DNA from: Staphylospora marina
Lineage (GTDB): Bacteria; Bacillota; Bacilli; Thermoactinomycetales; Thermoactinomycetaceae
DNA: 64,000 nt
NCBI RefSeq assembly: GCF_003856495.1
Contig: NZ_CP034118.1
Span: 1,896,182 to 1,960,181, forward strand
Direction: 5' to 3'
This document shows positions 1 through 64,000 of this stretch, one piece after another. Made by a program: the position numbers and the translations under genes. How positions within the stretch are numbered: position 1 is the stretch's first letter; every line of letters starts with the position of its first letter. The notes beneath the pieces were generated by a model, which was given only the letters and a program-made list of their open reading frames with translations, was not told where the DNA came from and made no database searches.

Positions 1-650
1 GCTTCCCTTTTCATCCAATTGCCATAATACTCAATATCCCTAGCCAGACCGTAAGCGTATTTCCATACGCATTCATTCACCAATCCTCGATCTTTCGGGT
101 TGACAGGCGAGAACCCGGCAAACCGAGGAGGAATTTCTATCAACGCCTTGTTAATAGTCACAGCGACCGGATTCAAGTCACCGGCAAATGCCCGAAGGCC
201 CAAACGATGCGCTTCGAGCGGAATCGTCCCACCACCGGCGAACGGATCCAATATCGGTGGAGCATGTTCCGACAAAAATCGAATCAGATCTTCCGTGACC
301 GGATTTTGTGGAAGATCTAGATTCTTGTTTTTGGCGATGCTTTTGGCAATTTCCAACCTAGCCTCATTCAGCACTTGTTCGTCGTTGGAGCTTTCCCATT
401 TGATCAGCCTTTCGAGCAACTTTAACAATCTGTCCCGTTCCTTGTTGGCTTCTTCTTCTGGCAAATCATTGGATGGATCATCCACCAAGCTCGCAAACAG
501 GACCGCTCTGGCGGCTGCCAATGGGCGACGCGCCCACCACAAATGTAGAGTGGACGGATGCCCATGCCTGATTGACTTTTCCCGTGCCGATTCGGCACTG
601 ATGACATCCAAAGGTATCGATACTTCAATCAATTTCTTCCGAGTCGCCAT
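1..650 (-). CDS. DUF1156 family adenine-specific DNA methyltransferase (partial)
   Basis: The frame opens at ATG 650 and stays open to the window edge, so about 216 N-terminal residues are visible and the C-terminus is missing. The opening MATRKKLIEVSIPL, the block HGHPSTLHLWWARRPL (residues 29-44) and the SAM-binding motif DPFAGGGT (135-142), followed by DLNPVA (158-163), identify the DUF1156/COG1743 DNA methylase family, whose members modify adenine in DNA. The gene starts 22 nt inside the end of the upstream helicase gene, so the two are probably translationally coupled. In other genomes such methylases sit beside SNF2-type helicases in anti-phage neighbourhoods; that role is inferred here. 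Family assignment is secure; whether it protects or restricts DNA is not. Confidence 0.9.
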   Translation of the reverse strand, partial: MATRKKLIEVSIPLDVISAESAREKSIRHGHPSTLHLWWARRPLAAARAVLFASLVDDPSNDLPEEEANKERDRLLKLLERLIKWESSNDEQVLNEARLEIAKSIAKNKNLDLPQNPVTEDLIRFLSEHAPPILDPFAGGGTIPLEAHRLGLRAFAGDLNPVAVTINKALIEIPPRFAGFSPVNPKDRGLVNECVWKYAYGLARDIEYYGNWMKRE

Positions 651-3600
651 GTTTCGTCCTCTCCTCTGCTCATCAGATCTCGGAGATCATAGTTTACACT
701 GGTTGCGGCAAAATCCGGTTCGCGGGTGAATGGCTGTCGGATATACACCACTCGTTTCGGTTTTGATTCTTCCACTTCCACGACGGCCAGCCAATAAGCA
801 TCCGGACGGTTGACCGCCGTGAGAATTTCATTTCGTGTGACCGTGACCGTGGTCGCCCCGGCCACTCTGCCTTTCACTTCCAGGAATCGGACTTTCCCTG
901 TTTCCGGATCCCAAGACTCGATGTCGTAACCCAACTTTTGCACAGAGACATCCACCGGTTGAAATCCCTTCTGCCGCTCAATCTCCATGATGGTTTCCAT
1001 GGCAATGCGTTCGACCATTTTCCGGTCACGGCCAAAGAGCCCGGGCTCTTTTTGGTTCTCACCTTTGAGTTTGCGGAGCATCCCTCCCGGAATGATCAAA
1101 GCCGTTCCGATCATGTTCGGGGGTTTGGGCTGCAATTTCTCTTCCAAATCAAGCTCGATCATCCGCTGTTCAAGCCGTACCTGAAGATCATCCGCACGCC
1201 GCTGGGCATTTTGCGAATTCAATTTGGCATTCTTTTTGCCTCGTTTTTCCGCCGCCCGGAGTTCTGCCGCCCGTTTGTCCCAATAGCGGATTTCCGTCTC
1301 GAGCCGGGCTCTCACTTCTTTGCGGATTTTGGCCACTTGAGCCTTCCGAAAAAGCTCCACTTCCTTCAGATGTTCCGGGACCAAATGACGGATCATGTAT
1401 TGTCTTGCCCGGTGTTCCATCTCTGTCCGTTCCCATTGTATTGAATCCAAGATGGAGGGTAAATAACCCTTTTCTTCATCAGACAAAGGTCTGTAATCCA
1501 GGTAGGGTGCGTATCCCGCCGGAGAAATCTGTCCATCCGGCACCATTTCCACAAAATGCATTCGTCTGGAAACCACCCGTTGTCCCGACTTATCCCGGAT
1601 CCCGTCATGGATCTCCTGTTCACAAAACATCATCAGACGAGGTTCTTCCCGATCATCCCGATCATCCCGTTCATCCACGAGGACGGTTCCCTGCTTCATC
1701 AAGTGACCATATTTCTCCAGAATCAGTTCCACGACTGCGTCGAGAAGCGGATGACCCGGGCAAACAAATTCTGCATGCGGCTTTCCGTCCAGGTGAGTCA
1801 ATGTTTTGTCGAAGCAAATGCGGAGATACCGTGCAGGCAAACCCGATCGGTCGATGTCCCGCGCGCGTTGCCTGACGGGCTGTGGAATGGAGACGATCTC
1901 ATACCTTCTGGGTTCCCGTTCACGGATCGTTCCTCCCAGACGACGAAACGCCTGAACAAAAAACGAGGCAATGAAGTGCGGTTGCAAGCGACGGGCGCTG
2001 GCCCGTTCCATCTCCCGACGGATTTCCTGCACTTTGATCCTGTCAAAAAGTCCCTGAATCAAGGCTTTCTCACTGATCAACTTGATCAAATGGTCATGCT
2101 CCAATTTCTCATTGACTTTTCGGAGCAGTCGGGCCTTGATGTCCGGACGGTCCCCGTAACGGATGGCCTGAATCAACAGGTCACGGAGACTGTTTCCGTC
2201 AAACACTTTTCCGAGGATGTCGAAAACCTTGTCATTCAGTGCTTCCCTTACTGTTTCAAGCTTTTTGAGCAATATGGCGAAAACTTCACCTTCCCGGGTC
2301 TCGACCGACACCAGATTCCAGAGATGGCAGACACGCGTCTGGCCGATTCGGTGAATCCGTCCAAATCGTTGCTCCAATCTGTTGGGATTCCACGGCAAGT
2401 CATAGTTGACCATCAAATGAGCGGCACGATGAAGGTTGATCCCTTCACCGGCGGCATCCGTAGCGACGAGGACCAGGACGTTTTTATCATGGTTGAACGC
2501 TTCCTGGGCCTGTTTGCGGCTGTCCCTGTCCATGCTGCCATGGATCATCACCACGGCTTCAGGACGACCCAACAGAGTCCGGATTTTTTCAACCAAATAG
2601 TTCAGTGTGTCGCGATGTTCGGTGAAGATCACCAGTTTGCGGCGGTTTCCTTGTTCATCCAGTAACAGGTGAGAGTTTTCCACGCTCTTGTCACTCTGAA
2701 GCAGCATGGACAACTCTTCCCATTTACGGTCCTTCCCGCTCTGTCGAAGCCGTCGCGCCTGTTTCTCCAGATTCTTCAGAACTTCAATCTCCGTCTCCAA
2801 CTCCGAAATGGTTCGAGCCAAGGTCGCTTGGTAAGCAATTTCGTCTTCCGCCTGCTCGGCCTCCGCCAGCTCGTACAGATCCTCCAGCTGATCCTCATAT
2901 TTGAGCCTCAGATGCTTCAGTTTTCCATTTTTCTTCAGTCGCTTTTTCTCTTCTTTCAGAAACTCTTCCAATCGACAACGACGCCGATAGAGTGACTGAT
3001 AAATGGCTTCCGGAGAGGAAGCGAGTCGGCGTTGCAAAATGGTGAGCGCAAACCCCACGGTCCGACGCTTTTGTTCTTTCTCGCCCAATTGGTCGATCCG
3101 GTTCCACTGTTCATTGACATAACTGGTGACAGCGTCGTACAGCTCTTTCTCTTCTTTGGACAGTGGATACGTGACCGTATAAGCGTGGCGCTCGGGAAAC
3201 AACCTGGTCCCGTCGAATTTGAGCAATTGTTCCTTGGTCAGTCGACGCATGATGTCATCGATTTCGACCTTGTGTACCCCGGTGCGAAATTTGCCTTCAA
3301 ACCGGTCCTGATCCAGCAGGGAAAGGAAAAGCTGAAAATCCTCCTCTTTTCCGTTGTGAGGCGTTGCGGTCATCAGCAGGAAATGGCGGGTGATCCTTGA
3401 AAAGAGTTTCCCGAGCCTGAACCGCTTCGTTTCGTTGACTTCCCCTCCATAAAAGGATGCGGACATTTTGTGCGCTTCGTCCACAATGATCAAATCCCAG
3501 TCGGATTTTTCCAATTGCGACAACATCTCATCGTTCCTGCTCAACTGATCCAGTCGGCAGATCAGCAAATCCTTTTCCTGAAAAGGGTTTCCTCTTCTGA

Positions 3601-4156
3601 TCTGCTCAAGCGACTGTCTCGTCAACAACTCAAATCGCAACTGAAATTTGGTCTCCAATTCATCCATCCACTGTTCGGTCAAGCTGCCGGGTGTACAGAT
3701 CAAGCACCGTTTGACATCACCGCGCATCATCAGTTCCTTGATCAACAGTCCGGCCATGACCGTTTTCCCGGCCCCCGGATCATCCGCGAGCAGGAAACGG
3801 AGAGGTTGACGCTTGAGCATGATCTCATAAACAGCGGAGATTTGATGGGGAAGCGGTTCAATCAAGGATGTATGTACTGCCAAATGAGGATCAAACAGGT
3901 AAGCCATCTTTATCCTCTTGGCTTCAGCGACGAGCCGGAAGTCCTCCCCGTCGGCTTCAAACCCCCATGGAGCTTTCACGATTTCCAATGCAGCCGCTTG
4001 TTCGGGGTAAATCAAAGTGGTTCCGGGAACTCCTTGTTCATCCTTGTATGTCACTTCCACACAACCGCCGTAATCCTGAACATCCACAATCGTAACGGTC
4101 TGATTGGAAAAAATGCCTTTTATTCTGGAACCCCTTGTCAAGTCTTCCAGCCGCAA
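629..4156 (-). CDS. SNF2/DEAD-like helicase with C-terminal DUF3883 domain
   Basis: An 1175-residue superfamily 2 helicase or translocase. Visible motifs are Walker A DDPGAGKT (about residues 125-132), DEAHK near 226, TATPHNG after it, and the C-terminal helicase motif QRFGRIHRIGQ. Charged coiled-coil segments lie around residues 400-480 and 950-1000. The end (about 1040-1150, with FLEVKGR) resembles DUF3883, a nuclease-like fold often fused to defence helicases. The start is a TTG preceded by AGGAG at suitable distance. It overlaps the following DUF1156 methylase gene by 22 nt, which argues for one functional unit. Known DUF1156-helicase neighbourhoods usually also carry DUF499 or phospholipase-D proteins; these could lie beyond the left edge. 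The role in phage defence is inference. Confidence 0.88.
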   Translation of the reverse strand: MRLEDLTRGSRIKGIFSNQTVTIVDVQDYGGCVEVTYKDEQGVPGTTLIYPEQAAALEIVKAPWGFEADGEDFRLVAEAKRIKMAYLFDPHLAVHTSLIEPLPHQISAVYEIMLKRQPLRFLLADDPGAGKTVMAGLLIKELMMRGDVKRCLICTPGSLTEQWMDELETKFQLRFELLTRQSLEQIRRGNPFQEKDLLICRLDQLSRNDEMLSQLEKSDWDLIIVDEAHKMSASFYGGEVNETKRFRLGKLFSRITRHFLLMTATPHNGKEEDFQLFLSLLDQDRFEGKFRTGVHKVEIDDIMRRLTKEQLLKFDGTRLFPERHAYTVTYPLSKEEKELYDAVTSYVNEQWNRIDQLGEKEQKRRTVGFALTILQRRLASSPEAIYQSLYRRRCRLEEFLKEEKKRLKKNGKLKHLRLKYEDQLEDLYELAEAEQAEDEIAYQATLARTISELETEIEVLKNLEKQARRLRQSGKDRKWEELSMLLQSDKSVENSHLLLDEQGNRRKLVIFTEHRDTLNYLVEKIRTLLGRPEAVVMIHGSMDRDSRKQAQEAFNHDKNVLVLVATDAAGEGINLHRAAHLMVNYDLPWNPNRLEQRFGRIHRIGQTRVCHLWNLVSVETREGEVFAILLKKLETVREALNDKVFDILGKVFDGNSLRDLLIQAIRYGDRPDIKARLLRKVNEKLEHDHLIKLISEKALIQGLFDRIKVQEIRREMERASARRLQPHFIASFFVQAFRRLGGTIREREPRRYEIVSIPQPVRQRARDIDRSGLPARYLRICFDKTLTHLDGKPHAEFVCPGHPLLDAVVELILEKYGHLMKQGTVLVDERDDRDDREEPRLMMFCEQEIHDGIRDKSGQRVVSRRMHFVEMVPDGQISPAGYAPYLDYRPLSDEEKGYLPSILDSIQWERTEMEHRARQYMIRHLVPEHLKEVELFRKAQVAKIRKEVRARLETEIRYWDKRAAELRAAEKRGKKNAKLNSQNAQRRADDLQVRLEQRMIELDLEEKLQPKPPNMIGTALIIPGGMLRKLKGENQKEPGLFGRDRKMVERIAMETIMEIERQKGFQPVDVSVQKLGYDIESWDPETGKVRFLEVKGRVAGATTVTVTRNEILTAVNRPDAYWLAVVEVEESKPKRVVYIRQPFTREPDFAATSVNYDLRDLMSRGEDETWRLGRN

Positions 4157-4465
4157 GATGATCCCCTCTCCTGAGCATGGTGCTGTCTTCTTTTTTCAAC
4201 GAACATTCAATCTCTAAATAAAAATATATCATTTCAGGTGCTCCATTTTTGGCATCCCTCACATGAAATTTCCTCTTGACAAAACACCTCACCATTACCA
4301 TTCGAATGTTTCGCAAATTTTCTTGTCACCCCCACCCCCTCCAAAAAATCTTCGGATGAATGGTACAATCCGGCCCCGCTCTCCCGTATGAATGACATTG
4401 AAGCACCATGTAGCCGAATCCCGCCTTGCAGGCGAAATTCCACTTTTATTCCGGAGGTGAGTCAC

Positions 4466-5041
4466 TTGCTGATTGCCTCGTACGAAAGCTTTTTGCTCGG
4501 GGTCAAGCCGGCCTGCTCCGAGAACATCCTCTGGCTGCCGACGGCGTTTCAGTTGAAGCTGAGGCGGTATCCGTCCGTCAAAAAAGAGAACCGGAGAGGA
4601 GCGATCTATTTCCAAACGGAGGAAATGAAGCAGCGCTTTCTCGAAGAAACGAAGAATCTGTCTCCCGATTCTCCCGAATACATACGAATCCTGGGGCTGA
4701 CGTTGGGATTTCCCCCGAAGGCGGTGGATTTTCATGTGAGATCCCTTTCCCGGGATCCGGCGCACCCACAGGAGGCCACCAAGTGGTACAACCTCCACAA
4801 GGTGCGGGCCAATTATGCCGGAAACATGTTCGCGGAAAACATCGACGACCTTGTCGAGAATACGGAGTGGCTGTGGAACCGGTACGGAAGGGAGTGGGAC
4901 ATGTCGCTGTCGGTGATCCGGGAAACGGACCAGCGATTGTTTCTGTACCTGGTGCCGTTCGGGGACCGGGAGAAGCTGAAGGAGGCGGAAGAGGGGCTGA
5001 GAAAAGTGCTTGATGAGAATCGGAAATTTTGGGAGGGATAG
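4466..5041 (+). CDS. Uncharacterised protein, 191 aa
   Basis: I do not recognise this family. The start is a TTG five bases after a strong GGAGGTGA site (4453-4460); an in-frame ATG at 4388 has no ribosome site. The product is soluble-looking, with no signal peptide or membrane segment. It is rich in charged and aromatic residues, with a basic stretch around residues 30-45 (KLRRYPSVKKENRRG) and an acidic, probably helical C-terminus (EKLKEAEEGLRKVLDENRKF). Its position just upstream of the divergent defence helicase suggests an accessory or defence-linked gene, but nothing in the sequence proves it. That it is a real gene is supported by the ribosome site and a normal amino-acid composition. 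Confidence 0.65.
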   Translation: MLIASYESFLLGVKPACSENILWLPTAFQLKLRRYPSVKKENRRGAIYFQTEEMKQRFLEETKNLSPDSPEYIRILGLTLGFPPKAVDFHVRSLSRDPAHPQEATKWYNLHKVRANYAGNMFAENIDDLVENTEWLWNRYGREWDMSLSVIRETDQRLFLYLVPFGDREKLKEAEEGLRKVLDENRKFWEG

Positions 5042-5185
5042 CATGACCACAGCCGTCATGAAAGACTCTCCTGATCCAAGGATTGCAATTGTCCTTTCGT
5101 TTCAACCGGTTGATTGATACAATCAGAGTGTCTTCAAAATTACAAAAACAGTTGTAACCTTACCAAGACAGGATGGGAATAAACC

Positions 5186-5752
5186 ATGATTCAACCAAAG
5201 CCGGTCCGCTTGTTGGAAGGCACCCATGTTTACCTGAGACCGTTCAACGTCGAGGATGCAGAGATTTACTTTCAGCTGTTGTTTCAGGCCGAAACGCGTC
5301 GTTTGACCGGCACGCAACACAGCTTCACTCTTGAACAGATCCGCCGTTATGCGGAAGCCAAAGGACAAGATCCCACCCAGGTGCTGCTGTTGATTGCTCT
5401 GAAAGAGAACGATGAAGTAATCGGGGATATTGCTTTGCAAGACATCCACCCCATCAATCGCAGTGCAAACATTCGCATCATGATTGCATCTGAGAAGCAT
5501 CAGGGAAAAGGGTATGGCACCGAGGCAATGAAATTGATGCTGGAATACGGGTTCGGGATCTTGAACCTGCACCGGATCGAATTGAATGTGTTTCCCTTCA
5601 ACCCACGCGCAATTCATGTGTATGAAAAGTTGGGTTTCAAGAAAGAAGGCGTGCAGCGGGAAGTGCTCTTCTACAACCATGCCTGGCACGATTCGGTGTT
5701 GATGAGCATGCTGGCGCATGAATATCGCGTAAAATACCAACAAACGAAATAA
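5186..5752 (+). CDS. GNAT family N-acetyltransferase (RimJ/RimL type)
   Basis: A 188-residue single-domain acetyltransferase. The acetyl-CoA loop EKHQGKGYGTEAMKLML (about residues 99-115) carries the Q-x-x-G-x-G/A motif, followed by the usual RIELNVFPFNPRAIHVYEKLGF block found in RimJ/RimL and BltD/SpeG-like enzymes. These transfer acetyl from acetyl-CoA to amines such as protein N-termini, polyamines or antibiotics; the substrate cannot be read here. The ATG at 5186 follows a weak AGGATGGG site. A rho-independent terminator begins right at the stop codon, so the gene is probably monocistronic. Confidence 0.88.
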   Translation: MIQPKPVRLLEGTHVYLRPFNVEDAEIYFQLLFQAETRRLTGTQHSFTLEQIRRYAEAKGQDPTQVLLLIALKENDEVIGDIALQDIHPINRSANIRIMIASEKHQGKGYGTEAMKLMLEYGFGILNLHRIELNVFPFNPRAIHVYEKLGFKKEGVQREVLFYNHAWHDSVLMSMLAHEYRVKYQQTK

Positions 5753-5773
5753 GGCCGGTTTCCCGGCCTTTTG
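5751..5773. terminator. Rho-independent terminator after GNAT gene
   Basis: An 8-bp perfect stem, AAGGCCGG at 5751-5758 with CCGGCCTT at 5763-5770, has a 4-base loop and ends in TTTT. It overlaps the GNAT stop codon and may also serve the convergent XRE gene that ends at 5791. Confidence 0.85.
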
Positions 5774-5790
5774 TGGTTTGGATGGCATCA

Positions 5791-6087
5791 TCACTCTTCC
5801 CGGATCAGCGGTTCTCCCGTCTTCACCACCGCACACGATTCCACTTTTTCAAAGCTGTACAAGTCCTCCATCTTCACCCCGAGGAGCTGGGCAATCCGAA
5901 AGGCCTTGTCAATCGGCGGCCGGGTTCTCCCGATCACCCACATATTCACCGTTTGGGTCTGCTCTCCGAGCAACTTGGCCAAATTGGTCTGCGTGATTTT
6001 CCCCAATGAACCGTCCGGCATCCTGAAGAAATATCCTTTCTTCTTCATCGTTCTCAAAATGTTGTCGATTTGGCAAATCATCTGCAT
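5791..6087 (-). CDS. XRE-family helix-turn-helix transcriptional regulator
   Basis: A 98-residue DNA-binding protein with a Cro/C1-type helix-turn-helix. The segment KITQTNLAKLLGEQTQTVNM (about residues 30-49) gives helices 2 and 3, followed by RPPIDKAFRIAQLLGVKMEDLY, typical of XRE repressors. The ATG follows a good GGGAGGAG site, and a sigma-A type promoter lies about 190 nt upstream (6283-6311). No neighbouring target gene is obvious. Small stand-alone XRE proteins are often autoregulatory or phage-derived; neither is shown here. It converges with the GNAT gene. Confidence 0.85.
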   Translation of the reverse strand: MQMICQIDNILRTMKKKGYFFRMPDGSLGKITQTNLAKLLGEQTQTVNMWVIGRTRPPIDKAFRIAQLLGVKMEDLYSFEKVESCAVVKTGEPLIREE

Positions 6088-6282
6088 GTTCTTCTCCTCC
6101 CGTCGGGGTTGGGGTGTCTTTGGTCACTCCAGGAGTCAGGGAAGACTTCCTGCGGCACTTCGTCTGGGGATGGTTTTGGTCTGCCGGAAATCCATTCCGA
6201 TGAAGTTGCCCATGTCAGCCCCAAGTTTTTTACCGAAATCCCAATGATCCCTTTTTCAATCAAAAAAAGTCATTCTGGGAGC

Positions 6283-6311
6283 AATGTATACCATTGGTTT
6301 TTATATTTCAA
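6283..6311 (-). promoter_or_regulatory. Putative sigma-A promoter for the XRE gene
   Basis: Read leftward, TTGAAA (6306-6311) and TACATT (6283-6288) are separated by 17 bp. Transcription would begin near 6276, leaving a leader of about 190 nt before the ATG at 6087. I see no convincing gene or riboswitch in that leader. Confidence 0.5.
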
Positions 6312-6323
6312 GATCTTGGGGAT

Positions 6324-6352
6324 AAAAAGATCCCGGCATCTTCTGCCGGGAT
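6324..6352 (-). terminator. Terminator of first DUF4064 gene
   Basis: A 9-bp stem, ATCCCGGCA (6330-6338) with TGCCGGGAT (6344-6352), is followed on the minus strand by a run of five T. It lies 36 bp after the DUF4064 stop codon. Confidence 0.8.
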
Positions 6353-6387
6353 TCCTGCGTTTCCCCGTTTTCCCGTCCGCGCGCTCT

Positions 6388-6732
6388 TCATCCTCCGGCC
6401 TGTTTCTGTTTCTCCCTCCGGAACACGCCCATGAATCCGGCGATCAGCAACAGGAGTGCCGGCAGGACATAGAACAATGAAATCGAGATGATGTCCCACA
6501 CGGCGGAAAGGAGCATCAAGGCACCACCCAAACTCGCCCTGGATTTGACGAGTACCGAACCTGCGATGCCGACCAGGGCCGCTGCCAAGGCGGACCAGCC
6601 CAGCAGGCTGAGGACGGCACCGCCGCCGATCACCACCTCGTCGGCGATGCCGGAAGAGATGACGAACAGAGCTCCGCCAACGCCCAAAATGCCGCCGATG
6701 AGTCCGAGAATCCATTCCGTGGTGCGTTTCAA
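6388..6732 (-). CDS. DUF4064 family membrane protein (copy 1)
   Basis: A 114-residue membrane protein with about four hydrophobic segments separated by short charged loops. It begins KRTTEWILGLIGGILG and ends YVLPALLLLIAGFMGVFRRE, the pattern of DUF4064 proteins of Firmicutes, whose function is unknown. The chosen start is TTG 6732, preceded by AAGGAGAGG; the open frame extends upstream to 7128 but with non-membrane sequence and no ribosome site. It is a paralogue of the next gene (6918-7259), and a third decayed copy lies at 7403-7500, so the locus arose by tandem duplication. Each intact copy has its own terminator. Confidence 0.85.
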   Translation of the reverse strand: MKRTTEWILGLIGGILGVGGALFVISSGIADEVVIGGGAVLSLLGWSALAAALVGIAGSVLVKSRASLGGALMLLSAVWDIISISLFYVLPALLLLIAGFMGVFRREKQKQAGG

Positions 6733-6843
6733 GGACACCTCTCCTTTGCAGGTTCTCTCCACATCTATATCCAACCGCTCCAACCATATTGACGAGCTCC
6801 CGAACGGGTTTCTTCCGTTTTTTTCCCCGTAACCGGGGACATG

Positions 6844-6878
6844 AAAAACCCCCTTGATCGCCACCGTCCAAGGGGGTT
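6844..6878 (-). terminator. Terminator of second DUF4064 gene
   Basis: A 9-bp stem, AACCCCCTT (6847-6855) with AAGGGGGTT (6870-6878), is followed on the minus strand by five T. It separates the two DUF4064 transcription units. Confidence 0.8.
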
Positions 6879-6917
6879 GAAGACGTTCACCGAATGATTG
6901 CAACGGAAGACCGATTC

Positions 6918-7259
6918 TTATGCATCGGCTTGTGCCTGTTTGTCTTTGCGGAAGAGTCCCATCAATCCGGCAATGAGAAGGAGCAGTCCGGGAAGGACAT
7001 AAAAGAGGGAAACGGAAACGACTCCCCAAATGGCGGAAATCAGCATCAGGGCGCCTCCGACTTTTGCCTTGAACTTGACCACGATCGAACCGACAATGGC
7101 CACCACGGAAGCGAGCAGCGCCGACCAACCGAGTCCGCTGATTTGCGAGCTGCCTTGAACCGCTTCATCCACGGCTCCAAAGAAAATGGCGAAGATTGCA
7201 GCACCAAAACCGAAAATTCCCCCGAGCAATCCCAGGACGAACTCCGTGGTTCGTTTCAT
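6918..7259 (-). CDS. DUF4064 family membrane protein (copy 2)
   Basis: A 113-residue, four-segment hydrophobic protein clearly paralogous to copy 1: it begins KRTTEFVLGLLGGIFG and ends YVLPGLLLLIAGLMGLFRKDK. Function is unknown for the family; location in the cytoplasmic membrane is inferred from hydrophobicity. The ATG follows GGACAGGAGAG. Upstream lies a perfect 22-bp palindrome (7303-7324) that could be an operator. The 3' flank after its stop is similar to the 3' flank of the remnant at 7403-7500, so the duplicated unit extended beyond the coding region. Confidence 0.87.
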   Translation of the reverse strand: MKRTTEFVLGLLGGIFGFGAAIFAIFFGAVDEAVQGSSQISGLGWSALLASVVAIVGSIVVKFKAKVGGALMLISAIWGVVSVSLFYVLPGLLLLIAGLMGLFRKDKQAQADA

Positions 7260-7302
7260 CCGTCATCTCTCCTGTCCTTTTTAACAAAAGTTTACCATGA
7301 CA

Positions 7303-7324
7303 GGTATGCAGATTTTGGCATACC
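7303..7324. promoter_or_regulatory. Palindromic candidate operator upstream of DUF4064 copy 2
   Basis: GGTATGC and GCATACC form perfect 7-bp inverted arms around an 8-bp centre, 44 bp before the DUF4064 start. There is no U-tract, so it fits a dimeric regulator site better than a terminator. The regulator is unknown. Confidence 0.4.
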
Positions 7325-7402
7325 CGACATGATATAATATTTATATTTGAAACATTTCGATAAATCATGTCCGAATGATGGCAATGGAAGACGGATGCTT
7401 GT

Positions 7403-7500
7403 TCATCGGCTTGCGTCGGACTTGTCTTGGCGCAAGGCCATCAAGCCGGCAATGAGAAGAAGAAGTCCGGGAACGGCATAATACCAAGGATAGATTATCA
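7403..7500 (-). pseudogene. Remnant of a third DUF4064 gene (C-terminal end)
   Basis: On the minus strand, 7403-7500 encodes YYAVPGLLLLIAGLMALRQDK and then a stop, matching the last transmembrane segment and tail of the two intact DUF4064 proteins next door. The 3' flanking bases also match those after copy 2 (GTCTTCC, TTGC, ATCATTCGG in the same order). No N-terminal part is found upstream, so this is a truncated, dead copy. The stretch 7501-7657 shows nothing I can identify. Confidence 0.75.
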
Positions 7501-7657
7501 TGATGCCCCGGAAGCAAATTGCGCCCGGCGGCACATTTTCCTCCGCCGGGCGCTGCAAATGATGAAGCTTCCACGAAATCAAGTCTGCAAGGCAGCCTCT
7601 CTGTCATGCCTGTCCCGGAGCACAAATTTCACCGAATCCCGCTCAGCTGCCGATTCA

Positions 7658-8131
7658 TCACTTGACGTCCAACACAAACGTCGCATGGGATTCCCCGTCC
7701 ACAACCACCTCGATCTTCCAGAGACCTTTTTTCGGGAAAGTGGGGCCGGAGAGGGTCATGGCATCCGCACCGTGCATCGGCCCATTCAGACTTGCCTTGT
7801 GAAGCAATTGCCGCTTTCCGTCTTCCCGATGCATGCCGTAAATCTCCGCCGTGGCACCTTTCTTCAGCTGCTCGGGGTCTCCCCAGACCAGCCACATGTA
7901 CTTCGCAATTTCCTGAGTGACTACCAATCCGTTTTCTTCATGCACCAGAATACCGGCCCGGTTTTTTTCTCCGCGCACCTTGCTTCCGGAGGCGGTTTCA
8001 AAGACCGGGCTTACGGTCCATTGCTCCCGCGTTTCCGTTTCCTTGGGGCCCTGTGCCTCCGGGGACCCGCCATCCGCGCAACCCGTCAACAGCAAGCACC
8101 CCACCACCATCCACCGAAACATGTTTCGCAT
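7658..8131 (-). CDS. Secreted lipoprotein, function unknown
   Basis: A 157-residue protein with a lipoprotein signal: a short basic start, hydrophobic WMVVGCLLL and the lipobox LLTGC, so the mature protein should be anchored outside the membrane by its lipidated cysteine. The chosen ATG (8131) begins the signal peptide; the frame is open to 8233, but that extension would spoil the signal. The mature part looks like a beta-rich extracellular domain (the segment PTFPKKGLWKIEVVVDG resembles FixH- or YtkA-like proteins), but I cannot assign a family with confidence. It is transcribed away from the racemase operon. Confidence 0.75.
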   Translation of the reverse strand: MRNMFRWMVVGCLLLTGCADGGSPEAQGPKETETREQWTVSPVFETASGSKVRGEKNRAGILVHEENGLVVTQEIAKYMWLVWGDPEQLKKGATAEIYGMHREDGKRQLLHKASLNGPMHGADAMTLSGPTFPKKGLWKIEVVVDGESHATFVLDVK

Positions 8132-8269
8132 GGAAACGACCCCCTGTTTTCGTTTTGTCCAAAAGAATGACGCGTAGGGCCAATCTGCCGGAGTATACGC
8201 GACAACACACATTGCACGTCCATATTCACCCATTTATACTACGCACCACATTTTCCCTCCTTTCTTCCT

Positions 8270-8299
8270 TTGAGACGTCCTTACCGATTCGTGTAGAAT
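8270..8299 (+). promoter_or_regulatory. Putative sigma-A promoter of the racemase operon
   Basis: TTGAGA (8270-8275) and TAGAAT (8294-8299) are spaced by 18 bp and lie about 60 bp before the racemase start codon at 8363. Confidence 0.5.
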
Positions 8300-8362
8300 A
8301 TTTTTAATATCCCAACAACAAATCTTTGGAATCCATGATTCCTATGGAAAGGACGTCACCTC

Positions 8363-9481
8363 ATGCGAATCGAACGCGTTGAACTGAGACGGATCCGGAC
8401 TCCCATGAGGTTCCGGTTTGAAACGAGTTTCGGAGAGGAGACGCAGAAAGAGACCATTCTGGTCAGCGTGCACGCGGACGGGTTGGCGGGATACGGCGAG
8501 AGCACGGCGATGTCACGCCCGGTGTACAATGAAGAAACGACATCGACGGTATGGTACGTGTTGGAACGCTTCCTGATTCCCCTGCTGTTCTCCCGGGAGA
8601 TCTCCCATCCGGATGAGGTATCGGAGTTGTTCGCCCCGATTCGCCGGCATTTCATGGCCAAGGCGGCATTGGAGGGGGCGGTGTGGGATTTGTGGGCGAA
8701 GCGGCAGGGAATTCCTCTCGCCAGGGCGCTGGGCGGCGAGAAGACCGCCATCGATGTGGGCGTGAGCATCGGCATCGAGCCGACGGTGGAGCAGGTGCTG
8801 CGTCACGTGGACCGGTTCCTGTCCGAGGGATACAAAAAGATCAAGGTGAAGATCAAGCCGGGGTTTGACGTGAAGGTGATCGAGTCGATCCGCAAAGAAT
8901 TCGGCGACGGAGTTCCCCTGATGGCGGACGCCAACTCGGCTTACACCCTGGAACACATCGACGTGATGAAAGAGCTGGACCAATACGGCCTGATCATGAT
9001 CGAGCAACCCCTCGCCCACGACGACATCATCGATCACGCAAAACTGCAGCGGGAACTGACCACCCCGATCTGCCTGGACGAAAGCATTCACACGGTGGAA
9101 GACGCCCGCAAAGCGCTGGAGCTTGAAAGCTGCCGGATCATCAATATCAAGGTGGGACGGGTCGGCGGACTGACGCCGGCACGAAAGATTCACGATCTCT
9201 GCCTGGAGCGCGGCATCCCCGTCTGGTGTGGCGGCATGCTGGAAATGGGCGTGGGACGGGCACACAACATCGCCGTCACCTCGCTCCCCGGGTTCACCAT
9301 TCCCGGCGACACGTCGGCATCCAGCCGTTATTTTGAACGGGACATCACCATTCCGGCCATCGAGTTGTCCGCACCGGGCACGCTGGCGATTCCCGACGGT
9401 CCGGGAATCGGATATGACCTGGACGAAGAACGCGTGCGCCGGATCACCGTGGATCATGCCGTATTCCGCCGGCCGCATTGA
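8363..9481 (+). CDS. N-succinylamino-acid racemase / o-succinylbenzoate synthase family enzyme
   Basis: A 372-residue muconate-lactonizing-type enolase superfamily enzyme close to the Geobacillus and Bacillus NSAR/OSBS proteins. Catalytic features are visible: the KxK acid/base pair (K161, K163), metal ligands D189 (MADAN), E214 (IEQP) and D239 (CLDES), and K263 in NIKVGRVGG. The family can make o-succinylbenzoate for menaquinone or racemize N-succinyl amino acids. The downstream genes, a GNAT transferase and an M20 amidohydrolase, match the established pathway converting D-amino acids to L-amino acids through N-succinyl intermediates. No menaquinone genes are nearby, so NSAR is the favoured role, though dual activity is possible. 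Confidence 0.9.
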
Positions 9482-9496
9482 GAAAGGAGACATCTC

Positions 9497-10291
9497 ATGA
9501 CATCCGTTCACATTGAACATATTTTTGACGTGCAAAAGCTGCAGGAAATCGTGGATCTCCAAAAACGCGTTTGGGATGCCGCTTCCGTCACCTCGATGCA
9601 CCAGATGGTGGCGGCCATCCACCACGGCGGCGTGGTGCTGGCGGTGGTGGCCGACGGGCGCATCGTCGGGTTTTGCTACGGATTCCCCGGATTCGACGGA
9701 GAGCGGGTGTACCTGGTGTCCCACATGGCCGCCTTTGATGCCGGGTGGCAAAACAAGGGATGGGGAAAACGGCTGAAAGAAGCCCAACGCCGGTGGGCCT
9801 TGGAGCACGGCTACGACCGGATGGTCTGGACCTTTGACCCGCTGAAGGCGCGCAATGCGTATTTCAATCTGTGCAAATTGGGTGGAACGTCCCAGAAATA
9901 CATCACCGATTTTTACGGGGATCTGGCGGGGTTGCCGGAAGATCGCCTGCTGGTGGAATGGGAGTTGGACAGCCCGCGGGTGAAACAGGCCCTGGAAGGC
10001 ACGGTGCCGGGAGCGGAAACGTGGCCAACATACGCAAAACTTCTGGACTGGACGATGACGCCGGAAGGACCGGAACCAGGCGGCACGGAAACCGCCTCCG
10101 GTGAACCGCCGGGATGGTTGCTTCCCGTCCCGCGGGAGCCTTTGCCTCCCCTTCAAGCGAAATCTTGGAGATTTGCCCTGAGAAGGGCGTTTCAGACAGC
10201 GATGGCGAATGGATACCGGGTGACCGGTCTTTGGCGAACGGAAGAGCCGGTGCATTATTACGTGTTGGAGAAAGAGGGGAACACGGATTGA
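9497..10291 (+). CDS. GNAT transferase, probable succinyl-CoA:D-amino-acid N-succinyltransferase
   Basis: A 264-residue protein of the COG3375 GNAT group (QKRVWDAASV near the start, the CoA-loop region NKGWGKRLKEAQRRWALEHG, then WTFDPLKARNAYFNLCKLGG). It begins 15 bp after the racemase stop with GAAAGGAG in front, and its stop TGA overlaps the next start. In Geobacillus, the GNAT protein in the same gene set N-succinylates D-amino acids before racemization. The C-terminal 70 residues are proline- and glycine-rich and less typical. The transferase family is clear; the substrate comes from context. Confidence 0.85.
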   Translation: MTSVHIEHIFDVQKLQEIVDLQKRVWDAASVTSMHQMVAAIHHGGVVLAVVADGRIVGFCYGFPGFDGERVYLVSHMAAFDAGWQNKGWGKRLKEAQRRWALEHGYDRMVWTFDPLKARNAYFNLCKLGGTSQKYITDFYGDLAGLPEDRLLVEWELDSPRVKQALEGTVPGAETWPTYAKLLDWTMTPEGPEPGGTETASGEPPGWLLPVPREPLPPLQAKSWRFALRRAFQTAMANGYRVTGLWRTEEPVHYYVLEKEGNTD

Positions 10292-11448
10292 ACGCGGCGT
10301 TGATCCGGAACTGGGTCAAAGAGAATGCACGGCGGATTCGCGGTGTGTGGGAGTTTCTGCATGAGCGTGCCGAAGTGAGTTGGAAAGAAACGGCCACGAC
10401 CGCCTTTCTGGCCGGAGAACTGAAAAAACTGGGCTTGAAGGTGCAGACGTTTGAGGACATCACCGGCGTGATCGGAGTGTGGGAGGGTTCCCCGACCGGT
10501 CCCACGGTCGGTCTGCGCGCCGACATCGATGCCCTGTGGCAGCAGGTGGACGGAGAGTGGAAGGCCAACCATTCCTGCGGTCACGACGCACACATGACCA
10601 TGGTCCTGTTTGCCGTGAGCTGTCTGAAAGAGTTGGGCTGGCGACCGCCGGGTCGGCTGAAGGTGCTGTTTCAACCGGCGGAGGAAACGGGTCAAGGAGC
10701 CCTGGCGTTCATCCGGAAAGGCGTGGTGGATGACGTCGACCTGCTGCTGGGTATCCATCTTCGGCCGGTGCAAGAGGTCCCGTTCGGCAAGGCTTCTCCG
10801 GCCATCTACCATGGAGCCACCACCCACCTCACCGGCACGGTGCGCGGGGTGCAAGCCCACGCCGCCCGCCCCCATCTCGGAGTGAATGCGGTGGATGCGC
10901 TGGCCGCCGTCATCCAGGCGGTGAACAGCGTGCGGATGAACCCGGTGGTGCCCTGGTCCGCCAAAGTGACCAAGGTGTCGGCCGGCGGAGCCAATCTGAA
11001 CATCATTCCGGACGAAGCGGAATTCGGCCTCGACCTGCGCGCGCAAACCAACGAAGCGATGGACGACCTGATCGCCCGCGTGACCCGGGCGGTGACTTCC
11101 GCTTCCCGGATCAACGGAGCGGAAGCGGAGGTGCGCGAAGTGGCCCGCATGGCTGCCGCCGTCCCTCACGCCGGCATGGAGCGGGTGGTGACCGATGTCA
11201 TCAAGGAGATATTGGGAGAAGATGCCCTCTTCCCCGTGCCCGTCTCCCCCGGCGGCGAAGACTTCCATTTTTACGCCGCACGCATGCCCCGCCTCGCCTC
11301 CACGATGATCGGGCTGGGAGCGGGTCTTTCGCCCGGCCTGCATCATCCGAACATGTCTTTTGATCTCAAAGCCTTGGAGCACGGCACCATGCTTTTGGCC
11401 ATGTCCGCGGTGCGACTGTTTGAACGGGAAGCGGAGCTGGTGCGGTGA
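10288..11448 (+). CDS. M20 family amidohydrolase, probable N-succinyl-L-amino-acid desuccinylase
   Basis: A 386-residue M20D metallopeptidase with the expected metal and catalytic segments: GLRADIDAL, SCGHDAHM, QPAEETGQGA and HAARPHLG. The start is placed at TTG 10288, which overlaps the stop of the upstream GNAT gene (TTGA) and follows AGAGGGGA; the open frame further upstream lies inside the GNAT gene. Such enzymes hydrolyse N-acyl amino acids. As the third step after N-succinylation and racemization, stereoselective L-desuccinylation would make the D-to-L conversion irreversible, as shown for the Geobacillus pathway. Substrate specificity is inferred from the operon. Confidence 0.88.
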   Translation: MNAALIRNWVKENARRIRGVWEFLHERAEVSWKETATTAFLAGELKKLGLKVQTFEDITGVIGVWEGSPTGPTVGLRADIDALWQQVDGEWKANHSCGHDAHMTMVLFAVSCLKELGWRPPGRLKVLFQPAEETGQGALAFIRKGVVDDVDLLLGIHLRPVQEVPFGKASPAIYHGATTHLTGTVRGVQAHAARPHLGVNAVDALAAVIQAVNSVRMNPVVPWSAKVTKVSAGGANLNIIPDEAEFGLDLRAQTNEAMDDLIARVTRAVTSASRINGAEAEVREVARMAAAVPHAGMERVVTDVIKEILGEDALFPVPVSPGGEDFHFYAARMPRLASTMIGLGAGLSPGLHHPNMSFDLKALEHGTMLLAMSAVRLFEREAELVR

Positions 11449-11468
11449 AGGAAGTGAAAGAAGGAAAA

Positions 11469-11508
11469 CGGGTCCGGAGCGCCCCGTCCGGGGATGCACG
11501 CGGACCCG
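11469..11508 (+). terminator. Hairpin at the end of the racemase operon
   Basis: CGGGTCCG (11469-11476) pairs with CGGACCCG (11501-11508) around a second GC-rich hairpin. No T-run follows, so it may be a weak terminator or a 3' stabilising structure. Confidence 0.4.
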
Positions 11509-11539
11509 TCTATGCCGGGAATGGATGATGAAGGAAAGG

Positions 11540-11956
11540 TCAGGGTTGAGATCCGGTTTTGGAAGCGTCGGCTCCGTCGGACGGGCCGAAGTGTCGGTTG
11601 ACGACTGTCATCACCCGCTCCATCAACGTCGCTTGCACGTCCCGATACGTGAGCGATTCCGGCATTCCGTCAAAACCGCGAACTTCCGCGATTTCCGACC
11701 CCGGCAGCCCGGAAAGCTCGTGGATCTCGGCAAAAAAGAGCATTCCGCACGTTTCTTCCCCGTCCGCCCGCATCCTGTACGGGCTGACCGGAATCAACTC
11801 ATACCGGACCGCACCGGTTTCCTCATACAACTCCCGGCGTGCGGTCTGCAAAACGGATTCGCCCGTTTCCCTTCTTCCTCCCGGTGACTCCCACGAGCGG
11901 CGGTTCTTGTGTCTGCAAAACAACCATTGCCCCCGAAATCTGCACACGATGACCAC
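11540..11956 (-). CDS. NUDIX hydrolase (YtkD/MutT-like)
   Basis: The Nudix box GGRRETGESVLQTARRELYEETGA fits GX5EX7REUXEEXGU, giving a Mg-dependent pyrophosphohydrolase of nucleoside diphosphate derivatives. The arrangement VIVCRFRGQWLFCRHKNR before the box is like Bacillus YtkD. The GTG at 11956 is the first conventional start, giving 138 residues, but the frame is open for another 25 codons (KPIITFDPVIHESDIRF looks like genuine protein) and a GGAGGGG lies there, so the true start may be a non-standard codon near 12004. The upstream lipoprotein gene ends at 12042, so the two may be co-transcribed. Confidence 0.82.
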   Translation of the reverse strand: MVIVCRFRGQWLFCRHKNRRSWESPGGRRETGESVLQTARRELYEETGAVRYELIPVSPYRMRADGEETCGMLFFAEIHELSGLPGSEIAEVRGFDGMPESLTYRDVQATLMERVMTVVNRHFGPSDGADASKTGSQP

Positions 11957-12041
11957 AAAACGAATGTCGCTTTCGTGGATGACCGGGTCGAATGTGATGA
12001 TTGGCTTGCTCCCCTCCCATTCCCGAAAAATGAACGCCCTA

Positions 12042-12452
12042 TCACTTTTCCTCCAGACGGACCGTTTCTTCCTTCCCGTCCCACTTGACGGTCACGGTAA
12101 TCTCGCTGTTTGTGACTTCTTGATAATCAAAAACATCCGTGATCACTTCCCCGAAGGGAAATGTTGCACTGTCACGTTGCCCGTCCGCCTGTGCAGAGCC
12201 GGTCAGCTTTTTGTCGGAGCGGCTGAGATCCAGCCGGTACTCCCCCTGTGAAAATGACGATCCGGCATACTCCAGAACCAATGTGCCGTTGGTCTGCTTG
12301 TCGATCTTTTCCCATACGGTGAAATGAGCTTTCCAGTGCTTGCTCTGCCCTTCGTACTCCACGGACTCATTGAACAGGTCGCAGCCGGCCAGGCCGATTG
12401 CCGCCAACCACACCATGAACAGGAAGCACCATCCGTTTCGTTTTCTCGTCAT
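12042..12452 (-). CDS. Lipoprotein, function unknown
   Basis: A 136-residue predicted lipoprotein. The start MTRKRNGWCFLFMVWLAAIG followed by LAGC is a standard type II signal peptide. The ATG at 12452 follows GAGGGAGCG; the frame opens at 12572, but that extension lacks a signal. The mature part begins DLFNES and carries alternating beta-like segments (TLVLEYAGSS, EITVTVKWDG), resembling small Bacillus surface lipoproteins without an assigned function. It lies directly upstream of the Nudix gene. Confidence 0.75.
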   Translation of the reverse strand: MTRKRNGWCFLFMVWLAAIGLAGCDLFNESVEYEGQSKHWKAHFTVWEKIDKQTNGTLVLEYAGSSFSQGEYRLDLSRSDKKLTGSAQADGQRDSATFPFGEVITDVFDYQEVTNSEITVTVKWDGKEETVRLEEK

Positions 12453-12802
12453 TTTTTTCACGCTCCCTCGACTTGTCAATCTGCAGCCTCCTTTTCCGCA
12501 TTTCAGACGCCCATCCATATCAAAAGGTTTCGATTGTTCATCCGGAACGACTCCCCGATGAAGCTCTGACAACCGATGCTTTCACCGAAATACATAAGCT
12601 GGAAGGAAATAAGCATGTTTTGAGGAAATAAACAAATGCCACTGCTGAAAGAACATCTCATCCGTGGAAGATGGCCCGGCGTTTGCCGGCTTCCACGGTC
12701 GGCGAGAGAAGCCGCTCCGCCACGGTGCGGATGCGGCGAACAACCGGATGGACAGGGATGTTTGAAAGATCCGTTCAACCGCTTGTTCAGGAGGTTTCAC
12801 CC
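12453..12802. other. Intergenic stretch between lipoprotein and VOC genes
   Basis: This 350-bp divergent gap holds the ribosome sites of the two flanking genes. I saw no clear sigma-A promoter, RNA gene or terminator in it. Short open frames here have neither ribosome sites nor recognisable sequence. Confidence 0.5.
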
Positions 12803-13150
12803 GTGAAAACCAGACTGATGCATGTGCGAGCCAATGTTTCCGATCTTCAGCGTGCGATCCGTTGGTATGAGGAAGTGCTCGGGTTCAAGGTGACGGATGT
12901 GTGGCCGCCGGAGAAGCCCAATTACGCACATTTTTCAAGCGAAGAGGGAGCGATTTTTGCCATCATGGAGGATGAAAACGTTCCTTCACACGGACGGTTC
13001 AACTTTTCCGTGTCCGATGTGGACGCTTTGTGGGAGCGGCTGAAGGACCGGGCGGAAGTGGTGGAGGAGCTGTTCGACACGCCGTACGGCTCAAGGAAAT
13101 TCACCATCCGGGATTTGGACGGAAACGAACTGGGATTTGTCAAAGGATGA
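12803..13150 (+). CDS. VOC (glyoxalase/bleomycin-resistance) superfamily protein
   Basis: A 115-residue single VOC domain: VRANVSDLQRAIRWYEEVLGF at the start and KFTIRDLDGNELGFVKG at the end are the paired beta-alpha-beta modules, with metal ligand candidates H (residue 6) and E (in GNELGF). Members include glyoxalase I, dioxygenases and antibiotic-binding proteins; activity cannot be told from sequence. The start is GTG 12803, nine bases after AGGAGG; the frame is open to 12671, but without a ribosome site or VOC-like sequence. A strong terminator follows. Confidence 0.83.
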   Translation: MKTRLMHVRANVSDLQRAIRWYEEVLGFKVTDVWPPEKPNYAHFSSEEGAIFAIMEDENVPSHGRFNFSVSDVDALWERLKDRAEVVEELFDTPYGSRKFTIRDLDGNELGFVKG

Positions 13151-13161
13151 ATCTAAACGGG

Positions 13162-13202
13162 AAGGCAAACGATTTGCGAATCCGCAAACCGTTTGCCTTT
13201 TC
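13162..13202 (+). terminator. Terminator after VOC gene
   Basis: AAGGCAAAC (13162-13170) pairs with GTTTGCCTT (13191-13199), with an inner TTTGCG/CGCAAA stem, and ends in TTTT. It lies between the VOC gene and the convergent thioesterase gene. Confidence 0.82.
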
Positions 13203-13222
13203 CGTTGATCGGGCCGTCCGGG

Positions 13223-14002
13223 TCAATTGGTTTCCACCTCCCGGTCCGTCCTTCCTCCGAGCAAAAACTTAAGCTCGTGAGCGACGGCCCGGGTGACGGC
13301 CGCTTCGTCTTCCTGAAGGAAAAAATGACCGCCGGGGAAGAGTTTCAGCTTGAACGGACCTTCGGTGACGCTTCGCCAGCCGTCCACTTCCTGCGGGGTG
13401 ACTTCCGCATCCCGGATGCCGGCAAAACCAATGACCGGACAGGTGAGAGGCCGGCCGAAGACATACTGATAGGTTTCCGCCACTTCCAGATCGGCGCGGA
13501 TGACGGGAGCGAAGAATTCGGCCCATTCGGGATGGTCCATCAGTTCGCCGGGGGTCCCGCCCATTTCACGGATGCGCTCGGCGAAGCGACGGTCGGACAT
13601 CAGGTGGATCGGGTCCTTGCGACGCGGAAGATGCGGAGCGCGAAAGGCGGAAACCAACAAAGCCATGGGCTGTTCGCCCAAATTCCTCCGGAACCAGCGG
13701 GCCAGTTCAAAGGCCAGCATGGCGCCCATGCTGTGGCCGAACAGCACAAACGGGGAACGGAGCGGCGTTTTCAGGATTTCTCCCGCCAAATCTTCGATCA
13801 GGACGGGCAGCTGACGGTACGGTTTTTCGCGGAAACGGACGCCACGCCCGGGCAGTTCCACGGGATGAACCCGGAACCGTTCGGGGAGGTGCTCTTTCCA
13901 GGATCGGTAGATGCGCGCCGAGCCCCCGGCATACGGAAAGCAGAACAGCTGGACGGTTTCGCCGTGTGTCACGGACGGATCCCCCTTTCCACGCTGGTTC
14001 AA
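13223..14002 (-). CDS. Type II thioesterase of the NRPS-PKS cluster
   Basis: A 259-residue alpha/beta hydrolase of the GrsT/SrfAD type. It has the early segment LFCFPYAGGSARIYRSW, the nucleophile motif GHSMGA (Ser near residue 90), an Asp region near 200 (GIRDAEVT) and GGHFF with the catalytic His near 226. Type II thioesterases clear mis-loaded or stalled groups from carrier-protein phosphopantetheine arms. The TTG start at 14002 overlaps the dehydrogenase stop (TTGA), so translation is coupled; a GTG eleven codons later is an alternative. It is the last gene of the biosynthetic operon. Chain release is not its task, because the line ends in a reductase. Confidence 0.92.
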   Translation of the reverse strand: MNQRGKGDPSVTHGETVQLFCFPYAGGSARIYRSWKEHLPERFRVHPVELPGRGVRFREKPYRQLPVLIEDLAGEILKTPLRSPFVLFGHSMGAMLAFELARWFRRNLGEQPMALLVSAFRAPHLPRRKDPIHLMSDRRFAERIREMGGTPGELMDHPEWAEFFAPVIRADLEVAETYQYVFGRPLTCPVIGFAGIRDAEVTPQEVDGWRSVTEGPFKLKLFPGGHFFLQEDEAAVTRAVAHELKFLLGGRTDREVETN

Positions 14003-15201
14003 CGGGCCTCCGGATGGGTGATCAGGGTGGAGGCGATGGTGCGCAGAAGCATGTTGGACGTGCCTTCGTAAATCTTGCCGATCTTGGCGTCACGATACAG
14101 CTTCTCGATCCCGTGACCTTTGCAGTATCCGTTTCCGCCGAAGATCTCCAGCGACCGGGAGGCGGCGTTTTCCGCGGCTTCGGAAGCGAGAAGCTTGGCC
14201 ATGGCGCAGACACGGAACCATTCCTTTCCCTCCGGTTGCCCCCGGTCCATCATGCGGGCGGCGTTGTACACCGTGAGCCGGGCCGCTTCCACTTCGGCAA
14301 ACGTGCGCGCCAGCGGAAATTGCACGCCTTGGTGGGCGGCGATCGGCTTCCCGAACTGAACGCGTTCCTGCGCGTAAGCCAGCCCCATGTCGAGGGCGGC
14401 TTGCGCCAGTCCCACCTGTTGCGCGGCGATCCCGAGTCTTCCCGGGTTCAGCGTTTCCATGGCCACGCGATTCCCTTCGCCGACGCGTCCCAGCACATTT
14501 TCCTTTCTCACGCGAACCCCGTCCAGGATCACGTCGCACATGGCATTGGCACGGATCCCCATCTTCTCCACCGGCTCTCCGACCGTAAGCCCGTTCGATT
14601 CCCGTTCCACCAGAAAGGCGGTGACGGCCGGGCTGCCGCTTCCGTCTTCCACTTTGGCAAAGATGAGAAACAATCCACCCTCCAGCGCGCCGCTGGCGAA
14701 TTTCTTGCGGCCGGTGAGCACGTACCCGTTTCCGTCCGGCACGGCCCGGGTGGTGAGCGCAAACGCGTCGCTGCCCGCCTGCTCTTCGGAGATGGAGAAG
14801 ACGCCGACGGTGTTTTTGGCCAGACGCGGAAGGTACCGGCGCTTCTGATCCCCGGTGCCGAACCTGAGCAGCGCGGGAATGATCAGGGCGTTTTGCACAT
14901 CAACGTAGACGGAAGTTCCCGCACAGACACGGGACAACTCCTCGATGGCCAGGACCGCGTGAAAGAAGCTCCCCCCCAAACCTCCGTACATTTTGGGAAT
15001 CCGGATCCCCATCAGTCCGGCGGCAAACAGCTCGTCCATCAGACCGGGGGCGATGCGCCCTTCCCGGTCCATTTGCTCCACGTGAGGACGAAGCCTGGTT
15101 TCGGCGAATTCCCGCACCCGCTCCCTCCAGGCCCGCTCTTCCTCAGACAGCCAAGTGAGGGGCAACCGGGCGCCGTCAGCGGCCGACGCCGGCTTGTTCA
15201 T
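13999..15201 (-). CDS. Acyl-CoA dehydrogenase family flavoenzyme (tailoring)
   Basis: A 400-residue FAD-dependent acyl-CoA dehydrogenase homologue: PKMYGGLGGS in the N-terminal helical domain, ISEEQAGSD in the flavin-contacting loop, AYAQERVQFGKPIA, and IYEGTSNM with the usual catalytic Glu near residue 378. The chosen ATG at 15201 follows GGAGGTGGAGAGG and lies 26 nt inside the monooxygenase gene. In assembly-line clusters such enzymes oxidize carrier-bound acyl or aminoacyl groups to the alpha,beta-unsaturated state. Plausible substrates here are the starter fatty acyl chain or a later intermediate; neither can be chosen from sequence. Confidence 0.9.
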   Translation of the reverse strand: MNKPASAADGARLPLTWLSEEERAWRERVREFAETRLRPHVEQMDREGRIAPGLMDELFAAGLMGIRIPKMYGGLGGSFFHAVLAIEELSRVCAGTSVYVDVQNALIIPALLRFGTGDQKRRYLPRLAKNTVGVFSISEEQAGSDAFALTTRAVPDGNGYVLTGRKKFASGALEGGLFLIFAKVEDGSGSPAVTAFLVERESNGLTVGEPVEKMGIRANAMCDVILDGVRVRKENVLGRVGEGNRVAMETLNPGRLGIAAQQVGLAQAALDMGLAYAQERVQFGKPIAAHQGVQFPLARTFAEVEAARLTVYNAARMMDRGQPEGKEWFRVCAMAKLLASEAAENAASRSLEIFGGNGYCKGHGIEKLYRDAKIGKIYEGTSNMLLRTIASTLITHPEAR

Positions 15202-16378
15202 TCCTCTCCACCTCCACTCCCTCATCGTCAAACGCCAGGAGCCTTTGCCAGGTCGCAAGGTTGGCCTTTTGCGGGAAGAAGTGTTTCAGGTACATGTTTT
15301 TCAGTTGAACGAACAGAGGATTTCCCATCTTCTGCATTTTGGCGCCGAAGAACACTTTCCCGCGGATCCAGTCCATGCGCGGTTTGCGACGGTCCACGTA
15401 TCGCCGCAAACCTTCCCGGACATCCGTCGCTCCGGCCAGCGATTCGGCCAACACAACGGCGTCCTCGAGCGCCTGACAGGCTCCCTGTCCGTACACGGTG
15501 GGCATGGCATGTGCGGCGTCGCCCAGCAGAACGACCCGTCCGTCGATCCACGTTTCCGCTTCGGTCCAGGCGTGACCGTCGATGCGGAAAATATCCTCCT
15601 CCGGCGTCAGTTCCACCGCCTTTTTCATCGGCTCGGGGAACTTTTCGAGCAGGGTGAGCAGCTTCCGTTTCACGGTACCCGGTTCATCCTTGCCGCCCGG
15701 TTCGGTATTCAGGCCGATCGTCCAGGAGAAGCGGGTGTCGTCGACGGCCCAGCATCCGCCGTTCAAACCGTTGGTGCCCCAGAACATGGCGAGATTTCCC
15801 GGTTCGATGCCCACCGGTCCCGAGGAAATGCCGCGCCAGATGGTATAGCCGAGGTATTCCGGTTCTCCGCATCCCGTCATTTGCTTCCGGATGGCGGAAC
15901 GGATCCCGTCGGCGCCGATCAGTGCGGCTCCCCGCACTTCCTCCCCGTTTTCCATGAGCAGGGTGACGCCGTCCGCATCCTGCCGGTAACCGGTGACGGC
16001 GACGCCGAACCGGATCGGCACGTCTTCGGCCCCGGCACGGAGGATGCGCATGAGATCGGAACGTCGCAGATTGACGGACGGGACCCGGGAAATTTGTTCC
16101 ACCGGGGTGTCCATCAAAAGGTCCCCCTTGTAAGAATAGATCGTTTGACGGCGGATGCGCGCCCCGGTCGCGACCACCGCGTCGCCCAGTCCGAGCCGGT
16201 TCAACGCGGTGATGGCATTGCTCCAGATGTTGAGCGCCGTTCCGCGTTCCGCCAGAATGTTTTCACGCCGTTCGAAGATTTCCGCTTCAAAGCCTTTCTG
16301 CTTGAGGGCGATGGCGGTGGCCAATCCCCCGATTCCGGCTCCGGCGATCAGGATGCGTCTTGTATCGTCTCGGGTCAT
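15176..16378 (-). CDS. FAD-dependent monooxygenase (tailoring)
   Basis: A 400-residue group A flavin hydroxylase (UbiH/PHBH fold). The Rossmann GAGIGGL motif is at residues 12-18, then LIGADGIRSAIR near 150 (the DG motif) and the FAD ribityl motif GDAAHAMP near 287 followed by GQGACQALEDA. Relatives hydroxylate electron-rich rings or enolizable positions using NAD(P)H and O2. The ATG follows AAGAGGAGAG and lies 140 bp after the reductase-NRPS stop. It overlaps the dehydrogenase gene, suggesting that the pair acts in sequence on the product. An activated methylene between the thiazole and thiazoline would be an attractive target, but this is inference. Confidence 0.9.
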   Translation of the reverse strand: MTRDDTRRILIAGAGIGGLATAIALKQKGFEAEIFERRENILAERGTALNIWSNAITALNRLGLGDAVVATGARIRRQTIYSYKGDLLMDTPVEQISRVPSVNLRRSDLMRILRAGAEDVPIRFGVAVTGYRQDADGVTLLMENGEEVRGAALIGADGIRSAIRKQMTGCGEPEYLGYTIWRGISSGPVGIEPGNLAMFWGTNGLNGGCWAVDDTRFSWTIGLNTEPGGKDEPGTVKRKLLTLLEKFPEPMKKAVELTPEEDIFRIDGHAWTEAETWIDGRVVLLGDAAHAMPTVYGQGACQALEDAVVLAESLAGATDVREGLRRYVDRRKPRMDWIRGKVFFGAKMQKMGNPLFVQLKNMYLKHFFPQKANLATWQRLLAFDDEGVEVERNEQAGVGR

Positions 16379-16403
16379 CGCTTTCTCTCCTCTTCCCGGA
16401 TTG

Positions 16404-16427
16404 CCGGGGGCTCCGGAGAGCCCCCGG
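16404..16427. repeat. Intra-operon hairpin
   Basis: CCGGGGGCTC (16404-16413) and GAGCCCCCGG (16418-16427) form a perfect 10-bp stem with a 4-base loop, between the reductase-NRPS stop and the monooxygenase start on the minus strand. There is no T-run, so attenuation or mRNA end protection is more likely than full termination. Confidence 0.5.
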
Positions 16428-16518
16428 AGAAATTGCGAAATTCATGGACACGATCCACGTGAATCATGCCGGTGGTACGAGTGGCATTTCCGTGACCGCT
16501 GCCGTTCCCCGGTCCCGC

Positions 16519-19500
16519 TCACCGGGAAGCCAACGACACCATGAATCTGCGCAGCACCTCCGGCGTCATGTCGGGACACGGGAATTCGCGGCCCACTCCT
16601 TCCGTGGTGAGCGAGGTGTCGAAGACGGGATCCCGATGCCCCGTCAGGTGGCGATCGATAAATTCCTCAAACAGGGCCAGAACGGTCCGGTCTTCCTCGC
16701 TTCCTTGTTCCACCTTCTTCTTCGCCGCTTCCAACCACTCGGGCCAGCTCAGGACGCGGAATGAGTCGTCCATGTCCCGCGCGGCGATTCCGAGCACCTC
16801 AAAGTGCGGCGGATTCGGATGTGCCAGATGGAACACTTTGCCGAGGCTCTCTTTTTTGCGGGACAAACGAACGAGCGCGCCGCTCACCCAATCGACCGGG
16901 ACGAGATCCAGCGTCAGGTCCAGTTTGGGCATCAGTCCCCAGACGGCAAAGCGTTTCAGGATTTGGCCGACGATGTCGCGGGCTTTCCAAAGCCCGGATT
17001 CGCTGTGACCGGCGACGCGGCCGGGGCGGTAAATGACCACCGGCAACCCGCGTTCCCGGGCCTGAAGCACCATGCGCTCCGCCACCCATTTGCTCTCCGC
17101 GTAGCCGCTGAGCAAAACGGACGGAGGCGTTTCGATCAGGTCCGTCTCACGGACGGCTTCGTCATGGCCGACGCCGACGGTGCCCACCGTGGAAACATGA
17201 TGCAGCACCTTGGTTTTCCCGGCGCAGGCAAAGCGGAGAATTTCCCGCGTGCCGTCCACGTTTTCCGGTTTCAGCTGCTCGTACGGGAGCAGGAAGTTGA
17301 CACGGGCTCCGCAGTGGTAGATCTCGTCGATTTCCTCCGACAGGCGATCCCACACGGAATCGGTGAGTCCCAGTTTCGGTTTGCCGAGATCTCCGGGTAC
17401 GGGGAGGATCCGTGACCCGAACGCCTCCTCCCACACGCCGGATGCCTGCAGATTGGCCGTGAGTTTTCGCTTGCCCTCTTCTTCATCTTTCGCCCGGACC
17501 AGACAATACACCTCGGCATCGGTCAGACGAAGGAGCTGTTCGAGGAGGTATCCGCCCAAAAATCCGGTCCCGCCGGTCAACAGCACTTTGCGCGGATGCT
17601 CCGTCCATTCGGCGGGCGCCTCCGGACGAATGTGCCCGTCCAGCACGGCATCCCGCATCAGCACATCGGGCGACGCCGCGGTACGTCCCGTTTCCCCGCT
17701 GTCCAACCAGGCGGCCAACGCTTCCACGGTGGGCGATTCAAACAGCTTCGGCAACGGAAGCTCTTTTTTCATCGCCTGCCGGATGCGGGCCACCGCCCGT
17801 GCGGCCAGCAGCGAATGCAATCCCAGGTCGAGCAGATGATCGCGCACGCCCACCCGTTTCAGCCGGAGCATTTCACCGAACAGGCCGCAGAGCGCCTTCT
17901 CGGTCTCCGTCCTCGGCGCCACGTAGGTGCTGTCGTCGCCGGAAACAGCCGGCTTCGGCAGCGCCCGCTTGTCCAATTTGCCGTTGACGGTGAGCGGAAT
18001 CTCCTCCAACTCCACCCAAGCGACGGGCACCATGTACTCCGGCAGGTGTCTGCGGAGCGCATCGCGCAGCTCGGACACTTCCACCGGCCGTGACGGCACG
18101 TAGTAGGCCACCAGCCGCTTGTCGCCCGGCGTGTCTTCCCGGACGATCACCGCCGCTCCCTTGATCGCCGGATGATCCCGCAGCACTGAGGCGATTTCGC
18201 CCGGTTCCACCCGGAAGCCGCGGATTTTCACCTGATCGTCCATCCGCCCCAGGAATTCCATGTCTCCGTCGGGCAGGTAACGGGCCAGATCGCCGGAGCG
18301 GTACATCATCGCTCCCGGCTCGTCCGAGAACGGATCGGGAACGAAGCGGGCCTCCGTCAATTCGGGCCGGTTCAGGTATCCCCGAGCCACACCGGCACCC
18401 GCGACACAAATCTCGCCCGGAGCGCCGACGGGAACGGGTCTTTGCCGTTCATCCAACAGATAGATGGACAGATCGGGGAGCGGAATGCCGATCAGGCTGC
18501 GACCGCCGCGATCCAAATCCGCCTTCGTCACGCGGCGGAACGTGGCGTGCACGGTGATCTCGGTGATGCCGTACATGTTGATCAATTGCGGTCGCTCGTC
18601 CCCGTGCCGGTCGATCCACGGTTTCAGGCTGGGGATGTCCAGCCGTTCCCCGGCGAACACCACGTAACGCAGCTTGAGATCGGATGCCCGCGGATGGGTG
18701 TTGTCCACGGGAATCAGCTGCAGGAAAGCCGACGGGGTTTGATTCAGCACGGTGACGTTCTTCTCCAGCAGAAGGCGGTAGAACGCCTCCGGATCGCGGC
18801 AGGTCCACCACGGAACGATCACCAGCTTGCCGCCGTGCAGGAAGGCCCCCCACATTTCCCACACCGACACATCGAAGGCAAACGAATGGAACAGCGGCCA
18901 GACGTCTTCTTCGGTGAACTCAAAGTGCTTGCGGGCACCGATCACCAGACGGGCCACGTTTTCGTGGGTGACCAGCGTCCCCTTCGGCCGGCCCGTCGTT
19001 CCGGACGTGTAAATCACGTACGCCAGGTGTTCCGGTTTCACGGAGCTTTCAACCGGAGAACCCTCTTCACCGATCCACTCCTCTTCCGCATCCAGTCTGA
19101 GCACCTGTCCGTCAAACGCCACACGTTCGGCCAAATCGCCCTCGGCGAGGAGCACCGAAGCTCCCGCGTCTTCCAGAATCAGTCGGATGCGCTCCGGCGG
19201 ATACATGGGATCCAAAGGAACATATGCGGCCCCGGCTTTCAAAATGCCGAGAATTCCGGAAACGGTGTGAATGGAGCGATCCACCAGCAGTGCCACCCGG
19301 TCTTCCGTTTTCACGCCCGATCGCTTCAGACGGCGGGCGATCCGGTTGGTCAGCTCGTCCAGCTCCCGGTAGGTCCAGCTCCGGTCGTCATGCTCGACGG
19401 CGATGCGGTCCGGGGTACGGGACGCCTGTTCACGGAACAGTTCATGCAGCGGCCGGTCGACGGGGACATGTTCCCGCTTGTTTCGCTTTGCCAGAAACGC

Positions 19501-20829
19501 CTTTTCCTCCGCGGTGAGCACCTCGATGTCGGAAAGTCGCCCGTCCGGATGGCGGGTGAATGCCTCCAGCACCGTGCGCACGTTGTTCAGAAACCGACGG
19601 GCCGCTTCTTGATCGAACCTGCGCCTGTCGTACACCAGGCGCAGCGGCATGTAGTCGCCGGGCAAGGCGATCAGGGTGAGCGGATAATGCGGCCGGCCGT
19701 CATACCAAGCCTCCAGCAGAGAAAGCCCCACTTCGTCCAGAGAGTATTCGGGGATGGGAACGTTCTCGAAGGCCACCGTGCTCTCAAACAGGCGGCTGAC
19801 CAGGGACGTCTCGCTCCATTCCTGGATCTTGTCCAGCGGAATGCCTCCGTGTTCGCGGACGGCGGCTTGCTCCGCCTGGAATGACTGCAACCACTCCAGC
19901 ACCTTGCGCTCGGGATCCAGACGGGTGCGCACCGGCAAGGTGATCAGCATCGGCCCCATCATCGTTTCACTGCCCAGATCCAGCAGATCGACCGGTTGAT
20001 GGGCCATGGTGGATCCCGCCACCACGTCGTCGGTTCCCAGGTACCGCCCCAGCACCACCATCCATGCCGCTTGGATCATGGTGTTCATGGTCAGGCGTCC
20101 TTCGCGGATGAAACGATGCAAGGGTTCGGCCAGATCCCGAAGGTGGATTTCCTCAAAAGCGTGGGTCACTTGCGCTTCGGAATCGGGCTCCCCGAGCATG
20201 AGCGGTTCGGGAGGCTCATACCCTTTCAGGTAATCACGCCAAAACGTTTCGTGCCTTTCCGGCTTCGCCCGTTTCCACCACGCCACGTAATCGCGATACG
20301 GGCGGGCGGTCGGCAGGACCGGGGTTTTCCCTTGTCGGAGCGCTTTGTACAGGGTGAGAAACTCGGAAATGGCAACGCCGAACGACCATCCGTCCATGGC
20401 GATGTGGGGGAATCGCCAGGCGAAACGCCACGTCTCTTCATCAAAGCGAATCAAGGTGAGGCGCATCAGCGGCGGCCGGGTCAGATCAAAATCCTTCTGC
20501 CGGTCTTCCAGCAGGAACGCCGCATAGCGGCGCTCCCGCTCTTTGGAAGACAGATGCGTCCAATCCCACACTTCCAGCGGAACGTCCACCCGGCGATGCA
20601 CCACCTGCAGCGGCTTCTCCAGCTCCTTGGCATGAATGGCCGTGCGCAGGATCGGGTGACGGGCCACCACTTTCCGCCAGGCGGCATGGAAGTCTTCGAT
20701 GTTCATTTCCCCTTGGAAAGTGAAGTTCAACTGTTCCACGTACACGCCGGAACGGGGAGCGTACATCAGATGAAACAGGAAGCCTTGCTGAATGGGAGAC
20801 AGTTCATAAATATCCTCGATGTTTTTCAC
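16519..20829 (-). CDS. NRPS module C-A-PCP-R with terminal thioester reductase
   Basis: A 1436-residue peptide synthetase. Condensation domain: about 1-435, with the core motif PHIAMDGWS near 143 (second His kept, first His replaced by Pro). Adenylation domain: about 465-985, with YTSGTTGRPKG near 611. Reading the pocket by eye gives D-V-W-N-V-A-M-V-H-K, closest to threonine codes. Carrier Ser in LGLHSLLA is near 1005. Reductase domain: about 1080-1436, with TGGTGFLGGYLL near 1090 and the YAESK catalytic Tyr/Lys near 1243, predicting NAD(P)H-dependent release of the chain as an aldehyde or alcohol. The GTG start overlaps the previous stop (GTGA). It is the terminal module. Domain calls are secure; the substrate is inferred. 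Confidence 0.93.
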   Translation of the reverse strand: MKNIEDIYELSPIQQGFLFHLMYAPRSGVYVEQLNFTFQGEMNIEDFHAAWRKVVARHPILRTAIHAKELEKPLQVVHRRVDVPLEVWDWTHLSSKERERRYAAFLLEDRQKDFDLTRPPLMRLTLIRFDEETWRFAWRFPHIAMDGWSFGVAISEFLTLYKALRQGKTPVLPTARPYRDYVAWWKRAKPERHETFWRDYLKGYEPPEPLMLGEPDSEAQVTHAFEEIHLRDLAEPLHRFIREGRLTMNTMIQAAWMVVLGRYLGTDDVVAGSTMAHQPVDLLDLGSETMMGPMLITLPVRTRLDPERKVLEWLQSFQAEQAAVREHGGIPLDKIQEWSETSLVSRLFESTVAFENVPIPEYSLDEVGLSLLEAWYDGRPHYPLTLIALPGDYMPLRLVYDRRRFDQEAARRFLNNVRTVLEAFTRHPDGRLSDIEVLTAEEKAFLAKRNKREHVPVDRPLHELFREQASRTPDRIAVEHDDRSWTYRELDELTNRIARRLKRSGVKTEDRVALLVDRSIHTVSGILGILKAGAAYVPLDPMYPPERIRLILEDAGASVLLAEGDLAERVAFDGQVLRLDAEEEWIGEEGSPVESSVKPEHLAYVIYTSGTTGRPKGTLVTHENVARLVIGARKHFEFTEEDVWPLFHSFAFDVSVWEMWGAFLHGGKLVIVPWWTCRDPEAFYRLLLEKNVTVLNQTPSAFLQLIPVDNTHPRASDLKLRYVVFAGERLDIPSLKPWIDRHGDERPQLINMYGITEITVHATFRRVTKADLDRGGRSLIGIPLPDLSIYLLDERQRPVPVGAPGEICVAGAGVARGYLNRPELTEARFVPDPFSDEPGAMMYRSGDLARYLPDGDMEFLGRMDDQVKIRGFRVEPGEIASVLRDHPAIKGAAVIVREDTPGDKRLVAYYVPSRPVEVSELRDALRRHLPEYMVPVAWVELEEIPLTVNGKLDKRALPKPAVSGDDSTYVAPRTETEKALCGLFGEMLRLKRVGVRDHLLDLGLHSLLAARAVARIRQAMKKELPLPKLFESPTVEALAAWLDSGETGRTAASPDVLMRDAVLDGHIRPEAPAEWTEHPRKVLLTGGTGFLGGYLLEQLLRLTDAEVYCLVRAKDEEEGKRKLTANLQASGVWEEAFGSRILPVPGDLGKPKLGLTDSVWDRLSEEIDEIYHCGARVNFLLPYEQLKPENVDGTREILRFACAGKTKVLHHVSTVGTVGVGHDEAVRETDLIETPPSVLLSGYAESKWVAERMVLQARERGLPVVIYRPGRVAGHSESGLWKARDIVGQILKRFAVWGLMPKLDLTLDLVPVDWVSGALVRLSRKKESLGKVFHLAHPNPPHFEVLGIAARDMDDSFRVLSWPEWLEAAKKKVEQGSEEDRTVLALFEEFIDRHLTGHRDPVFDTSLTTEGVGREFPCPDMTPEVLRRFMVSLASR

Positions 20830-23800
20830 TGTTCATCGCCTCCGTTCAGCATTTGCAGGAATTGAAGCAACTCTTCCCGGTCCAGTCCCGCATCCGCGAA
20901 ATCCTCCGGACTCAGCGCCGTTTCGACCGACGGTTCATCCGCGGCCAGCTCCCGCAGTTCGGCAAGCATCGCGTCGGCCATCCGGCGGACCGCTTCTTCC
21001 GTGTAGTGCGCACCGTCCGCGAGGAAGACGAACCGAAGCTCATCATTCGCCACCACCGGAACAATCTCCAGCCATGCGGGTTCCATCGGGCCGGATCCCG
21101 GCATCGTGTGTCGGGCGTCGATGCCGAACAGCGGAGCTTCTTCCCGCCAATCATCCAGCATCAGCGGGCGAAGAATCCGCACGCGGGCAGGTGCATCTTC
21201 CCCTTCGCCGCGCACCTGGTCCTTGACATGGGCCAGCCAAGCTCCGGCCGATTGATCGACCACTTCCAGCTTCATGGACACGGTTCCGGAAAAACCGCCC
21301 ACCGTTTTGCGCAGCCGCTGCGCTGCTTCGCGGTCTCCGCGCCGCTCCCGCTCCAGTCCGAACAGGAATCGCGAATCACCGGTCAGACGCTTCCAGGCCC
21401 TCGTGAGCGCGGCCGTTGTCAACTCGGTGACGGACACCCGGTGCACGGCCGCCGCTTCACCGAGCAATGGCTCCGTTTCTTCCCGGCTCAACCGCACGTG
21501 GATGCGAACGCCGCGAGCCGTCATCCCTTCCGCGGATACAGCCATGGGTGCCGTTTCGCTTTGCCCGGCAATGAGCTCTCCCTTGATCTCCCGGTCAGCT
21601 GATTCTTCCTGGCGTTCCGCCAACCGTTTCATCCATTCGCCCCACTCCACGGCCGGTTTGGCCAGCCATCCGTCCGCTCCCGTCCGCAACTGTTCGTACA
21701 GTCCGGAAACATCCCGGAGAAGGATGGACCACGAAGTGGTGTCCGCCGCCAAACGGTGCAGGTGCCACACCCATTTGCGAATGCCGTCTCCGAGGTCGAA
21801 CAGTGCGGTGCTGAGCAGCGGGCCGCGGGTGAGGTCCATTTCCTTCCGCATCTCCTCCAGCATTTCATCCAGGGCGGCTTCCCGCTCCCCTTCCGAAAAG
21901 GCGCTGAGATCAATCAGCGGAATGTACGGCTCGAAGTCGTCCGGATCTGCCACCGACATCATCCAGCCCTTCTCATCCCTGAAGACCCTGAGACGCAGGG
22001 CGTCATGGTGACGAAGCAGGACGGCCAAGGCCCGTTCGGCAACGGCGGAATCAAAATCTTCCGGCACGTCCAGCACCAGCTGTCCCACGGCGGCCGGTCC
22101 GGCTTCGATCCAGGCGACCTGTTCGGCCGGAACCGGAACGGTTTGACCGGAAGCGGCCATCGGTTCCTTTTTGCGCACGACGCGGGACAACTCGGCAATG
22201 GTTTGATGGGCGAACACATCCTGCGGCGTCACCTCGATGCCGCGGGCGTTGAGTCGGGAGATGATCTGGATGGCCATGATCGAATCTCCGCCCATTTCGA
22301 AGAAGTTCTGATGCAGCCCCACATGTTCCGTCCCCAGCACATCCGCCACCACGGACGCGATTTCAATGGCCAGTTCGTCGGCCGTTTCACCGGCCGCTTC
22401 GCCACCTCCCTGGCTGTCCGCCATGGCCAGCCGGTTCAAGGCTTTGCGATCCACCTTGCCGTTTGATGAAAGCGGCAGCTGGTCCAGGATCAGCCATTGG
22501 ACCGGAACCATGTAGGACGGAATGTTCTCTGCCACATGCTGTTTCAATCTGTCCAGCCATTCGCTCGCCTCTTCCCCGTCCGGCTGATCAAACGGCTCTT
22601 CCGGCACCACGAACGCGGCGAGGCGCAGATGGCTGCGATCCGTGCCCACGGCGGCCACCACGGCGGTGCGCACGCCCGGATCACCGGTGATCGCGGCCTC
22701 GATTTCTCCCAGCTCGATGCGGAAACCGCGGATTTTCACCTGAAAATCTTCGCGACCCAGGAATTCGATGTTTCCGTCCGGCAGGTAGCGTCCGAGATCT
22801 CCCGTGCGATACAGCCGCTCCCCGGTCACCGGATGGCGAATGAAGCCGGCATCGGTTTTTTCCTGGTCGCGCCAATATTCTTGCGCCAATCCGACGCCGC
22901 CGATGTAGAGCTGACCCGGTACCCATTCGGGGGACGGATCCATCCGCTCGTTCAACACGTGGAAGGTTTGGTTGCGCAGCGGCACGCCGTACGGGATGCT
23001 CTCCCACTCCCGTTTGACTTCGGTGATCGGGTAGTGGATCGACCAGATCGAGGCCTCCGTCGCTCCACCCAGGCTCCAGATGCGGGCACCGTCCGCCATG
23101 GACCGGATGCGATCCGGCAGCTGGACGGGGATCCAATCGCCGCTCATCATGACCACTTTCAGCGGCAAACCGGTTTCCCCCTGGCCCAGGGCATGCTCCG
23201 CCAACATTTCCATCAGGGCGGGCACCGTGTTCCACACCGTCACCCGATGCTCGCGGATCAACTGGATCCAGCGGGCAGGATCGCGACCGGCTCCCGACTC
23301 CGGCATGACAATCGTTCCGCCGGCGGCCAGCAGACCGAACACATCGTACACCGACAAGTCAAAGCTCAGCGAGGACAGGGCAAGTACGGCATCTTCTTCT
23401 CCCACGCCGAACCGTTCGTTGATGTCCAGGATCGTGTTCAGGGCGGCCCGGTGGGTGATCGCCACGCCTTTGGGCAGACCCGTCGACCCGGAAGTGTAGA
23501 TGACATAGGCGAGATCGTCCGGACGGGCGACCGGCTCCAAGGGTTCTCCTTCCGGTCCCTCCCAACCGTCCGATGCCGCGGCGAGCGTGTGAACTCCGTC
23601 GCCGGCTGCCGGCAGCGGCTCTCCGTCCAGGGTGATCAACCATTTCACCTGGCCGTGTTCGATCAAGTAGCGTTGACGCTCCTCCGGCAGATCCGGATCA
23701 ATCGGCAGATAGGCGGCCCCGGACTGCAACACCCCGAGCACGGCAGCCACCTGCTCCCATCCCTTGCGGACGGCGATTCCCACCAAGTGGTTCGGTCGGG

Positions 23801-26800
23801 CGCCCAGCCCGCGCAGTTGGCGGCCGATTCGGTTGGCCCGGCGCAACAACTCCCCGTAGGTCACGGTGCCTGAAGCGGAAATGACGGCGGGATGATCAGG
23901 TTTTCGAGCCGCCTGCTTCAGGAACGGCTCTTGGAGGAGAGCGTCGGGAACCGGCCCCTCGGTGGCGTTCACCTGTTCGCGGATCCGGCGCTGACGTTCG
24001 GGGAGCCAATCGAACCGAGACGACTTCCACGTGTCTTCGCCGTCCGCCAAGGCGTTCAGGAAGCGGCAATACGCGCTGAACATGTCTTCCACCATGCCGT
24101 CCGGAAACAGTCCGTCCAGCACCACCCAGCTGAGTTCCAGACCTCTGCGCGTTTCGATGACCGCATGATCCAGCCAGACTTGCGGTGTCTGGGAAATCAT
24201 GTAGGTCACGTCCCCCAGCCAGTCGAACAGCACATCGTCCGGTTCGGTGTCCTGCACGATGGTGCTGGTGAAGACGACCGGCATGACGGCGCCGCTGGTA
24301 CCGCCTTGCACCCGGGCCAGCTCGCGCAGCACGCGCACCCCGCTGACGGCCCTGTGTTCCAGATCGCGCCAGATCTGCTTCTGCACGTCACGCACGAAGT
24401 CTTCGAACGGCTTCGGATCGGCGGCATTCACTTCCAACAGGTTGAAGGTGCCGAACTCGCCCACCATGTTTCTCACCTGGGGATGGAACGGCATCCGGTT
24501 GATCACCGTCAAGTTCAGCGAAAAGTGCTGGTTTTTGCTCCAGGCGGCCAACACCTGCGAGTAGGCGGCGGTCAACACGGCGGACGGAGTGACGCCACAG
24601 CGGGCCGCTTTCTGTTTGAGTCGCTCCCATGCCTCCGGGCTGAGCCGATCCCCGATGCGGGAGAAGGTGGGCTTTCCGATCGTCTCGGGGTGAGTCTTCA
24701 TCGGCAGATCAGGCGCCGGCGGCAGCGTTTTCACCCGTTCCTGCCAGTACTCCAGCGATCGTTGATACACGGGAGTGTCGCGGATCGCCTGCTCGGCCAA
24801 CACATAATCGCGGAAGGTGAACGGCAGCGCCTCGAACAGTTCTTCTTTCCCCTTGTAACAGCGGTGCCAGTCGCGCAGCAGAATCCGGATTGAACCGATG
24901 TCGGTGATGATCAGCTCGAAACTCAGATGCAGACGCACCTTCCGGTCATCGATCCGGGTGGCGCAAATCTCAAACAGCGGCCACTGATCGACCGGCCGGA
25001 CGATGTGGGACAGACGGTCCCGCACTTCCTTGAGGTGCCTTTCCTTTTCCTCCGGCGACTCTTGGCGGATGTCCGTCACCCGGATCTCGTAACGCGGCGG
25101 ACGGTCGAGAATCTGCTGACGGCCATCGGGCAAAATGACGGTCCGGAGCATGGGATGCCGTTCCATCACTTTTTGCCAGGCCGCGTTCAGACGATCCAAA
25201 TCGATGTGATCACTGTCGATTTCGAAATACACGTGCGCGGCCACGTCACTGACGTTGAAACCGCCGAGACGGCCGATCCACTGTGCCTGCTGCATCTCCC
25301 TGAGCGGGAACGGTTCATGCAGCTTGTCCGGTTCCGGAACGAGCTCGGGCAGGGAGGCTTCCAGGCTGTCCGACTCCTGTTCGCCGATGTTCTCCATGTT
25401 TTCCATGAGGCCGGCGATGGTCGGATTCTCCATCAGCACGCTGAGCGGGATCTGTTTGCCCAGACGTTCCGACACCTTGCCCAACACCTGGGCTGCCAGC
25501 AGCGAGTGTCCGCCCAGCTCGAAGAAATTGTCATGCACCCCCACCGGAGCAACCCCGAGGAAATCCTGCCAGATTTCCGCCACCAAACGTTCCCGTTCAT
25601 CCCGGGGGGCCACGAATTCACTGGCCAGCGGCGGGCGCGGATGGTGAGCGCTGAGGACAAATTCACCGGAAGCTGCCGCTTCCGCCTCCGCGTCCGTCTC
25701 TTCGGACGCCGTGAAATCCATCGGGCCGGTTTGCACGCCTTGCGGCTCGATCCAATAACGGCGACGCTCAAACGGATAGGAGGGCAATTCGACGCGGAAA
25801 CGGGGTTCTCCCCGATGCAGCCCTTTCCAGTCCAGGCTTCCGCCGGCCATCCACAGACGTCCGGCCGCGGTGAGCAGAAAACGAACGTCCGACATGCCGT
25901 CCTGCGGATGTCGCACCGTTTGCAGGATCACGTGTCCGCTGCCGGTGCCGAGGCATTGGCGGGCCAAGGTGCCGAGCGTCTGTCCCGGTCCCACTTCCAG
26001 AAGGATGGAGGGGCCGCTTTCCGCAATGGCGGCCACGCCGTCCCCGAAACGGACCGTCTCGCGCAGATGGGTCACCCAGTAATCCGGATCGGTCGCCTGT
26101 TCGGCCGTGATCCACGTGCCGGTCACGTTGGACACATACGGCGTGTTCGGCGGATGCAGCGTCACCCCCCGGACGGCTTGGCGGAAGTCTTCCAAAACGG
26201 GATCCATCATGGCCGAGTGGAACGCGTGTGAGGTGTGCAGCCTGCGGCAGGCGACCCCTTTCTCCCGCAGGTGTTTTTCCAGCCGGTCGACGGCTTCATG
26301 CGTTCCGGAAACCACGCACAGGTCCGGCGCATTGACGGCCGCGACGGACAGATCGGCCGTGAGCAGAGATTTCACTTCCGATTCCGGCAACGCCACGGAA
26401 AGCATCGAACCGGACGGCAACCCGTTCATCAGCCGACCTCGGATGGCCACCAACCGCAAAGCGTCTTCCAGGGACAGCACCCCCGCCAGACAAGCGGCCG
26501 CATATTCCCCGATGCTGTGTCCGAGCATCGCTTTGGGACGGATTCCCCAACTTTCAAGCAGTCCGGCCAACGCCCAGGAGACCGTGAACAGGGCGGGCTG
26601 AGCCACCGCCGTGGCCTTCAGATGCTCCGCCGCATCCTCCGAACCGGGATCTTCCGGGTACAAGAGCTCGCGCAAATCCACGCCCATGTGGGGTTTCAGA
26701 AGGTCTGCACACGCATCCACCCGGTTGCGGAACACGGGCTCGCTCTCGTACAGTTCGCGGGTCATGCCCGGATACTGGGACCCCTGTCCCGGGAAGAGAA

Positions 26801-28406
26801 ACACCACGTCGCGCTCGCGGTCGGCGGTGAAAGAGAGCACGCGCCGGGGATCTTTGCTCCGCAGGGCCTCGGCCGCATCCTCCGGACGTTCCGCCACCAC
26901 GATCCGGCGATGCCGGAACGCTTGCCGTCCGGTCTGCAGCGTGTGTGCGACATCGGCAAGCCGCTGCTCCGGATGAGCGGCGAGATGGTCTGCCAAAAGC
27001 GTGGTGGCCTGCTCCAGCGCGGACGGCGTCTTGGCGGACAGGACGATCAGCTGTGCGTCATTTCCGCCCTTCACCGGTTTCACCTCCGGGGCTTGTTCGA
27101 GAATCACGTGGGCGTTGGTCCCTCCGATTCCGAACGAGCTGACCGCCGCCCGTCTCGGCCCGTTCCCTTTCGGCCATTCCTTCAGTTCCGTGTTGACGTA
27201 AAAGGGCGTGTTTTCAAAGTCAATGGCCGGATTGGGCTTGGTGAAATTGATGTTCGGAACGATCAACCCGTGCTTGACCTGCAACACGGCTTTGATCAGT
27301 CCGGCCACGCCGGCCGCCGCCTCCAGATGGCCGATGTTTCCCTTCACCGAGCTGACGGCGCAATATCCTTTCCTGTCGGTGCGGGAGCCGTAGGCCCGGG
27401 TGAGCGCCTCGATCTCGATCGGATCCCCGAGAGCCGTTCCGGTGCCGTGCGCCTCGATGACACCGACCGATTCCGGATCGATGTCGGCCATTTCCAGGGC
27501 CGTGACCAACACCTGGGTTTGGCCTTCCACGCTCGGAGCCGTGTAGCCGACCTTCCAGGAGCCGTCATTGTTGACGGCGGAGGCCTTGATCACCGCTTCA
27601 ATGCGGTCACCGGCGGCCATGGCGTCTTCCAGCCGTCTCAGCACCACGATGCCGGCTCCGCTGCCGAAAATGGTTCCCTTGGCATCGGCGTCGAAGGGGC
27701 GGCAATGTCCGTCGGGCGAGAACATGGTGCCGTCCTGCCACAAATACCCGCTCTTTTGCGGAACCCGGATCGACACCCCGCCGGCAAGGGCCATGTCACA
27801 GTCGTAGGCGATCAGTGCCTGGCAGGCCAGATGAACGGCGACCAGGGAGGTGGAGCATGCCGTTTGCACGTTGACGCCCGGTCCCGTCAGATTCAGCTTG
27901 TAGGCGACGCGGGTGGACAAGTAATCCTTGTCGCTGTTGATCAGAATGTCAAATCCCTGTGCGCTGCGCGGAAGCCCCCGTCCGGCCAGCAGGTTGTTCA
28001 GGAAGTATTCCGGCATGCCCGCGCCTGCGTACACGCCGATCAGGCCGTCGAATGTCCCGGGATCGTATCCCGCTTTCTCCAGCGCTTCCCAGGCAAGCTC
28101 CAGGAAAACCCGCTGCTGGGGATCCAGCAGCGAAGCTTCCCGCGGGTTGTAGCCGAAGAACGCCGCGTCAAACCGATCGATGTCCTCCATCACCGGAGAC
28201 GCTTTCACATAGTGGGGGTTTCGGAGAACATCGGCGGGGATGTTCTCCGAAAGCAGTTCTTCCTCGGAGAAAAAGGTGACAGATTCGACGCCGTTTTTCA
28301 GGTTGTTCCAGTACTCCTCCAGGTTTTTGGCGCCGGGAAACCGGCCCGCCATCCCGATGATGGCGATGTCGTTCGGACTGAAGTGCTTTTCCTCACTTGC
28401 CGTCAT
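20826..28406 (-). CDS. Hybrid PKS-NRPS: KS-AT-ACP-Cy-A(Cys)-PCP-E-like
   Basis: A 2526-residue megasynthase (ATG 28406 after GAGGAGGG, overlapping the previous gene by 14 nt). KS: TACSTS near residue 183, EAHGTGT near 318, GNIGHLEAA near 358. AT: GHSIGE near 630 and HAFHS near 727, the malonyl-CoA signature. ACP Ser (LGGHSLLA) is near 966. No KR, DH or ER is present, so the beta-keto group should stay. Cyclization domain: about 1035-1450, with ELIITDIGS in place of the DxxxxDxxS motif near 1166. Adenylation domain: pocket D-L-Y-N-M-S-L-I-W-K, a cysteine code; no oxidase is inserted. PCP Ser (MGGDSIM) is near 2042. The last 420 residues resemble an epimerization domain, but the HHxxxDG motif reads HRLAADT near 2219, so it is probably inactive. 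Confidence 0.93.
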   Translation of the reverse strand: MTASEEKHFSPNDIAIIGMAGRFPGAKNLEEYWNNLKNGVESVTFFSEEELLSENIPADVLRNPHYVKASPVMEDIDRFDAAFFGYNPREASLLDPQQRVFLELAWEALEKAGYDPGTFDGLIGVYAGAGMPEYFLNNLLAGRGLPRSAQGFDILINSDKDYLSTRVAYKLNLTGPGVNVQTACSTSLVAVHLACQALIAYDCDMALAGGVSIRVPQKSGYLWQDGTMFSPDGHCRPFDADAKGTIFGSGAGIVVLRRLEDAMAAGDRIEAVIKASAVNNDGSWKVGYTAPSVEGQTQVLVTALEMADIDPESVGVIEAHGTGTALGDPIEIEALTRAYGSRTDRKGYCAVSSVKGNIGHLEAAAGVAGLIKAVLQVKHGLIVPNINFTKPNPAIDFENTPFYVNTELKEWPKGNGPRRAAVSSFGIGGTNAHVILEQAPEVKPVKGGNDAQLIVLSAKTPSALEQATTLLADHLAAHPEQRLADVAHTLQTGRQAFRHRRIVVAERPEDAAEALRSKDPRRVLSFTADRERDVVFLFPGQGSQYPGMTRELYESEPVFRNRVDACADLLKPHMGVDLRELLYPEDPGSEDAAEHLKATAVAQPALFTVSWALAGLLESWGIRPKAMLGHSIGEYAAACLAGVLSLEDALRLVAIRGRLMNGLPSGSMLSVALPESEVKSLLTADLSVAAVNAPDLCVVSGTHEAVDRLEKHLREKGVACRRLHTSHAFHSAMMDPVLEDFRQAVRGVTLHPPNTPYVSNVTGTWITAEQATDPDYWVTHLRETVRFGDGVAAIAESGPSILLEVGPGQTLGTLARQCLGTGSGHVILQTVRHPQDGMSDVRFLLTAAGRLWMAGGSLDWKGLHRGEPRFRVELPSYPFERRRYWIEPQGVQTGPMDFTASEETDAEAEAAASGEFVLSAHHPRPPLASEFVAPRDERERLVAEIWQDFLGVAPVGVHDNFFELGGHSLLAAQVLGKVSERLGKQIPLSVLMENPTIAGLMENMENIGEQESDSLEASLPELVPEPDKLHEPFPLREMQQAQWIGRLGGFNVSDVAAHVYFEIDSDHIDLDRLNAAWQKVMERHPMLRTVILPDGRQQILDRPPRYEIRVTDIRQESPEEKERHLKEVRDRLSHIVRPVDQWPLFEICATRIDDRKVRLHLSFELIITDIGSIRILLRDWHRCYKGKEELFEALPFTFRDYVLAEQAIRDTPVYQRSLEYWQERVKTLPPAPDLPMKTHPETIGKPTFSRIGDRLSPEAWERLKQKAARCGVTPSAVLTAAYSQVLAAWSKNQHFSLNLTVINRMPFHPQVRNMVGEFGTFNLLEVNAADPKPFEDFVRDVQKQIWRDLEHRAVSGVRVLRELARVQGGTSGAVMPVVFTSTIVQDTEPDDVLFDWLGDVTYMISQTPQVWLDHAVIETRRGLELSWVVLDGLFPDGMVEDMFSAYCRFLNALADGEDTWKSSRFDWLPERQRRIREQVNATEGPVPDALLQEPFLKQAARKPDHPAVISASGTVTYGELLRRANRIGRQLRGLGARPNHLVGIAVRKGWEQVAAVLGVLQSGAAYLPIDPDLPEERQRYLIEHGQVKWLITLDGEPLPAAGDGVHTLAAASDGWEGPEGEPLEPVARPDDLAYVIYTSGSTGLPKGVAITHRAALNTILDINERFGVGEEDAVLALSSLSFDLSVYDVFGLLAAGGTIVMPESGAGRDPARWIQLIREHRVTVWNTVPALMEMLAEHALGQGETGLPLKVVMMSGDWIPVQLPDRIRSMADGARIWSLGGATEASIWSIHYPITEVKREWESIPYGVPLRNQTFHVLNERMDPSPEWVPGQLYIGGVGLAQEYWRDQEKTDAGFIRHPVTGERLYRTGDLGRYLPDGNIEFLGREDFQVKIRGFRIELGEIEAAITGDPGVRTAVVAAVGTDRSHLRLAAFVVPEEPFDQPDGEEASEWLDRLKQHVAENIPSYMVPVQWLILDQLPLSSNGKVDRKALNRLAMADSQGGGEAAGETADELAIEIASVVADVLGTEHVGLHQNFFEMGGDSIMAIQIISRLNARGIEVTPQDVFAHQTIAELSRVVRKKEPMAASGQTVPVPAEQVAWIEAGPAAVGQLVLDVPEDFDSAVAERALAVLLRHHDALRLRVFRDEKGWMMSVADPDDFEPYIPLIDLSAFSEGEREAALDEMLEEMRKEMDLTRGPLLSTALFDLGDGIRKWVWHLHRLAADTTSWSILLRDVSGLYEQLRTGADGWLAKPAVEWGEWMKRLAERQEESADREIKGELIAGQSETAPMAVSAEGMTARGVRIHVRLSREETEPLLGEAAAVHRVSVTELTTAALTRAWKRLTGDSRFLFGLERERRGDREAAQRLRKTVGGFSGTVSMKLEVVDQSAGAWLAHVKDQVRGEGEDAPARVRILRPLMLDDWREEAPLFGIDARHTMPGSGPMEPAWLEIVPVVANDELRFVFLADGAHYTEEAVRRMADAMLAELRELAADEPSVETALSPEDFADAGLDREELLQFLQMLNGGDEQ

Positions 28407-31400
28407 CCTGTCCGTTCCCTCCTCTGCGATTCCTTTTCGCTCCGAGTCTTCCGCGGGCTTCCCGTTTGAGACGGGCACGGTCGCTTCCCTTCCTGAGCGC
28501 TTCATCCCGATCCGTCTGACCGGAGAGATGCGCCGCCAGAAGAGAGATGTTGGGATAGTGGAACAGGGAGATCAGCGGAAAATCCATGCCCAGCTTGGCC
28601 TGAATCCGGCTGTGTGCCCTGGCAACCGTCACCGAGTCGGCACCGAGATCGAAAAAGTTGTCGTGAATGCCCACTTTTCCGACCCCGAGGAGCTCTTCCA
28701 GGACATGGGCGATCACTTGCTCCGTTTCATTTCGCGGCGCGGTGTACGTGCGGGGAGTCTGCCGGGCCTTTTCCGCAAGCCTCGTCAACTGCTTCCGGTC
28801 CACTTTGCCGGTGGGGCTCAGCGGCAGCGCTTCCAGCCGGATGATCGTTTGCGGCACCATGTACTCCGGCAACTGCCCTGTCAGAAACTCCTGCAATTCC
28901 TTTTCGAAGGACATCCTGCCGAGCCGCTTGCCTCCGGGCGGCCCGGAAGACGCTTCGGAGAGCGGCCCTCCCATCATGCTGTGCAGAAACTCGTGGTCAT
29001 CGTCCAGGCGGAACAGTTCCTTCAACCGATGACCGTTGCGAATCGCGCCGATCTGGCACACGCCGATGCCCTGCAAGGGAGCTGCCAGTTCGATCAGCTG
29101 GGCCATCAATCCCGCCTCAATCAGGCTGAGGTCGCGCGCTTTCCGTCCGTACAGCGGGCGGATCGCATCCATCTTGCCGATGAAGAACAGGGCGAACGCG
29201 GCTTCCGAGAGCATCTTGTGGTTGTAACGGAAATGCAGTTCCTCCGTGATGCGGGCATCCGGATGGATCGACACCAACCGGTGGCCGCGGGGGTCGTACC
29301 AGTATGTCCCCGGTGCGACATCCCGGATCCGTCCGGGTGCCACCCAGACATACGTCTGCACCGGGTAAAGAGCCTGTGCCGATCCGTAATGGTACTTGTA
29401 ACCGCCTTCCGTCTCCCGGGCGGCAAGCAATTTGAGCAGCGAGCCGAGCGATTCGGCGGACAATTCCTCCCGCCCGAACGTTCGTCGGCTGGTCCGGAGA
29501 GCGAGAACTTCGTCCAGAGGGGTTTCCGAAATCGTTTCCGGAAACGGAACCGCTTCCCCGTTCAAATCCGTGCGGAGCCCCTTGCGACGCATCTGGAATT
29601 CAAAGCGTTCCACCGGATTGAGCACCGCACCGGCCAGCTCTTCTTCGGAGAACAACTCCCGCGCCTCATCGAGCCGGAGCTCTTCCTCTTCCCGTCCCCC
29701 GTCCCGCTTTTGCACGACAAACGCCGTCAGCCGCTTGCGATTCCGCTCGCCGGCCGCCACGGCCACCGCCGCTTTCACGTCGGGATGGCGGGTGAGCGCC
29801 GCCTCGATTTCCCCGAGCTCGATGCGGAATCCGCGAATCTTCACCTGAAAGTCTTCGCGGCCCAGGAATTCAATGTTACCGTCAGGCAGGTACCGTCCCA
29901 AATCCCCCGTCCGGTACAACCGTTCGCCGGTGAACGGATGACGGACAAAGCCGGCTTCCGTCTTGTCCGGATCGCGCCAATACTCCCTGGCAAGACCGGT
30001 CCCGCCGATGTAAAGCTGGCCGGGAACCCAATCCGGACACGGCTCCAACCGCTCGTTGAGCACATGGAACGTCTGGTTTCCGAGCGGCTTTCCGTACGGG
30101 ATGCTTTCCCATGACGGATCCACTTCACCGATCGGGTAATGGATCGACCAGATCGATGCTTCCGTCGCCCCGCCCAAGCCGTAAATCTTTGCGCTTCCGT
30201 CCGTCACGGCCCGGATGCGGTCCGGCAGGTTCACCGGAATCCAGTCACCGCTCATCATCACGATCCGAAGCGGGATGTTCTCCCGTCCCGAAGCGGCATG
30301 TTCGGTGAGCATTTCCATCAGGGCGGGCACCGTGTTCCACACCGTCACCCGATGCTCCCGGACCAGCCGCAACCACTCTCCGGGATCGCGACCCGCTCCC
30401 GCCTCCGGCATCACCACTTTGCCTCCGGCTGCAAGCAGCCCGAACAGATCGTACACCGAAAGGTCGAAACTGAGCGAGGACAAAGCCAGCACCGCGTCGT
30501 TTTCCGACACGCCGTAACGCCTGTTGATGTCCAGGATCGTGTTGAGCGCGGACCGGTGAGTGATGGCCACGCCTTTGGGGGTTCCGGTCGAACCCGACGT
30601 GTAAATCACGTATGCCAGATCGTCCGGCGATGCGACGGGTTCCGGCGGATCCCCGGCAGGACCTTCCCATCCTCCGAGCGTCGCCGCCACGGTTTTCACC
30701 GAATCCCCCGCTGCCGGAAGCGGTTCTCCGTTTCGGGTGATCACCAGCCGCGCCTGTCCGTGTTGCAGGAGATACCGCTGCCGCTCTTCGGGCAGGTCGG
30801 GATCCACCGGAAGGTATGCCGCTCCGGACTGAAGCACTCCCAACACGGCCACGGCCTGCTCCCATCCTTTGCGCACCGCCACTCCGACCAGTTCGCCGGG
30901 TCGCGCTCCCAGTTCCCGAAGCTTGCGCCCCAGCCGGTTGGCCCGGCGAAACAGCTCTCCGTAAGACAGGCTCACGTCCCCCGCCGCGACGGCCGTCCGG
31001 TCGGGATGGAGGCATGCGCGCTCGATGAACGGCTGATGAATCAGTTTGTCGGGAACCGGAACCGCCGTGTCGTTGACCGCCCGGCGCACCTCGGCCTGTC
31101 TGTCCGGCAACCATTCAAACCGGGAAGCTCCCCAAGCCGTTTCTCCGTCCGAAAGCGTCTCCAAAAACCGGCGATACGCGGAAAACATGTCTTCCACCAT
31201 GCCGTCCGGGAACAGTCCTTCCACCACGTCCCAGTGGTACACAAGATCCCCGTCGACTTCGTACACCTGGTGGTCGATCCATACCTGCGGCGTCTGGGAC
31301 ACCCCGTACACGACGTCCCCGAATCTTTTCAGCGGCAGATCGGACGTTTCTCCTTTCAGCTGCGCCAGTGCGCTGGTGAACACGACGGGCATCATGATGC

Positions 31401-34400
31401 CGGGGCGAATTCTGCCGAGCTCGCGCAGCACGTCCACCCCGCTGAACCAACTGTGATCCAGGTCTTTCCACAGTTGTTGCTGCATCCGCTTCGCCGCCGC
31501 TTCAAACGGTGACGGTCGGGTCAGGTCCACTTCGAGCAGGTTGACGGAGGTGAAATCCCCGAAGATCCGGTCCACTTCCGGATGCAGCGGATGCCGGTTG
31601 AACAGCGTCACATTCAACGTGAACCGCTGACTTTTGCTCCAGGCCCCCAGCACGTGCGCATATGCCGTCAGCAACACGTTGCTCGGCGTGACGCCCGCCT
31701 CTTTGGCCCGCTCTTTCACCCAGTTCCAGCGGTCGGCGGACATCCGTCCGTTGTGACGACGGAAACGGGGCCGGCGAATGGTCTCCGGTGACGTTTTGAG
31801 CGGAAGTTCCGGTGCGGCCGGAATGTCGTTCAGACGGGCCGTCCAGTAATCGCGCGATTCCTTCCAGATGTCGGTCTCCCGGACCTCTTCCAGCGTGAGG
31901 ACATAATCCCGGAAAGAGACCCCGGGTGCATCGGACTTCGTGCTCTTGCCTTCGTAGAGATCCATCCACTCCCCGAGCAGCAGACGGAAACTCCAAACGT
32001 CCCCGATCAGCAAATCGAAGCTGAAATGCAACCGGATCCGATCCCCCGGCATCCGGGTGGCACACACTTCGAACAGCGGCCACTCATCCGCGGGACGAAC
32101 TTCATGTGACAACCGTTCCCGGACCTTGCGGATGTGCGCCTTTACTTCCTCCGGGGACCGGTCGGACACATCGGTCACCCGGATCTCGTACGGCGGCACT
32201 TCCTCCAAAATCCGCTGCCGCCCGTCGGGGAGAATGACGGCGCGCAACATCTCGTGCTTTTGAATCAAGTGCCGGAAAACGTCATTCAGCCGTTTCACGT
32301 CGAGCCCGGCGGCTTCCACCTCGTAGTAGGCATGCGTGGAAACGTTCCCGAGCGCGAAAGCCCCGCTGCGCCCGACATAATAGGCATATTGGATGTCCGT
32401 CAGCGGGAACGGTTCGTGTCGGTTCGCCGGATCCGGCTTCACTTCGGGCAAACGGTTGGGAGCGCTTTCCAACTGCCGCAGCACGGCCCCGGCGACATCC
32501 CGGATCGTCTCAACCATCGGCAACTTCACGTCAAACTGCTTCTCCATTCTGCCGTACAAATTCATCGTGCTGAGCGATCCCATGCCGAGAGAAGTGAGCG
32601 GAACGTCCACCCCGAACGAACGCGGGTCGATGTCCAACATGTCGGCAACCATCCGGCGCAGATGATCCTCCAGCACGGTCTTTCGCAGCGTGACGGGCAG
32701 TTTGAGCAACGCATTCCGGTCGAGCTGTTCCCGCCGGTCATTTTTCAGCACGCTGACCGCGAGCGGCGAGAGTTCTCCGTTCAAAAACGCCTTTCGACAT
32801 GCCCGCCGCTGGATCTTCCCGCTGGTCGTGAGCCGGATGTCGGATCGGCGCACCAACACGACGCAATGAATCTCCGCCTCATGTTCTTCCGCCACGGCGC
32901 GGCGCACCGCACGGATGATATCGTCGTAATTTCCGGTCTTGCGCGGACGAGCAGCCTGAACCAACACCAGGCGCTCCTGACCGTCGATGAGGACGGAAAA
33001 CGCCGCCGCCAATCCCGGAAGCAGTTCCGGATGGGCCGCCCCCGCGGTCCATTCGATGTCCTGCGGATACAGATTGCGTCCGGCAAGAATGATCAAATCC
33101 TTGATCCGGCCGGTGACATACAGCTCTCCCTCATGCAGGAAGCCGAGATCTCCGGTGCGCAGGAACGGTCCCTCCCCGGTGCCGGCCAGGCGGGCCCCGA
33201 ACGTTTCCTCCGTGGCTTCCTCATTGCCCCAGTAGCCCAAGGCGACGTGTTCTCCCGCCACCCAGATTTCGCCGACTTTTCCTTCCGGCAACTCTTCGAG
33301 GGTGTCGGGATCGACGATGGCCACCCGGCAATCTTTCACGATCTCGCCGCAATTGACCACGGACAGACGTCGATCGTCGCTTTCGGAGGCCCGTTCCACC
33401 GATCCCGCCTCGAAGCGATCTCCTTTCACCTCAATCGCGATCCGCGGAGAGGTGTTGGCGGACACCATCAGCGTCGATTCCGCCAAGCCGTAGGCCGGGG
33501 TCAATGCTTCCCGCCGGAATCCGTACGGCTCAAAACGCCGCGCAAACCGCTCGAGCGTCTCGGCATGAACGGACTCGGAACCGTTGATCGCCCGGTACCA
33601 ACGGGACAGGTCCAGCCCTTCACATTCTTCATCCGTCAGATTCCGCGCGCAGCGGTCGTACGCGAAGTTCGGACCCGCACTGAAAATCGATTCCGCTTCC
33701 GTCTCCGTGATCGCCTTCAACCACCTCAGCGGTTTTTGCACGAAATGTTCCGGAGCCATCAGCGTACAGCTGCCGCCGACATATTGGGACATGAGAATTT
33801 TCCCGATCAGACCCATGTCATGATAAAAAGGCAACCAGCTGACGATTCCGGCACCTTGCGGAATATCGAGCCGTTGACGCATCATCTCCGCGTTGGCCAG
33901 CAAATTTCCGTGGCTCACCATGACTCCCTTGGGCAGGGAGGTGGAGCCGGAAGTATACTGCAAAAACGCCAGCGTGTTCCGGTCGATGTCCGGTTCGGTC
34001 CAGGCGTCCGCGGATGACTCGTCGATCCGGTCCACGGCAAGCCAGGCGAGGTGATCCGGCAAGTCAAACTTTTGCCAGCGCCCTTCGAGTTTGTCGAGCA
34101 GTTCCGAATGGGTCAGCACCACTTTGGCTCCGCAGTCACGGGCAATCGTGACAAATCTCTCGAGCGGGGAGCTGAGCCGCGCCCGTGGAGCCGCCGGAAC
34201 ATTGCACGGAACCGCCACCATGCCGGCATACAGACAGGCGGAAAACGCCTGAATCATTTCCAGGCTTTGCGGAAACAGCAACATCACCCGGGTGCCGGGG
34301 GCAAAACCGTCCTGAAGAAGTGCTGCGAGCGCTCGTGACTTCCGGTCCAATTCCTCTTTCGTCCAAACGAACTTGTCCGATTCTCCGTCCCGCAAGAACG

Positions 34401-34482
34401 TGTAGGCCACTTGATCCGGAAACCGGTCAGCTTGTGTTCGAAGAAGCTGAACCCAGGTCTTCACGGAACGGACAGAGTCCAA
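28393..34482 (-). CDS. FAAL-ACP-Cy-A(Cys)/Ox-PCP loading and first thiazole module
   Basis: A 2029-residue starter protein (TTG 34482 after AAGGAGG). Fatty acyl-AMP ligase: about 1-570, with YTSGSTSLPKG and the FAAL-type WLPFYHDMGLIG, which activates a free fatty acid and loads it on the first carrier (LGMGSLS, Ser near 636). Cyclization domain: about 690-1110, with an intact DLLIGDVWS near 822. Adenylation domain: from about 1154, pocket D-L-Y-N-M-S-L-I-W-K (cysteine). A nitroreductase-like FMN oxidase is inserted between core motifs A8 (about 1550) and A10 (about 1890), spanning roughly 1650-1840 (RTSRRTFG, APLQGIGVCQIG), as in other thiazole-forming modules. PCP Ser (LGADSVTVA) is near 1948. 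Together these make a fatty-acyl-substituted thiazole. Confidence 0.93.
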   Translation of the reverse strand: MDSVRSVKTWVQLLRTQADRFPDQVAYTFLRDGESDKFVWTKEELDRKSRALAALLQDGFAPGTRVMLLFPQSLEMIQAFSACLYAGMVAVPCNVPAAPRARLSSPLERFVTIARDCGAKVVLTHSELLDKLEGRWQKFDLPDHLAWLAVDRIDESSADAWTEPDIDRNTLAFLQYTSGSTSLPKGVMVSHGNLLANAEMMRQRLDIPQGAGIVSWLPFYHDMGLIGKILMSQYVGGSCTLMAPEHFVQKPLRWLKAITETEAESIFSAGPNFAYDRCARNLTDEECEGLDLSRWYRAINGSESVHAETLERFARRFEPYGFRREALTPAYGLAESTLMVSANTSPRIAIEVKGDRFEAGSVERASESDDRRLSVVNCGEIVKDCRVAIVDPDTLEELPEGKVGEIWVAGEHVALGYWGNEEATEETFGARLAGTGEGPFLRTGDLGFLHEGELYVTGRIKDLIILAGRNLYPQDIEWTAGAAHPELLPGLAAAFSVLIDGQERLVLVQAARPRKTGNYDDIIRAVRRAVAEEHEAEIHCVVLVRRSDIRLTTSGKIQRRACRKAFLNGELSPLAVSVLKNDRREQLDRNALLKLPVTLRKTVLEDHLRRMVADMLDIDPRSFGVDVPLTSLGMGSLSTMNLYGRMEKQFDVKLPMVETIRDVAGAVLRQLESAPNRLPEVKPDPANRHEPFPLTDIQYAYYVGRSGAFALGNVSTHAYYEVEAAGLDVKRLNDVFRHLIQKHEMLRAVILPDGRQRILEEVPPYEIRVTDVSDRSPEEVKAHIRKVRERLSHEVRPADEWPLFEVCATRMPGDRIRLHFSFDLLIGDVWSFRLLLGEWMDLYEGKSTKSDAPGVSFRDYVLTLEEVRETDIWKESRDYWTARLNDIPAAPELPLKTSPETIRRPRFRRHNGRMSADRWNWVKERAKEAGVTPSNVLLTAYAHVLGAWSKSQRFTLNVTLFNRHPLHPEVDRIFGDFTSVNLLEVDLTRPSPFEAAAKRMQQQLWKDLDHSWFSGVDVLRELGRIRPGIMMPVVFTSALAQLKGETSDLPLKRFGDVVYGVSQTPQVWIDHQVYEVDGDLVYHWDVVEGLFPDGMVEDMFSAYRRFLETLSDGETAWGASRFEWLPDRQAEVRRAVNDTAVPVPDKLIHQPFIERACLHPDRTAVAAGDVSLSYGELFRRANRLGRKLRELGARPGELVGVAVRKGWEQAVAVLGVLQSGAAYLPVDPDLPEERQRYLLQHGQARLVITRNGEPLPAAGDSVKTVAATLGGWEGPAGDPPEPVASPDDLAYVIYTSGSTGTPKGVAITHRSALNTILDINRRYGVSENDAVLALSSLSFDLSVYDLFGLLAAGGKVVMPEAGAGRDPGEWLRLVREHRVTVWNTVPALMEMLTEHAASGRENIPLRIVMMSGDWIPVNLPDRIRAVTDGSAKIYGLGGATEASIWSIHYPIGEVDPSWESIPYGKPLGNQTFHVLNERLEPCPDWVPGQLYIGGTGLAREYWRDPDKTEAGFVRHPFTGERLYRTGDLGRYLPDGNIEFLGREDFQVKIRGFRIELGEIEAALTRHPDVKAAVAVAAGERNRKRLTAFVVQKRDGGREEEELRLDEARELFSEEELAGAVLNPVERFEFQMRRKGLRTDLNGEAVPFPETISETPLDEVLALRTSRRTFGREELSAESLGSLLKLLAARETEGGYKYHYGSAQALYPVQTYVWVAPGRIRDVAPGTYWYDPRGHRLVSIHPDARITEELHFRYNHKMLSEAAFALFFIGKMDAIRPLYGRKARDLSLIEAGLMAQLIELAAPLQGIGVCQIGAIRNGHRLKELFRLDDDHEFLHSMMGGPLSEASSGPPGGKRLGRMSFEKELQEFLTGQLPEYMVPQTIIRLEALPLSPTGKVDRKQLTRLAEKARQTPRTYTAPRNETEQVIAHVLEELLGVGKVGIHDNFFDLGADSVTVARAHSRIQAKLGMDFPLISLFHYPNISLLAAHLSGQTDRDEALRKGSDRARLKREARGRLGAKRNRRGGNGQDDGK

Positions 34483-34992
34483 AATGGATCAGCCTCCTTC
34501 TCCGGTGAATGACAGACAGGGAAAAAGGTGCGGAGGATCCGGAATGTTCAAGGGTGCGACAGGAGGAAAAGATGATGAAGAAAAAGGAGCGGGGTTGGAT
34601 GGATCACCGTGAGTGAAACGGATTGGAAAATTTTTTAATTTACTGCATTAACGAAATATTCGCACCTCTGTTTTTGTTATTCTCTATGATTTTATTTGTT
34701 CCTCCCTATGATCGAAAAAATTTCTTTCAATACCAACGAAAACCAGCAAACCAAGATTTTAAGATCATGGAATTCGTGTATATGTTTTCAAATTTTTGAC
34801 CCGACAACGATCGAACCCATCAAAAATCAACATATTTGAATCAATGAATGGATCAACATGAAAAAATTTGTTTCGACGATAAAGAAAGATCACCGGCCGC
34901 AAAAAAAGCAACCGGTGAAACCTCAATCGGAACCGGATTTCGGATGGGTCCTCTCTTGCTTGCCGTTCAATTGAGAGCGCTGATCGCCGCCC
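34483..34992. other. A+T-rich promoter region upstream of the biosynthetic operon
   Basis: This 510-bp gap between the operon start and the methylase 3' end is far richer in A+T than its flanks, especially 34620-34880. It must contain the leftward promoter of the 21-kb operon, but I could not fix a convincing -35/-10 pair. No terminator, regulator gene or RNA gene is evident. Two overlapping small open frames on the plus strand (34848 onward and 34858-34974) lack good ribosome sites. Confidence 0.5.
34858..34974 (+). CDS. Possible short peptide, 38 aa (uncertain)
   Basis: ATG 34858 opens a 38-codon frame with a Lys-rich first half (MKKFVSTIKKDHRPQKKQ) and a hydrophobic end (DFGWVLSCLPFN) with a single Cys. 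The composition looks like a precursor or membrane-active peptide, but the upstream bases (GAATGGATCAAC) are a poor ribosome site, a longer overlapping frame starts ten bases earlier, and no modification enzymes are adjacent. It is recorded because it lies in the A+T-rich gap before the biosynthetic operon. Confidence 0.18.
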   Translation: MKKFVSTIKKDHRPQKKQPVKPQSEPDFGWVLSCLPFN

Positions 34993-36435
34993 TTACGGAG
35001 CATCGCCGCACCATCTTTCAAACCGGAATCCTGGTTCCTCCCCGATCCCTTGCTCCTCCATCCTGCGGATCACCCGACGCACCCTCTCCGCCGTGAGATC
35101 GGAAATCGTCGGAAACGGATCCAAACCGGTCGGTTCGGGAAGTTGAACGAGAATGAACCGGCGCTTGCCTCCGTCTTCCAGATTTTGTTCGAGCACTGCC
35201 TGAGCGGTCGTGCCCGAACCGGCAAAAAAATCCAATACCAAGTCATCTTCGCCGGTGGTGGCGATTTGGAGCATCCGGCGGATGAGTCTCACCGGTTTCG
35301 GACTGTCAAACACCCGCGGCCCGAGCAGTTCGGCCAGTTCTTCGCTGGCTTCATGATTGTGTCCCGCTTCCCGATGCATCCAGATGGTGGTGGGCGGACG
35401 CGTCGCATCGGGATTCATGTACTGTTTCGCATATGGTTGCCATCCCTTCTCCCCCTTCACCCATTCCACATTGCCTGCCGCCAGCTCCCGCTCGTATTTC
35501 TCCCTGGTCCACCGCCAGCACCCTTCCGTTCCGTCCGGTTTGACCGGCCAAACCTTGGTCCCGTCCGGCGCCGTGAGCGGAAAAAAGAATCCCGGAGCAT
35601 CGCTTCTCAGGGAATGACTCCCTTCTTTTCGCAGGGAGCGCCGCCGGTAAGGGCGGCCGGCATCATCCACCTTGCCGAACTGGGACCGGTTTTGCCGGAA
35701 CGGAAGCCGGTTCACCCGGGCTTCCGGGCCTCCGTAGACCAGGATGTAATCGTGATCGGCACTGAACCCCCGGGCATCCATGCGGGGGCTGTACACCTTT
35801 TGCCAGATGATCGTTGCCAGGAACCGTTCTTCTCCGAACACTTCATCCATCAACAGGCGGAGCCTGTGCACTTCATGGTCATCGATGCTGACGAAGATCA
35901 TCCCGTCCGGTCTGAGCAACCGGCTCGCCAGGATGAGCCGGGGATACATCATGTTCAGCCACCCGGCATGCCGGCGGTCGACCGCATCCGCTCCATCCGT
36001 TTCGCGGGCGTGCCGTCCCCGGCTTCCCCGCTCCCGCCAGGAATCCTTGTAAATATACCGATGACCGGTGTTGTACGGGGGATCGATGTAAATCATCTTC
36101 ACCTGCCCCGAAAGCTCCGGCTCCAACAGTTTGAGCACTTCCAGATTGTCCCCCTCGATGATCCGGTTTTCCGTCCGCTCCGGCCGGACCGATTTTTCAG
36201 ACACAGGCACCAATCTCCCGGTCGGCGGCTGAAGTCCTTCCCTGAGCGCTTTTTGCTTGCCTGACCAGCTCAGTCCGTATCGCTCGCCCATCTCTTCACC
36301 CAGACACGCTTCCACAAGCCTCCGGACCCGTTCCGGATTCGTGCGCCGTTGTTCAAGCAGCATGTCGAGAAGCTCCCTGAAGCGGGGATCTTCGCTTTCT
36401 TCCCGGAAAGCCATTGCGGGAAATTGCTTGTACAT
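34993..36435 (-). CDS. Orphan site-specific adenine DNA methyltransferase (type III Mod-like, beta class)
   Basis: A 480-residue methylase with the catalytic DPPYNTGH at residues 118-125 and the SAM-binding FAGSGTT near 400, the motif order of beta-class N6-adenine/N4-cytosine enzymes such as type III Mod subunits. The start is ATG 36435 after GGAGGG; the frame also opens at 36474 without a ribosome site. The segment between the motifs (about 190-380) should be the target recognition domain. No Res helicase-nuclease gene is adjacent on either side, so it appears to be an orphan modifying enzyme or the survivor of a lost restriction system. It sits between the biosynthetic operon and fni. Confidence 0.88.
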   Translation of the reverse strand: MYKQFPAMAFREESEDPRFRELLDMLLEQRRTNPERVRRLVEACLGEEMGERYGLSWSGKQKALREGLQPPTGRLVPVSEKSVRPERTENRIIEGDNLEVLKLLEPELSGQVKMIYIDPPYNTGHRYIYKDSWRERGSRGRHARETDGADAVDRRHAGWLNMMYPRLILASRLLRPDGMIFVSIDDHEVHRLRLLMDEVFGEERFLATIIWQKVYSPRMDARGFSADHDYILVYGGPEARVNRLPFRQNRSQFGKVDDAGRPYRRRSLRKEGSHSLRSDAPGFFFPLTAPDGTKVWPVKPDGTEGCWRWTREKYERELAAGNVEWVKGEKGWQPYAKQYMNPDATRPPTTIWMHREAGHNHEASEELAELLGPRVFDSPKPVRLIRRMLQIATTGEDDLVLDFFAGSGTTAQAVLEQNLEDGGKRRFILVQLPEPTGLDPFPTISDLTAERVRRVIRRMEEQGIGEEPGFRFERWCGDAP

Positions 36436-36575
36436 GCCTGTCCCTCCGGTTCCCTCAATCATACAGATGAACATTTTTGCCGGCGAAAGAGGGATTCCTG
36501 CCGCGGTCTACCAGGAATCCACCGCCGCGGACGGACCCGGCGATTCCCCGGTCGGCAAACGCCTCGGCTTCCCCG

Positions 36576-37640
36576 TCAGAACGGCGGTTGCGACCCGGAT
36601 TCATCCACATTGACCAAGCGATCCGAATTTTTCAGCTGCTCCACCGTTTTCACCCCGATGCCGAACATGGCGATCCGACATTCGAGCTCAATCTGCTTCA
36701 TCCGGTTCATGACCGCCTCCGGGCCCCCGCTCCGCGCAGGACCCAAAAGCGTTCTGGCAAACCCGGCCAGATCCGCCCCCAGAGCCAGCGTTTTGGCGGC
36801 ATCCACTCCGGTTCCCAAGCCTCCGCTGGCGATCAGGAAGGTGCCGGGGGCTTGTCTCCGCACGCTTTTCACCGATTCCGCGGTCGGAATGCCCCAGCCG
36901 TCAAAGGCATCGGCCGCCGCCGACAGCAAAGAGTCCCCCTGCCGGTATTTCTCCACCCGGATCCAGGACGTGCCTCCGGCTCCGGCCACATCGATGAAAG
37001 AGACGCCGGCATCGACCAGTTTCCGGGCCAATCTTCCGTCGATGCCCATGCCCACCTCTTTCACGCCGACCGGAACGGTCATTGCACGGCACACCGCTTC
37101 CAATTTTTTCAGCAATCCGCGGAAATCCGTGTCTCCGCCGGGTTGAAACACTTCCTGCAAGCTGTTCAGATGAAACACCAGGGCGTCCGCTTCCACCATT
37201 TCCACCGCCCTCCGACAATCCTCCACCCCGAACCCGGAGTTCAACTGCACCAATCCCAAATTGGCCAACAGCGGAATCTTCGGTGCCCATTTCCTCACCC
37301 GAAACGACTCCCGGCTCTCCGGCCGTTCCAAAGCCACCCGGAGCGACCCCAGCCCCATCGCCCATCCCCGCTCCTGCGCCGCCATCGCCAAATTGCGGTT
37401 CACCCTTTCCCCGCCGGTGGATCCCCCGGTCATCGAACTGATCAGAAACGGCGCTTTCAGCGGCTGACCGGTGGGCCCGAACCGCCATGCCAGCGAAACG
37501 TCGTCAAAAGAAATTTCCGGGAGAGCGTTGTGGAGAAACCGGTACCTCTCCAATCCGGTGGTCACGTGTTTCCCGACCACGTCCCGGGTCAGCACGATCT
37601 TGATGTGATCCTCTTTTCGCTTGCGGATGTCATCTTTCAT
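36576..37640 (-). CDS. fni: Isopentenyl-diphosphate delta-isomerase, type 2 (FMN-dependent)
   Basis: A 354-residue type 2 IPP isomerase, interconverting isopentenyl and dimethylallyl diphosphate for isoprenoid synthesis; it uses reduced FMN and Mg. Visible signatures: the start MKDDIRKRKEDHIKI, SSMTGGSTGGERVNR, GLGSLRVAL, HLNSLQEVFQPGGDTDF, DVAGAGGTSW and ASGGLGTGVDAAK. The ATG at 37640 is chosen because the family begins with this R-K-x-E-H-I motif; the frame extends to 37742 with unrelated sequence. Its neighbours are unrelated to isoprenoid genes. Confidence 0.93.
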   Translation of the reverse strand: MKDDIRKRKEDHIKIVLTRDVVGKHVTTGLERYRFLHNALPEISFDDVSLAWRFGPTGQPLKAPFLISSMTGGSTGGERVNRNLAMAAQERGWAMGLGSLRVALERPESRESFRVRKWAPKIPLLANLGLVQLNSGFGVEDCRRAVEMVEADALVFHLNSLQEVFQPGGDTDFRGLLKKLEAVCRAMTVPVGVKEVGMGIDGRLARKLVDAGVSFIDVAGAGGTSWIRVEKYRQGDSLLSAAADAFDGWGIPTAESVKSVRRQAPGTFLIASGGLGTGVDAAKTLALGADLAGFARTLLGPARSGGPEAVMNRMKQIELECRIAMFGIGVKTVEQLKNSDRLVNVDESGSQPPF

Positions 37641-37785
37641 CGTTGATCCATCGTCCTTTCCGTGGCCAAAAAAACCGGCCCCTTGCGCGCGGAAGATCAT
37701 TCCTTCATCCATGATCTTCCCGCCCGGTGGCCGGTTATTCAAACGATTGGATGCTTTTCAAGAAGTTGCGCTCCCGATCCCGGAT

Positions 37786-38256
37786 TCATGCCCGGAGAAG
37801 ACGGGATGGTCGTTTCCATCGCTGAAACGCGTACACCATCCACACCGCAACCCATCCTGCCGCCATCCATCCGATGTTGAACAACAAGAGAGTCCCGCTC
37901 TTCACTTCATCCCATGAAACCTGCTTTTCCCCGTTGTTCAGAAAGACCGGTACGTCAGGCAACAACAAAGAAACCATCGCAAACTGCAACAAGAAGAGTG
38001 TCAAAACGATCATCGCGGATTGAAACAGGAAGCGGGACAAGCGCTTCTCAGCAAGCCGGACGATTCCACCGAGGCCGATCACGAACAGGAGAAATCGGCT
38101 CCCGATGCTCATCCATCCCCAATAGTCCACCATTCTTGTCCACTCAGGGGGTTGGGAATGTTCCCAAAACGACTCTCCCAACCACCACCCATACAGGTTG
38201 AACATCACCAGAGCCGCAAGAATTCCTCCGAGCACCATCCACTGATTCCTCGTCAT
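37786..38256 (-). CDS. Integral membrane protein, function unknown
   Basis: A 156-residue protein with four predicted membrane helices (VLGGILAALVMFNLYGWWLG, FLLFVIGLGGIV, MIVLTLFLLQFAMVSLLL, LLLFNIGWMAAGWVAVWMVY) and basic loops. I do not recognise the family. ATG 38256 is preceded by GGAGCGGGAGGG; the longer frame to 38346 is proline-rich and lacks a ribosome site. It may share a promoter region with the divergent DUF2243 gene. Confidence 0.7.
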   Translation of the reverse strand: MTRNQWMVLGGILAALVMFNLYGWWLGESFWEHSQPPEWTRMVDYWGWMSIGSRFLLFVIGLGGIVRLAEKRLSRFLFQSAMIVLTLFLLQFAMVSLLLPDVPVFLNNGEKQVSWDEVKSGTLLLFNIGWMAAGWVAVWMVYAFQRWKRPSRLLRA

Positions 38257-38490
38257 GTTCTGCCCTCCCGCTCCTCTTTCACCTTTGACTCCGGGCGGAA
38301 ACGGTGGCTGAATCGGTTCCGGAAGGAACCGGGCCGCCCGGGTCATTTCCGTTCAAGACGATGAGCATAACCGGCTGATCACGTTGGCGATCCCGATGCC
38401 GAAATGTCCATTCTTCCGGGTCTGAGGCTCACGGTTTCCGTCCATACTGGATCTTGGAAACAATCCCGGCACAAGGAGCTTGAGGATCTC

Positions 38491-38922
38491 ATGAAACGAA
38501 ACCGTACGTTTTGGGGAGCGTTCCTGTTCGGAATCGGCATGATCGGCATGCTGGACGGCATCATCTTTCACCAGATTCTGCAATGGCACAGCGTGTACAT
38601 GGACACCACCCGCCACAACCAGATCGTCAGTGACGGACTGTTTCATCTGGCCGTCACTGCCGTGCTGTTCACCGGAACCCTCATCCTGTGGAAAAGCCGC
38701 ACGCCCGGAGACGACCGCAGCTTCTGGGGAGGTTTTCTGGTCGGCGGAGGCCTGTTCAACCTGGTGGAGGGCATCGTCAATCACCACATCCTGCAAATCC
38801 ACCACGTCCAGGAACACACCCCCGATCCGCTTCCCTACGATCTGGCTTTTGACGCCGTCAGCATTCTCCTTCTCCTCGCCGGTTGGTGGCTGTCGAGAAG
38901 CGCTCCTTCGACGCAATCGTGA
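38491..38922 (+). CDS. DUF2243 family membrane protein
   Basis: A 143-residue protein with four hydrophobic helices and the conserved DUF2243 features: MLDGIIFHQILQWH in the first half and a mirrored NLVEGIVNHHILQIHHV in the second, each with paired His residues that could bind a metal or haem. The family's function is unknown. ATG 38491 follows AAGGAG and GAGG; the frame extends upstream to 38404 without a hydrophobic or conserved character. A 33-bp repeat lies 57 bp after the stop. Confidence 0.85.
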   Translation: MKRNRTFWGAFLFGIGMIGMLDGIIFHQILQWHSVYMDTTRHNQIVSDGLFHLAVTAVLFTGTLILWKSRTPGDDRSFWGGFLVGGGLFNLVEGIVNHHILQIHHVQEHTPDPLPYDLAFDAVSILLLLAGWWLSRSAPSTQS

Positions 38923-38978
38923 GAGCTCCCTTCCCCCCTCCCCGGCAGCCGGGGAAAACGGCTACAGTAGTCAGTGAT

Positions 38979-39011
38979 TCCCCGTGAGCCGCCGGAAGCC
39001 CCTGCCGGCAC
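38979..39011. repeat. Direct repeat A flanking the MFS gene
   Basis: TCCCCGTGAGCCGCCGGAAG and the following CCCCTGCCGGCAC match the repeat at 40487-40518 in the same orientation (one substitution and one 1-base gap). It can fold with the downstream bases into a GC-rich hairpin. It lies 62 bp after the MFS stop codon. Confidence 0.8.
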
Positions 39012-39072
39012 TTGTTCCGCCAGGGGGCCCATCGGCAGCAGGGAGTCACTTCCATGTATGCCTATTCATTTT

Positions 39073-40329
39073 TTATTGTACATTTCTCTCCGTCGAAGTT
39101 TCTGGCGTTTTTGTTCGCAACTTCAACAATCCCATAAAAACCAGTGCTACACATATGGCATAGATTCCCGCTGATATGAATACAACACGAGGATGATTTG
39201 CAAGGTTTAAAAAAGATCCCAAAAGCAAACCGGTCGTTAGCCCCGCTTCGGCCAGAGTTCTCCATAAACTGAACACCCTGCCGATCATCTCCCTCTTGGT
39301 ATCTTCCTGAATCTTTGCCGGCATGGCTATATCCATCAATGGCAGCCCAAAAGCACAACAGAAACCAAAGGCATATGCCCAATACATATTTGATGCGGTT
39401 CCCAGAATTACAAAACCCGAGCCCACAATGGCAAAACCGATGCATACGACCACCGATTTATTGGTCATTTTCCATTTACCAATGGTCAGATTGGCAATCA
39501 GCCCCCCCAATCCAAAAGAAGCGATCAAGTAACTGTACGCGGAAGGGCTGTTTCCAAGCATTTTTGAAAGAGAAGGAATTCCAATCCAATATCCCAAAGC
39601 GTAGGCAACATTATAGAGGCCAAAACCGATCATGGTCAGTCCAAGGGATTTTTCTTTTTTTATGTATTGCCATACTTCGAATAGGTCTTCCGCAAAAGAT
39701 TTTTTCGACGTTTTCGTTGTTTCTTCAGCCGGTTCAACATGGATGGGTTTTGCGGCTTTGACAAAAACAGCGGACAAAAGATAACTCAGAGCATCGATAA
39801 CAAAAAGAACCGCAACCGGAACTATCTTTGTCAGAGTTCCTCCCCATGCAGGTCCCATGCTTCGTGCCACCCGCTTGGTTGTGTCGAGAAGGCCATTCAA
39901 TCCTTGAAGACGATTTTTTTCCACAAAATCCGGAATCAAGCCCGAATAAGCAGGAAAACCAAAACACCTCGCTATACCGATCACCGCAGCCAATGAAACC
40001 AGGGAAGGAACCGTCAACATGTTGAAGATATACAGGACGGGTGCAGTCAACACCAACACTGAACAAATGGTATTCACAATCGTGATGGTCCGAATTTTAT
40101 TCCAACGATCTGAATATACACCTCCCATGAGACCGACGATGAACAAAGGCGTTCGAGACGCCAGCATGACCAACGCAACATGATTCCCTGACCCTGACAT
40201 TTGCAAGACCAGCCAAAGCAACGCTATTTCATGCAACTGGTCCCCCAACAAATTGGAAGTCGTACTGTACCACAATAACCGGACGTTTCTTTCTTTCAGA
40301 AGTTTTAAATAATGATACCTGTCTTTCAT
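39073..40329 (-). CDS. MFS transporter, low-GC
   Basis: A 418-residue major facilitator with twelve predicted helices in two halves separated by a charged loop (about 190-220, HVEPAEETTKTSKKSFAED). The region after helix 2, GLMGGVYSDRWNKIRT, is the MFS motif A (GxxxDRxxxR) of the drug-efflux type. Base composition is clearly more A+T-rich than the neighbours, and codons ending in A/T are common, suggesting recent acquisition. It is bracketed by 33-bp direct repeats. The substrate is unknown; export of the nearby NRPS-PKS product is possible, but the genes are 4.5 kb apart and not co-transcribed. Confidence 0.88.
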   Translation of the reverse strand: MKDRYHYLKLLKERNVRLLWYSTTSNLLGDQLHEIALLWLVLQMSGSGNHVALVMLASRTPLFIVGLMGGVYSDRWNKIRTITIVNTICSVLVLTAPVLYIFNMLTVPSLVSLAAVIGIARCFGFPAYSGLIPDFVEKNRLQGLNGLLDTTKRVARSMGPAWGGTLTKIVPVAVLFVIDALSYLLSAVFVKAAKPIHVEPAEETTKTSKKSFAEDLFEVWQYIKKEKSLGLTMIGFGLYNVAYALGYWIGIPSLSKMLGNSPSAYSYLIASFGLGGLIANLTIGKWKMTNKSVVVCIGFAIVGSGFVILGTASNMYWAYAFGFCCAFGLPLMDIAMPAKIQEDTKREMIGRVFSLWRTLAEAGLTTGLLLGSFLNLANHPRVVFISAGIYAICVALVFMGLLKLRTKTPETSTERNVQ

Positions 40330-40486
40330 GGCATTTGATCCCTGTTTATTTTTGATGGTGATCAGACATTTTTAGAGTTGGAATCCTCATCAACATCGTC
40401 CGCTTTTGTGTCCAGCAACCGTTTCGGCGTGCACAGCCCCTGCCTGACAAGTGGCTGCAGGGAAACACCAACAAACACGCGGGGAC

Positions 40487-40518
40487 TCCCCGTGAGCCGC
40501 CGGAACCCCCGCCGGCAC
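40487..40518. repeat. Direct repeat B flanking the MFS gene
   Basis: The second copy of the repeat at 38979-39011. Here the end of the repeat forms a strong hairpin with the following bases (GCCGGCACACCGGCGG plus flanking AACCC/GGGTT). It lies between the lipoprotein stop (40544) and the MFS start (40329). Confidence 0.8.
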
Positions 40519-40543
40519 ACCGGCGGAGGGTTGCCGGTTTCCG

Positions 40544-40882
40544 CTACCCGGATGTCACGCAATCCACCGATACAGGTTTCTTTCCAATCTTCACTTTCAT
40601 CTTCGTGCTCCCGCAAGTCACCTCATATTCGGAATCCTCGCCGACCATTTGCACCAATTGTCCCTGCCGATCCGTACGTACTTCCACCGGAACGGCTCCC
40701 ACTTCTCCCTTCAATTCTTCAGGAATCACGGCAGTGATGCCAACCGAGCTTCCCGATACGGGCTTGCCTTGCAAATCGATGACCCGGACGATCAGGGGGA
40801 CCGTTTTCCGCGAAAAGGACATGTCACTCTGACAACCCGTCACCATCAACAGACAACCGATGACCCATGCAAAGACCCGCAT
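40544..40882 (-). CDS. Lipoprotein with carboxypeptidase-regulatory-like (Ig-like) domain
   Basis: A 112-residue predicted lipoprotein: MRVFAWVIGCLLMVTGC is the signal peptide with lipobox MVTGC. The mature part (VPLIVRVIDLQGKPVSGSSV, then VRTDRQGQLVQMVGEDSEYEVTCG) follows the pattern of small carboxypeptidase-regulatory-like beta sandwiches found on cell-surface proteins. ATG 40882 follows GGAGGAG; the open frame to 40945 is not used. No function is assignable. Confidence 0.78.
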   Translation of the reverse strand: MRVFAWVIGCLLMVTGCQSDMSFSRKTVPLIVRVIDLQGKPVSGSSVGITAVIPEELKGEVGAVPVEVRTDRQGQLVQMVGEDSEYEVTCGSTKMKVKIGKKPVSVDCVTSG

Positions 40883-41049
40883 TTCCCACTCCTCCGTACA
40901 TCTCGTTCGGTCCGTCAACACCGAGGATGATTTCAGATTTATCAATAAAATATTTTAATGGATTTCAACTTTTTTGGCACATCAAACTGTTTTCCTGATG
41001 AAACCCGCTCCACGCCGGTTGTTCCAAACCTGCTTCCCGTTCAATTAAC

Positions 41050-41073
41050 CCCCTTGTCTGAAACGACAAGGGG
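41050..41073. repeat. Perfect 9-bp hairpin
   Basis: CCCCTTGTC (41050-41058) pairs with GACAAGGGG (41065-41073). It lies in the 460-bp gap between the lipoprotein start and the Doc gene, with no adjacent T-run; its role is unknown. Confidence 0.45.
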
Positions 41074-41156
41074 CTCGCTTTCACGAAACCGCTCTCCACG
41101 GGAAAAGGGGGTTTCATGTGTGTCGGTTTCCGCTCAAATCCCGCTCGTCGATCATG

Positions 41157-41246
41157 CCCCCGTATTCAACCCATGCTTCCCCGGTTTCCTCCTGTCCGGT
41201 AAAAATTCGTGGAATCTTTTGATCAACGCCCGCTTGTCAATGCGTC
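41157..41246 (-). pseudogene. Displaced 3' end of sigK
   Basis: About 88 bp align with the 3' end and downstream flank of sigK (42537-42625) in the same orientation, with roughly a dozen differences and one inserted base. On the minus strand it still reads KRALIK-FHEF before the frame breaks. The match stops abruptly at both ends. It is not a functional gene; it looks like a displaced copy left by insertion or duplication at the sigK 3' end. Confidence 0.8.
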
Positions 41247-41308
41247 GATGGTCGCCGCCATCATCAGTGGACTCACAGTTTTGAATGATCATTTCTTGGG
41301 CGAATGAA

Positions 41309-41345
41309 AAAACGCTGGCAGGGATTCGTCCCTCCAGCCTTTTTC
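41309..41345 (-). terminator. Terminator of the toxin-antitoxin operon
   Basis: GCTGGCAGGGA (41314-41324) pairs with TCCCTCCAGC (41329-41338) with one bulge; the minus strand ends in six T. It begins at the Doc stop codon. Confidence 0.82.
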
Positions 41346-41850
41346 ATTCTATATGAAACAGCATCCAAATGACCGTCGCCAAGATGCGGGAGGCTTCTTC
41401 CCCTTTCAGCCGGGGGTCACCGGCGACGGCCACCGTGAATTCTTCGGCCAGCGCCGGCGGGAGTTGCTCCGGGTAAAATCCGTTCTTGTCCAAAAAATAG
41501 AGAAGGACAGTCAGTCCCGTCCGTTTATTGCCGTTGCGGAACACATGACCCTGAACGATGGATTGAAAGAGAGCCGCTGCTTTATGCCAGATCGTGGGAT
41601 GCAGCTCTACCTCAAATGCCACCATTTGCGGGCGCCGGACCGCCGACTTCAGCGCATCCGGATGCAGTACTCCGCCGTTTTCCGGTTCATCGTATTGCCG
41701 CATGACTGCTTCATGAGCCAGCAATATCTCTTCCAGCGTCAGATAATTCACGTCGATGGGGACATCGGGCTTAGGTTCCAGTTCCTCCAACTGTTCCACC
41801 GCTTGCCGGATCAGACGGTCCACCAGGGATTTGGCTTCTTCATGATTCAT
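41344..41850 (-). CDS. doc: Doc-like death-on-curing (Fic family) toxin
   Basis: A 168-residue Fic-fold protein. The active-site motif HVFRNGNKR (residues 102-110) fits HxFx(D/N)xNKR of Doc toxins, which phosphorylate elongation factor Tu with ATP and stop translation. The YLTLEEILLAHEAVM and NGGVLHPDALKSAV segments are also typical. It starts four bases after the antitoxin gene, as expected for a coupled type II toxin-antitoxin pair. All residues of the motif are present, so it should be active. The pair lies between sigK and the displaced sigK 3' end. Confidence 0.92.
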   Translation of the reverse strand: MNHEEAKSLVDRLIRQAVEQLEELEPKPDVPIDVNYLTLEEILLAHEAVMRQYDEPENGGVLHPDALKSAVRRPQMVAFEVELHPTIWHKAAALFQSIVQGHVFRNGNKRTGLTVLLYFLDKNGFYPEQLPPALAEEFTVAVAGDPRLKGEEASRILATVIWMLFHIE

Positions 41851-41854
41851 GGGA

Positions 41855-42109
41855 TCACCGATCTTTCAGGTTTTTCAAGGTCTCGTCAAAATCCCGGAAA
41901 ATTTTCTGCATCGATTCAAAGAACCGAGGATCCACATTCGGCGGCAACGTTTGGGACGGCCGAATCAAAATGCCCTTGTCGCTTGGGATAAACTCCACCA
42001 CATCCCCTTGCCGGATTCCGTACTGATCAGCCAGTTTCTTCGGGATTGTCACACTCAGGCTATGCCCGAGCTTGTTCACTTTGCGGTACTCCTTGGCCAC
42101 TTCACTCAT
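41855..42109 (-). CDS. AbrB/MazE-type antitoxin
   Basis: An 84-residue swapped-hairpin DNA-binding protein: GHSLSVTIPKKLADQYGIRQGDVVEF is the AbrB/MazE core, followed by an acidic, probably unfolded tail that would wrap the toxin. Doc is most often paired with Phd antitoxins, but AbrB-type partners are also known. The ATG has AAGGAGACGGGAGG in front. The promoter (42145-42173) holds tandem GTATAAAC repeats that may be its autorepression site. Confidence 0.88.
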   Translation of the reverse strand: MSEVAKEYRKVNKLGHSLSVTIPKKLADQYGIRQGDVVEFIPSDKGILIRPSQTLPPNVDPRFFESMQKIFRDFDETLKNLKDR

Positions 42110-42144
42110 CCTCCCGTCTCCTTCCTGTTTACGATTTTCTTGTA

Positions 42145-42173
42145 TATATAGTTTATACGTTTATACATGATAA
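42145..42173 (-). promoter_or_regulatory. Promoter and likely operator of the toxin-antitoxin operon
   Basis: On the minus strand, TTATCA (42168-42173) and TATATA (42145-42150) are spaced by exactly 17 bp. The spacer contains two tandem TATAAAC repeats, 8 bp apart, suited to binding by the AbrB-type antitoxin. Confidence 0.6.
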
Positions 42174-42360
42174 GAAAAGCCTCAAGGATTCCATGGGGTT
42201 TGTTCGATGCGTTGTGCCACTTCACCGAAGACATCATTCAAGCCTCTAAGCAGAGCATTCCATATGACGCGAACACTTACTTGGAAAGATCAATAAACAT
42301 TGCCCGGCGGATCTCGGATGTCCGTGTTTCCATGAAGAAAATTTATGTCGAACCGAAACG

Positions 42361-42385
42361 AAAAAACCGGGTGAAAACCCGGTTT
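42361..42385 (-). terminator. Terminator downstream of sigK
   Basis: AAACCGGGT (42364-42372) pairs with ACCCGGTTT (42377-42385) and the minus strand continues with TTT. It is 160 bp after the sigK stop. The region between holds no convincing gene. Confidence 0.75.
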
Positions 42386-42545
42386 GACATCGTTCTTCGT
42401 TTTGAACACGTATTGCAGCTGTATTGGATCATTGAAAGACCCGCCACACAAAAAATTCCCTCCTAAAGTCCACCATCGACCGTGATGAGTACCGTAAAGA
42501 GAATGACCATTTCGGCAACCGTTTTTGCGATACACTCCCCCGCAT

Positions 42546-43262
42546 TCAACCCATGCTCCCCCGATTTCCTCCGCTCCGGTAAAATTCGTGGAACAGTTTG
42601 ATCAACGCCCGCTTCTCGATCCGCGACACGTACGAGCGCGAAATATTCAGCTCCTTCGCGATTTCCCGCTGGGTCTTTTCTTTTCCGCCTCCCAGCCCGA
42701 ACCGGTAGCGGATCACTTCCTGTTCCCGATCATCCAGAATGTGCAGATGGCTGTAGATCTTCTTCTTTTCGATCCGGGTCTGCACCAGATCCACCACTTC
42801 ATCCCGATCAGTGCCGAGAATATCGATCAGGGTGATTTCATTTCCTTCTTTGTCCGTACCGATCGGATCCTGCAGGGACACATCCTTGCGTGCCTTTTTG
42901 AGCGATCGGAGATGCATGAGGATTTCATTTTCGATGCACCGAGCCGCATACGTGGCCAGTTTGGTTCCCTTGTCCGGCTGGTACGATTCGATGGCCTTGA
43001 TCAATCCGATGGTCCCGATGGAAATCAAATCTTCGTTGTCCTCACCCGTGTTTTCGAATTTCTTGACAATGTGTGCCACCAGCCGGAGATTGTGCTCGAT
43101 CAACCGGTTGCGGGCTTCTCTGTCCCCCTGCTTCATCAGTTGCAGGCACTTTTCTTCCTCCTCTTCCGACAGCGGATGGGGAAAAGCGTTGTTCTTGACA
43201 TACGAAACAAAGATGAGCATCTCTTTCAACAGCATGAACAGGGCCGTCACCAGACCGGGCAA
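42546..43262 (-). CDS. sigK: RNA polymerase sporulation sigma factor, pro-sigma-K
   Basis: A 238-residue mother-cell sporulation sigma factor. Region 2 ([53 protein letters not shown]) and region 4 ([24 protein letters not shown]) match sigma-K closely. Starting at TTG 43262, with GGAGGTG in front, gives a hydrophobic pro-sequence of exactly 20 residues before YVKNN, the site where SpoIVFB cuts in Bacillus, which supports this start over the ATG at 43295. The gene is continuous, with no skin-type interruption. A sigma-E-like promoter lies upstream, and a displaced copy of its 3' end lies at 41157-41246. Confidence 0.95.
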
Positions 43263-43364
43263 ATCCGATGCACCTCCATCCCGGTTCATCCGCAATGACC
43301 ATGACCATCCTATTCATGGGCTTTTGTCCGTGTTCCTGGAACAAGCGATGCAGACATCCAACAC

Positions 43365-43394
43365 AGTGTATGACGGTCACCCGTTGTCTTATGG
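43365..43394 (-). promoter_or_regulatory. Candidate sigma-E promoter of sigK
   Basis: On the minus strand, CATACACT (43365-43372) fits the sigma-E -10 consensus CATACANT, and CCATAAG (43388-43394), 15 bp upstream, partly fits its -35. In Bacillus, sigK is transcribed by sigma-E RNA polymerase with SpoIIID. The -35 match is moderate. Confidence 0.5.
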
Positions 43395-43490
43395 CGAAAA
43401 AAAACGGCCGCACAAAAAAATGCCGACTTACCGGAAAGATTTTGAATATGTATCATGTAATATCTTTTAACAATTTACGCTGATGACACG

Positions 43491-43655
43491 ATGGCCAAGG
43501 AAGCCTTTCTGCGTCCCGCGATGCCCGATGTGTTGAAGCAGTGGCACATTCGTTTGGAACGATTGCAGCCCGAGCCGGATAATCTTGTATTGGATGCGGG
43601 ATGCAACCTCGGGGATCTCATTGATACGATGTTTCGGGAGAAAGGAGCCATTCCG
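43491..43655 (+). pseudogene. Fragment of a SAM-dependent methyltransferase
   Basis: The frame starting at ATG 43491 encodes FLRPAMPDVLKQWHIRLERL and then LVLDAGCNLGDL, which resembles the N-terminus and motif I of a class I methyltransferase. It stops resembling one within about 50 residues and runs in frame into the Nudix gene. A deletion that fused two neighbouring genes is the simplest explanation; a non-homologous coincidence is possible. Confidence 0.4.
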
Positions 43656-44234
43656 TTGAATAACGATCTGGCCTTTCGCTATGAGTGGAAATACAAAAAA
43701 GAGGACCTGAAATACTGTCCCCGTTGCGGTCACCGTTTCTCATTGGAAGACCTTCACATTCCCGACCAGCCCCAGCTGGTTTGCCACCGCTGCCGCTTCG
43801 TGTTCTACCTGGATCCCAAGCTGGCGGTCGTCGCGGTGGTCTTGAACCGGGAACGGACAAAGGTGCTTCTGCTCCAAAGAAATGAAGCCCCCGGGAAAGG
43901 ATTGTGGGCATTTCCCGGAGGCTATGTCGAGCGCGGGCAGGATCTTTTTGAAACCATACAAAACGAGGTCAAAGAAGAAACAGGTCTGACAGTGAAAGTC
44001 GGCAAGATCATTGACACCCTTTCTCTGCCGGAAGATGGTCTTGTCCAATTAACCTACTAAGCCATTTCCGATCATGAAAAAGTCACCGTGAACATCGAGA
44101 GCAAAAAAGGTTGCTTCTTCAACTTTGATGAAATCCCTTGGGACAAACTTGCCTTTCCCTCAACCGAAAAACTGTTGCGTTTGTACACGGATGCCGTTCA
44201 GCCCGGAAATGACTCGCCAAATCAGGAAGTTTGA
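43656..44234 (+). pseudogene. NUDIX hydrolase with zinc ribbon, interrupted by a stop codon
   Basis: TTG 43656, with AGAAAGGAG in front, begins NNDLAFRYEWKYKKEDLKYC. A zinc ribbon follows (CPRCGH and CHRCR), then a Nudix domain with GGYVERGQDLFETIQNEVKEETGL. At 44058-44060 the codon after VQLTY is TAA, where a lysine codon would be expected. The same frame then continues with sensible Nudix C-terminal sequence (VTVNIESKKGCFF, LAFPSTEKLLRLY) to a second stop at 44232-44234. One base change would restore about 192 residues. The Nudix box itself is intact, so a truncated product might keep some activity. Confidence 0.75.
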
Positions 44235-44452
44235 TTGGGCTCCCCGTTTTGTTGACGCCTTCTCCATACATGCAGCATTCCACGTACGATTCCGGAGAAG
44301 GAAGCCGTCCGAACCTCGTTCCAAAAAACCGGGACACCTTCGTGAGAAAAATGTATGGTTCCTGGATCGTTCAGGCGAGTGACCGGTACACCCTCGTCAA
44401 TGCCTCATATATTGTAACATCGGCCCCAACAGAACCAAAAAGGAGAGCCCAG

Positions 44453-45184
44453 ATGAAACCGATCATCATCTTTTCGCACATCCCCAAAACGGGGGGACTG
44501 ACGATGCGCCGCTTCCTGGATCGGCATTTCCGGCCCGGACAGATTTTCAAATACCCGGCGCATTCGGAAGCGCACAAGATCCGGTTGAGCGCCGCGCAAA
44601 TCTCCCGAATCCGTTGCGTGTACGGGCATTGCCGATTCGGGGTTCACAAGCTGTTCAGGCGGCCATTCAAATATTTTTCGATGGTGCGGGATCCTCTGAA
44701 CCGGATCATCTCCGCCTACTATTTCATCCGGTCCAGTCCGTCCAACCGACTTCATCACATGGTCAGCAACATGTCGCTGCATGATTTCGTCTTCTCCAAC
44801 GACCCCTTGATCCGGGAACCCCTCTCCAATCACCAGACCCGGTTCATCTCCGGGATGAAGAACCCCGACTTGAAGGTGGCCTTGGAAAACATCCGCAAAC
44901 ACTACCTGCTCGTCGGATTGACGGAGAAGTATCCGGAATCGGTGTTTCTGCTCAATCGCGCGATGGGTTGGGCTCACCGGCCGTACACCCGGGAAAACGT
45001 CACCAAATCCCGTCCGAAGGATCCCCCGGTGACCCCGGAGATGATCGATCATATCAAGAAACAAAACCGGTTGGATTATGACCTGTATGCATACTGCCAA
45101 GAACGGCTGGAGTCCCGTCTGTCCGCCCTCTCGCCCTCCGAAAAAAGACAGCTGGCACGGTATGTGCGCATCCATGCGAAGTGA
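44453..45184 (+). CDS. Sulfotransferase family protein
   Basis: A 243-residue protein with the PAPS-binding features of the sulfotransferase family: the 5'-phosphosulfate loop [14 protein letters not shown] near residues 9-22 and the 3'-phosphate motif [16 protein letters not shown] near 75-90. Such enzymes transfer sulfate to carbohydrates, lipids or small molecules. ATG 44453 follows AAGGAG; upstream in-frame sequence to 44231 lacks a ribosome site and overlaps the broken Nudix gene. No PAPS synthesis genes are in the window, and the acceptor is unknown. Confidence 0.85.
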
Positions 45185-45345
45185 ACCGGCCGGTTCTTCG
45201 GGAGTTGATCTTGAAGAACCGGCTTTTGCATGCCATCGTCAAAAAAAAGATACTTTTTGGTCGCGCCCCGGATGTTACAATGTATGCATGCCCCCATCAA
45301 CCGAACGGGAATTGTCTCGAACCAGAAAGAAACGGAGTGACGAAC

Positions 45346-46158
45346 ATGAATTGGTGGGATATTTTCGTCGCCTTTGTGCTCGGCACGGTGGAAGGGTTGA
45401 CCGAGTTCGCTCCCGTTTCATCCACCGGACACATGATCATTGTCGGGGAAGAATTGCTGCATTTCACGGGAGAGCGTGCCGCAACGTTTGAAGTGTTCAT
45501 CCAGCTCGGCTCCATCCTGGCGGTGGTGGTGGTGTTCTGGAAACGCATGCTGAGCCTGATCGGCATCCAGGTGGGAGAATTCAAGGAATCGGAGAGCGGA
45601 TCTCTCAGCATCGTACATATCTTGCTTGCCATGCTGCCGGCGGTGGTTGTCGGTCTGATTGCCCACGATTTCATCAAGGAAGTGCTGTTTTCCCCGCAAC
45701 GGGTGGTCATCGGTCTCATTGCGGGGGGAGCGTTGATGATCCTGGCCGAAACGATCATGCGCAAGCCGACGGCGACCAGCCTGGACCACATCACGTACAA
45801 GCAAGCTTTCATCATCGGCATGTTCCAGCTGTTGGCCCTGTGGCCGGGCTTCTCCCGCTCCGGTTCCACCATTTCCGGCGGCATTCTGTCCGGCGCCGAT
45901 CACAAAACGGCTTCGGAGTTCTCGTTTATCGTCGCCGTCCCGATGATGCTCGGGGCCAACGTCCTGAGCCTCTACAAGAGCTGGGACATTCTCGGCGCAA
46001 AAGACATTCCGCTGTTCGCCACCGGTTTTGTGGTTGCCTTCATCGTGTCGCTCTTGGCGATCAAGTTCTTCCTGCAACTGATCCCCAAGACCCGTTTGTT
46101 GCCGTTCGCGCTGTACCGCTTTGCAGTGGCTGGTATCTTCATCCTGTTCTTCCTGTAA
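45346..46158 (+). CDS. uppP: Undecaprenyl-diphosphatase UppP (BacA)
   Basis: A 270-residue membrane phosphatase that recycles undecaprenyl diphosphate to the monophosphate carrier for cell-wall synthesis and confers bacitracin tolerance. Both signature motifs are present: [15 protein letters not shown] (residues 16-30) and [13 protein letters not shown] (about 166-178). Around eight membrane helices are predicted. ATG 45346 is preceded by GGAGTGA; the frame opens at 45181 but without membrane or conserved sequence. A strong terminator follows, so it is monocistronic. Confidence 0.95.
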
Positions 46159-46159
46159 A

Positions 46160-46190
46160 AAAAGAGCCGCCTTTCAAAGGCGGCTCTTTT
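46160..46190. terminator. Bidirectional terminator after uppP
   Basis: AAAAGAGCCGCCTTT pairs perfectly with AAAGGCGGCTCTTTT around a single-base loop, with T-runs on both strands. It serves uppP and the convergent gene ending at 46221. Confidence 0.92.
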
Positions 46191-46220
46191 TCATATGCAA
46201 TGATTTCGTTTTTTCAAATA

Positions 46221-46550
46221 TTAGCGGGAAAACGGATACTGGTTCGGAGTGACGTACGTGCCGGGGCCGGGGAATTGCGGTTGGGAGTATTGGCCGTGTC
46301 CCGAATACTGGCCGCCTTGCGGAGCGGGCAGAGCCTTCTGTTGTTGAGCTGCCTGTTGTTGAAGCTGCTGGCGGGCTTCCTCATCCAGACCTTCCATTCC
46401 GAACTCCTCAAGCACGCGTTCGACCAGTTTCAATTCGTCATTCACCACTTCATCCTGGTCGCGCGATTTCAGCAGCAGGTTCTGGTATTGGAGGAGTGCT
46501 TCCTCAATCAGGTCCAGTTCTGCCTTGGTCAGGTTCACGGTGATCTTCAT
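46221..46550 (-). CDS. Small protein with helical N-terminus and Gln/Pro-rich tail
   Basis: A 109-residue protein I cannot assign to a family. Residues 1-60 (MKITVNLTKAELDLIEEALL and following) look like a charged helical hairpin or coiled coil. From about 60 the sequence becomes low complexity, with QQLQQQAAQQQ, and then a Gly/Pro/Gln/Tyr-rich end. ATG 46550 follows AAAGGAGTAG; ATG 46586 is an alternative without a ribosome site. The tail resembles those of some spore-coat or sticky surface proteins, but there is no signal peptide. It is a single-gene unit ending at the uppP terminator. Confidence 0.65.
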   Translation of the reverse strand: MKITVNLTKAELDLIEEALLQYQNLLLKSRDQDEVVNDELKLVERVLEEFGMEGLDEEARQQLQQQAAQQQKALPAPQGGQYSGHGQYSQPQFPGPGTYVTPNQYPFSR

Positions 46551-46750
46551 CGTTTCTACTCCTTTGGATTTTCCTTTGCCTATCATATATGATAATCAGA
46601 CAGAAATAACAAAACAACCAGAAGAAACTTCGATTGCCATAATGACACAACCCTGTCAAGCTGAAAAAGTCAGCCTCTTTCACCGCTTGCAAGCCGCGGC
46701 AATCCAAGTGCCTTCCGGTTGTTTCCTACTTGGTATTCTATTTTTTACTT

Positions 46751-48586
46751 CTATTTTCCTTTTATATTTGTCAAATTCTCTTTTCCATTCTCTGTTATTC
46801 CTTCTTTTTCCACTCGAGACAACTCATCCATGATCCGACGGAAAATCCGTTTGGCCTTCGGATCATCGGAATCGGTGATGTTCGACAGAACGACGGCGAC
46901 GGAATAGCGGGGCTTTTCCCAAGGCCCGAACCCGATCATCCATTTGTTGTAAACCGGGTTCTCTTTGGTGCCTGTTTCGGCGGTTCCCGTCTTTCCGGCC
47001 AGATTCCACGCACCGCCACCCACGCTCCTGGCCGTTCCGTGCGTGACCACGCCGCGCATCATCATGCGGACGGCCCGCAAGGTGTCCTCCCGAATCGGCT
47101 TGGCTCCGGGCATGTAGTGATTGTCAAACTTCCAGATCGTCCGGCCGTCTTCCGACCGAATTTCCGTGACCAACCGCGGCTGCGGCGGACGCCCTCCGTG
47201 AAAGAGAGCCGTGACCAAATCGGCGGCTTGTACCGGAGTGACCCGGACGCTTTGTTGTCCGATGGCCGTTCGTACCAGTGCCCAAGGATCGTTCTTTTCC
47301 CTCTGTTCCTTGAAGATGACTCCACTTTGTTCTTCCGGGAGCTGGGCAAATTGCGGATCCTGGAACACCGTTCCTCTCCAGATGATTTTCTGCCCCAGGC
47401 CGAGCCGTTTGGCATAGGCCTCCAGCTTCTCGGCTCCCAGCTTGATGGCCACCTGCCCCATCACCAGGTTGCAGGAATTGGCGAAAGCTTGGGCAAAGGT
47501 TTGTTTCCCGTGTCCCTTTTGTCCCGAATCCCGCAGATTGTATTTCTCCCAGTGTCCGTCGCAATGAAACTCGGTGTCCGGCGTGACAATGCCTTCTTCA
47601 AGCGCGGCAATGGCCACCACCGTCTTGAAAATCGAGCCGGGCGTTTTCTCCGTCACGGCCCGATTGATCCAACCGTCCCCCGACTTGTTTCCGGATTCGT
47701 CCCCCTGACTGGCCATGGCCAGGATGTTGCCGGTGGCGATTTCCTGAACGATCGCCGCTCCGTCCTTGACCTGCTCGTCACGAAGAATGGTCTCCACCCG
47801 TCGCTGGATCTCCCTGTCCAGCGTGGTGATGAGCGTGTGTTCCGGAGTATCCCCCGCTCCCTGCCCCGTTTTGGTCCGCAGGGCGACACCGTTCAAAGGG
47901 CGACCGGTGTTGGTGGCCGTGTAGGCGAGCAGATTCCAGGCTTCACTGTGCAAAAAGGGTTCAAATGCCGATTCGATGCCGGAGATGCCCAACGGGGAAT
48001 GGGCGCTCCATTTTCCCGCTTCCACTTCCTCCCCGAACCGCTTTTTCATCAGCTCGGGAGCCCGCACCACCTGACCGATCACTTGTTTGGCCAGGTTGCC
48101 GGTGGCGGTGCGACCGTCCGAAAGCACGGGAAAAATGCCCGGAATGGACAGCTTCTCCACCTGAAGACGCTCGTCCGCTTCCAACACGATCTCCCCGCCT
48201 TTTTCATCGGTGAGGATCACCGGATGCTCCAGTTCCGAAAGACGTTTTTTCAACCGTTCGGAATCATGGCCGATCAGAGCGGCCAGACGCCCGATTTTCT
48301 CTTCCCGAAGGCCGATCTGTTCCCGCGTCATGGGAAACGCCAGTATGCGCCACGTTCCTTCTCCCCGGAGCGGACGTCCTTTCCGGTCGAGAATCTGTCC
48401 GCGCCCGCTGTCGATGATGATTTCCCGATCCTGGTTTTCCCGGGCCCTCTCCGCAAGATCTTCCGGTGTGCCGAACCGGGTGAATCCGTGCACCGGCTCC
48501 ACCTGAATGCTGTACAACCGTACCAGGATGACGGAAAAGCAACACGCAAACACGAAACTGATGAATGCCGCCCGTCCTCTTTTCAT
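46751..48586 (-). CDS. Class B penicillin-binding protein (transpeptidase)
   Basis: A 611-residue peptidoglycan DD-transpeptidase with one N-terminal membrane helix (AAFISFVFACCFSVILVRLY) and a dimerization/pedestal region, then the penicillin-binding domain. The three active-site motifs are present: SIFK (Ser near 318), SCN (near 370) and KTG (near 530). It acts outside the membrane, cross-linking stem peptides. Length and layout fit the FtsI/SpoVD/PbpI class; it lacks PASTA repeats. ATG 48586 gives a clean membrane anchor, while the frame to 48673 does not. No division genes are adjacent, so a sporulation or elongation role is equally possible. Confidence 0.9.
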   Translation of the reverse strand: MKRGRAAFISFVFACCFSVILVRLYSIQVEPVHGFTRFGTPEDLAERARENQDREIIIDSGRGQILDRKGRPLRGEGTWRILAFPMTREQIGLREEKIGRLAALIGHDSERLKKRLSELEHPVILTDEKGGEIVLEADERLQVEKLSIPGIFPVLSDGRTATGNLAKQVIGQVVRAPELMKKRFGEEVEAGKWSAHSPLGISGIESAFEPFLHSEAWNLLAYTATNTGRPLNGVALRTKTGQGAGDTPEHTLITTLDREIQRRVETILRDEQVKDGAAIVQEIATGNILAMASQGDESGNKSGDGWINRAVTEKTPGSIFKTVVAIAALEEGIVTPDTEFHCDGHWEKYNLRDSGQKGHGKQTFAQAFANSCNLVMGQVAIKLGAEKLEAYAKRLGLGQKIIWRGTVFQDPQFAQLPEEQSGVIFKEQREKNDPWALVRTAIGQQSVRVTPVQAADLVTALFHGGRPPQPRLVTEIRSEDGRTIWKFDNHYMPGAKPIREDTLRAVRMMMRGVVTHGTARSVGGGAWNLAGKTGTAETGTKENPVYNKWMIGFGPWEKPRYSVAVVLSNITDSDDPKAKRIFRRIMDELSRVEKEGITENGKENLTNIKGK

Positions 48587-48873
48587 CGATCGCCCCCCGT
48601 TTCCTCTCCTTCCAGCTTCGACAGGAAGCGGGACGGGTATACTCCGGGAGATGGTCTCAGGGAAGCGAATCAATTTTCCGACAAATGAATGTTGTCAACC
48701 CCATCAAAACTTCATGGTGGTACCGAAAAAGCCGTCCCGTTCACCGCTTCTCCACGTTTTCTTCAACAAAACGACGGTTTTGTGCGGTCGAGCACCGGAA
48801 ACATCTCATGGGGCCACTTCAGAAAACGGATTGAAAAAACGGAACAACCGGGGAATGATCTTTTCCGGAACGG

Positions 48874-49215
48874 ATGCGACTTTCGCGTGAGCACTGTCAG
48901 GGCATTGTCGGATTGTCCGAAATGCGTGGGTGGGATTACGGAGAAACGGAGATTCTGCCGGCCATGGAAGCAGGATCATTCTTTGGTCATGTCAGTCCGG
49001 AAGGTCGGGTTGTATCCGCTTCTGCCGTCTTTGCATATGGTTCACGGCTTTCATCCCTGGGTCTCGTCATGGTGGATCCCGAATGGAGAAGAAGGGGATT
49101 GGCCACGGAGGCGGTGAGGCATTGCATGGGGATTTGTGCTCCATGGAGTTCCTCCGGTCATGGTCTCGGGAAAAGCAGATCTCCCGGACCGAAGCCGGCT
49201 CTTTGCCCTTGTCGG
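48874..49215 (+). pseudogene. GNAT acetyltransferase, frameshifted remnant
   Basis: ATG 48874 encodes an N-terminal half like Bacillus YitI: LSEMRGWDYGETEILPAM, then SLGLVMVDPEWRRRGLATEA, the acetyl-CoA loop. After about residue 85 the sequence stops looking like a GNAT protein; part of the expected C-terminus (RTEAGS) appears in another frame. A frameshift near 49120 has probably inactivated the gene. Confidence 0.6.
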
Positions 49216-49250
49216 TCAGGCATACGGGTGACGGAAGTCGCCGGAGGACA

Positions 49251-49293
49251 CGACAACACCCGCCCCCTGCGTGTGAAGGAACGGGTGTTGTCG
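49251..49293. terminator. 12-bp inverted repeat between GNAT remnant and mltG
   Basis: CGACAACACCCG (49251-49262) and CGGGTGTTGTCG (49282-49293) are perfect complements around a 19-base loop. There is no T-run. It sits just after the mltG stop on the minus strand and may act as a 3' structure for it. Confidence 0.5.
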
Positions 49294-49306
49294 TTCGAAG
49301 GGTCCG

Positions 49307-50374
49307 TCAGTCTCCGGACGCTTGGCGTTTGCTCCTGTTTTCCCGGCTCATATTGATGTACTTCTGGTGTTGTTGATAGTCTGAGGCAAAGTAATGCTCT
49401 CCGGACCCGTCTTCTTTGGTGACATAGAAATAGTAATTGTGTTTCGTGGGTTCCAACGCCGCTTTCAGTGCATCTTCCCCGGGACAGCCGATGGGACCCG
49501 GTGGCAAACCCTTGATGTGATAGGTGTTGTAGGGATGCTCCAGTTTGGTCATTTTTTGGGTGGGCATCACCTTTTGCCCCTTCATGCTGTAAATGTACAC
49601 GATCGTGGCATCGATCTGCAGTTTGGGGTATTGGTTGCTGTTCAGCCGGTTGTAGATCACACCGGCGATTTTGGGAAATTCCGCTTTCACCTGGCCTTCC
49701 CGCTCCACGAGGGAAGCGATGGTCACCCATTTATCCACGGTCATGCCGCCGGGAACCTTGTTGTTCGCCAGTTTGTCGCGAACCTCCAGATTTTCCATCC
49801 GCTTGGCGAACTCCTCCAGCATCTTGTTGACAATATTTTCAGGTGTCTCATCTTTCCGGAAATAGTAGGTACTTGGAAACAGATACCCTTCCAGGCGATA
49901 CGGCCGTTCGGGATGCTTGGGGATCTCCGTTTCAAAATTGTATTTGGGTTTTTTGTTGTTGAGCATATCCAGGAAACCTGCTTTGTCAAAGCCCGCTTTT
50001 TCCAGAATCTCCGCAATTTGACGGGCGTTTTTCCCTTCCGGAATGACCACTTTGACCGTGTTTTCATCACCGGAAGAGAGTTTGGCCAGGATGTCATCCA
50101 GTGATTCGTCCGGCAAGATTTCATAGTAACCTGCCCGCAGATCGGTCTTCCCCTTCATCTGGACGTAATAGCGGAAGAAATAGGATTCCCGGATCAGGCG
50201 TTTCTCCTTGAGAATTTTCCCGATTTGTTGAATGGAGGAATTTTCCGGAATTTCCACTTCCACCGGTTGGGTGCGTTTTGGTGATCCCAACGTGAAGTCA
50301 ACGTAGAAATACCCCAACAGCGCCCATCCCGCCAGAAGCACCAGCGTGAAAAAGATGCGCCAAAACCATCTCAT
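49307..50374 (-). CDS. mltG: Endolytic murein transglycosylase MltG
   Basis: A 355-residue YceG/MltG protein with one N-terminal membrane helix (FFTLVLLAGWALLGYFYV), a LysM-like region, and the catalytic domain with the essential Glu in ASLVEREGQ (near residue 223), followed by NRLNSNQYPKLQIDATIVY and the conserved end (GLPPGPIGCPG). It cleaves nascent glycan strands and sets chain length at the membrane. It follows ruvX and the DUF1292 genes as in Bacilli, but a terminator intervenes, so it probably has its own promoter in 50375-50448. Confidence 0.94.
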   Translation of the reverse strand: MRWFWRIFFTLVLLAGWALLGYFYVDFTLGSPKRTQPVEVEIPENSSIQQIGKILKEKRLIRESYFFRYYVQMKGKTDLRAGYYEILPDESLDDILAKLSSGDENTVKVVIPEGKNARQIAEILEKAGFDKAGFLDMLNNKKPKYNFETEIPKHPERPYRLEGYLFPSTYYFRKDETPENIVNKMLEEFAKRMENLEVRDKLANNKVPGGMTVDKWVTIASLVEREGQVKAEFPKIAGVIYNRLNSNQYPKLQIDATIVYIYSMKGQKVMPTQKMTKLEHPYNTYHIKGLPPGPIGCPGEDALKAALEPTKHNYYFYVTKEDGSGEHYFASDYQQHQKYINMSRENRSKRQASGD

Positions 50375-50448
50375 GCGTCAGACTCCTTTGAGAACACATT
50401 GTTTCAATTACACACCTTCGAAATCTTATTCTATGTTAGCATAGCCAT

Positions 50449-50478
50449 CAAAAAAAAGGACGAGGGTATCCCCCCGTC
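50449..50478 (-). terminator. Terminator after the DUF1292 genes
   Basis: GACGAGGG (50459-50466) pairs with CCCCCGTC (50471-50478) with one mismatch that becomes a wobble pair in the leftward RNA, followed on the minus strand by eight T. It separates the ruvX/DUF1292 unit from mltG. Confidence 0.8.
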
Positions 50479-50482
50479 ATCA

Positions 50483-50791
50483 TCAAGAATCATAGAAATA
50501 TAACATTTCGTCCACGACTTCGGCAACGGTTTCCCATTCATTGTCATCATCAATTTCCATGGGAACTCCCTGTTCAATCCGGAACAGGCCCGCTTCGTCC
50601 GGGTGGTCGTCAAACGATTGCAAAATGGCATAATGACGGCCGGATGTCTCCAGTTCGCCGAGCACCCGGTAATGAACGGCGGATCCGTCCGGCAGGTGAT
50701 GGACATACGGTTCGCCGGGCGACAGGGAATCGCGGAGACGGCGCACCTCCCTGACGCCCCGGTCGTCAGGGGAGCCCGAAAACGCCCTCAA
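50483..50791 (-). CDS. DUF1292-like protein (second copy)
   Basis: A 102-residue acidic protein. Its second half (HYAILQSFDDHPDE, then EWETVAEVVDEMLYFYDS) matches the fold and C-terminal pattern of the DUF1292/YrzB protein encoded just upstream, so the two look like diverged tandem paralogues. The TTG start overlaps the upstream stop (TTGA), indicating translational coupling. Function is unknown. The N-terminal 25 residues are more basic than in the paralogue. Confidence 0.75.
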   Translation of the reverse strand: MRAFSGSPDDRGVREVRRLRDSLSPGEPYVHHLPDGSAVHYRVLGELETSGRHYAILQSFDDHPDEAGLFRIEQGVPMEIDDDNEWETVAEVVDEMLYFYDS

Positions 50792-51117
50792 CCCTGATCC
50801 TCCGTCTCTCCCTCTTCTTCCTCATCCCAATCGGAAAAGAGGGTGTTGAACATCTCTTCCACCATGTCCCATTCTTCTTCGTTGTCTTCGTCGATCATTT
50901 CCAGCCGGAATTCGCCGCCGTCGTCATTGTAGCGGAATGCCAGCACTTCCTGATATTCTTCTTCATCGTCCTCTTCGGACTGCACCGGAGTGACGAACAT
51001 GTACTTTTTGCCGGTATCGTTGTGTTCGAACGTGTAAAGGACCTCGAATTCTTCGTCTTTTCCTTCGTCGTTGGGGATGATGAGAATTTCTCTGTCCTGT
51101 GCTTCATGGTTGCTCAT
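50788..51117 (-). CDS. DUF1292 family protein (YrzB)
   Basis: A 109-residue, very acidic protein of the DUF1292 family, found next to ruvX and mltG in most Bacilli. The core (EEFEVLYTFEHNDTGKKYMF and EVLAFRYNDDGGEFRLEMID) is complete, with an EEEEGETE tail. The function is unknown. ATG 51117 has AAAGGAGGAAAAA in front and lies 14 nt inside the end of ruvX; the frame to 51282 lies inside ruvX and is not used. Confidence 0.88.
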   Translation of the reverse strand: MSNHEAQDREILIIPNDEGKDEEFEVLYTFEHNDTGKKYMFVTPVQSEEDDEEEYQEVLAFRYNDDGGEFRLEMIDEDNEEEWDMVEEMFNTLFSDWDEEEEGETEDQG

Positions 51118-51562
51118 GATTTTTCCTCCTTTGCGCATCGAGAAAACCTTGGAGAATCCAGGTCGCCGCCAGCCGGTCGATGACCTGTTTGCGTTTTTTC
51201 CGGGAAACGTCCGCCTCGAGCAGGGTCCGTTCCGCGGCCATGGTGGACAATCGTTCGTCCCAGAGGTGAACGGGAAGACCATACCGGTTTTTCAGCGTAT
51301 CGGCCACCTGCATGGAATCTTCCCCGCGGGGACCGATGGTTCCGTTCATGTTTCTGGGAAGCCCGACCACCACTTCGGAGACACGGTACTCCTCCATCAA
51401 TCGGTCCAACCGGTCCAGCCAGTTTTCATCCCGTTGAATGACACAAACTCCCTGAGCCGTCCAACCCAGGGAGTCGCTGACTGCCACACCGATTCTCCGC
51501 TGCCCCACGTCAAGGCCCAAAACCCGGGAAGACCCCTCTATATCCATGGAAAACTCATCCAT
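51104..51562 (-). CDS. ruvX: Holliday-junction resolvase-like RuvX (YqgF)
   Basis: A 152-residue RNase H-fold nuclease family protein, implicated in Holliday junction resolution and in pre-16S rRNA 5' processing. Conserved sites: GLDVGQRRIGVAVSD (first Asp), VVGLPRNMNG and WDERLST (second acidic site), then the basic end SRKKRKQVIDRLAA. ATG 51562 follows AGAGGAA; a second ATG five codons later is possible. It overlaps the DUF1292 gene and follows ireB by 16 bp. Confidence 0.93.
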   Translation of the reverse strand: MDEFSMDIEGSSRVLGLDVGQRRIGVAVSDSLGWTAQGVCVIQRDENWLDRLDRLMEEYRVSEVVVGLPRNMNGTIGPRGEDSMQVADTLKNRYGLPVHLWDERLSTMAAERTLLEADVSRKKRKQVIDRLAATWILQGFLDAQRRKNHEQP

Positions 51563-51578
51563 CCACGCAATTCCTCTT

Positions 51579-51827
51579 TCATTTCTTGTTTTCCAGATAG
51601 AACGTCACCAATTCTTCGATCAGTTCGTCCCGTTCCAGTTTGCGAATCATGGCACGGGCATTCTTGTGGCGGGGAATGTAGGCGGGATCTCCGGAGATGA
51701 GGTAGCCCACGATCTGGTTGATCGGGTTGTAACCCTTCTCCTTCAGTGCCTCGTACACATGAAACAGCACTTCTTTGGCATCATTGTTCTGGTCGCCCTG
51801 AAAATTGAACTTCATGGTTTCATCCAT
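51579..51827 (-). CDS. ireB: IreB family regulatory phosphoprotein (YrzL)
   Basis: An 82-residue DUF965/IreB protein: [13 protein letters not shown] at the start, then [20 protein letters not shown] and [20 protein letters not shown], all hallmarks of the family. In Enterococcus, IreB is a Thr-phosphorylated substrate of the Ser/Thr kinase IreK and a negative regulator of cephalosporin resistance. The N-terminal Thr is present (MDETM). ATG 51827 is chosen over 51839 because the family starts MDET and GAGGTGGGG precedes it. It lies between alaS and ruvX, as in other Bacilli. Confidence 0.93.
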
Positions 51828-51900
51828 GGAAGGCCCCACCTCTCTGATAGGATGACCAGCAAACGGTTCGAAAGACGCGTCATTCCGACGATCCGTTTCC

Positions 51901-51944
51901 GGAGAGGGACCGAACCGGCCGGGATGCCGGGGAGGTCCCTCTCC
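51901..51944. repeat. Large hairpin between alaS and ireB
   Basis: GGAGAGGGACC (51901-51911) and GGTCCCTCTCC (51934-51944) are perfect 11-bp complements, with an inner CCGGC/GCCGG stem. It lies in the 196-bp gap after the alaS stop. Without a T-run it may be a processing or attenuation site inside the operon. Confidence 0.5.
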
Positions 51945-52023
51945 CGAATCATATGACCGTCGCGCTGAAATGACTTCTACTTTCTTCTTTCTTTTCCCGA
52001 AAATGTCCTTTTTTTGTCATCCT

Positions 52024-54648
52024 TCAGGAGCGGGATTTCAACAGTTTTTCGACATGTGCCAGCGCCTCGGACAGTTTCTCCGGCCGTTTGCCGCCGGCTT
52101 GGGCCATGTCGGGCCGGCCGCCTCCGCCTCCGCCGCAGATGGCCGCCACTTCCTTGATCAGTTTGCCGGCGTGCAATCCTTCCTTGACGAAATTCGGCGA
52201 CACCGAAGCCACCAGAGAGACTTTGGCTCCTTCCGCAGCCCCGAGGACGATCACGCCTTCGGTCAGTTTTTGCCGCAGATTGTCCACCATCGTGCGAAGC
52301 TGGTCCATCCCGGAAGCTTCCACACGGGCCGTCAACACCGGAACCCCGTCGATGTCTTTGACCTGACCGAGCAATTCGCCGACGGCGGATTGGCTCAGTT
52401 TGGCCTTCAGGGATTCGTTTTCCCTGGACAGCTCACGGTTTCGCTCCTGCAGCTGGCGGATCCGGAACGTCAGTTCCTGCGGGGACGTTTTCAGGGCATC
52501 GGCCGCTTCCTTCAGGAGGCCCAACTGTTCCTCCAGATAAGCAAATGCTTTTCTTCCGGTCACGGCCTCGATCCGCCGGATGCCGGAGCCGATGCCGCTT
52601 TCGCTCACCAGCTTGAACAGCCCGATCTCCCCGGTGTTGGAGACGTGGGTGCCGCCGCACAGTTCCAGGCTGTAGTCACCCACCCGGACCACGCGGACGA
52701 TCTCGCCGTATTTCTCTCCGAAGAGAGCCATCGCCCCCATCGCCTTGGCTTCGGCCAGCGGTTTGTGCATGATTTCGACTGTAGTATTTACCCAAATTTG
52801 TTCGTTTACACGACGCTCCACCTCGGCGATTTCTTCGGGGGTCATGGCACCGATGTGGGTGAAGTCGAAGCGCAGCCGGTCCGGAGCCACCAATGAACCC
52901 GCCTGGTTGACGTGTTCGCCGAGCACTTCTTTGAGCGCCTTGTGCAACAGGTGGGTGGCCGTGTGGTTCTTGACGATGTCGCGGCGCAATTCCTCGTCGA
53001 TGGCCGCTTTCACCCGATCCCCCTTGCGAACGGTGCCCGATTCGACCACGATGGTGTGCAGATGCTGGCCGCGCGGACCTTTTTGCACATCTTCCACACG
53101 CAGCACGGCTTTGTCGGTGGTGACGGTTCCCTTGTCGGCCACTTGTCCACCGCTTTCCGCGTAGAACGGGGTTTTCTCGAGCACGATCAAGCCTTTTTGG
53201 CCTTCGGCCAGAAGATCCACGAAGCGATCTTCGTGAATGATGGCGGCGATCCGGGTTTCCGTTTCCGTCACTGTGTAGCCGACGAATTCACTTTCCACAT
53301 CCAGTTCGGCCAGCGGTCCTCCCTGCACTTTCATGCTGTCCACTTCTTCCCGCGCGGCACGGGCGCGTTCCCGCTGAGCCTCCATTTCCCGTTCAAACCC
53401 GTCGCGATCCACTTCCAGCCCCTGCTCGCGGGCGAAGTCTTCCGTCAGGTCGATCGGGAATCCGTACGTGTCATACAGCTTGAACGCTTCCTCTCCGGTG
53501 ATGACGGTGCGTCCTTCCGCCTTGCAGGCATCGGCCAGCTCCCCGAGCAGGCGCAGCCCCTCTCCGAGCGTCTCCAGGAACCGCTCTTCCTCGCCGCGGA
53601 TGACCCGCTCGATGAACTCTTTTTTCTGCACCGGCTCCGGATAGTAGTCCTTCATGATCTCCGCCACCACGCCGGTCAGTTCATACAGGAACGGGCGATC
53701 CATGCCCAGTTTGCGTCCGTACCGGACGGCACGGCGAAGCAGGCGGCGCAGCACGTATCCACGACCTTCGTTGGAAGGCAGCACTCCGTCTCCCACGGCG
53801 AAGACGATGGTGCGAATGTGGTCGGCGATCACTTTCAGGGCGATGTCCGTTTCGCGGTCTTTGCCGTATTCCACGCCCGCAATGCGGCAAGTGGTGTCGA
53901 TGATCGGGCGGAACAGGTCGGTGTCGTAGTTGGTCGGCACATTCTGCATGACGGAAGCCATCCGCTCCAGCCCCATTCCGGTGTCGATGTTCTTTTTCGG
54001 CAAGGGCGTATAGGTGCCGTCCGGATTGTGGTTGTACTGCGAGAAGACCAGGTTCCAGATTTCCAGATAGCGTTCATTTTCCCCGCCCGGGTACATTTCC
54101 GGATCGTTCGGATCGCCGAACTCTTCTCCACGGTCATAGAAAATCTCGGTGTTGGGGCCGCTGGGGCCTTCCCCGATGTCCCAGAAGTTGTCTTCCAGCT
54201 TCACGATCCGCTCTTCCGGAATGCCGATCTTTTCCTTCCAGATCTTGCAGGCTTCATCGTCTTCGGGATGGATGGTGACGGACAGGCGATTCGGATCCAG
54301 CCCCATCCATTTGGGAGAAGTAAGGAACTCCCAAGCCCATTCAATCGCTTCTTCCTTGAAGTAATCTCCGATCGAGAAGTTGCCCAGCATCTCGAAGAAC
54401 GTGTGGTGACGGGCCGTGTAGCCCACGTTTTCGATGTCGTTGGTGCGGATCGATTTTTGCGAATTGACGATCCGCGGATTTTCCGGTGTCAAACGACCGT
54501 CAAAATACTTTTTCAGCGTCGCCACTCCGGAGTTGATCCAAAGCAAGCTGGGATCATCCACCGGCACGAGGGAAGCGCTCGGCTCCACCTTGTGGCCCTT
54601 TTCCACGAAGAAATCCAGGAATTTGCGACGGATTTCACTCGCTTTCAT
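52024..54648 (-). CDS. alaS: Alanyl-tRNA synthetase
   Basis: An 874-residue full-length AlaRS. It has the class II catalytic domain (N-terminal [39 protein letters not shown]), the editing domain with HTATHLLH (about 565-572) and CGGTH (about 664) as zinc-binding residues, and the C-Ala domain with [15 protein letters not shown] near the end. It attaches alanine to tRNA-Ala and hydrolyses mischarged Ser/Gly. ATG 54648 follows AAAGGAGG. Expression is controlled by the T-box leader and the strong promoter upstream; ireB, ruvX and DUF1292 may share the transcript. Confidence 0.97.
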
Positions 54649-54675
54649 GACGAATGCCTCCTTTGACCGAAAATG

Positions 54676-54967
54676 CAAAAAGAGCCTTCCCGTCCCAGGT
54701 TCTCAAGGGACGGGAAGGCTCCCGCGGTACCACCCTCATTACCGCCGTCATCCCCGGACAAGTCCGACGGTCCGGTGATTCTGACGGTCACTTCGTTTTC
54801 GATAACGGCGACATGGTCGCCGGCAGGGATTAGCTGCACTCGGGAACTGGCCGCAATCCGCACCGGATCCGGGAAAGCCTTCCAGCCCAAGGGCTTTCCT
54901 CTCTGGCGGGGGTGGGGATGCTCGGTTCCTTCTTCGCGTTGTCCATATCGGGTTTCATCGTTTCCAC
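54676..54967 (-). promoter_or_regulatory. T-box riboswitch leader of alaS
   Basis: On the minus strand the conserved T-box sequence AGGGTGGTACCGCGG (54721-54735) is followed by a 15-bp terminator stem (GAGCCTTCCCGTCCC at 54681-54695 with its complement at 54706-54720) and five T. The alternative antiterminator is stabilised by uncharged tRNA. Upstream stem I elements (AGAGAGGAAAGCC, GGGCTGGAAGGC) are visible, and a GCC followed by A near 54849-54851 may be the alanine specifier codon, though I could not prove the fold by eye. Confidence 0.92.
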
Positions 54968-54973
54968 CCTCCC

Positions 54974-55002
54974 ATTATACAGACTGTCCACAAAAGTTTC
55001 AA
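54974..55002 (-). promoter_or_regulatory. Sigma-A promoter of alaS
   Basis: On the minus strand, TTGAAA (54997-55002) and a perfect TATAAT (54974-54979) are separated by 17 bp. Transcription should start near 54967, at the beginning of the T-box leader. Confidence 0.85.
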
Positions 55003-55272
55003 ACCGCCTGGAGGAAAAACTTTCGCCAAAGCGCTCAAAATGGCGTGAAGCAGAGCAAATCCGGCAGCCTGCAGACCGATCCCTGCACAGAAAAAAGGCC
55101 GGTTTTGAACCCCTTACGGCCACGGGAAATATCTCCGTTTGTCAATTGACGAAACGGTCTTCGAAGGGTATTGTGAAAATTACCTCTTCAGCTTGCCACC
55201 TGACGACACCCCTTCTTCAGAAGGAGAATGTTCACCATTTTCCGGACTTGTCGAACCATGGAGGTGAGGTGC

Positions 55273-55992
55273 ATGAGCCTGCGTGTCGTCACAGCCAACA
55301 CGATGACCCTCGACGGCCGGATCGCCGCGTCGTCCGTGCCCTCTTGGCAGGATGAGCGATGGCGCCCGATCCTGGAGGCCGGCTTTCAGCTCATCGACTT
55401 TGCGGAACTCCACGGCGCATCGGTGATCTTGGAGGGGAGCAACTCCTTTGTGGCCAAGGATGCAGGGGGCATTGATGGTGTCCTTTCAGGGACGGAGAAC
55501 GAATTTCGTGAGGATTACCTCCCCCGCCATGTCATCCGTCGCTTCAAGCGCTGGATGGCGGTCGTTGACAGCCGTGGACGGGTGGCCTGGGAACATCCCC
55601 ACCAAGGCGACACCCACGTCCTGGCCCTCGTCAGCCGCAAGACTTCCGCCGGATATCTGGCTTTCTTGCGGGAACGGGAAGTGCCGTACCTTGTTGCGGG
55701 AGAGAGCCGGGTGGACCTGGACTTGGCTCTTCGCAAGTTGGGGGAGACGTTCGACACGGATCTCATCGTCAGCACCGCCGGCGGGACCCTCAACGGGGCG
55801 CTCTTGCGGGCCGGGCTGGTGAATGAGGTGGACCTTCAGATCCTGCCCATGATATTGGGCAACAAAGAGGCCCCGTCCGTTTTTGAAGGGTACAGCCCGG
55901 ACTTTGCGACCGCGCCGTACCGGCTGACGCTGCTCGAACAGCAGACGAGGCCGGATGGCTCGATCCTCCTGCGGTTTGCCGCCGGGAAGTGA
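55273..55992 (+). CDS. RibD C-terminal / dihydrofolate-reductase-fold protein
   Basis: A 239-residue protein of the RibD_C family: the start VTANTMTLDGRIA is the usual NADPH-binding beginning, HVLALVSRKTSAGYLAFLRE and STAGGTLNGALLRAGLVNEVDLQILPMILG follow, the latter being the conserved G-G-x-L-N/x-x-L-L segment of pyrimidine reductases. Family members reduce diverse carbonyl or imine substrates; it is not bifunctional RibD, as the deaminase half is absent. ATG 55273 follows GGAGGTGAGGTG. It is transcribed opposite to its neighbours and sits between alaS and the AI-2E permease. Confidence 0.87.
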   Translation: MSLRVVTANTMTLDGRIAASSVPSWQDERWRPILEAGFQLIDFAELHGASVILEGSNSFVAKDAGGIDGVLSGTENEFREDYLPRHVIRRFKRWMAVVDSRGRVAWEHPHQGDTHVLALVSRKTSAGYLAFLREREVPYLVAGESRVDLDLALRKLGETFDTDLIVSTAGGTLNGALLRAGLVNEVDLQILPMILGNKEAPSVFEGYSPDFATAPYRLTLLEQQTRPDGSILLRFAAGK

Positions 55993-56011
55993 ATGTTGAC
56001 TGTAACGGTTG

Positions 56012-57088
56012 CTACGGATTCCGGTGCAAGATCACGTGACGAATCAGATGATCGACCACCACTTTGCCGATCGCAAACAGGGGGACGGCGAGAATCAGGC
56101 CCCAGATGCCCCCGATTTCCCCACCCACCAACAGCGCGAAGATGATGAACAGGGGATGCATGTGCAACGTTCGCCCCACGATTTGCGGGGAAATCACGTT
56201 CCCCTCCAGCATCTGCACGACCAGATTCACGATCAGGACGCCCAACACCATGCCGGGAGATTGGGTCAGCGCCACCAGCACGGCGGGAATCGCCCCGAAG
56301 ATGGGGCCCAGATAGGGAATCACGTTGAACACGGCCACCATCAGGGCCAACAGAAGGGCATACGGAACTCCGACGATCAAATACCCGATGTAGGCGAGCA
56401 GGCCCACCACCCCGCAAACCAACAGTTGCCCCCTGATGTAGTTGCCGAGTGCCTGGTCCATTTCGCGGACGAGCCGGATGATTCCGCGCCGTCGGTTTTG
56501 TGGAACCAGATGAACCAACGATCGTTCGATCACCTTGATGTCCTTCATCATGTAAAAGGCGAGAAAGGGAATGATCAGCACGGTGAGCAGCTGGTTCAAC
56601 AGTGCGCCCAGCCCGCCCATCATCCGTTCCACCTGTTCGGAAATCCCGGATTCGAGCTTGCGGAGCGCTTCATCGATGCCCGCCTGAACCGAAGGGGGCA
56701 GCAATTCTTTCCCGTGATCATTGTACTCCCTGATCATCGTTTGCAATTTGGCATTCCACTCGGGGAGATGTTCGGCCAATTCATTCAGCTGGAGTCCCAG
56801 AAGCGGAACCAGGTTCACGATCAGCACGCCGATGCATACGAGAAAGAGCGTGTAGATGAACAACACGGCCAACGAGCGGGACATCCCCCGTTGGTTGAGC
56901 AAATTGACCACCGGATTCAAAAGATAAGAGATGATCATGGCAACAAAAAACGGGCCCAGCACAGCCTTCAGGAACTGGAACAACCGGCCGATCCACGGAC
57001 TCATCTGCAGCAGCAGCCAGAAACTGCCGAGCAGGATCAGGCCGAGGATCGAAAGGTTGAGCATCCTTGGCAGATTCCAGCGCTCCAT
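56012..57088 (-). CDS. AI-2E family transporter (YrrI/YueF-like permease)
   Basis: A 358-residue membrane protein with about eight helices. MIISYLLNPVVNLLNQRGMSR near the start and the C-terminal ...ISPQIVGRTLHMHPLFIIF with GGIWGLILAVPL define the AI-2E/PerM family. Members have been linked to autoinducer-2 export or Na+/H+ antiport; the substrate is uncertain. The gene lies upstream of alaS in Bacilli (yrrI), and that order is kept here except for the inserted RibD-like gene. ATG 57088 follows GGAGGTG. Confidence 0.9.
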   Translation of the reverse strand: MERWNLPRMLNLSILGLILLGSFWLLLQMSPWIGRLFQFLKAVLGPFFVAMIISYLLNPVVNLLNQRGMSRSLAVLFIYTLFLVCIGVLIVNLVPLLGLQLNELAEHLPEWNAKLQTMIREYNDHGKELLPPSVQAGIDEALRKLESGISEQVERMMGGLGALLNQLLTVLIIPFLAFYMMKDIKVIERSLVHLVPQNRRRGIIRLVREMDQALGNYIRGQLLVCGVVGLLAYIGYLIVGVPYALLLALMVAVFNVIPYLGPIFGAIPAVLVALTQSPGMVLGVLIVNLVVQMLEGNVISPQIVGRTLHMHPLFIIFALLVGGEIGGIWGLILAVPLFAIGKVVVDHLIRHVILHRNP

Positions 57089-57156
57089 GCGGGGCACCTC
57101 CGAAACAAAGACTTGTTCATAACATACGAAGATCCCGTCCACATTATGAAATCCAT

Positions 57157-57191
57157 GAAAAACCCCGGACCCTCCGAAAAAGGATCCGGGG
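57157..57191 (-). terminator. Terminator after small membrane protein gene
   Basis: CCCCGGA (57163-57169) pairs with TCCGGGG (57185-57191), and the minus strand ends in six T. It separates the upstream small-gene unit from the AI-2E permease gene. Confidence 0.8.
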
Positions 57192-57200
57192 CGGGCGGCC

Positions 57201-57401
57201 TCATCTGACGAACATCATCCGACTGAGCAGCCGTTTCCAAAACCATTCGGACATCAGCATCCGGGAAATGCGGCTGCGGTTCATCCAGTCGATCAATCGG
57301 CCGATGCTCCACGGACGCCGGTTCCGGACGTTCATCCAGATTCCGGCCGCCAGTGCCAGAAGGCTTCCCAGCACGAGGGTCCTGATCGCTTGATGACGCA
57401 T
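57201..57401 (-). CDS. Small single-pass membrane protein, 66 aa
   Basis: A 66-residue protein with one hydrophobic segment (LVLGSLLALAAGIWM) after a short basic start, then a basic, aromatic C-terminus (RRPWSIGRLIDWMNRSRISR). No family is recognised. ATG 57401 follows CAAGGGGGG. It ends 10 bp before a terminator and starts 20 bp after the zinc-ribbon gene, so the two are likely co-transcribed. Confidence 0.65.
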   Translation of the reverse strand: MRHQAIRTLVLGSLLALAAGIWMNVRNRRPWSIGRLIDWMNRSRISRMLMSEWFWKRLLSRMMFVR

Positions 57402-57421
57402 GATTTTCCCCCCTTGACGGT

Positions 57422-57622
57422 TCAGTCCCACATGAGTGGTTGCGGCGGCTCATCCAGAAACAGGTCGTTCAGCGAGGTGAGGCTCCCGTCTTCTTCGACT
57501 TGATAGACGGCGGAAATCCGTTCCCCGTCCGTGGTCATTTCAATGAAACAATGCCAGCAGTAAAGCTGGTGGGTCCCCACGATTCCGAGATCGATCGAAT
57601 GGCAATTGGGACAGCGAAGCAT
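57422..57622 (-). CDS. Small zinc-ribbon protein, 66 aa
   Basis: A 66-residue protein with CPNCHS at its start and CWHCF about 20 residues later, giving a four-cysteine zinc ribbon, followed by an acidic tail (VEEDGSLTSLNDLFLDEPPQ). It resembles short conserved Bacilli proteins of unknown function found near the alaS-recD2 region. ATG 57622 follows GAAGGGAG. It is flanked by the PRC-barrel gene and a small membrane protein gene in the same direction. Confidence 0.75.
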   Translation of the reverse strand: MLRCPNCHSIDLGIVGTHQLYCWHCFIEMTTDGERISAVYQVEEDGSLTSLNDLFLDEPPQPLMWD

Positions 57623-57657
57623 GATTGGTTCTCCCTTCAAACTTGTCCTTTTCCGGA

Positions 57658-58149
57658 TCAGTGGTCCCGAAGGCGGACTCCCTGTTCGGGCGCCACCAGA
57701 ACATCCTCCCCCCAGACAAGGGGTTCTTCGGACATCAACGATTTGCGCCCTTCACGAAGATCATCGATCCACCCTGAAGACAACTCATACCCTATGAGGG
57801 TTCCCACTTCTTCCAGAAAATAGACATCGGAGACGGTGCCGGCATCAATTCCCCCGGACAACAGCACTTTTTTTCCGAGGAGCCTGCGGTCTCCGTTTTC
57901 GAGAGAAATCCACGTATCCACCTTGTCATCGACAGGTGCCGCTTCACCGTCCACCATCACGGCATCCCTTCCGATCGCCCGGATGTTGTCTTTGGGGACA
58001 TATTGACGGGGTCTGAAGATTCCTCCGCCATCCAGAAGCACTCCCCGCAATTGCCGGTTGTCGTCAAACAGGAGGTCCGCCGCCGTTCCGAGCACCTTTC
58101 CCGTTGTCGAGATGACCGGCAGACCGATCACATCCCTGGATTTGCGCAA
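57658..58149 (-). CDS. PRC-barrel domain protein (YrrD-like)
   Basis: A 163-residue protein with two PRC-barrel repeats: residues 1-65 (VIGLPVISTTGKVLGTAADLLFDD) and about 85-150 (LLGKKVLLSGGIDAGTVSDVYF). PRC barrels are small beta barrels found in RNA-processing and photosynthetic proteins; in Bacilli, YrrD is encoded next to recD2 and its role is unknown. The TTG start follows GGGGGAGGAT. It probably heads the short unit with the zinc-ribbon and small membrane genes. Confidence 0.85.
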   Translation of the reverse strand: MRKSRDVIGLPVISTTGKVLGTAADLLFDDNRQLRGVLLDGGGIFRPRQYVPKDNIRAIGRDAVMVDGEAAPVDDKVDTWISLENGDRRLLGKKVLLSGGIDAGTVSDVYFLEEVGTLIGYELSSGWIDDLREGRKSLMSEEPLVWGEDVLVAPEQGVRLRDH

Positions 58150-58294
58150 GGAAAATCATCCTCCCCCCGCTAAACGTTAGTATGATCTTGAACGCTCGGG
58201 GCATGTGGGGGATTTGTTGGATATGACATATCACGGAAACCAAGAAAAAAAAGCGTCCGGAGCCCTGCGTGCCCGACGCTCGGCAGATCTGTTT

Positions 58295-59620
58295 TCATTC
58301 CACGTTGCGGGTGCGATCTCCGGATTCCAACAGCCAGCGTTGGTATTTCTGAATGTCCCCCGCACCCATGAACAGAATCACGGAATCTTCATACCGGTTC
58401 AATTCTCCCACGTTTTCCCGGCTGAGATGTCGTGCTCCGGGCAATCGCTCCAGCAAATCCGTCACGTCCACGGTTCCCGTCGATTCTCTGACGGAACCGA
58501 ACACGTCGCAGACATGAACCTCGTCCGCTTCCCCGAGCGCCCGTGCGAATCCGTCCAGGAAATGTTCAAGCCGGGAATACGTGTGAGGCTGAAATACGGC
58601 CACCAAACGCCGCGACGGATATTTGTCGCGGGCCGCGCGGATCGTGGCGGTCACTTCCGCCGGATGGTGCGCATAGTCATCGATCAGAATGTTGGAATCC
58701 AGCGGCGTTTCGACAAATCGCCTCCGTACTCCGGAAAACGTTTTGAGTCGGTCCGCCACCCTTTCCATGTCCAGCTTTTCCAGAACGGCGGTCCCGATGA
58801 CGGCCAATGCGTTGAGCACGTTGTGGTCGCCGTGCAACGGGATGGCAAACCTGCCGAGGAAGTTCCCCAGGAACGACACATCGAACGACGTGCCATGTTC
58901 ATCGACCATCACGTGATATGCCCGGAGATCATTGGCAGGCTCCAAGCCGTAAAAGAGCACTTTTCCGGGGAACGAAAGCATCCGCACTCCCGGGTCATCC
59001 CCGCATGCGATCACCGCCTGCTTCACCTGCCGGACCATCTGTTGAAAAGCCTGCAAGGTATCATGGAAATCACGGAAATAGTCGGGATGATCAAAATCCA
59101 CGTTGGTGATGACCGCATAGTCCGGATGATACGCCAGAAAATGACGGCGATATTCGCAACTCTCCAAAATGAACCACTTGTCACCGGTTCGTCCCGAACC
59201 CGTTCCGTCTCCGATGATCCGCGCAACCGGTCCCTGTTCTTCAAACACATGGGCCATGAGTCCGGCCGTGGTGGTTTTGCCGTGAGCCCCCGTGACGGAA
59301 ATGCTGGTGAACGGCCGGATCAGCTCTCCGAGAAACTCGTGATACCGGTAAAAACGAAGTCCCAGCTTCCGACTGAGGGAAATTTCCGGATGTTCGTCCG
59401 GCCAGGCGTTGGAGGCAACCACCGTAAATCCCGGATCCAACTTGAGGATGTTCCTCGGATTGAATTCCAGCAGGGGAATGGACAGACTCTCCAGCGGTTT
59501 CTGAGTGAAAAACCTCGTTGTCCGGTCAGACCCCTGCACGTAATGGCCCATGCCGTGGAGGACTTGCGCCAGTGCACTCATCCCCGCACCCTTGATCCCG
59601 ATCAGATGAAATTTGCCCAT
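58295..59620 (-). CDS. murC: UDP-N-acetylmuramate--L-alanine ligase
   Basis: A 441-residue Mur ligase with the MurC N-terminal Rossmann start (HLIGIKGAGMSALAQVLHGM), the ATP-binding TGAHGKTTTAGLMAH (about 109-123), TNVDFDHPDYF, and LIDDYAHHPAEV with VFQPHTYSRLEHFLDGF in the C-terminal domain. It adds the first amino acid, L-Ala, to UDP-MurNAc in the cytoplasm. It could conceivably be a Mpl-like paralogue, but length and the HTYSR motif favour MurC. In Bacillus, murC lies elsewhere, so its place beside recD2 and yrrD-like genes is unusual. Confidence 0.92.
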   Translation of the reverse strand: MGKFHLIGIKGAGMSALAQVLHGMGHYVQGSDRTTRFFTQKPLESLSIPLLEFNPRNILKLDPGFTVVASNAWPDEHPEISLSRKLGLRFYRYHEFLGELIRPFTSISVTGAHGKTTTAGLMAHVFEEQGPVARIIGDGTGSGRTGDKWFILESCEYRRHFLAYHPDYAVITNVDFDHPDYFRDFHDTLQAFQQMVRQVKQAVIACGDDPGVRMLSFPGKVLFYGLEPANDLRAYHVMVDEHGTSFDVSFLGNFLGRFAIPLHGDHNVLNALAVIGTAVLEKLDMERVADRLKTFSGVRRRFVETPLDSNILIDDYAHHPAEVTATIRAARDKYPSRRLVAVFQPHTYSRLEHFLDGFARALGEADEVHVCDVFGSVRESTGTVDVTDLLERLPGARHLSRENVGELNRYEDSVILFMGAGDIQKYQRWLLESGDRTRNVE

Positions 59621-59730
59621 CAGTCCAGCCCCCGATTTATTGTGGTATCACAAGTCGATCATTCAATATCCGACAATATATCCTTATGCACTTGCATCCA
59701 TTTTCTGAATGTTGGAAAGAACTCAGGGAC

Positions 59731-59758
59731 AAAAAAACCGGCTCCCGCAGGAGCCGGT
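59731..59758 (-). terminator. Terminator of the recD2-pentapeptide unit
   Basis: ACCGGCTCC (59737-59745) pairs with GGAGCCGGT (59750-59758), and the minus strand ends in seven T. It separates the pentapeptide-repeat gene from murC. Confidence 0.88.
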
Positions 59759-59806
59759 CCGTTCATCTTGACCAATCAGGGTGATTTTCCTCAGAACCCT
59801 CCGATT

Positions 59807-60415
59807 TCATTGCCACTCCACCAAGGCCCCGAGGGAAGCGGCAACGGCCACCGCCTGTTCAATGCCCATTCGCGCTCCCCTGAAAACGGCATCCGTCAAG
59901 ATTGCCTCCGAGAGCGTGGTCCCCCGAAGATCCGCCGATTTCAAAGAAGCATTTTGCAGAACCGCGCGAGTCAGATCGCTCCGGCGCAGATTCGCCCCGT
60001 CCAGCCGGCATTCTCCCAAATCGGCCTCTTTCAGGCAAACCTCCGACCAATCCATGCCGGACAAATCCAATCCCCTCAACACGACGAACGACCAGTCGCC
60101 GCCTCGAATGACGGAATGCCTCAGAGACGCGGAGGCAAACACGCTCCCGGTCATTTTGCACTCCTCAAACCGGACGGAAAACAGACCCGTGTTCTCAAAA
60201 CGCCCGTGCAGAAAGGCGCTTTTCTTGTGTTCGGATGCTCCCATCCTGGCATCGGTGAAATCGCAGGAATCGTACACGCTTCCCGCCGTGACGGCTTCGG
60301 ACAGCTCGGCCCGTTTGAACGAACACCCGACAAATCGACAACGGATGAGCCGGATGCCCGTCAGTTCCCGGTTTGAGAAGTCTTCACCGACAAATTCCTT
60401 GTCCGTCCACTCCAC
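59807..60415 (-). CDS. Pentapeptide-repeat protein
   Basis: A 202-residue protein built from degenerate pentapeptide repeats of the A(D/N)LXX type, seen best in LKEADLGECRLDGANLRRSDLTRAVL-like runs in the C-terminal half (for example ADLGE, ANLRR, ADLRG), predicted to fold as a right-handed quadrilateral beta helix. Relatives include Qnr-type gyrase protectors and proteins with no known role. The start is placed at GTG 60415 because AAGGAG lies 8 bp before it; an ATG at 60490 overlaps the end of recD2 and lacks a ribosome site. It follows recD2, probably in one transcript. Confidence 0.82.
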   Translation of the reverse strand: MEWTDKEFVGEDFSNRELTGIRLIRCRFVGCSFKRAELSEAVTAGSVYDSCDFTDARMGASEHKKSAFLHGRFENTGLFSVRFEECKMTGSVFASASLRHSVIRGGDWSFVVLRGLDLSGMDWSEVCLKEADLGECRLDGANLRRSDLTRAVLQNASLKSADLRGTTLSEAILTDAVFRGARMGIEQAVAVAASLGALVEWQ

Positions 60416-60483
60416 GTCACTCACTCCTTGTCCGACAACCCCCCGACCCATCGAAAGCGTGGCCCCCGAAGGATTCGTGCATG

Positions 60484-62754
60484 TCACCATTCTTCTTCGA
60501 TCAACAGCTTCAACCGGCTGTTCCGCGTTTCTCCCTGAACCACCCGGATTCCCTCGGCCAACGCCTCTTTTTCCCCGCAGAGGATCAGATACGATTTGCT
60601 GCGGGTGACGGCCGTGTAAATCAGATTTCGCGCAAGCATGCGGCGGTATGCATGAAGAACCGGGAACACCACGATGGGGAATTCGGAACCCTGGGACTTG
60701 TGAACGGAACAGGCGTACGCGAGGGAGATTTGTCCCAATTGGCTCCGCTTGTAGGGAACTTCCAGACGATCAAACCGTACCCAAAGCACCGGGCGGTCTC
60801 CGGTCGCCTCATCATCCACGGAAATGATCACGCCCATGTCTCCGTTGTACACGGGGTGTTCGGTATGGTTCACCAGTTGAAGCACCTTGTCCCCCAACCG
60901 GAACACCGATTCTCCCCAGGTGATTTCCTTCTTCTGCGGGTCAGGCGGGTTGAGGGCCTGCTGCAATTCCCGGTTGAAGCGGTCAACTCCGGCCGGCCCC
61001 TTGTAGATGGGGGCCAGCACCTGAACGTCAAACAGGGTGTACCCTCTGCGGATCGCGCCGGTTACCGTCTGCAGGATGACCGAAACCGCCTGGTCGCGGT
61101 GGCATTCGAAAAAACGACGGTCCGGCTGGGGGTCGGTCAGATCTTCCGGGAGCTTTCCCCGTTTCAGTTCATGAGCCAACCGAATGATCGAAGAACCTTC
61201 GGCCTGACGGAAAATTTCGTTCAATTCCACCCTGGGGATGGCTTCCACGGCCAGCAAATGATGAAGCACCTGCCCCGGCCCGACCGAGGGAAGCTGATCC
61301 CGGTCCCCCACCAGGATGACCCTCATTCCCGCCGGAACGGCCCGAAACAGCTGATTGGCCAACCAGACGTCGAGCATCGATGCCTCGTCCACGATCAGGA
61401 GCTCTCCGGAGAACGGGTTTTGGGAATGATGCTCAAAGCCTTCCCCTTTCCATCCCAACAGGCGATGGATGGTCATGGCCGGAAGCCCGGTTGCCTCCGA
61501 CATCCGCTTGGCCGCCCGGCCGGTGGGTGCCGCCAACCGGATGGGATACGGCCGGTCCGATCCCTCATAGTCCTTCGGATCGATCGACACTTCGAACAAC
61601 TTGGAGTACATGCGGCATATGCCTTTGATCACCGTGGTTTTTCCGGTTCCCGGCCCGCCCGTGAGGATCATCAGCGGCGAAGACAGAGCGGTGATCATCG
61701 CTTCCCGTTGTCTGTCGGCGTAGGAAACGCCCAATTCTTCTTCGATTTCCCCGATCACTCCGTACAGCTCGCCGACCGAGAACGGGACTTCCATGTCCGA
61801 CTCCAACAGTTCCTTGGTCCGCTTGGCCAGCCCGTATTCGGCAAAATACAGCGACCGCAGGTAATAGCAATCCTCTTCCTCCACCACGCGGTCTTCATCG
61901 ATCAGAAGCTGGAGGCAGTCGCTTCGGACGTCTTCATCGAACCATTCTTCCGCGTTGCCTCCCAACAGTTCATTCACCCTCGTGTTGAGTTCATCCCGGC
62001 GCAAAAACACATGCCCTTCCGACATGGCCGACTCCTTGAGCACGTACATCACGGCCGCCCGATAGCGTTCCGGCGCATTTTCGGCCATTCCCTGTGCACG
62101 GGCGATCTCATCCGCCCGGCGAAAACCGATGCCTTCCACTTCGTCGATCAGTCGGTACGGATTTTCCTTCACGAGATCAATGGTCTCATGTTTGTAAAGC
62201 TGAATGATCCGCATGGCGAGTGCGGGACCGATGCCGAATCCGTACAGGAACACCATGGCTTCTTCCAGCGCGTGATTTTCCCGGAGCCGGTCGGCGATTT
62301 TCTCCGCTTTCGCCTTGGAGATCCCCTTGATGCGGGTCAGCACGTCCGGATTCCGCGAAATCATGACCAACGCATCGGTTCCGAGGTGATCCACGATCTT
62401 TTCCGCCGTTTTTTTGCCCACTCCCTCAAACAGTCCGCCCGACAGATACCGAATGATCGCTTCCCTTGTTTTCGGCGTCTCCCGTTCCACCCGGTGCGCA
62501 TGAAATTGGCGTCCGAAACGCGGATGTTCCCTCCACTCGCCGTAGCAGACATACATCTCCTCTTCATGCGGCCGGAGCATGTTGCCGACCACGGTGATCT
62601 CCGGATCCGCCTCTTCCGATGATTCATTGACGCGCATCAGAAACACGCCGTATCCGTTTTCTTCGTTGTAGAAGATCTCCTGCGAAAACGTTCCTTTGAC
62701 GAAGCAGTCCCCGAAAAGCTCCAATTGGGTTTGGCTCACCGTCATATCGACCAT
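60484..62754 (-). CDS. recD2: ATP-dependent 5'-3' DNA helicase RecD2
   Basis: A 756-residue SF1B helicase of the RecD2/YrrC type. An N-terminal OB-like and helix-hairpin-helix region (GGLFEGVGKKTAEKIV, GISKAKAEKIADRL, VEGIGFRRADEIA) precedes the motor with Walker A GGPGTGKTT (near residue 364), the DEAS box (VDEASMLD), VGDRDQLPSVGPG and the C-terminal CSVHKSQGSEFP. It unwinds DNA in replication-fork repair without RecBC. The start is uncertain: ATG 62754 or 62745; the frame to 62832 runs into an inverted-repeat structure and is unlikely to be coding. It follows the 171-residue unknown gene. Confidence 0.94.
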   Translation of the reverse strand: MVDMTVSQTQLELFGDCFVKGTFSQEIFYNEENGYGVFLMRVNESSEEADPEITVVGNMLRPHEEEMYVCYGEWREHPRFGRQFHAHRVERETPKTREAIIRYLSGGLFEGVGKKTAEKIVDHLGTDALVMISRNPDVLTRIKGISKAKAEKIADRLRENHALEEAMVFLYGFGIGPALAMRIIQLYKHETIDLVKENPYRLIDEVEGIGFRRADEIARAQGMAENAPERYRAAVMYVLKESAMSEGHVFLRRDELNTRVNELLGGNAEEWFDEDVRSDCLQLLIDEDRVVEEEDCYYLRSLYFAEYGLAKRTKELLESDMEVPFSVGELYGVIGEIEEELGVSYADRQREAMITALSSPLMILTGGPGTGKTTVIKGICRMYSKLFEVSIDPKDYEGSDRPYPIRLAAPTGRAAKRMSEATGLPAMTIHRLLGWKGEGFEHHSQNPFSGELLIVDEASMLDVWLANQLFRAVPAGMRVILVGDRDQLPSVGPGQVLHHLLAVEAIPRVELNEIFRQAEGSSIIRLAHELKRGKLPEDLTDPQPDRRFFECHRDQAVSVILQTVTGAIRRGYTLFDVQVLAPIYKGPAGVDRFNRELQQALNPPDPQKKEITWGESVFRLGDKVLQLVNHTEHPVYNGDMGVIISVDDEATGDRPVLWVRFDRLEVPYKRSQLGQISLAYACSVHKSQGSEFPIVVFPVLHAYRRMLARNLIYTAVTRSKSYLILCGEKEALAEGIRVVQGETRNSRLKLLIEEEW

Positions 62755-62777
62755 CCCCGCTTTTCCGTCTTTGAAAA

Positions 62778-62937
62778 AATGACCTCTTTTGAAGAGGAGA
62801 GCTTGTTGACAAAGGCGCACGGGCGCCGGCACTGTTCCCCGGCCGATTTCGCGGCTTGCGCGAAGCCCGTGTGCAGGAAACAGTGGCGGCGGACAAAAAG
62901 GGTTGTCAACATCCCCACCTCTTGAGAAGAGGTCATT
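62778..62937. repeat. 160-bp nested inverted-repeat element upstream of recD2
   Basis: The ends, AATGACCTCTTTTGAAGAGG (62778-62797) and the complement of 62918-62937, match at 18 of 20 positions; each end is itself a small palindrome. Five bases further in on both sides, TTGTTGACAA (62803-62812) matches the complement of 62903-62912 at 9 of 10 positions. Inside are two more complementary pairs (a GCACGGGC type and a CACTGTTCC type) arranged in crossing order, as in a pseudoknot, and TTCGCG/CGCGAA. The right arm covers the stop codon of the upstream gene. A folded mRNA leader or a MITE-like relic are the main options. Confidence 0.6.
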
Positions 62938-63448
62938 CTTTCCAACCGGACAAATCTTCTCTCATTTCTCCCAACAATACTTCGGCGGCGCATTGGGCCG
63001 AGCAGAAACGACGTTGTTCTCCCCGTGAATCCCAGTGCATCCGCTCGGGATCGCGGGGATTGAACTCATGCTCGCAGCAGTCGCACCGGCTCATTTGCGG
63101 GAGCTGACTGAGTCCTCTTTCCAAATGAGCCCGTTTTCCTTCGTCAAGGCCCAGCATTTCCGAGATGTATCGAACGATCGACGGCTTGTCCGAAAAATAC
63201 AGGGGGTCTTCTTTGGCATAGGCGGTGGGACTCCACCACACCCAACGTCCGTCGGACAAGTGCGTCACATGGAAATCATCCTTGACGGCCAAAGACGCTT
63301 CCTCCAGGCGTTCAAAGGAGGGAAAGCCCAACTCCGCGGCAAGGTTGTCCATCAGCGCCCGGTCGATCTCTTCGAGCATTTGCTTCCAATTGATTTGATC
63401 CAGCTCTTCTTCCCAGTCTTCCATCTGCTTCCACAAGTTTTCAGCCAA
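62933..63448 (-). CDS. Uncharacterised zinc-finger-like protein, 171 aa
   Basis: A 171-residue protein of unknown family. The N-terminal third is acidic and helical (WKQMEDWEEELDQINWKQM). The middle is aromatic (GRWVWWSPTAYAKEDPLYF). The end carries CDCCEHEF and, 25 residues on, FCSAQCAAEVL, four or five cysteines that could hold zinc in a treble-clef or MYND-like arrangement. The start is TTG 63448 after AAAGGAGAG. It lies 14 bp after the cysteine desulfurase gene and before recD2, a position where Bacillus has mnmA and a TPR gene. Confidence 0.7.
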   Translation of the reverse strand: MAENLWKQMEDWEEELDQINWKQMLEEIDRALMDNLAAELGFPSFERLEEASLAVKDDFHVTHLSDGRWVWWSPTAYAKEDPLYFSDKPSIVRYISEMLGLDEGKRAHLERGLSQLPQMSRCDCCEHEFNPRDPERMHWDSRGEQRRFCSAQCAAEVLLGEMREDLSGWKE

Positions 63449-63462
63449 CGCATCTCTCTCCT

Positions 63463-64000
63463 TTATCCGGATTGGCCCACGGTTTGCAAAATCCGTGCGA
63501 TGAGGGAAGCTGCTTCCTTCATTTGCCCTTCGGTGTTTCCGTATCCGAAACTGAACCTCAGGGAGGAGCGCAGAATCTCTTCCTCCACCCCCATGGCATC
63601 AAGGACGTGAGACACCTGAAGCGTGCCGGACGTGCAAGCGGAACCGCTGGAGCAGGCGACTCCTTCCAGGTCCAGATTCATCAGCATCGTTTCCGCGTCC
63701 GCTCCCGGAAAGCCCAGGTTCAGGATGTGGGGAAGGAAATGTTCCGGGTTTCCGTTAATGACGAACGGAACATTCAGGCGTCTGAGTTCATTCAGCAGGG
63801 TGTTTCGGAGCGCGAGGCAATGCCTGCGATGTTCTTCCCGCTCGATCGTGGCCAGCTCCGCCGCTTTTCCGAAGCCGACGATCCCGGCCACGTTCTCGGT
63901 CCCCGGTCGGATTTTCCGTTCCTGTTGACCGCCGAACGCCCGCGGAAAGATCTTGGCCTTCGGGGCAATGTACAGAGCTCCCGCGCCTTTCGGGCCGTTG
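63463..64000 (-). CDS. Cysteine desulfurase (IscS/NifS family, YrvO-like), 5'-truncated
   Basis: The frame is open from the right edge to a stop at 63463, giving about 178 C-terminal residues of a PLP-dependent class V aminotransferase-fold enzyme. Visible are GPKGAGALY and RPGTENVAGIVGFGKA, and the mobile catalytic loop CSSGSACTSGTLQVSHV with the persulfide-forming cysteine. It removes sulfur from L-cysteine for tRNA thiolation and Fe-S clusters. In Bacillus the equivalent yrvO lies next to mnmA and near recD2, which fits this location. The N-terminus, including the PLP-lysine, lies outside the window. Confidence 0.93.
   Translation of the reverse strand, partial: NGPKGAGALYIAPKAKIFPRAFGGQQERKIRPGTENVAGIVGFGKAAELATIEREEHRRHCLALRNTLLNELRRLNVPFVINGNPEHFLPHILNLGFPGADAETMLMNLDLEGVACSSGSACTSGTLQVSHVLDAMGVEEEILRSSLRFSFGYGNTEGQMKEAASLIARILQTVGQSG

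Follow-up and report, generated by a model that had tools for sequence, protein, structure and literature searches.

Organization of the gene cluster

A six-gene operon occupies positions 13223–34482 of the window (the whole 64,000-nucleotide stretch of Staphylospora marina DNA that was analyzed) and is read from the minus strand. Its domain string, derived from Pfam matches and motifs, is FAAL-ACP-Cy-A(Cys)-Ox-PCP / KS-AT-ACP-Cy-A(Cys)-PCP-Ct / C-A-PCP-R / monooxygenase / acyl-CoA dehydrogenase (ACD) / type II thioesterase. The three large frames contain no stops in the assembly sequence, and the gaps between the six co-directional genes, with preferred starts, are −14, −4, +140, −26 and −4 bp (range −26 to +140 bp). 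These open reading frames, Pfam matches and motifs confirm the coordinates, strand, gene count and domain order given in a preliminary description of this DNA, as well as its claim of a single operon. The features are as follows.

28393–34482, minus: gene 1, FAAL-ACP-Cy1-A(Cys)-[Ox]-PCP, 2029 aa (Pfam, motifs)
32758–34470, minus: FAAL, predicted fatty-acid loading (Pfam AMP-binding; NCBIfam FAAL models, below cut-offs)
31138–32415, minus: Cy1, ordinary thiazoline-forming type, motif DLLIGDVWS, outside the pyridine clade
29668–31080, minus: A1, code DLYNMSLIW, presumed Cys type
28903–29652, minus: Ox, nitroreductase family (Pfam), predicted thiazoline to thiazole oxidation, within A1
20826–28505, minus: gene 2, KS-AT-ACP-Cy2-A(Cys)-PCP-Ct, 2559 aa, likely start at an internal ATG at 28406
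25806–26828, minus: AT, HAFH motif, presumed malonyl type
24006–25343, minus: Cy2, pyridine-forming clade, EMQQAQW signature, ExxxxD replacing DxxxxD (trees, alignment)
22416–23978, minus: A2, code DLYNMSLIW, presumed Cys type
20829–22178, minus: Ct, E/C fold without catalytic His, expected flavoprotein dock (alignment, fold)
16519–20829, minus: gene 3, C-A-PCP-R, 1436 aa (ORF, Pfam)
17950–19452, minus: A3, code DVWNVAMVH, as for L-Ser in tistrellabactin
16522–17607, minus: R, YAESK motif (Pfam; best solved match MxaA reductase, 4u7w)
15176–16378, minus: flavin monooxygenase, group A type, subfamily retained in FAAL clusters (Pfam FAD_binding_3)
13999–15201, minus: CaeB1-type flavoprotein (ACD family), likely start at the ATG at 15201, equivalents of S168 and E372 kept
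13223–14002, minus: type II thioesterase (Pfam), 42% identical to its counterpart at the caerulomycin (cae) locus

All four Condensation matches of the whole genome (4/4) fall inside the cluster. Its phosphopantetheinyl-transferase matches, one in a frame of 140 aa and one in a frame of 228 aa, both lie elsewhere in the genome. A second genome of the same taxonomic order (G040) carries all six genes in identical order, with identities of 48–62%.

In Pfam, the gene 1 protein matches AMP-binding (twice), Condensation (once), Nitroreductase (Ox, once) and PP-binding (twice). The Ox domain is inserted inside the first Cys A domain, upstream of the C-terminal lysine motif. The code positions used throughout, A3 included, are those that we assume, as are those of A1 and the reading of DLYNMSLIW as a Cys code. 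A plasmid search with gene 1 gave general NRPS matches only among the best 20 listed. The gene 2 protein matches KS, AT, PP-binding (twice), Condensation (twice) and AMP-binding (once), and we take the HAFH motif of its AT domain to denote malonyl specificity. Gene 3 encodes Condensation, AMP-binding, PP-binding and NAD_binding_4 (R) domains. The domain content supports a FAAL-loaded lipid starter, conversion of the first Cys into a thiazole, one malonate unit and reductive release, as proposed in the preliminary description. The last residue was described there as threonine-like; however, A3 carries DVWNVAMVH, which has been reported as the L-Ser code in tistrellabactin. A likeness of A3 to LgrA was discarded, as the high score summed two domains.

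The second cysteine module

Gene 2 has the KS-AT-ACP-Cy-A(Cys)-PCP-Ct order of CaeA2-type PKS-NRPS proteins. Cy2 and CaeA2 fall into one clade (23 rows, support 100/99) in a first tree, and a second tree, which also took in domains detected without the motif, separates pyridine from ordinary Cy domains (19 versus 23 rows, support 100/99). The signature QQ[AV]QW is present in 19/19 pyridine-clade rows and in 0/23 of the other Cy rows. The percent identity of Cy2 is 47–53% to most pyridine Cy2 domains (38–53% over 22 strong matches), compared to at most 48% to ordinary Cy domains, and is by itself a poor separator of the clades. A plasmid search with Cy2 reached at most 48% identity among the best 15 of 193 matches. 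The Cy motif, read by alignment, is ExxxxDxxS in Cy2. Glu replaces the first Asp in only 2 of 23 aligned Cy2 domains, those of S. marina and G040, so that activity of Cy2 is assumed here; the second Asp, equivalent to the residue mutated in CaeA2, is conserved.

The domain that follows the second PCP has an E-like fold, but Arg takes the place of the second His in its HHxxxDG motif. An active epimerization domain is thus rejected, and the earlier "E-like" call gives way to a match with the Ct domain of CaeA2, in which the catalytic His is missing and to which the flavoprotein CaeB1 is recruited (excerpt of PMC8149447). The catalytic His is absent from 21/21 aligned Ct domains, a count taken outside six loci whose carrier motif went undetected by the script.

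The ACD-family protein is 53% identical to CaeB1, and both residues tested in CaeB1 (S168 and E372) are conserved. It is 48–61% identical to the flavoproteins of such clusters, versus at most 41% to paralogues in its own genome. The flavoprotein clade has a support of 91/93, below the 95 mark, in a tree that omits one 41% paralogue (row L103 repeats the neighbouring gene L104) and the flavoproteins of G407, G417 and L047. The ACD might instead desaturate the lipid chain, with Ct as a relic, in keeping with its family membership and a FAAL that loads a lipid, but this is very improbable, as it clusters with Ct-cluster flavoproteins, many of them without a FAAL in the stretch examined, and is distant from its own-genome paralogues.

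Proposed pathway and product

The pyridine-clade Cy2, the His-less Ct and the CaeB1-type flavoprotein, taken with the in vitro chemistry of the caerulomycin line, in which a Cy, Ct and flavoprotein trio (CaeA2/CaeB1/Ct) makes the pyridine (excerpt of PMC8149447), point to a pyridine. We therefore consider this Bacilli operon to encode a hybrid line of the karnamicin/caerulomycin type whose product is released reductively (probability roughly 0.8).

In such a line, FAAL would transfer a fatty acid to the first ACP, and Cy1-A(Cys)-Ox would form a 2-alkylthiazole-4-carboxyl thioester, to which KS-AT would add one malonate. A2 would load Cys, and the CaeB1-type flavoprotein, docked by Ct, would dehydrogenate Cys-S-PCP. 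Cy2 would then couple the β-carbon of the dehydrogenated Cys to the 3-oxo thioester; the ring would close and expel sulfide, leaving a 6-(thiazol-4-yl)-4-hydroxypicolinoyl thioester. The last module would append a Ser-like residue, and R would release an aminoaldehyde, or an alcohol upon a second reduction. The monooxygenase is a probable hydroxylase of the heteroaryl core. The core is likely a 6-(2-alkylthiazol-4-yl)-4-hydroxypicolinamide with one sulfur. With a C8 starter, the serinol form would be C19H27N3O4S ([M+H]+ 394.1795, or 410.1744 with an additional O) and the serinal form would give 392.1639, each pair of further CH2 groups adding 28.0313. The sequence analysis establishes the domains, motifs, gene content, orthology and clade membership, whereas we infer every chemical step, as well as the Ser, the sulfur loss, the chain length, the timing of hydroxylation and metal chelation. 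Metal binding, raised as a possibility in the preliminary description, is kept here as a prediction.

A pyridine line could also retain the cysteine sulfur, its product then being a thiolated pyridine like collismycin. Both forms can arise from the caerulomycin line, in which the next C domain selects between them (excerpt of PMC8149447). However, karnamicin is dethiolated (excerpt of PMC9838390) and no S-methyltransferase is found among the operon genes, making this outcome unlikely.

Yersiniabactin- and micacocidin-type lines place Cy-loaded Cys rings beside PKS modules. A collinear reading of the operon would give an alkylthiazole, a free β-ketone, a thiazoline (perhaps epimerized) and a reduced Thr-like end, in a yersiniabactin-like chelator; with a C8 starter and a threoninol end, this product would carry two sulfurs and give 442.1829. 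It takes the domain order at face value, Cy2 does belong to the Cy family, and its altered first Asp might entail odd behavior. Nevertheless, a yersiniabactin-like line needs an ordinary second Cy domain, whereas Cy2 lies outside the ordinary clade, in the pyridine clade, and co-occurs with a His-less Ct and a CaeB1-type flavoprotein; the A3 code is also that of Ser. The free β-ketone and thiazoline that the preliminary description derived from malonate and the second Cys thus do not agree with Cy2, Ct and the ACD, which correspond to the pyridine trio of caerulomycin (excerpt of PMC8149447), and we regard the collinear product as improbable.

Comparison with known systems

The preliminary description matched this order to no known product. 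However, the domains given in the karnamicin pathway legend are FAAL, ACP, Cy, A, Ox, PCP, KS, AT, C, Ct and TE (excerpt of PMC9838390), and a karnamicin-like gene set in a Pseudonocardiaceae genome (G417) shares the order as far as R. Karnamicin thus already unites FAAL, thiazole and pyridine modules, and the kind of line is known. The karnamicin (knm) cluster of Lechevalieria rhizosphaerae resembles the S. marina operon in its FAAL, Ox thiazole module, PKS-NRPS with Ct and C-A-PCP, as well as in its ACD (KnmD), type II TE (KnmA4) and flavin hydroxylases (excerpt of PMC9838390). By the domain order of G417, the FAAL-ACP-Cy-A-Ox-PCP starter module of karnamicin type is present in S. marina. 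Its Leu-adding last module without R is absent; the S. marina module ends in R and has a Ser-type code instead of one for the auxiliary Leu. S. marina has one monooxygenase, of another subfamily, in place of KnmB1 and KnmB2. This protein is 28–29% identical to the G417 pair in the KnmB1/KnmB2 comparison, and a KnmB2-type assignment was rejected, as the three residues tested in KnmB2 are absent by eye. In contrast to karnamicin, the operon lies in a member of the Bacilli, and a CaeD-type amidohydrolase, an asparagine synthase and an O-methyltransferase are absent from its six genes and the flanking ORFs scanned.

The caerulomycin (cae, L032) and collismycin lines share KS-AT-ACP-Cy-A(Cys)-PCP-Ct, the trans flavoprotein CaeB1, C-A-PCP and a type II TE, but differ in a picolinate starter, compared to FAAL-thiazole, and a Leu extension that is later removed (excerpt of PMC8149447). 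The cae locus has no R in the stretch examined.

The R-terminated branch

An R domain, followed in each case by a monooxygenase and then a flavoprotein, was found in eight clusters, from class, phylum and Pseudonocardiaceae searches that scored at most 4–5 candidates per genome, with a phylum threshold of E≤1e-125 (which would miss rows as distant as G662) and 20 of the 44 Pseudonocardiaceae genomes with a match examined. Beyond S. marina, this tail thus occurs in seven clusters, one from the same order and six actinobacterial. Two Pseudonocardiaceae clusters (G433 and G682) share the single last module with R, the monooxygenase, the flavoprotein and Ox, but have a TE gene between genes 2 and 3. 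The A3 code of G433 is DGWTVGAVW; A3 codes exclude G682, whose stretch begins inside Ox and thus leaves out the part where a FAAL would lie. G662 has Cy2, Ct and the flavoprotein, without FAAL and R. The G040 cluster has lost its Ox domain at the end of a gene-conversion tract of 97.5% identity, and its product is predicted to carry a thiazoline instead of the thiazole.

It seems fairly probable that S. marina, G040, G433, G682, G543, G407, G409 and G410 represent an uncharacterized class of alkyl-thiazolyl-hydroxypicolinoyl amino aldehydes or alcohols with 1–3 amino acids. Products of this class would act as N,N metal chelators whose end is reactive or reduced, and they would retain the carrier amino acid, compared to the Leu removal in caerulomycin and karnamicin. 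The openly licensed literature, a scope that gives no proof of absence, yielded no published product for this branch and no biosynthetic study of an R-terminated or Bacillota line; that of karnamicin was the one biosynthetic study of a thiazolyl-pyridine line found there.

The pyridine lines in the excerpts of PMC8149447 and PMC9838390 are actinobacterial; the same chemistry would here be carried out by a compact six-gene operon in the Bacilli. The branch appears to swap the throw-away Leu module for a different residue and a reductase. A KS-AT-ACP-Cy-A(Cys)-PCP string that ends in an "E-like" domain and is accompanied by an ACD should suggest a pyridine rather than a β-keto-thiazoline, and QQ[AV]QW in a Cy domain may flag pyridine-type clusters. 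Two natural experiments are at hand in these clusters, the replacement of Asp by Glu in Cy2 and the missing Ox of G040.

An M20-family hydrolase is encoded on the opposite strand at 10114–11448, so that later removal of the last residue is conceivable.

Gene content and setting of the operon

The six genes of the operon, as proposed in the preliminary description, are present, co-directional and intact in the current assembly. Gene 1 encodes FAAL-ACP-Cy-A-Ox-PCP, gene 2 encodes KS-AT-ACP-Cy-A-PCP followed by a terminal domain of C/E fold (Ct), and gene 3 encodes C-A-PCP-R. The AT of gene 2 carries an HAFH motif, which we take to be malonyl-type. The 16S gene of the host genome has 88-89% identity, among the matches listed, to Bacillales copies carried on plasmids, which places the host in the Bacilli. 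All four Condensation matches of the whole 2.75 Mb host genome lie within the operon, and the GC content of the cluster is 62%, compared to 55% in the remaining window. The surrounding genes are:

Window 8363-13150, plus strand (opposite to the operon): enolase-superfamily enzyme, GNAT acetyltransferase, M20-family hydrolase (1.8 kb past the operon) and glyoxalase-family genes
Window 34993-36474, minus strand: gene for a DNA N6/N4 methylase, on the upstream side of the operon
Window 41344-41850, minus strand: Fic-domain gene, farther out than the methylase gene

Formation of the second ring

The second ring made by the operon, previously read as a thiazoline, is probably a pyridine, as judged from sequence. 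Pang et al. reconstituted caerulomycin CaeA2, a KS-AT-ACP-Cy-A-PCP-Ct protein, and report that its product is abolished by deletion of Ct or by mutation of the second Asp in the Cy motif (PMC8149447). The Ct is described there as lacking the catalytic His and as binding the ACD-like flavoprotein CaeB1, which dehydrogenates cysteinyl-S-PCP (PMC8149447). Each of these features (Cy, Ct and flavoprotein) was checked in the cluster of the window.

A motif-selected scan of genome contigs for Cy2, the Cy domain of gene 2, gave 24 loci, 21 of them with a pyridine-clade Cy2: 20 actinobacterial loci, including one (L032) from Actinoalloteichus caeruleus DSM 43889, and one (L047) from Desulfoluna butyratoxydans. 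By its sequence, L032 is the caerulomycin (cae) locus, since its carrier motif is identical to the published peptide and its ACD, numbered with the IYEGT Glu as 372, has Ser at 168. The window Cy2 falls within the same clade as the pyridine Cy2 domains of the scan loci (23 rows, support 100/99, first tree). Because the first scan chose by motif, the tree was redone with domains from a whole-domain comparison. The second tree retained the pyridine clade (19 rows compared to 23, 100/99), with 11 of the 19 rows coming from the motif-free search, six of them belonging to genomes that had also contributed scan loci. QQ[AV]QW is present in all 19 pyridine-clade rows and in none of the 23 other rows of this tree. 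The first Asp of the Cy2 motif is replaced by Glu in the window and in G040, a same-order relative with all six genes, but in no others of 23 rows.

The window Ct has Arg at the position of the catalytic His, and His is absent from this position in all 21 aligned Ct domains (6 loci left out). An AlphaFold2 model of the window Ct (mean pLDDT 78.8) adopts the condensation/epimerisation fold; its top structure matches are E-containing structures, and an X domain appears at rank 39. The window flavoprotein retains Ser and Glu at the positions aligned to S168 and E372 of CaeB1, and groups in a single clade with 21 flavoproteins from Ct clusters (91/93). It is 48-61% identical to Ct-cluster flavoproteins, compared to at most 41% to paralogues in its own genome.

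Comparison with karnamicin

The nearest known system is karnamicin, whose pathway legend in Yu et al. lists FAAL, ACP, Cy, A, Ox, PCP, KS, AT, C, Ct and TE; an ACD (KnmD), a type II TE (KnmA4) and two flavin hydroxylases are also reported, as is a Leu attached by C-A-PCP and taken off by an amidohydrolase (PMC9838390). The Pseudonocardiaceae genome G417 shares this layout, with two monooxygenases and a Leu-type A code, and one of the monooxygenases has the residue spacing reported for KnmB2 (counted by eye); we take its cluster for karnamicin-type on these features.

Unlike karnamicin, the window has an R domain for reductive release at the end of the last module. It also differs in its last A domain code, DVWNVAMVH instead of the DYWSFGLVV of L032 and G417. 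DYWSFGLVV occurs in 13 rows from 12 distinct genomes (including L032, G417 and L039), all from clusters in which R was not seen, and is absent from all seven R-bearing clusters for which a code was computed. DVWNVAMVH is reported for L-Ser in tistrellabactin (PMC10391617, Table 1). The corresponding code in G040, DVGTLITVY, is unlike that of the window, and the terminal residue is thus variable. The flanking ORFs scanned in the window showed no CaeD-type amidohydrolase, asparagine synthase or O-methyltransferase. We infer that the product of the window would keep its last residue, although the M20-family hydrolase past the operon might still remove it.

A branch with predicted reductive release

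An R domain followed downstream by a monooxygenase and a flavoprotein was found in eight clusters: the window, G040 and the actinobacterial genomes G433, G543, G682, G407, G409 and G410. The window Cy2 subclade (98/88, second tree, from which G410 is absent) draws seven of its eight rows from R-bearing clusters. The exception is the divergent G662, whose examined stretch contains neither FAAL nor R. In the sister subclade (100/97), R was seen in none of the 10 rows, within the sequence stretches examined. The tails of the G682 and G662 clusters were inspected after the tree had been seen; R is present in the former and absent from the latter. G662 (L097/L098) has a divergent Cy2-A-PCP-Ct and a 53% flavoprotein, perhaps reflecting another use of the pyridine module. 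Three FAAL clusters (L037, L038 and L039) have the monooxygenase without R. Compared with the monooxygenases of the R clusters and L037-L039, that of the window shows 37-62% identity; with the two of G417, it shows 28-29%.

Related clusters with two or three extra C-A-PCP modules were also observed (L028-L031, L046 and, in G543, L089, L090 and L100), with codes that include Gly-like ones, such as DILQLGLVW. Among the multi-module relatives checked (all but L029 and L031), R was seen in G543, G407, G409 and G410.

Loss of the oxidase in G040

The A1 and A2 domains of G040, in genes 1 and 2, are 97.5% identical over 1551 bp (L022/L023; G040:C1 about 878034-879585 and 884392-885943), compared to 71% over 1962 columns in the window, and this tract stops about 5 bp or less from the position where Ox is lacking. 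On this evidence, Ox was probably removed through gene conversion of A1 by A2. Elsewhere in the G040 genome, Ox has only a weak 28% match; thus, the G040 product is predicted to have a thiazoline replacing the thiazole.

Putative function and distribution

A 2-(thiazol-4-yl)pyridine would be expected to coordinate metal via two nitrogens in a bipyridine-like manner. Collismycins and caerulomycins are reported to prefer Fe2+ (PMC11481915), and karnamicins to inhibit ACE (PMC9838390); judged from sequence, either metal binding or ACE inhibition may be the role of the window product.

Within the order (42 genomes), Cy2 is found in genomes G000 and G040. A 43% match in G001, of the same order, falls among ordinary Cy domains in the tree. 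Within the class, 18 of 398 genomes matched: G000, G040, G001 and 15 others. Six of the 15 were placed in the tree, all as ordinary Cy, and the 12 matches of the remaining nine (two of them in L015 and L021) lack QQ[AV]QW. At the level of the phylum, also with 398 genomes, G000 alone had a match at E <= 1e-125. Those flanking genes of the window that were compared have no match in the G040 stretch, which, together with the raised GC content of the cluster, fits horizontal spread, without proving it. The Desulfoluna butyratoxydans genome gave no match to the cluster monooxygenase; its FAAL-thiazole-pyridine cluster (L047), which comes from neither Actinomycetota nor Bacillota, has the flavoprotein gene upstream.
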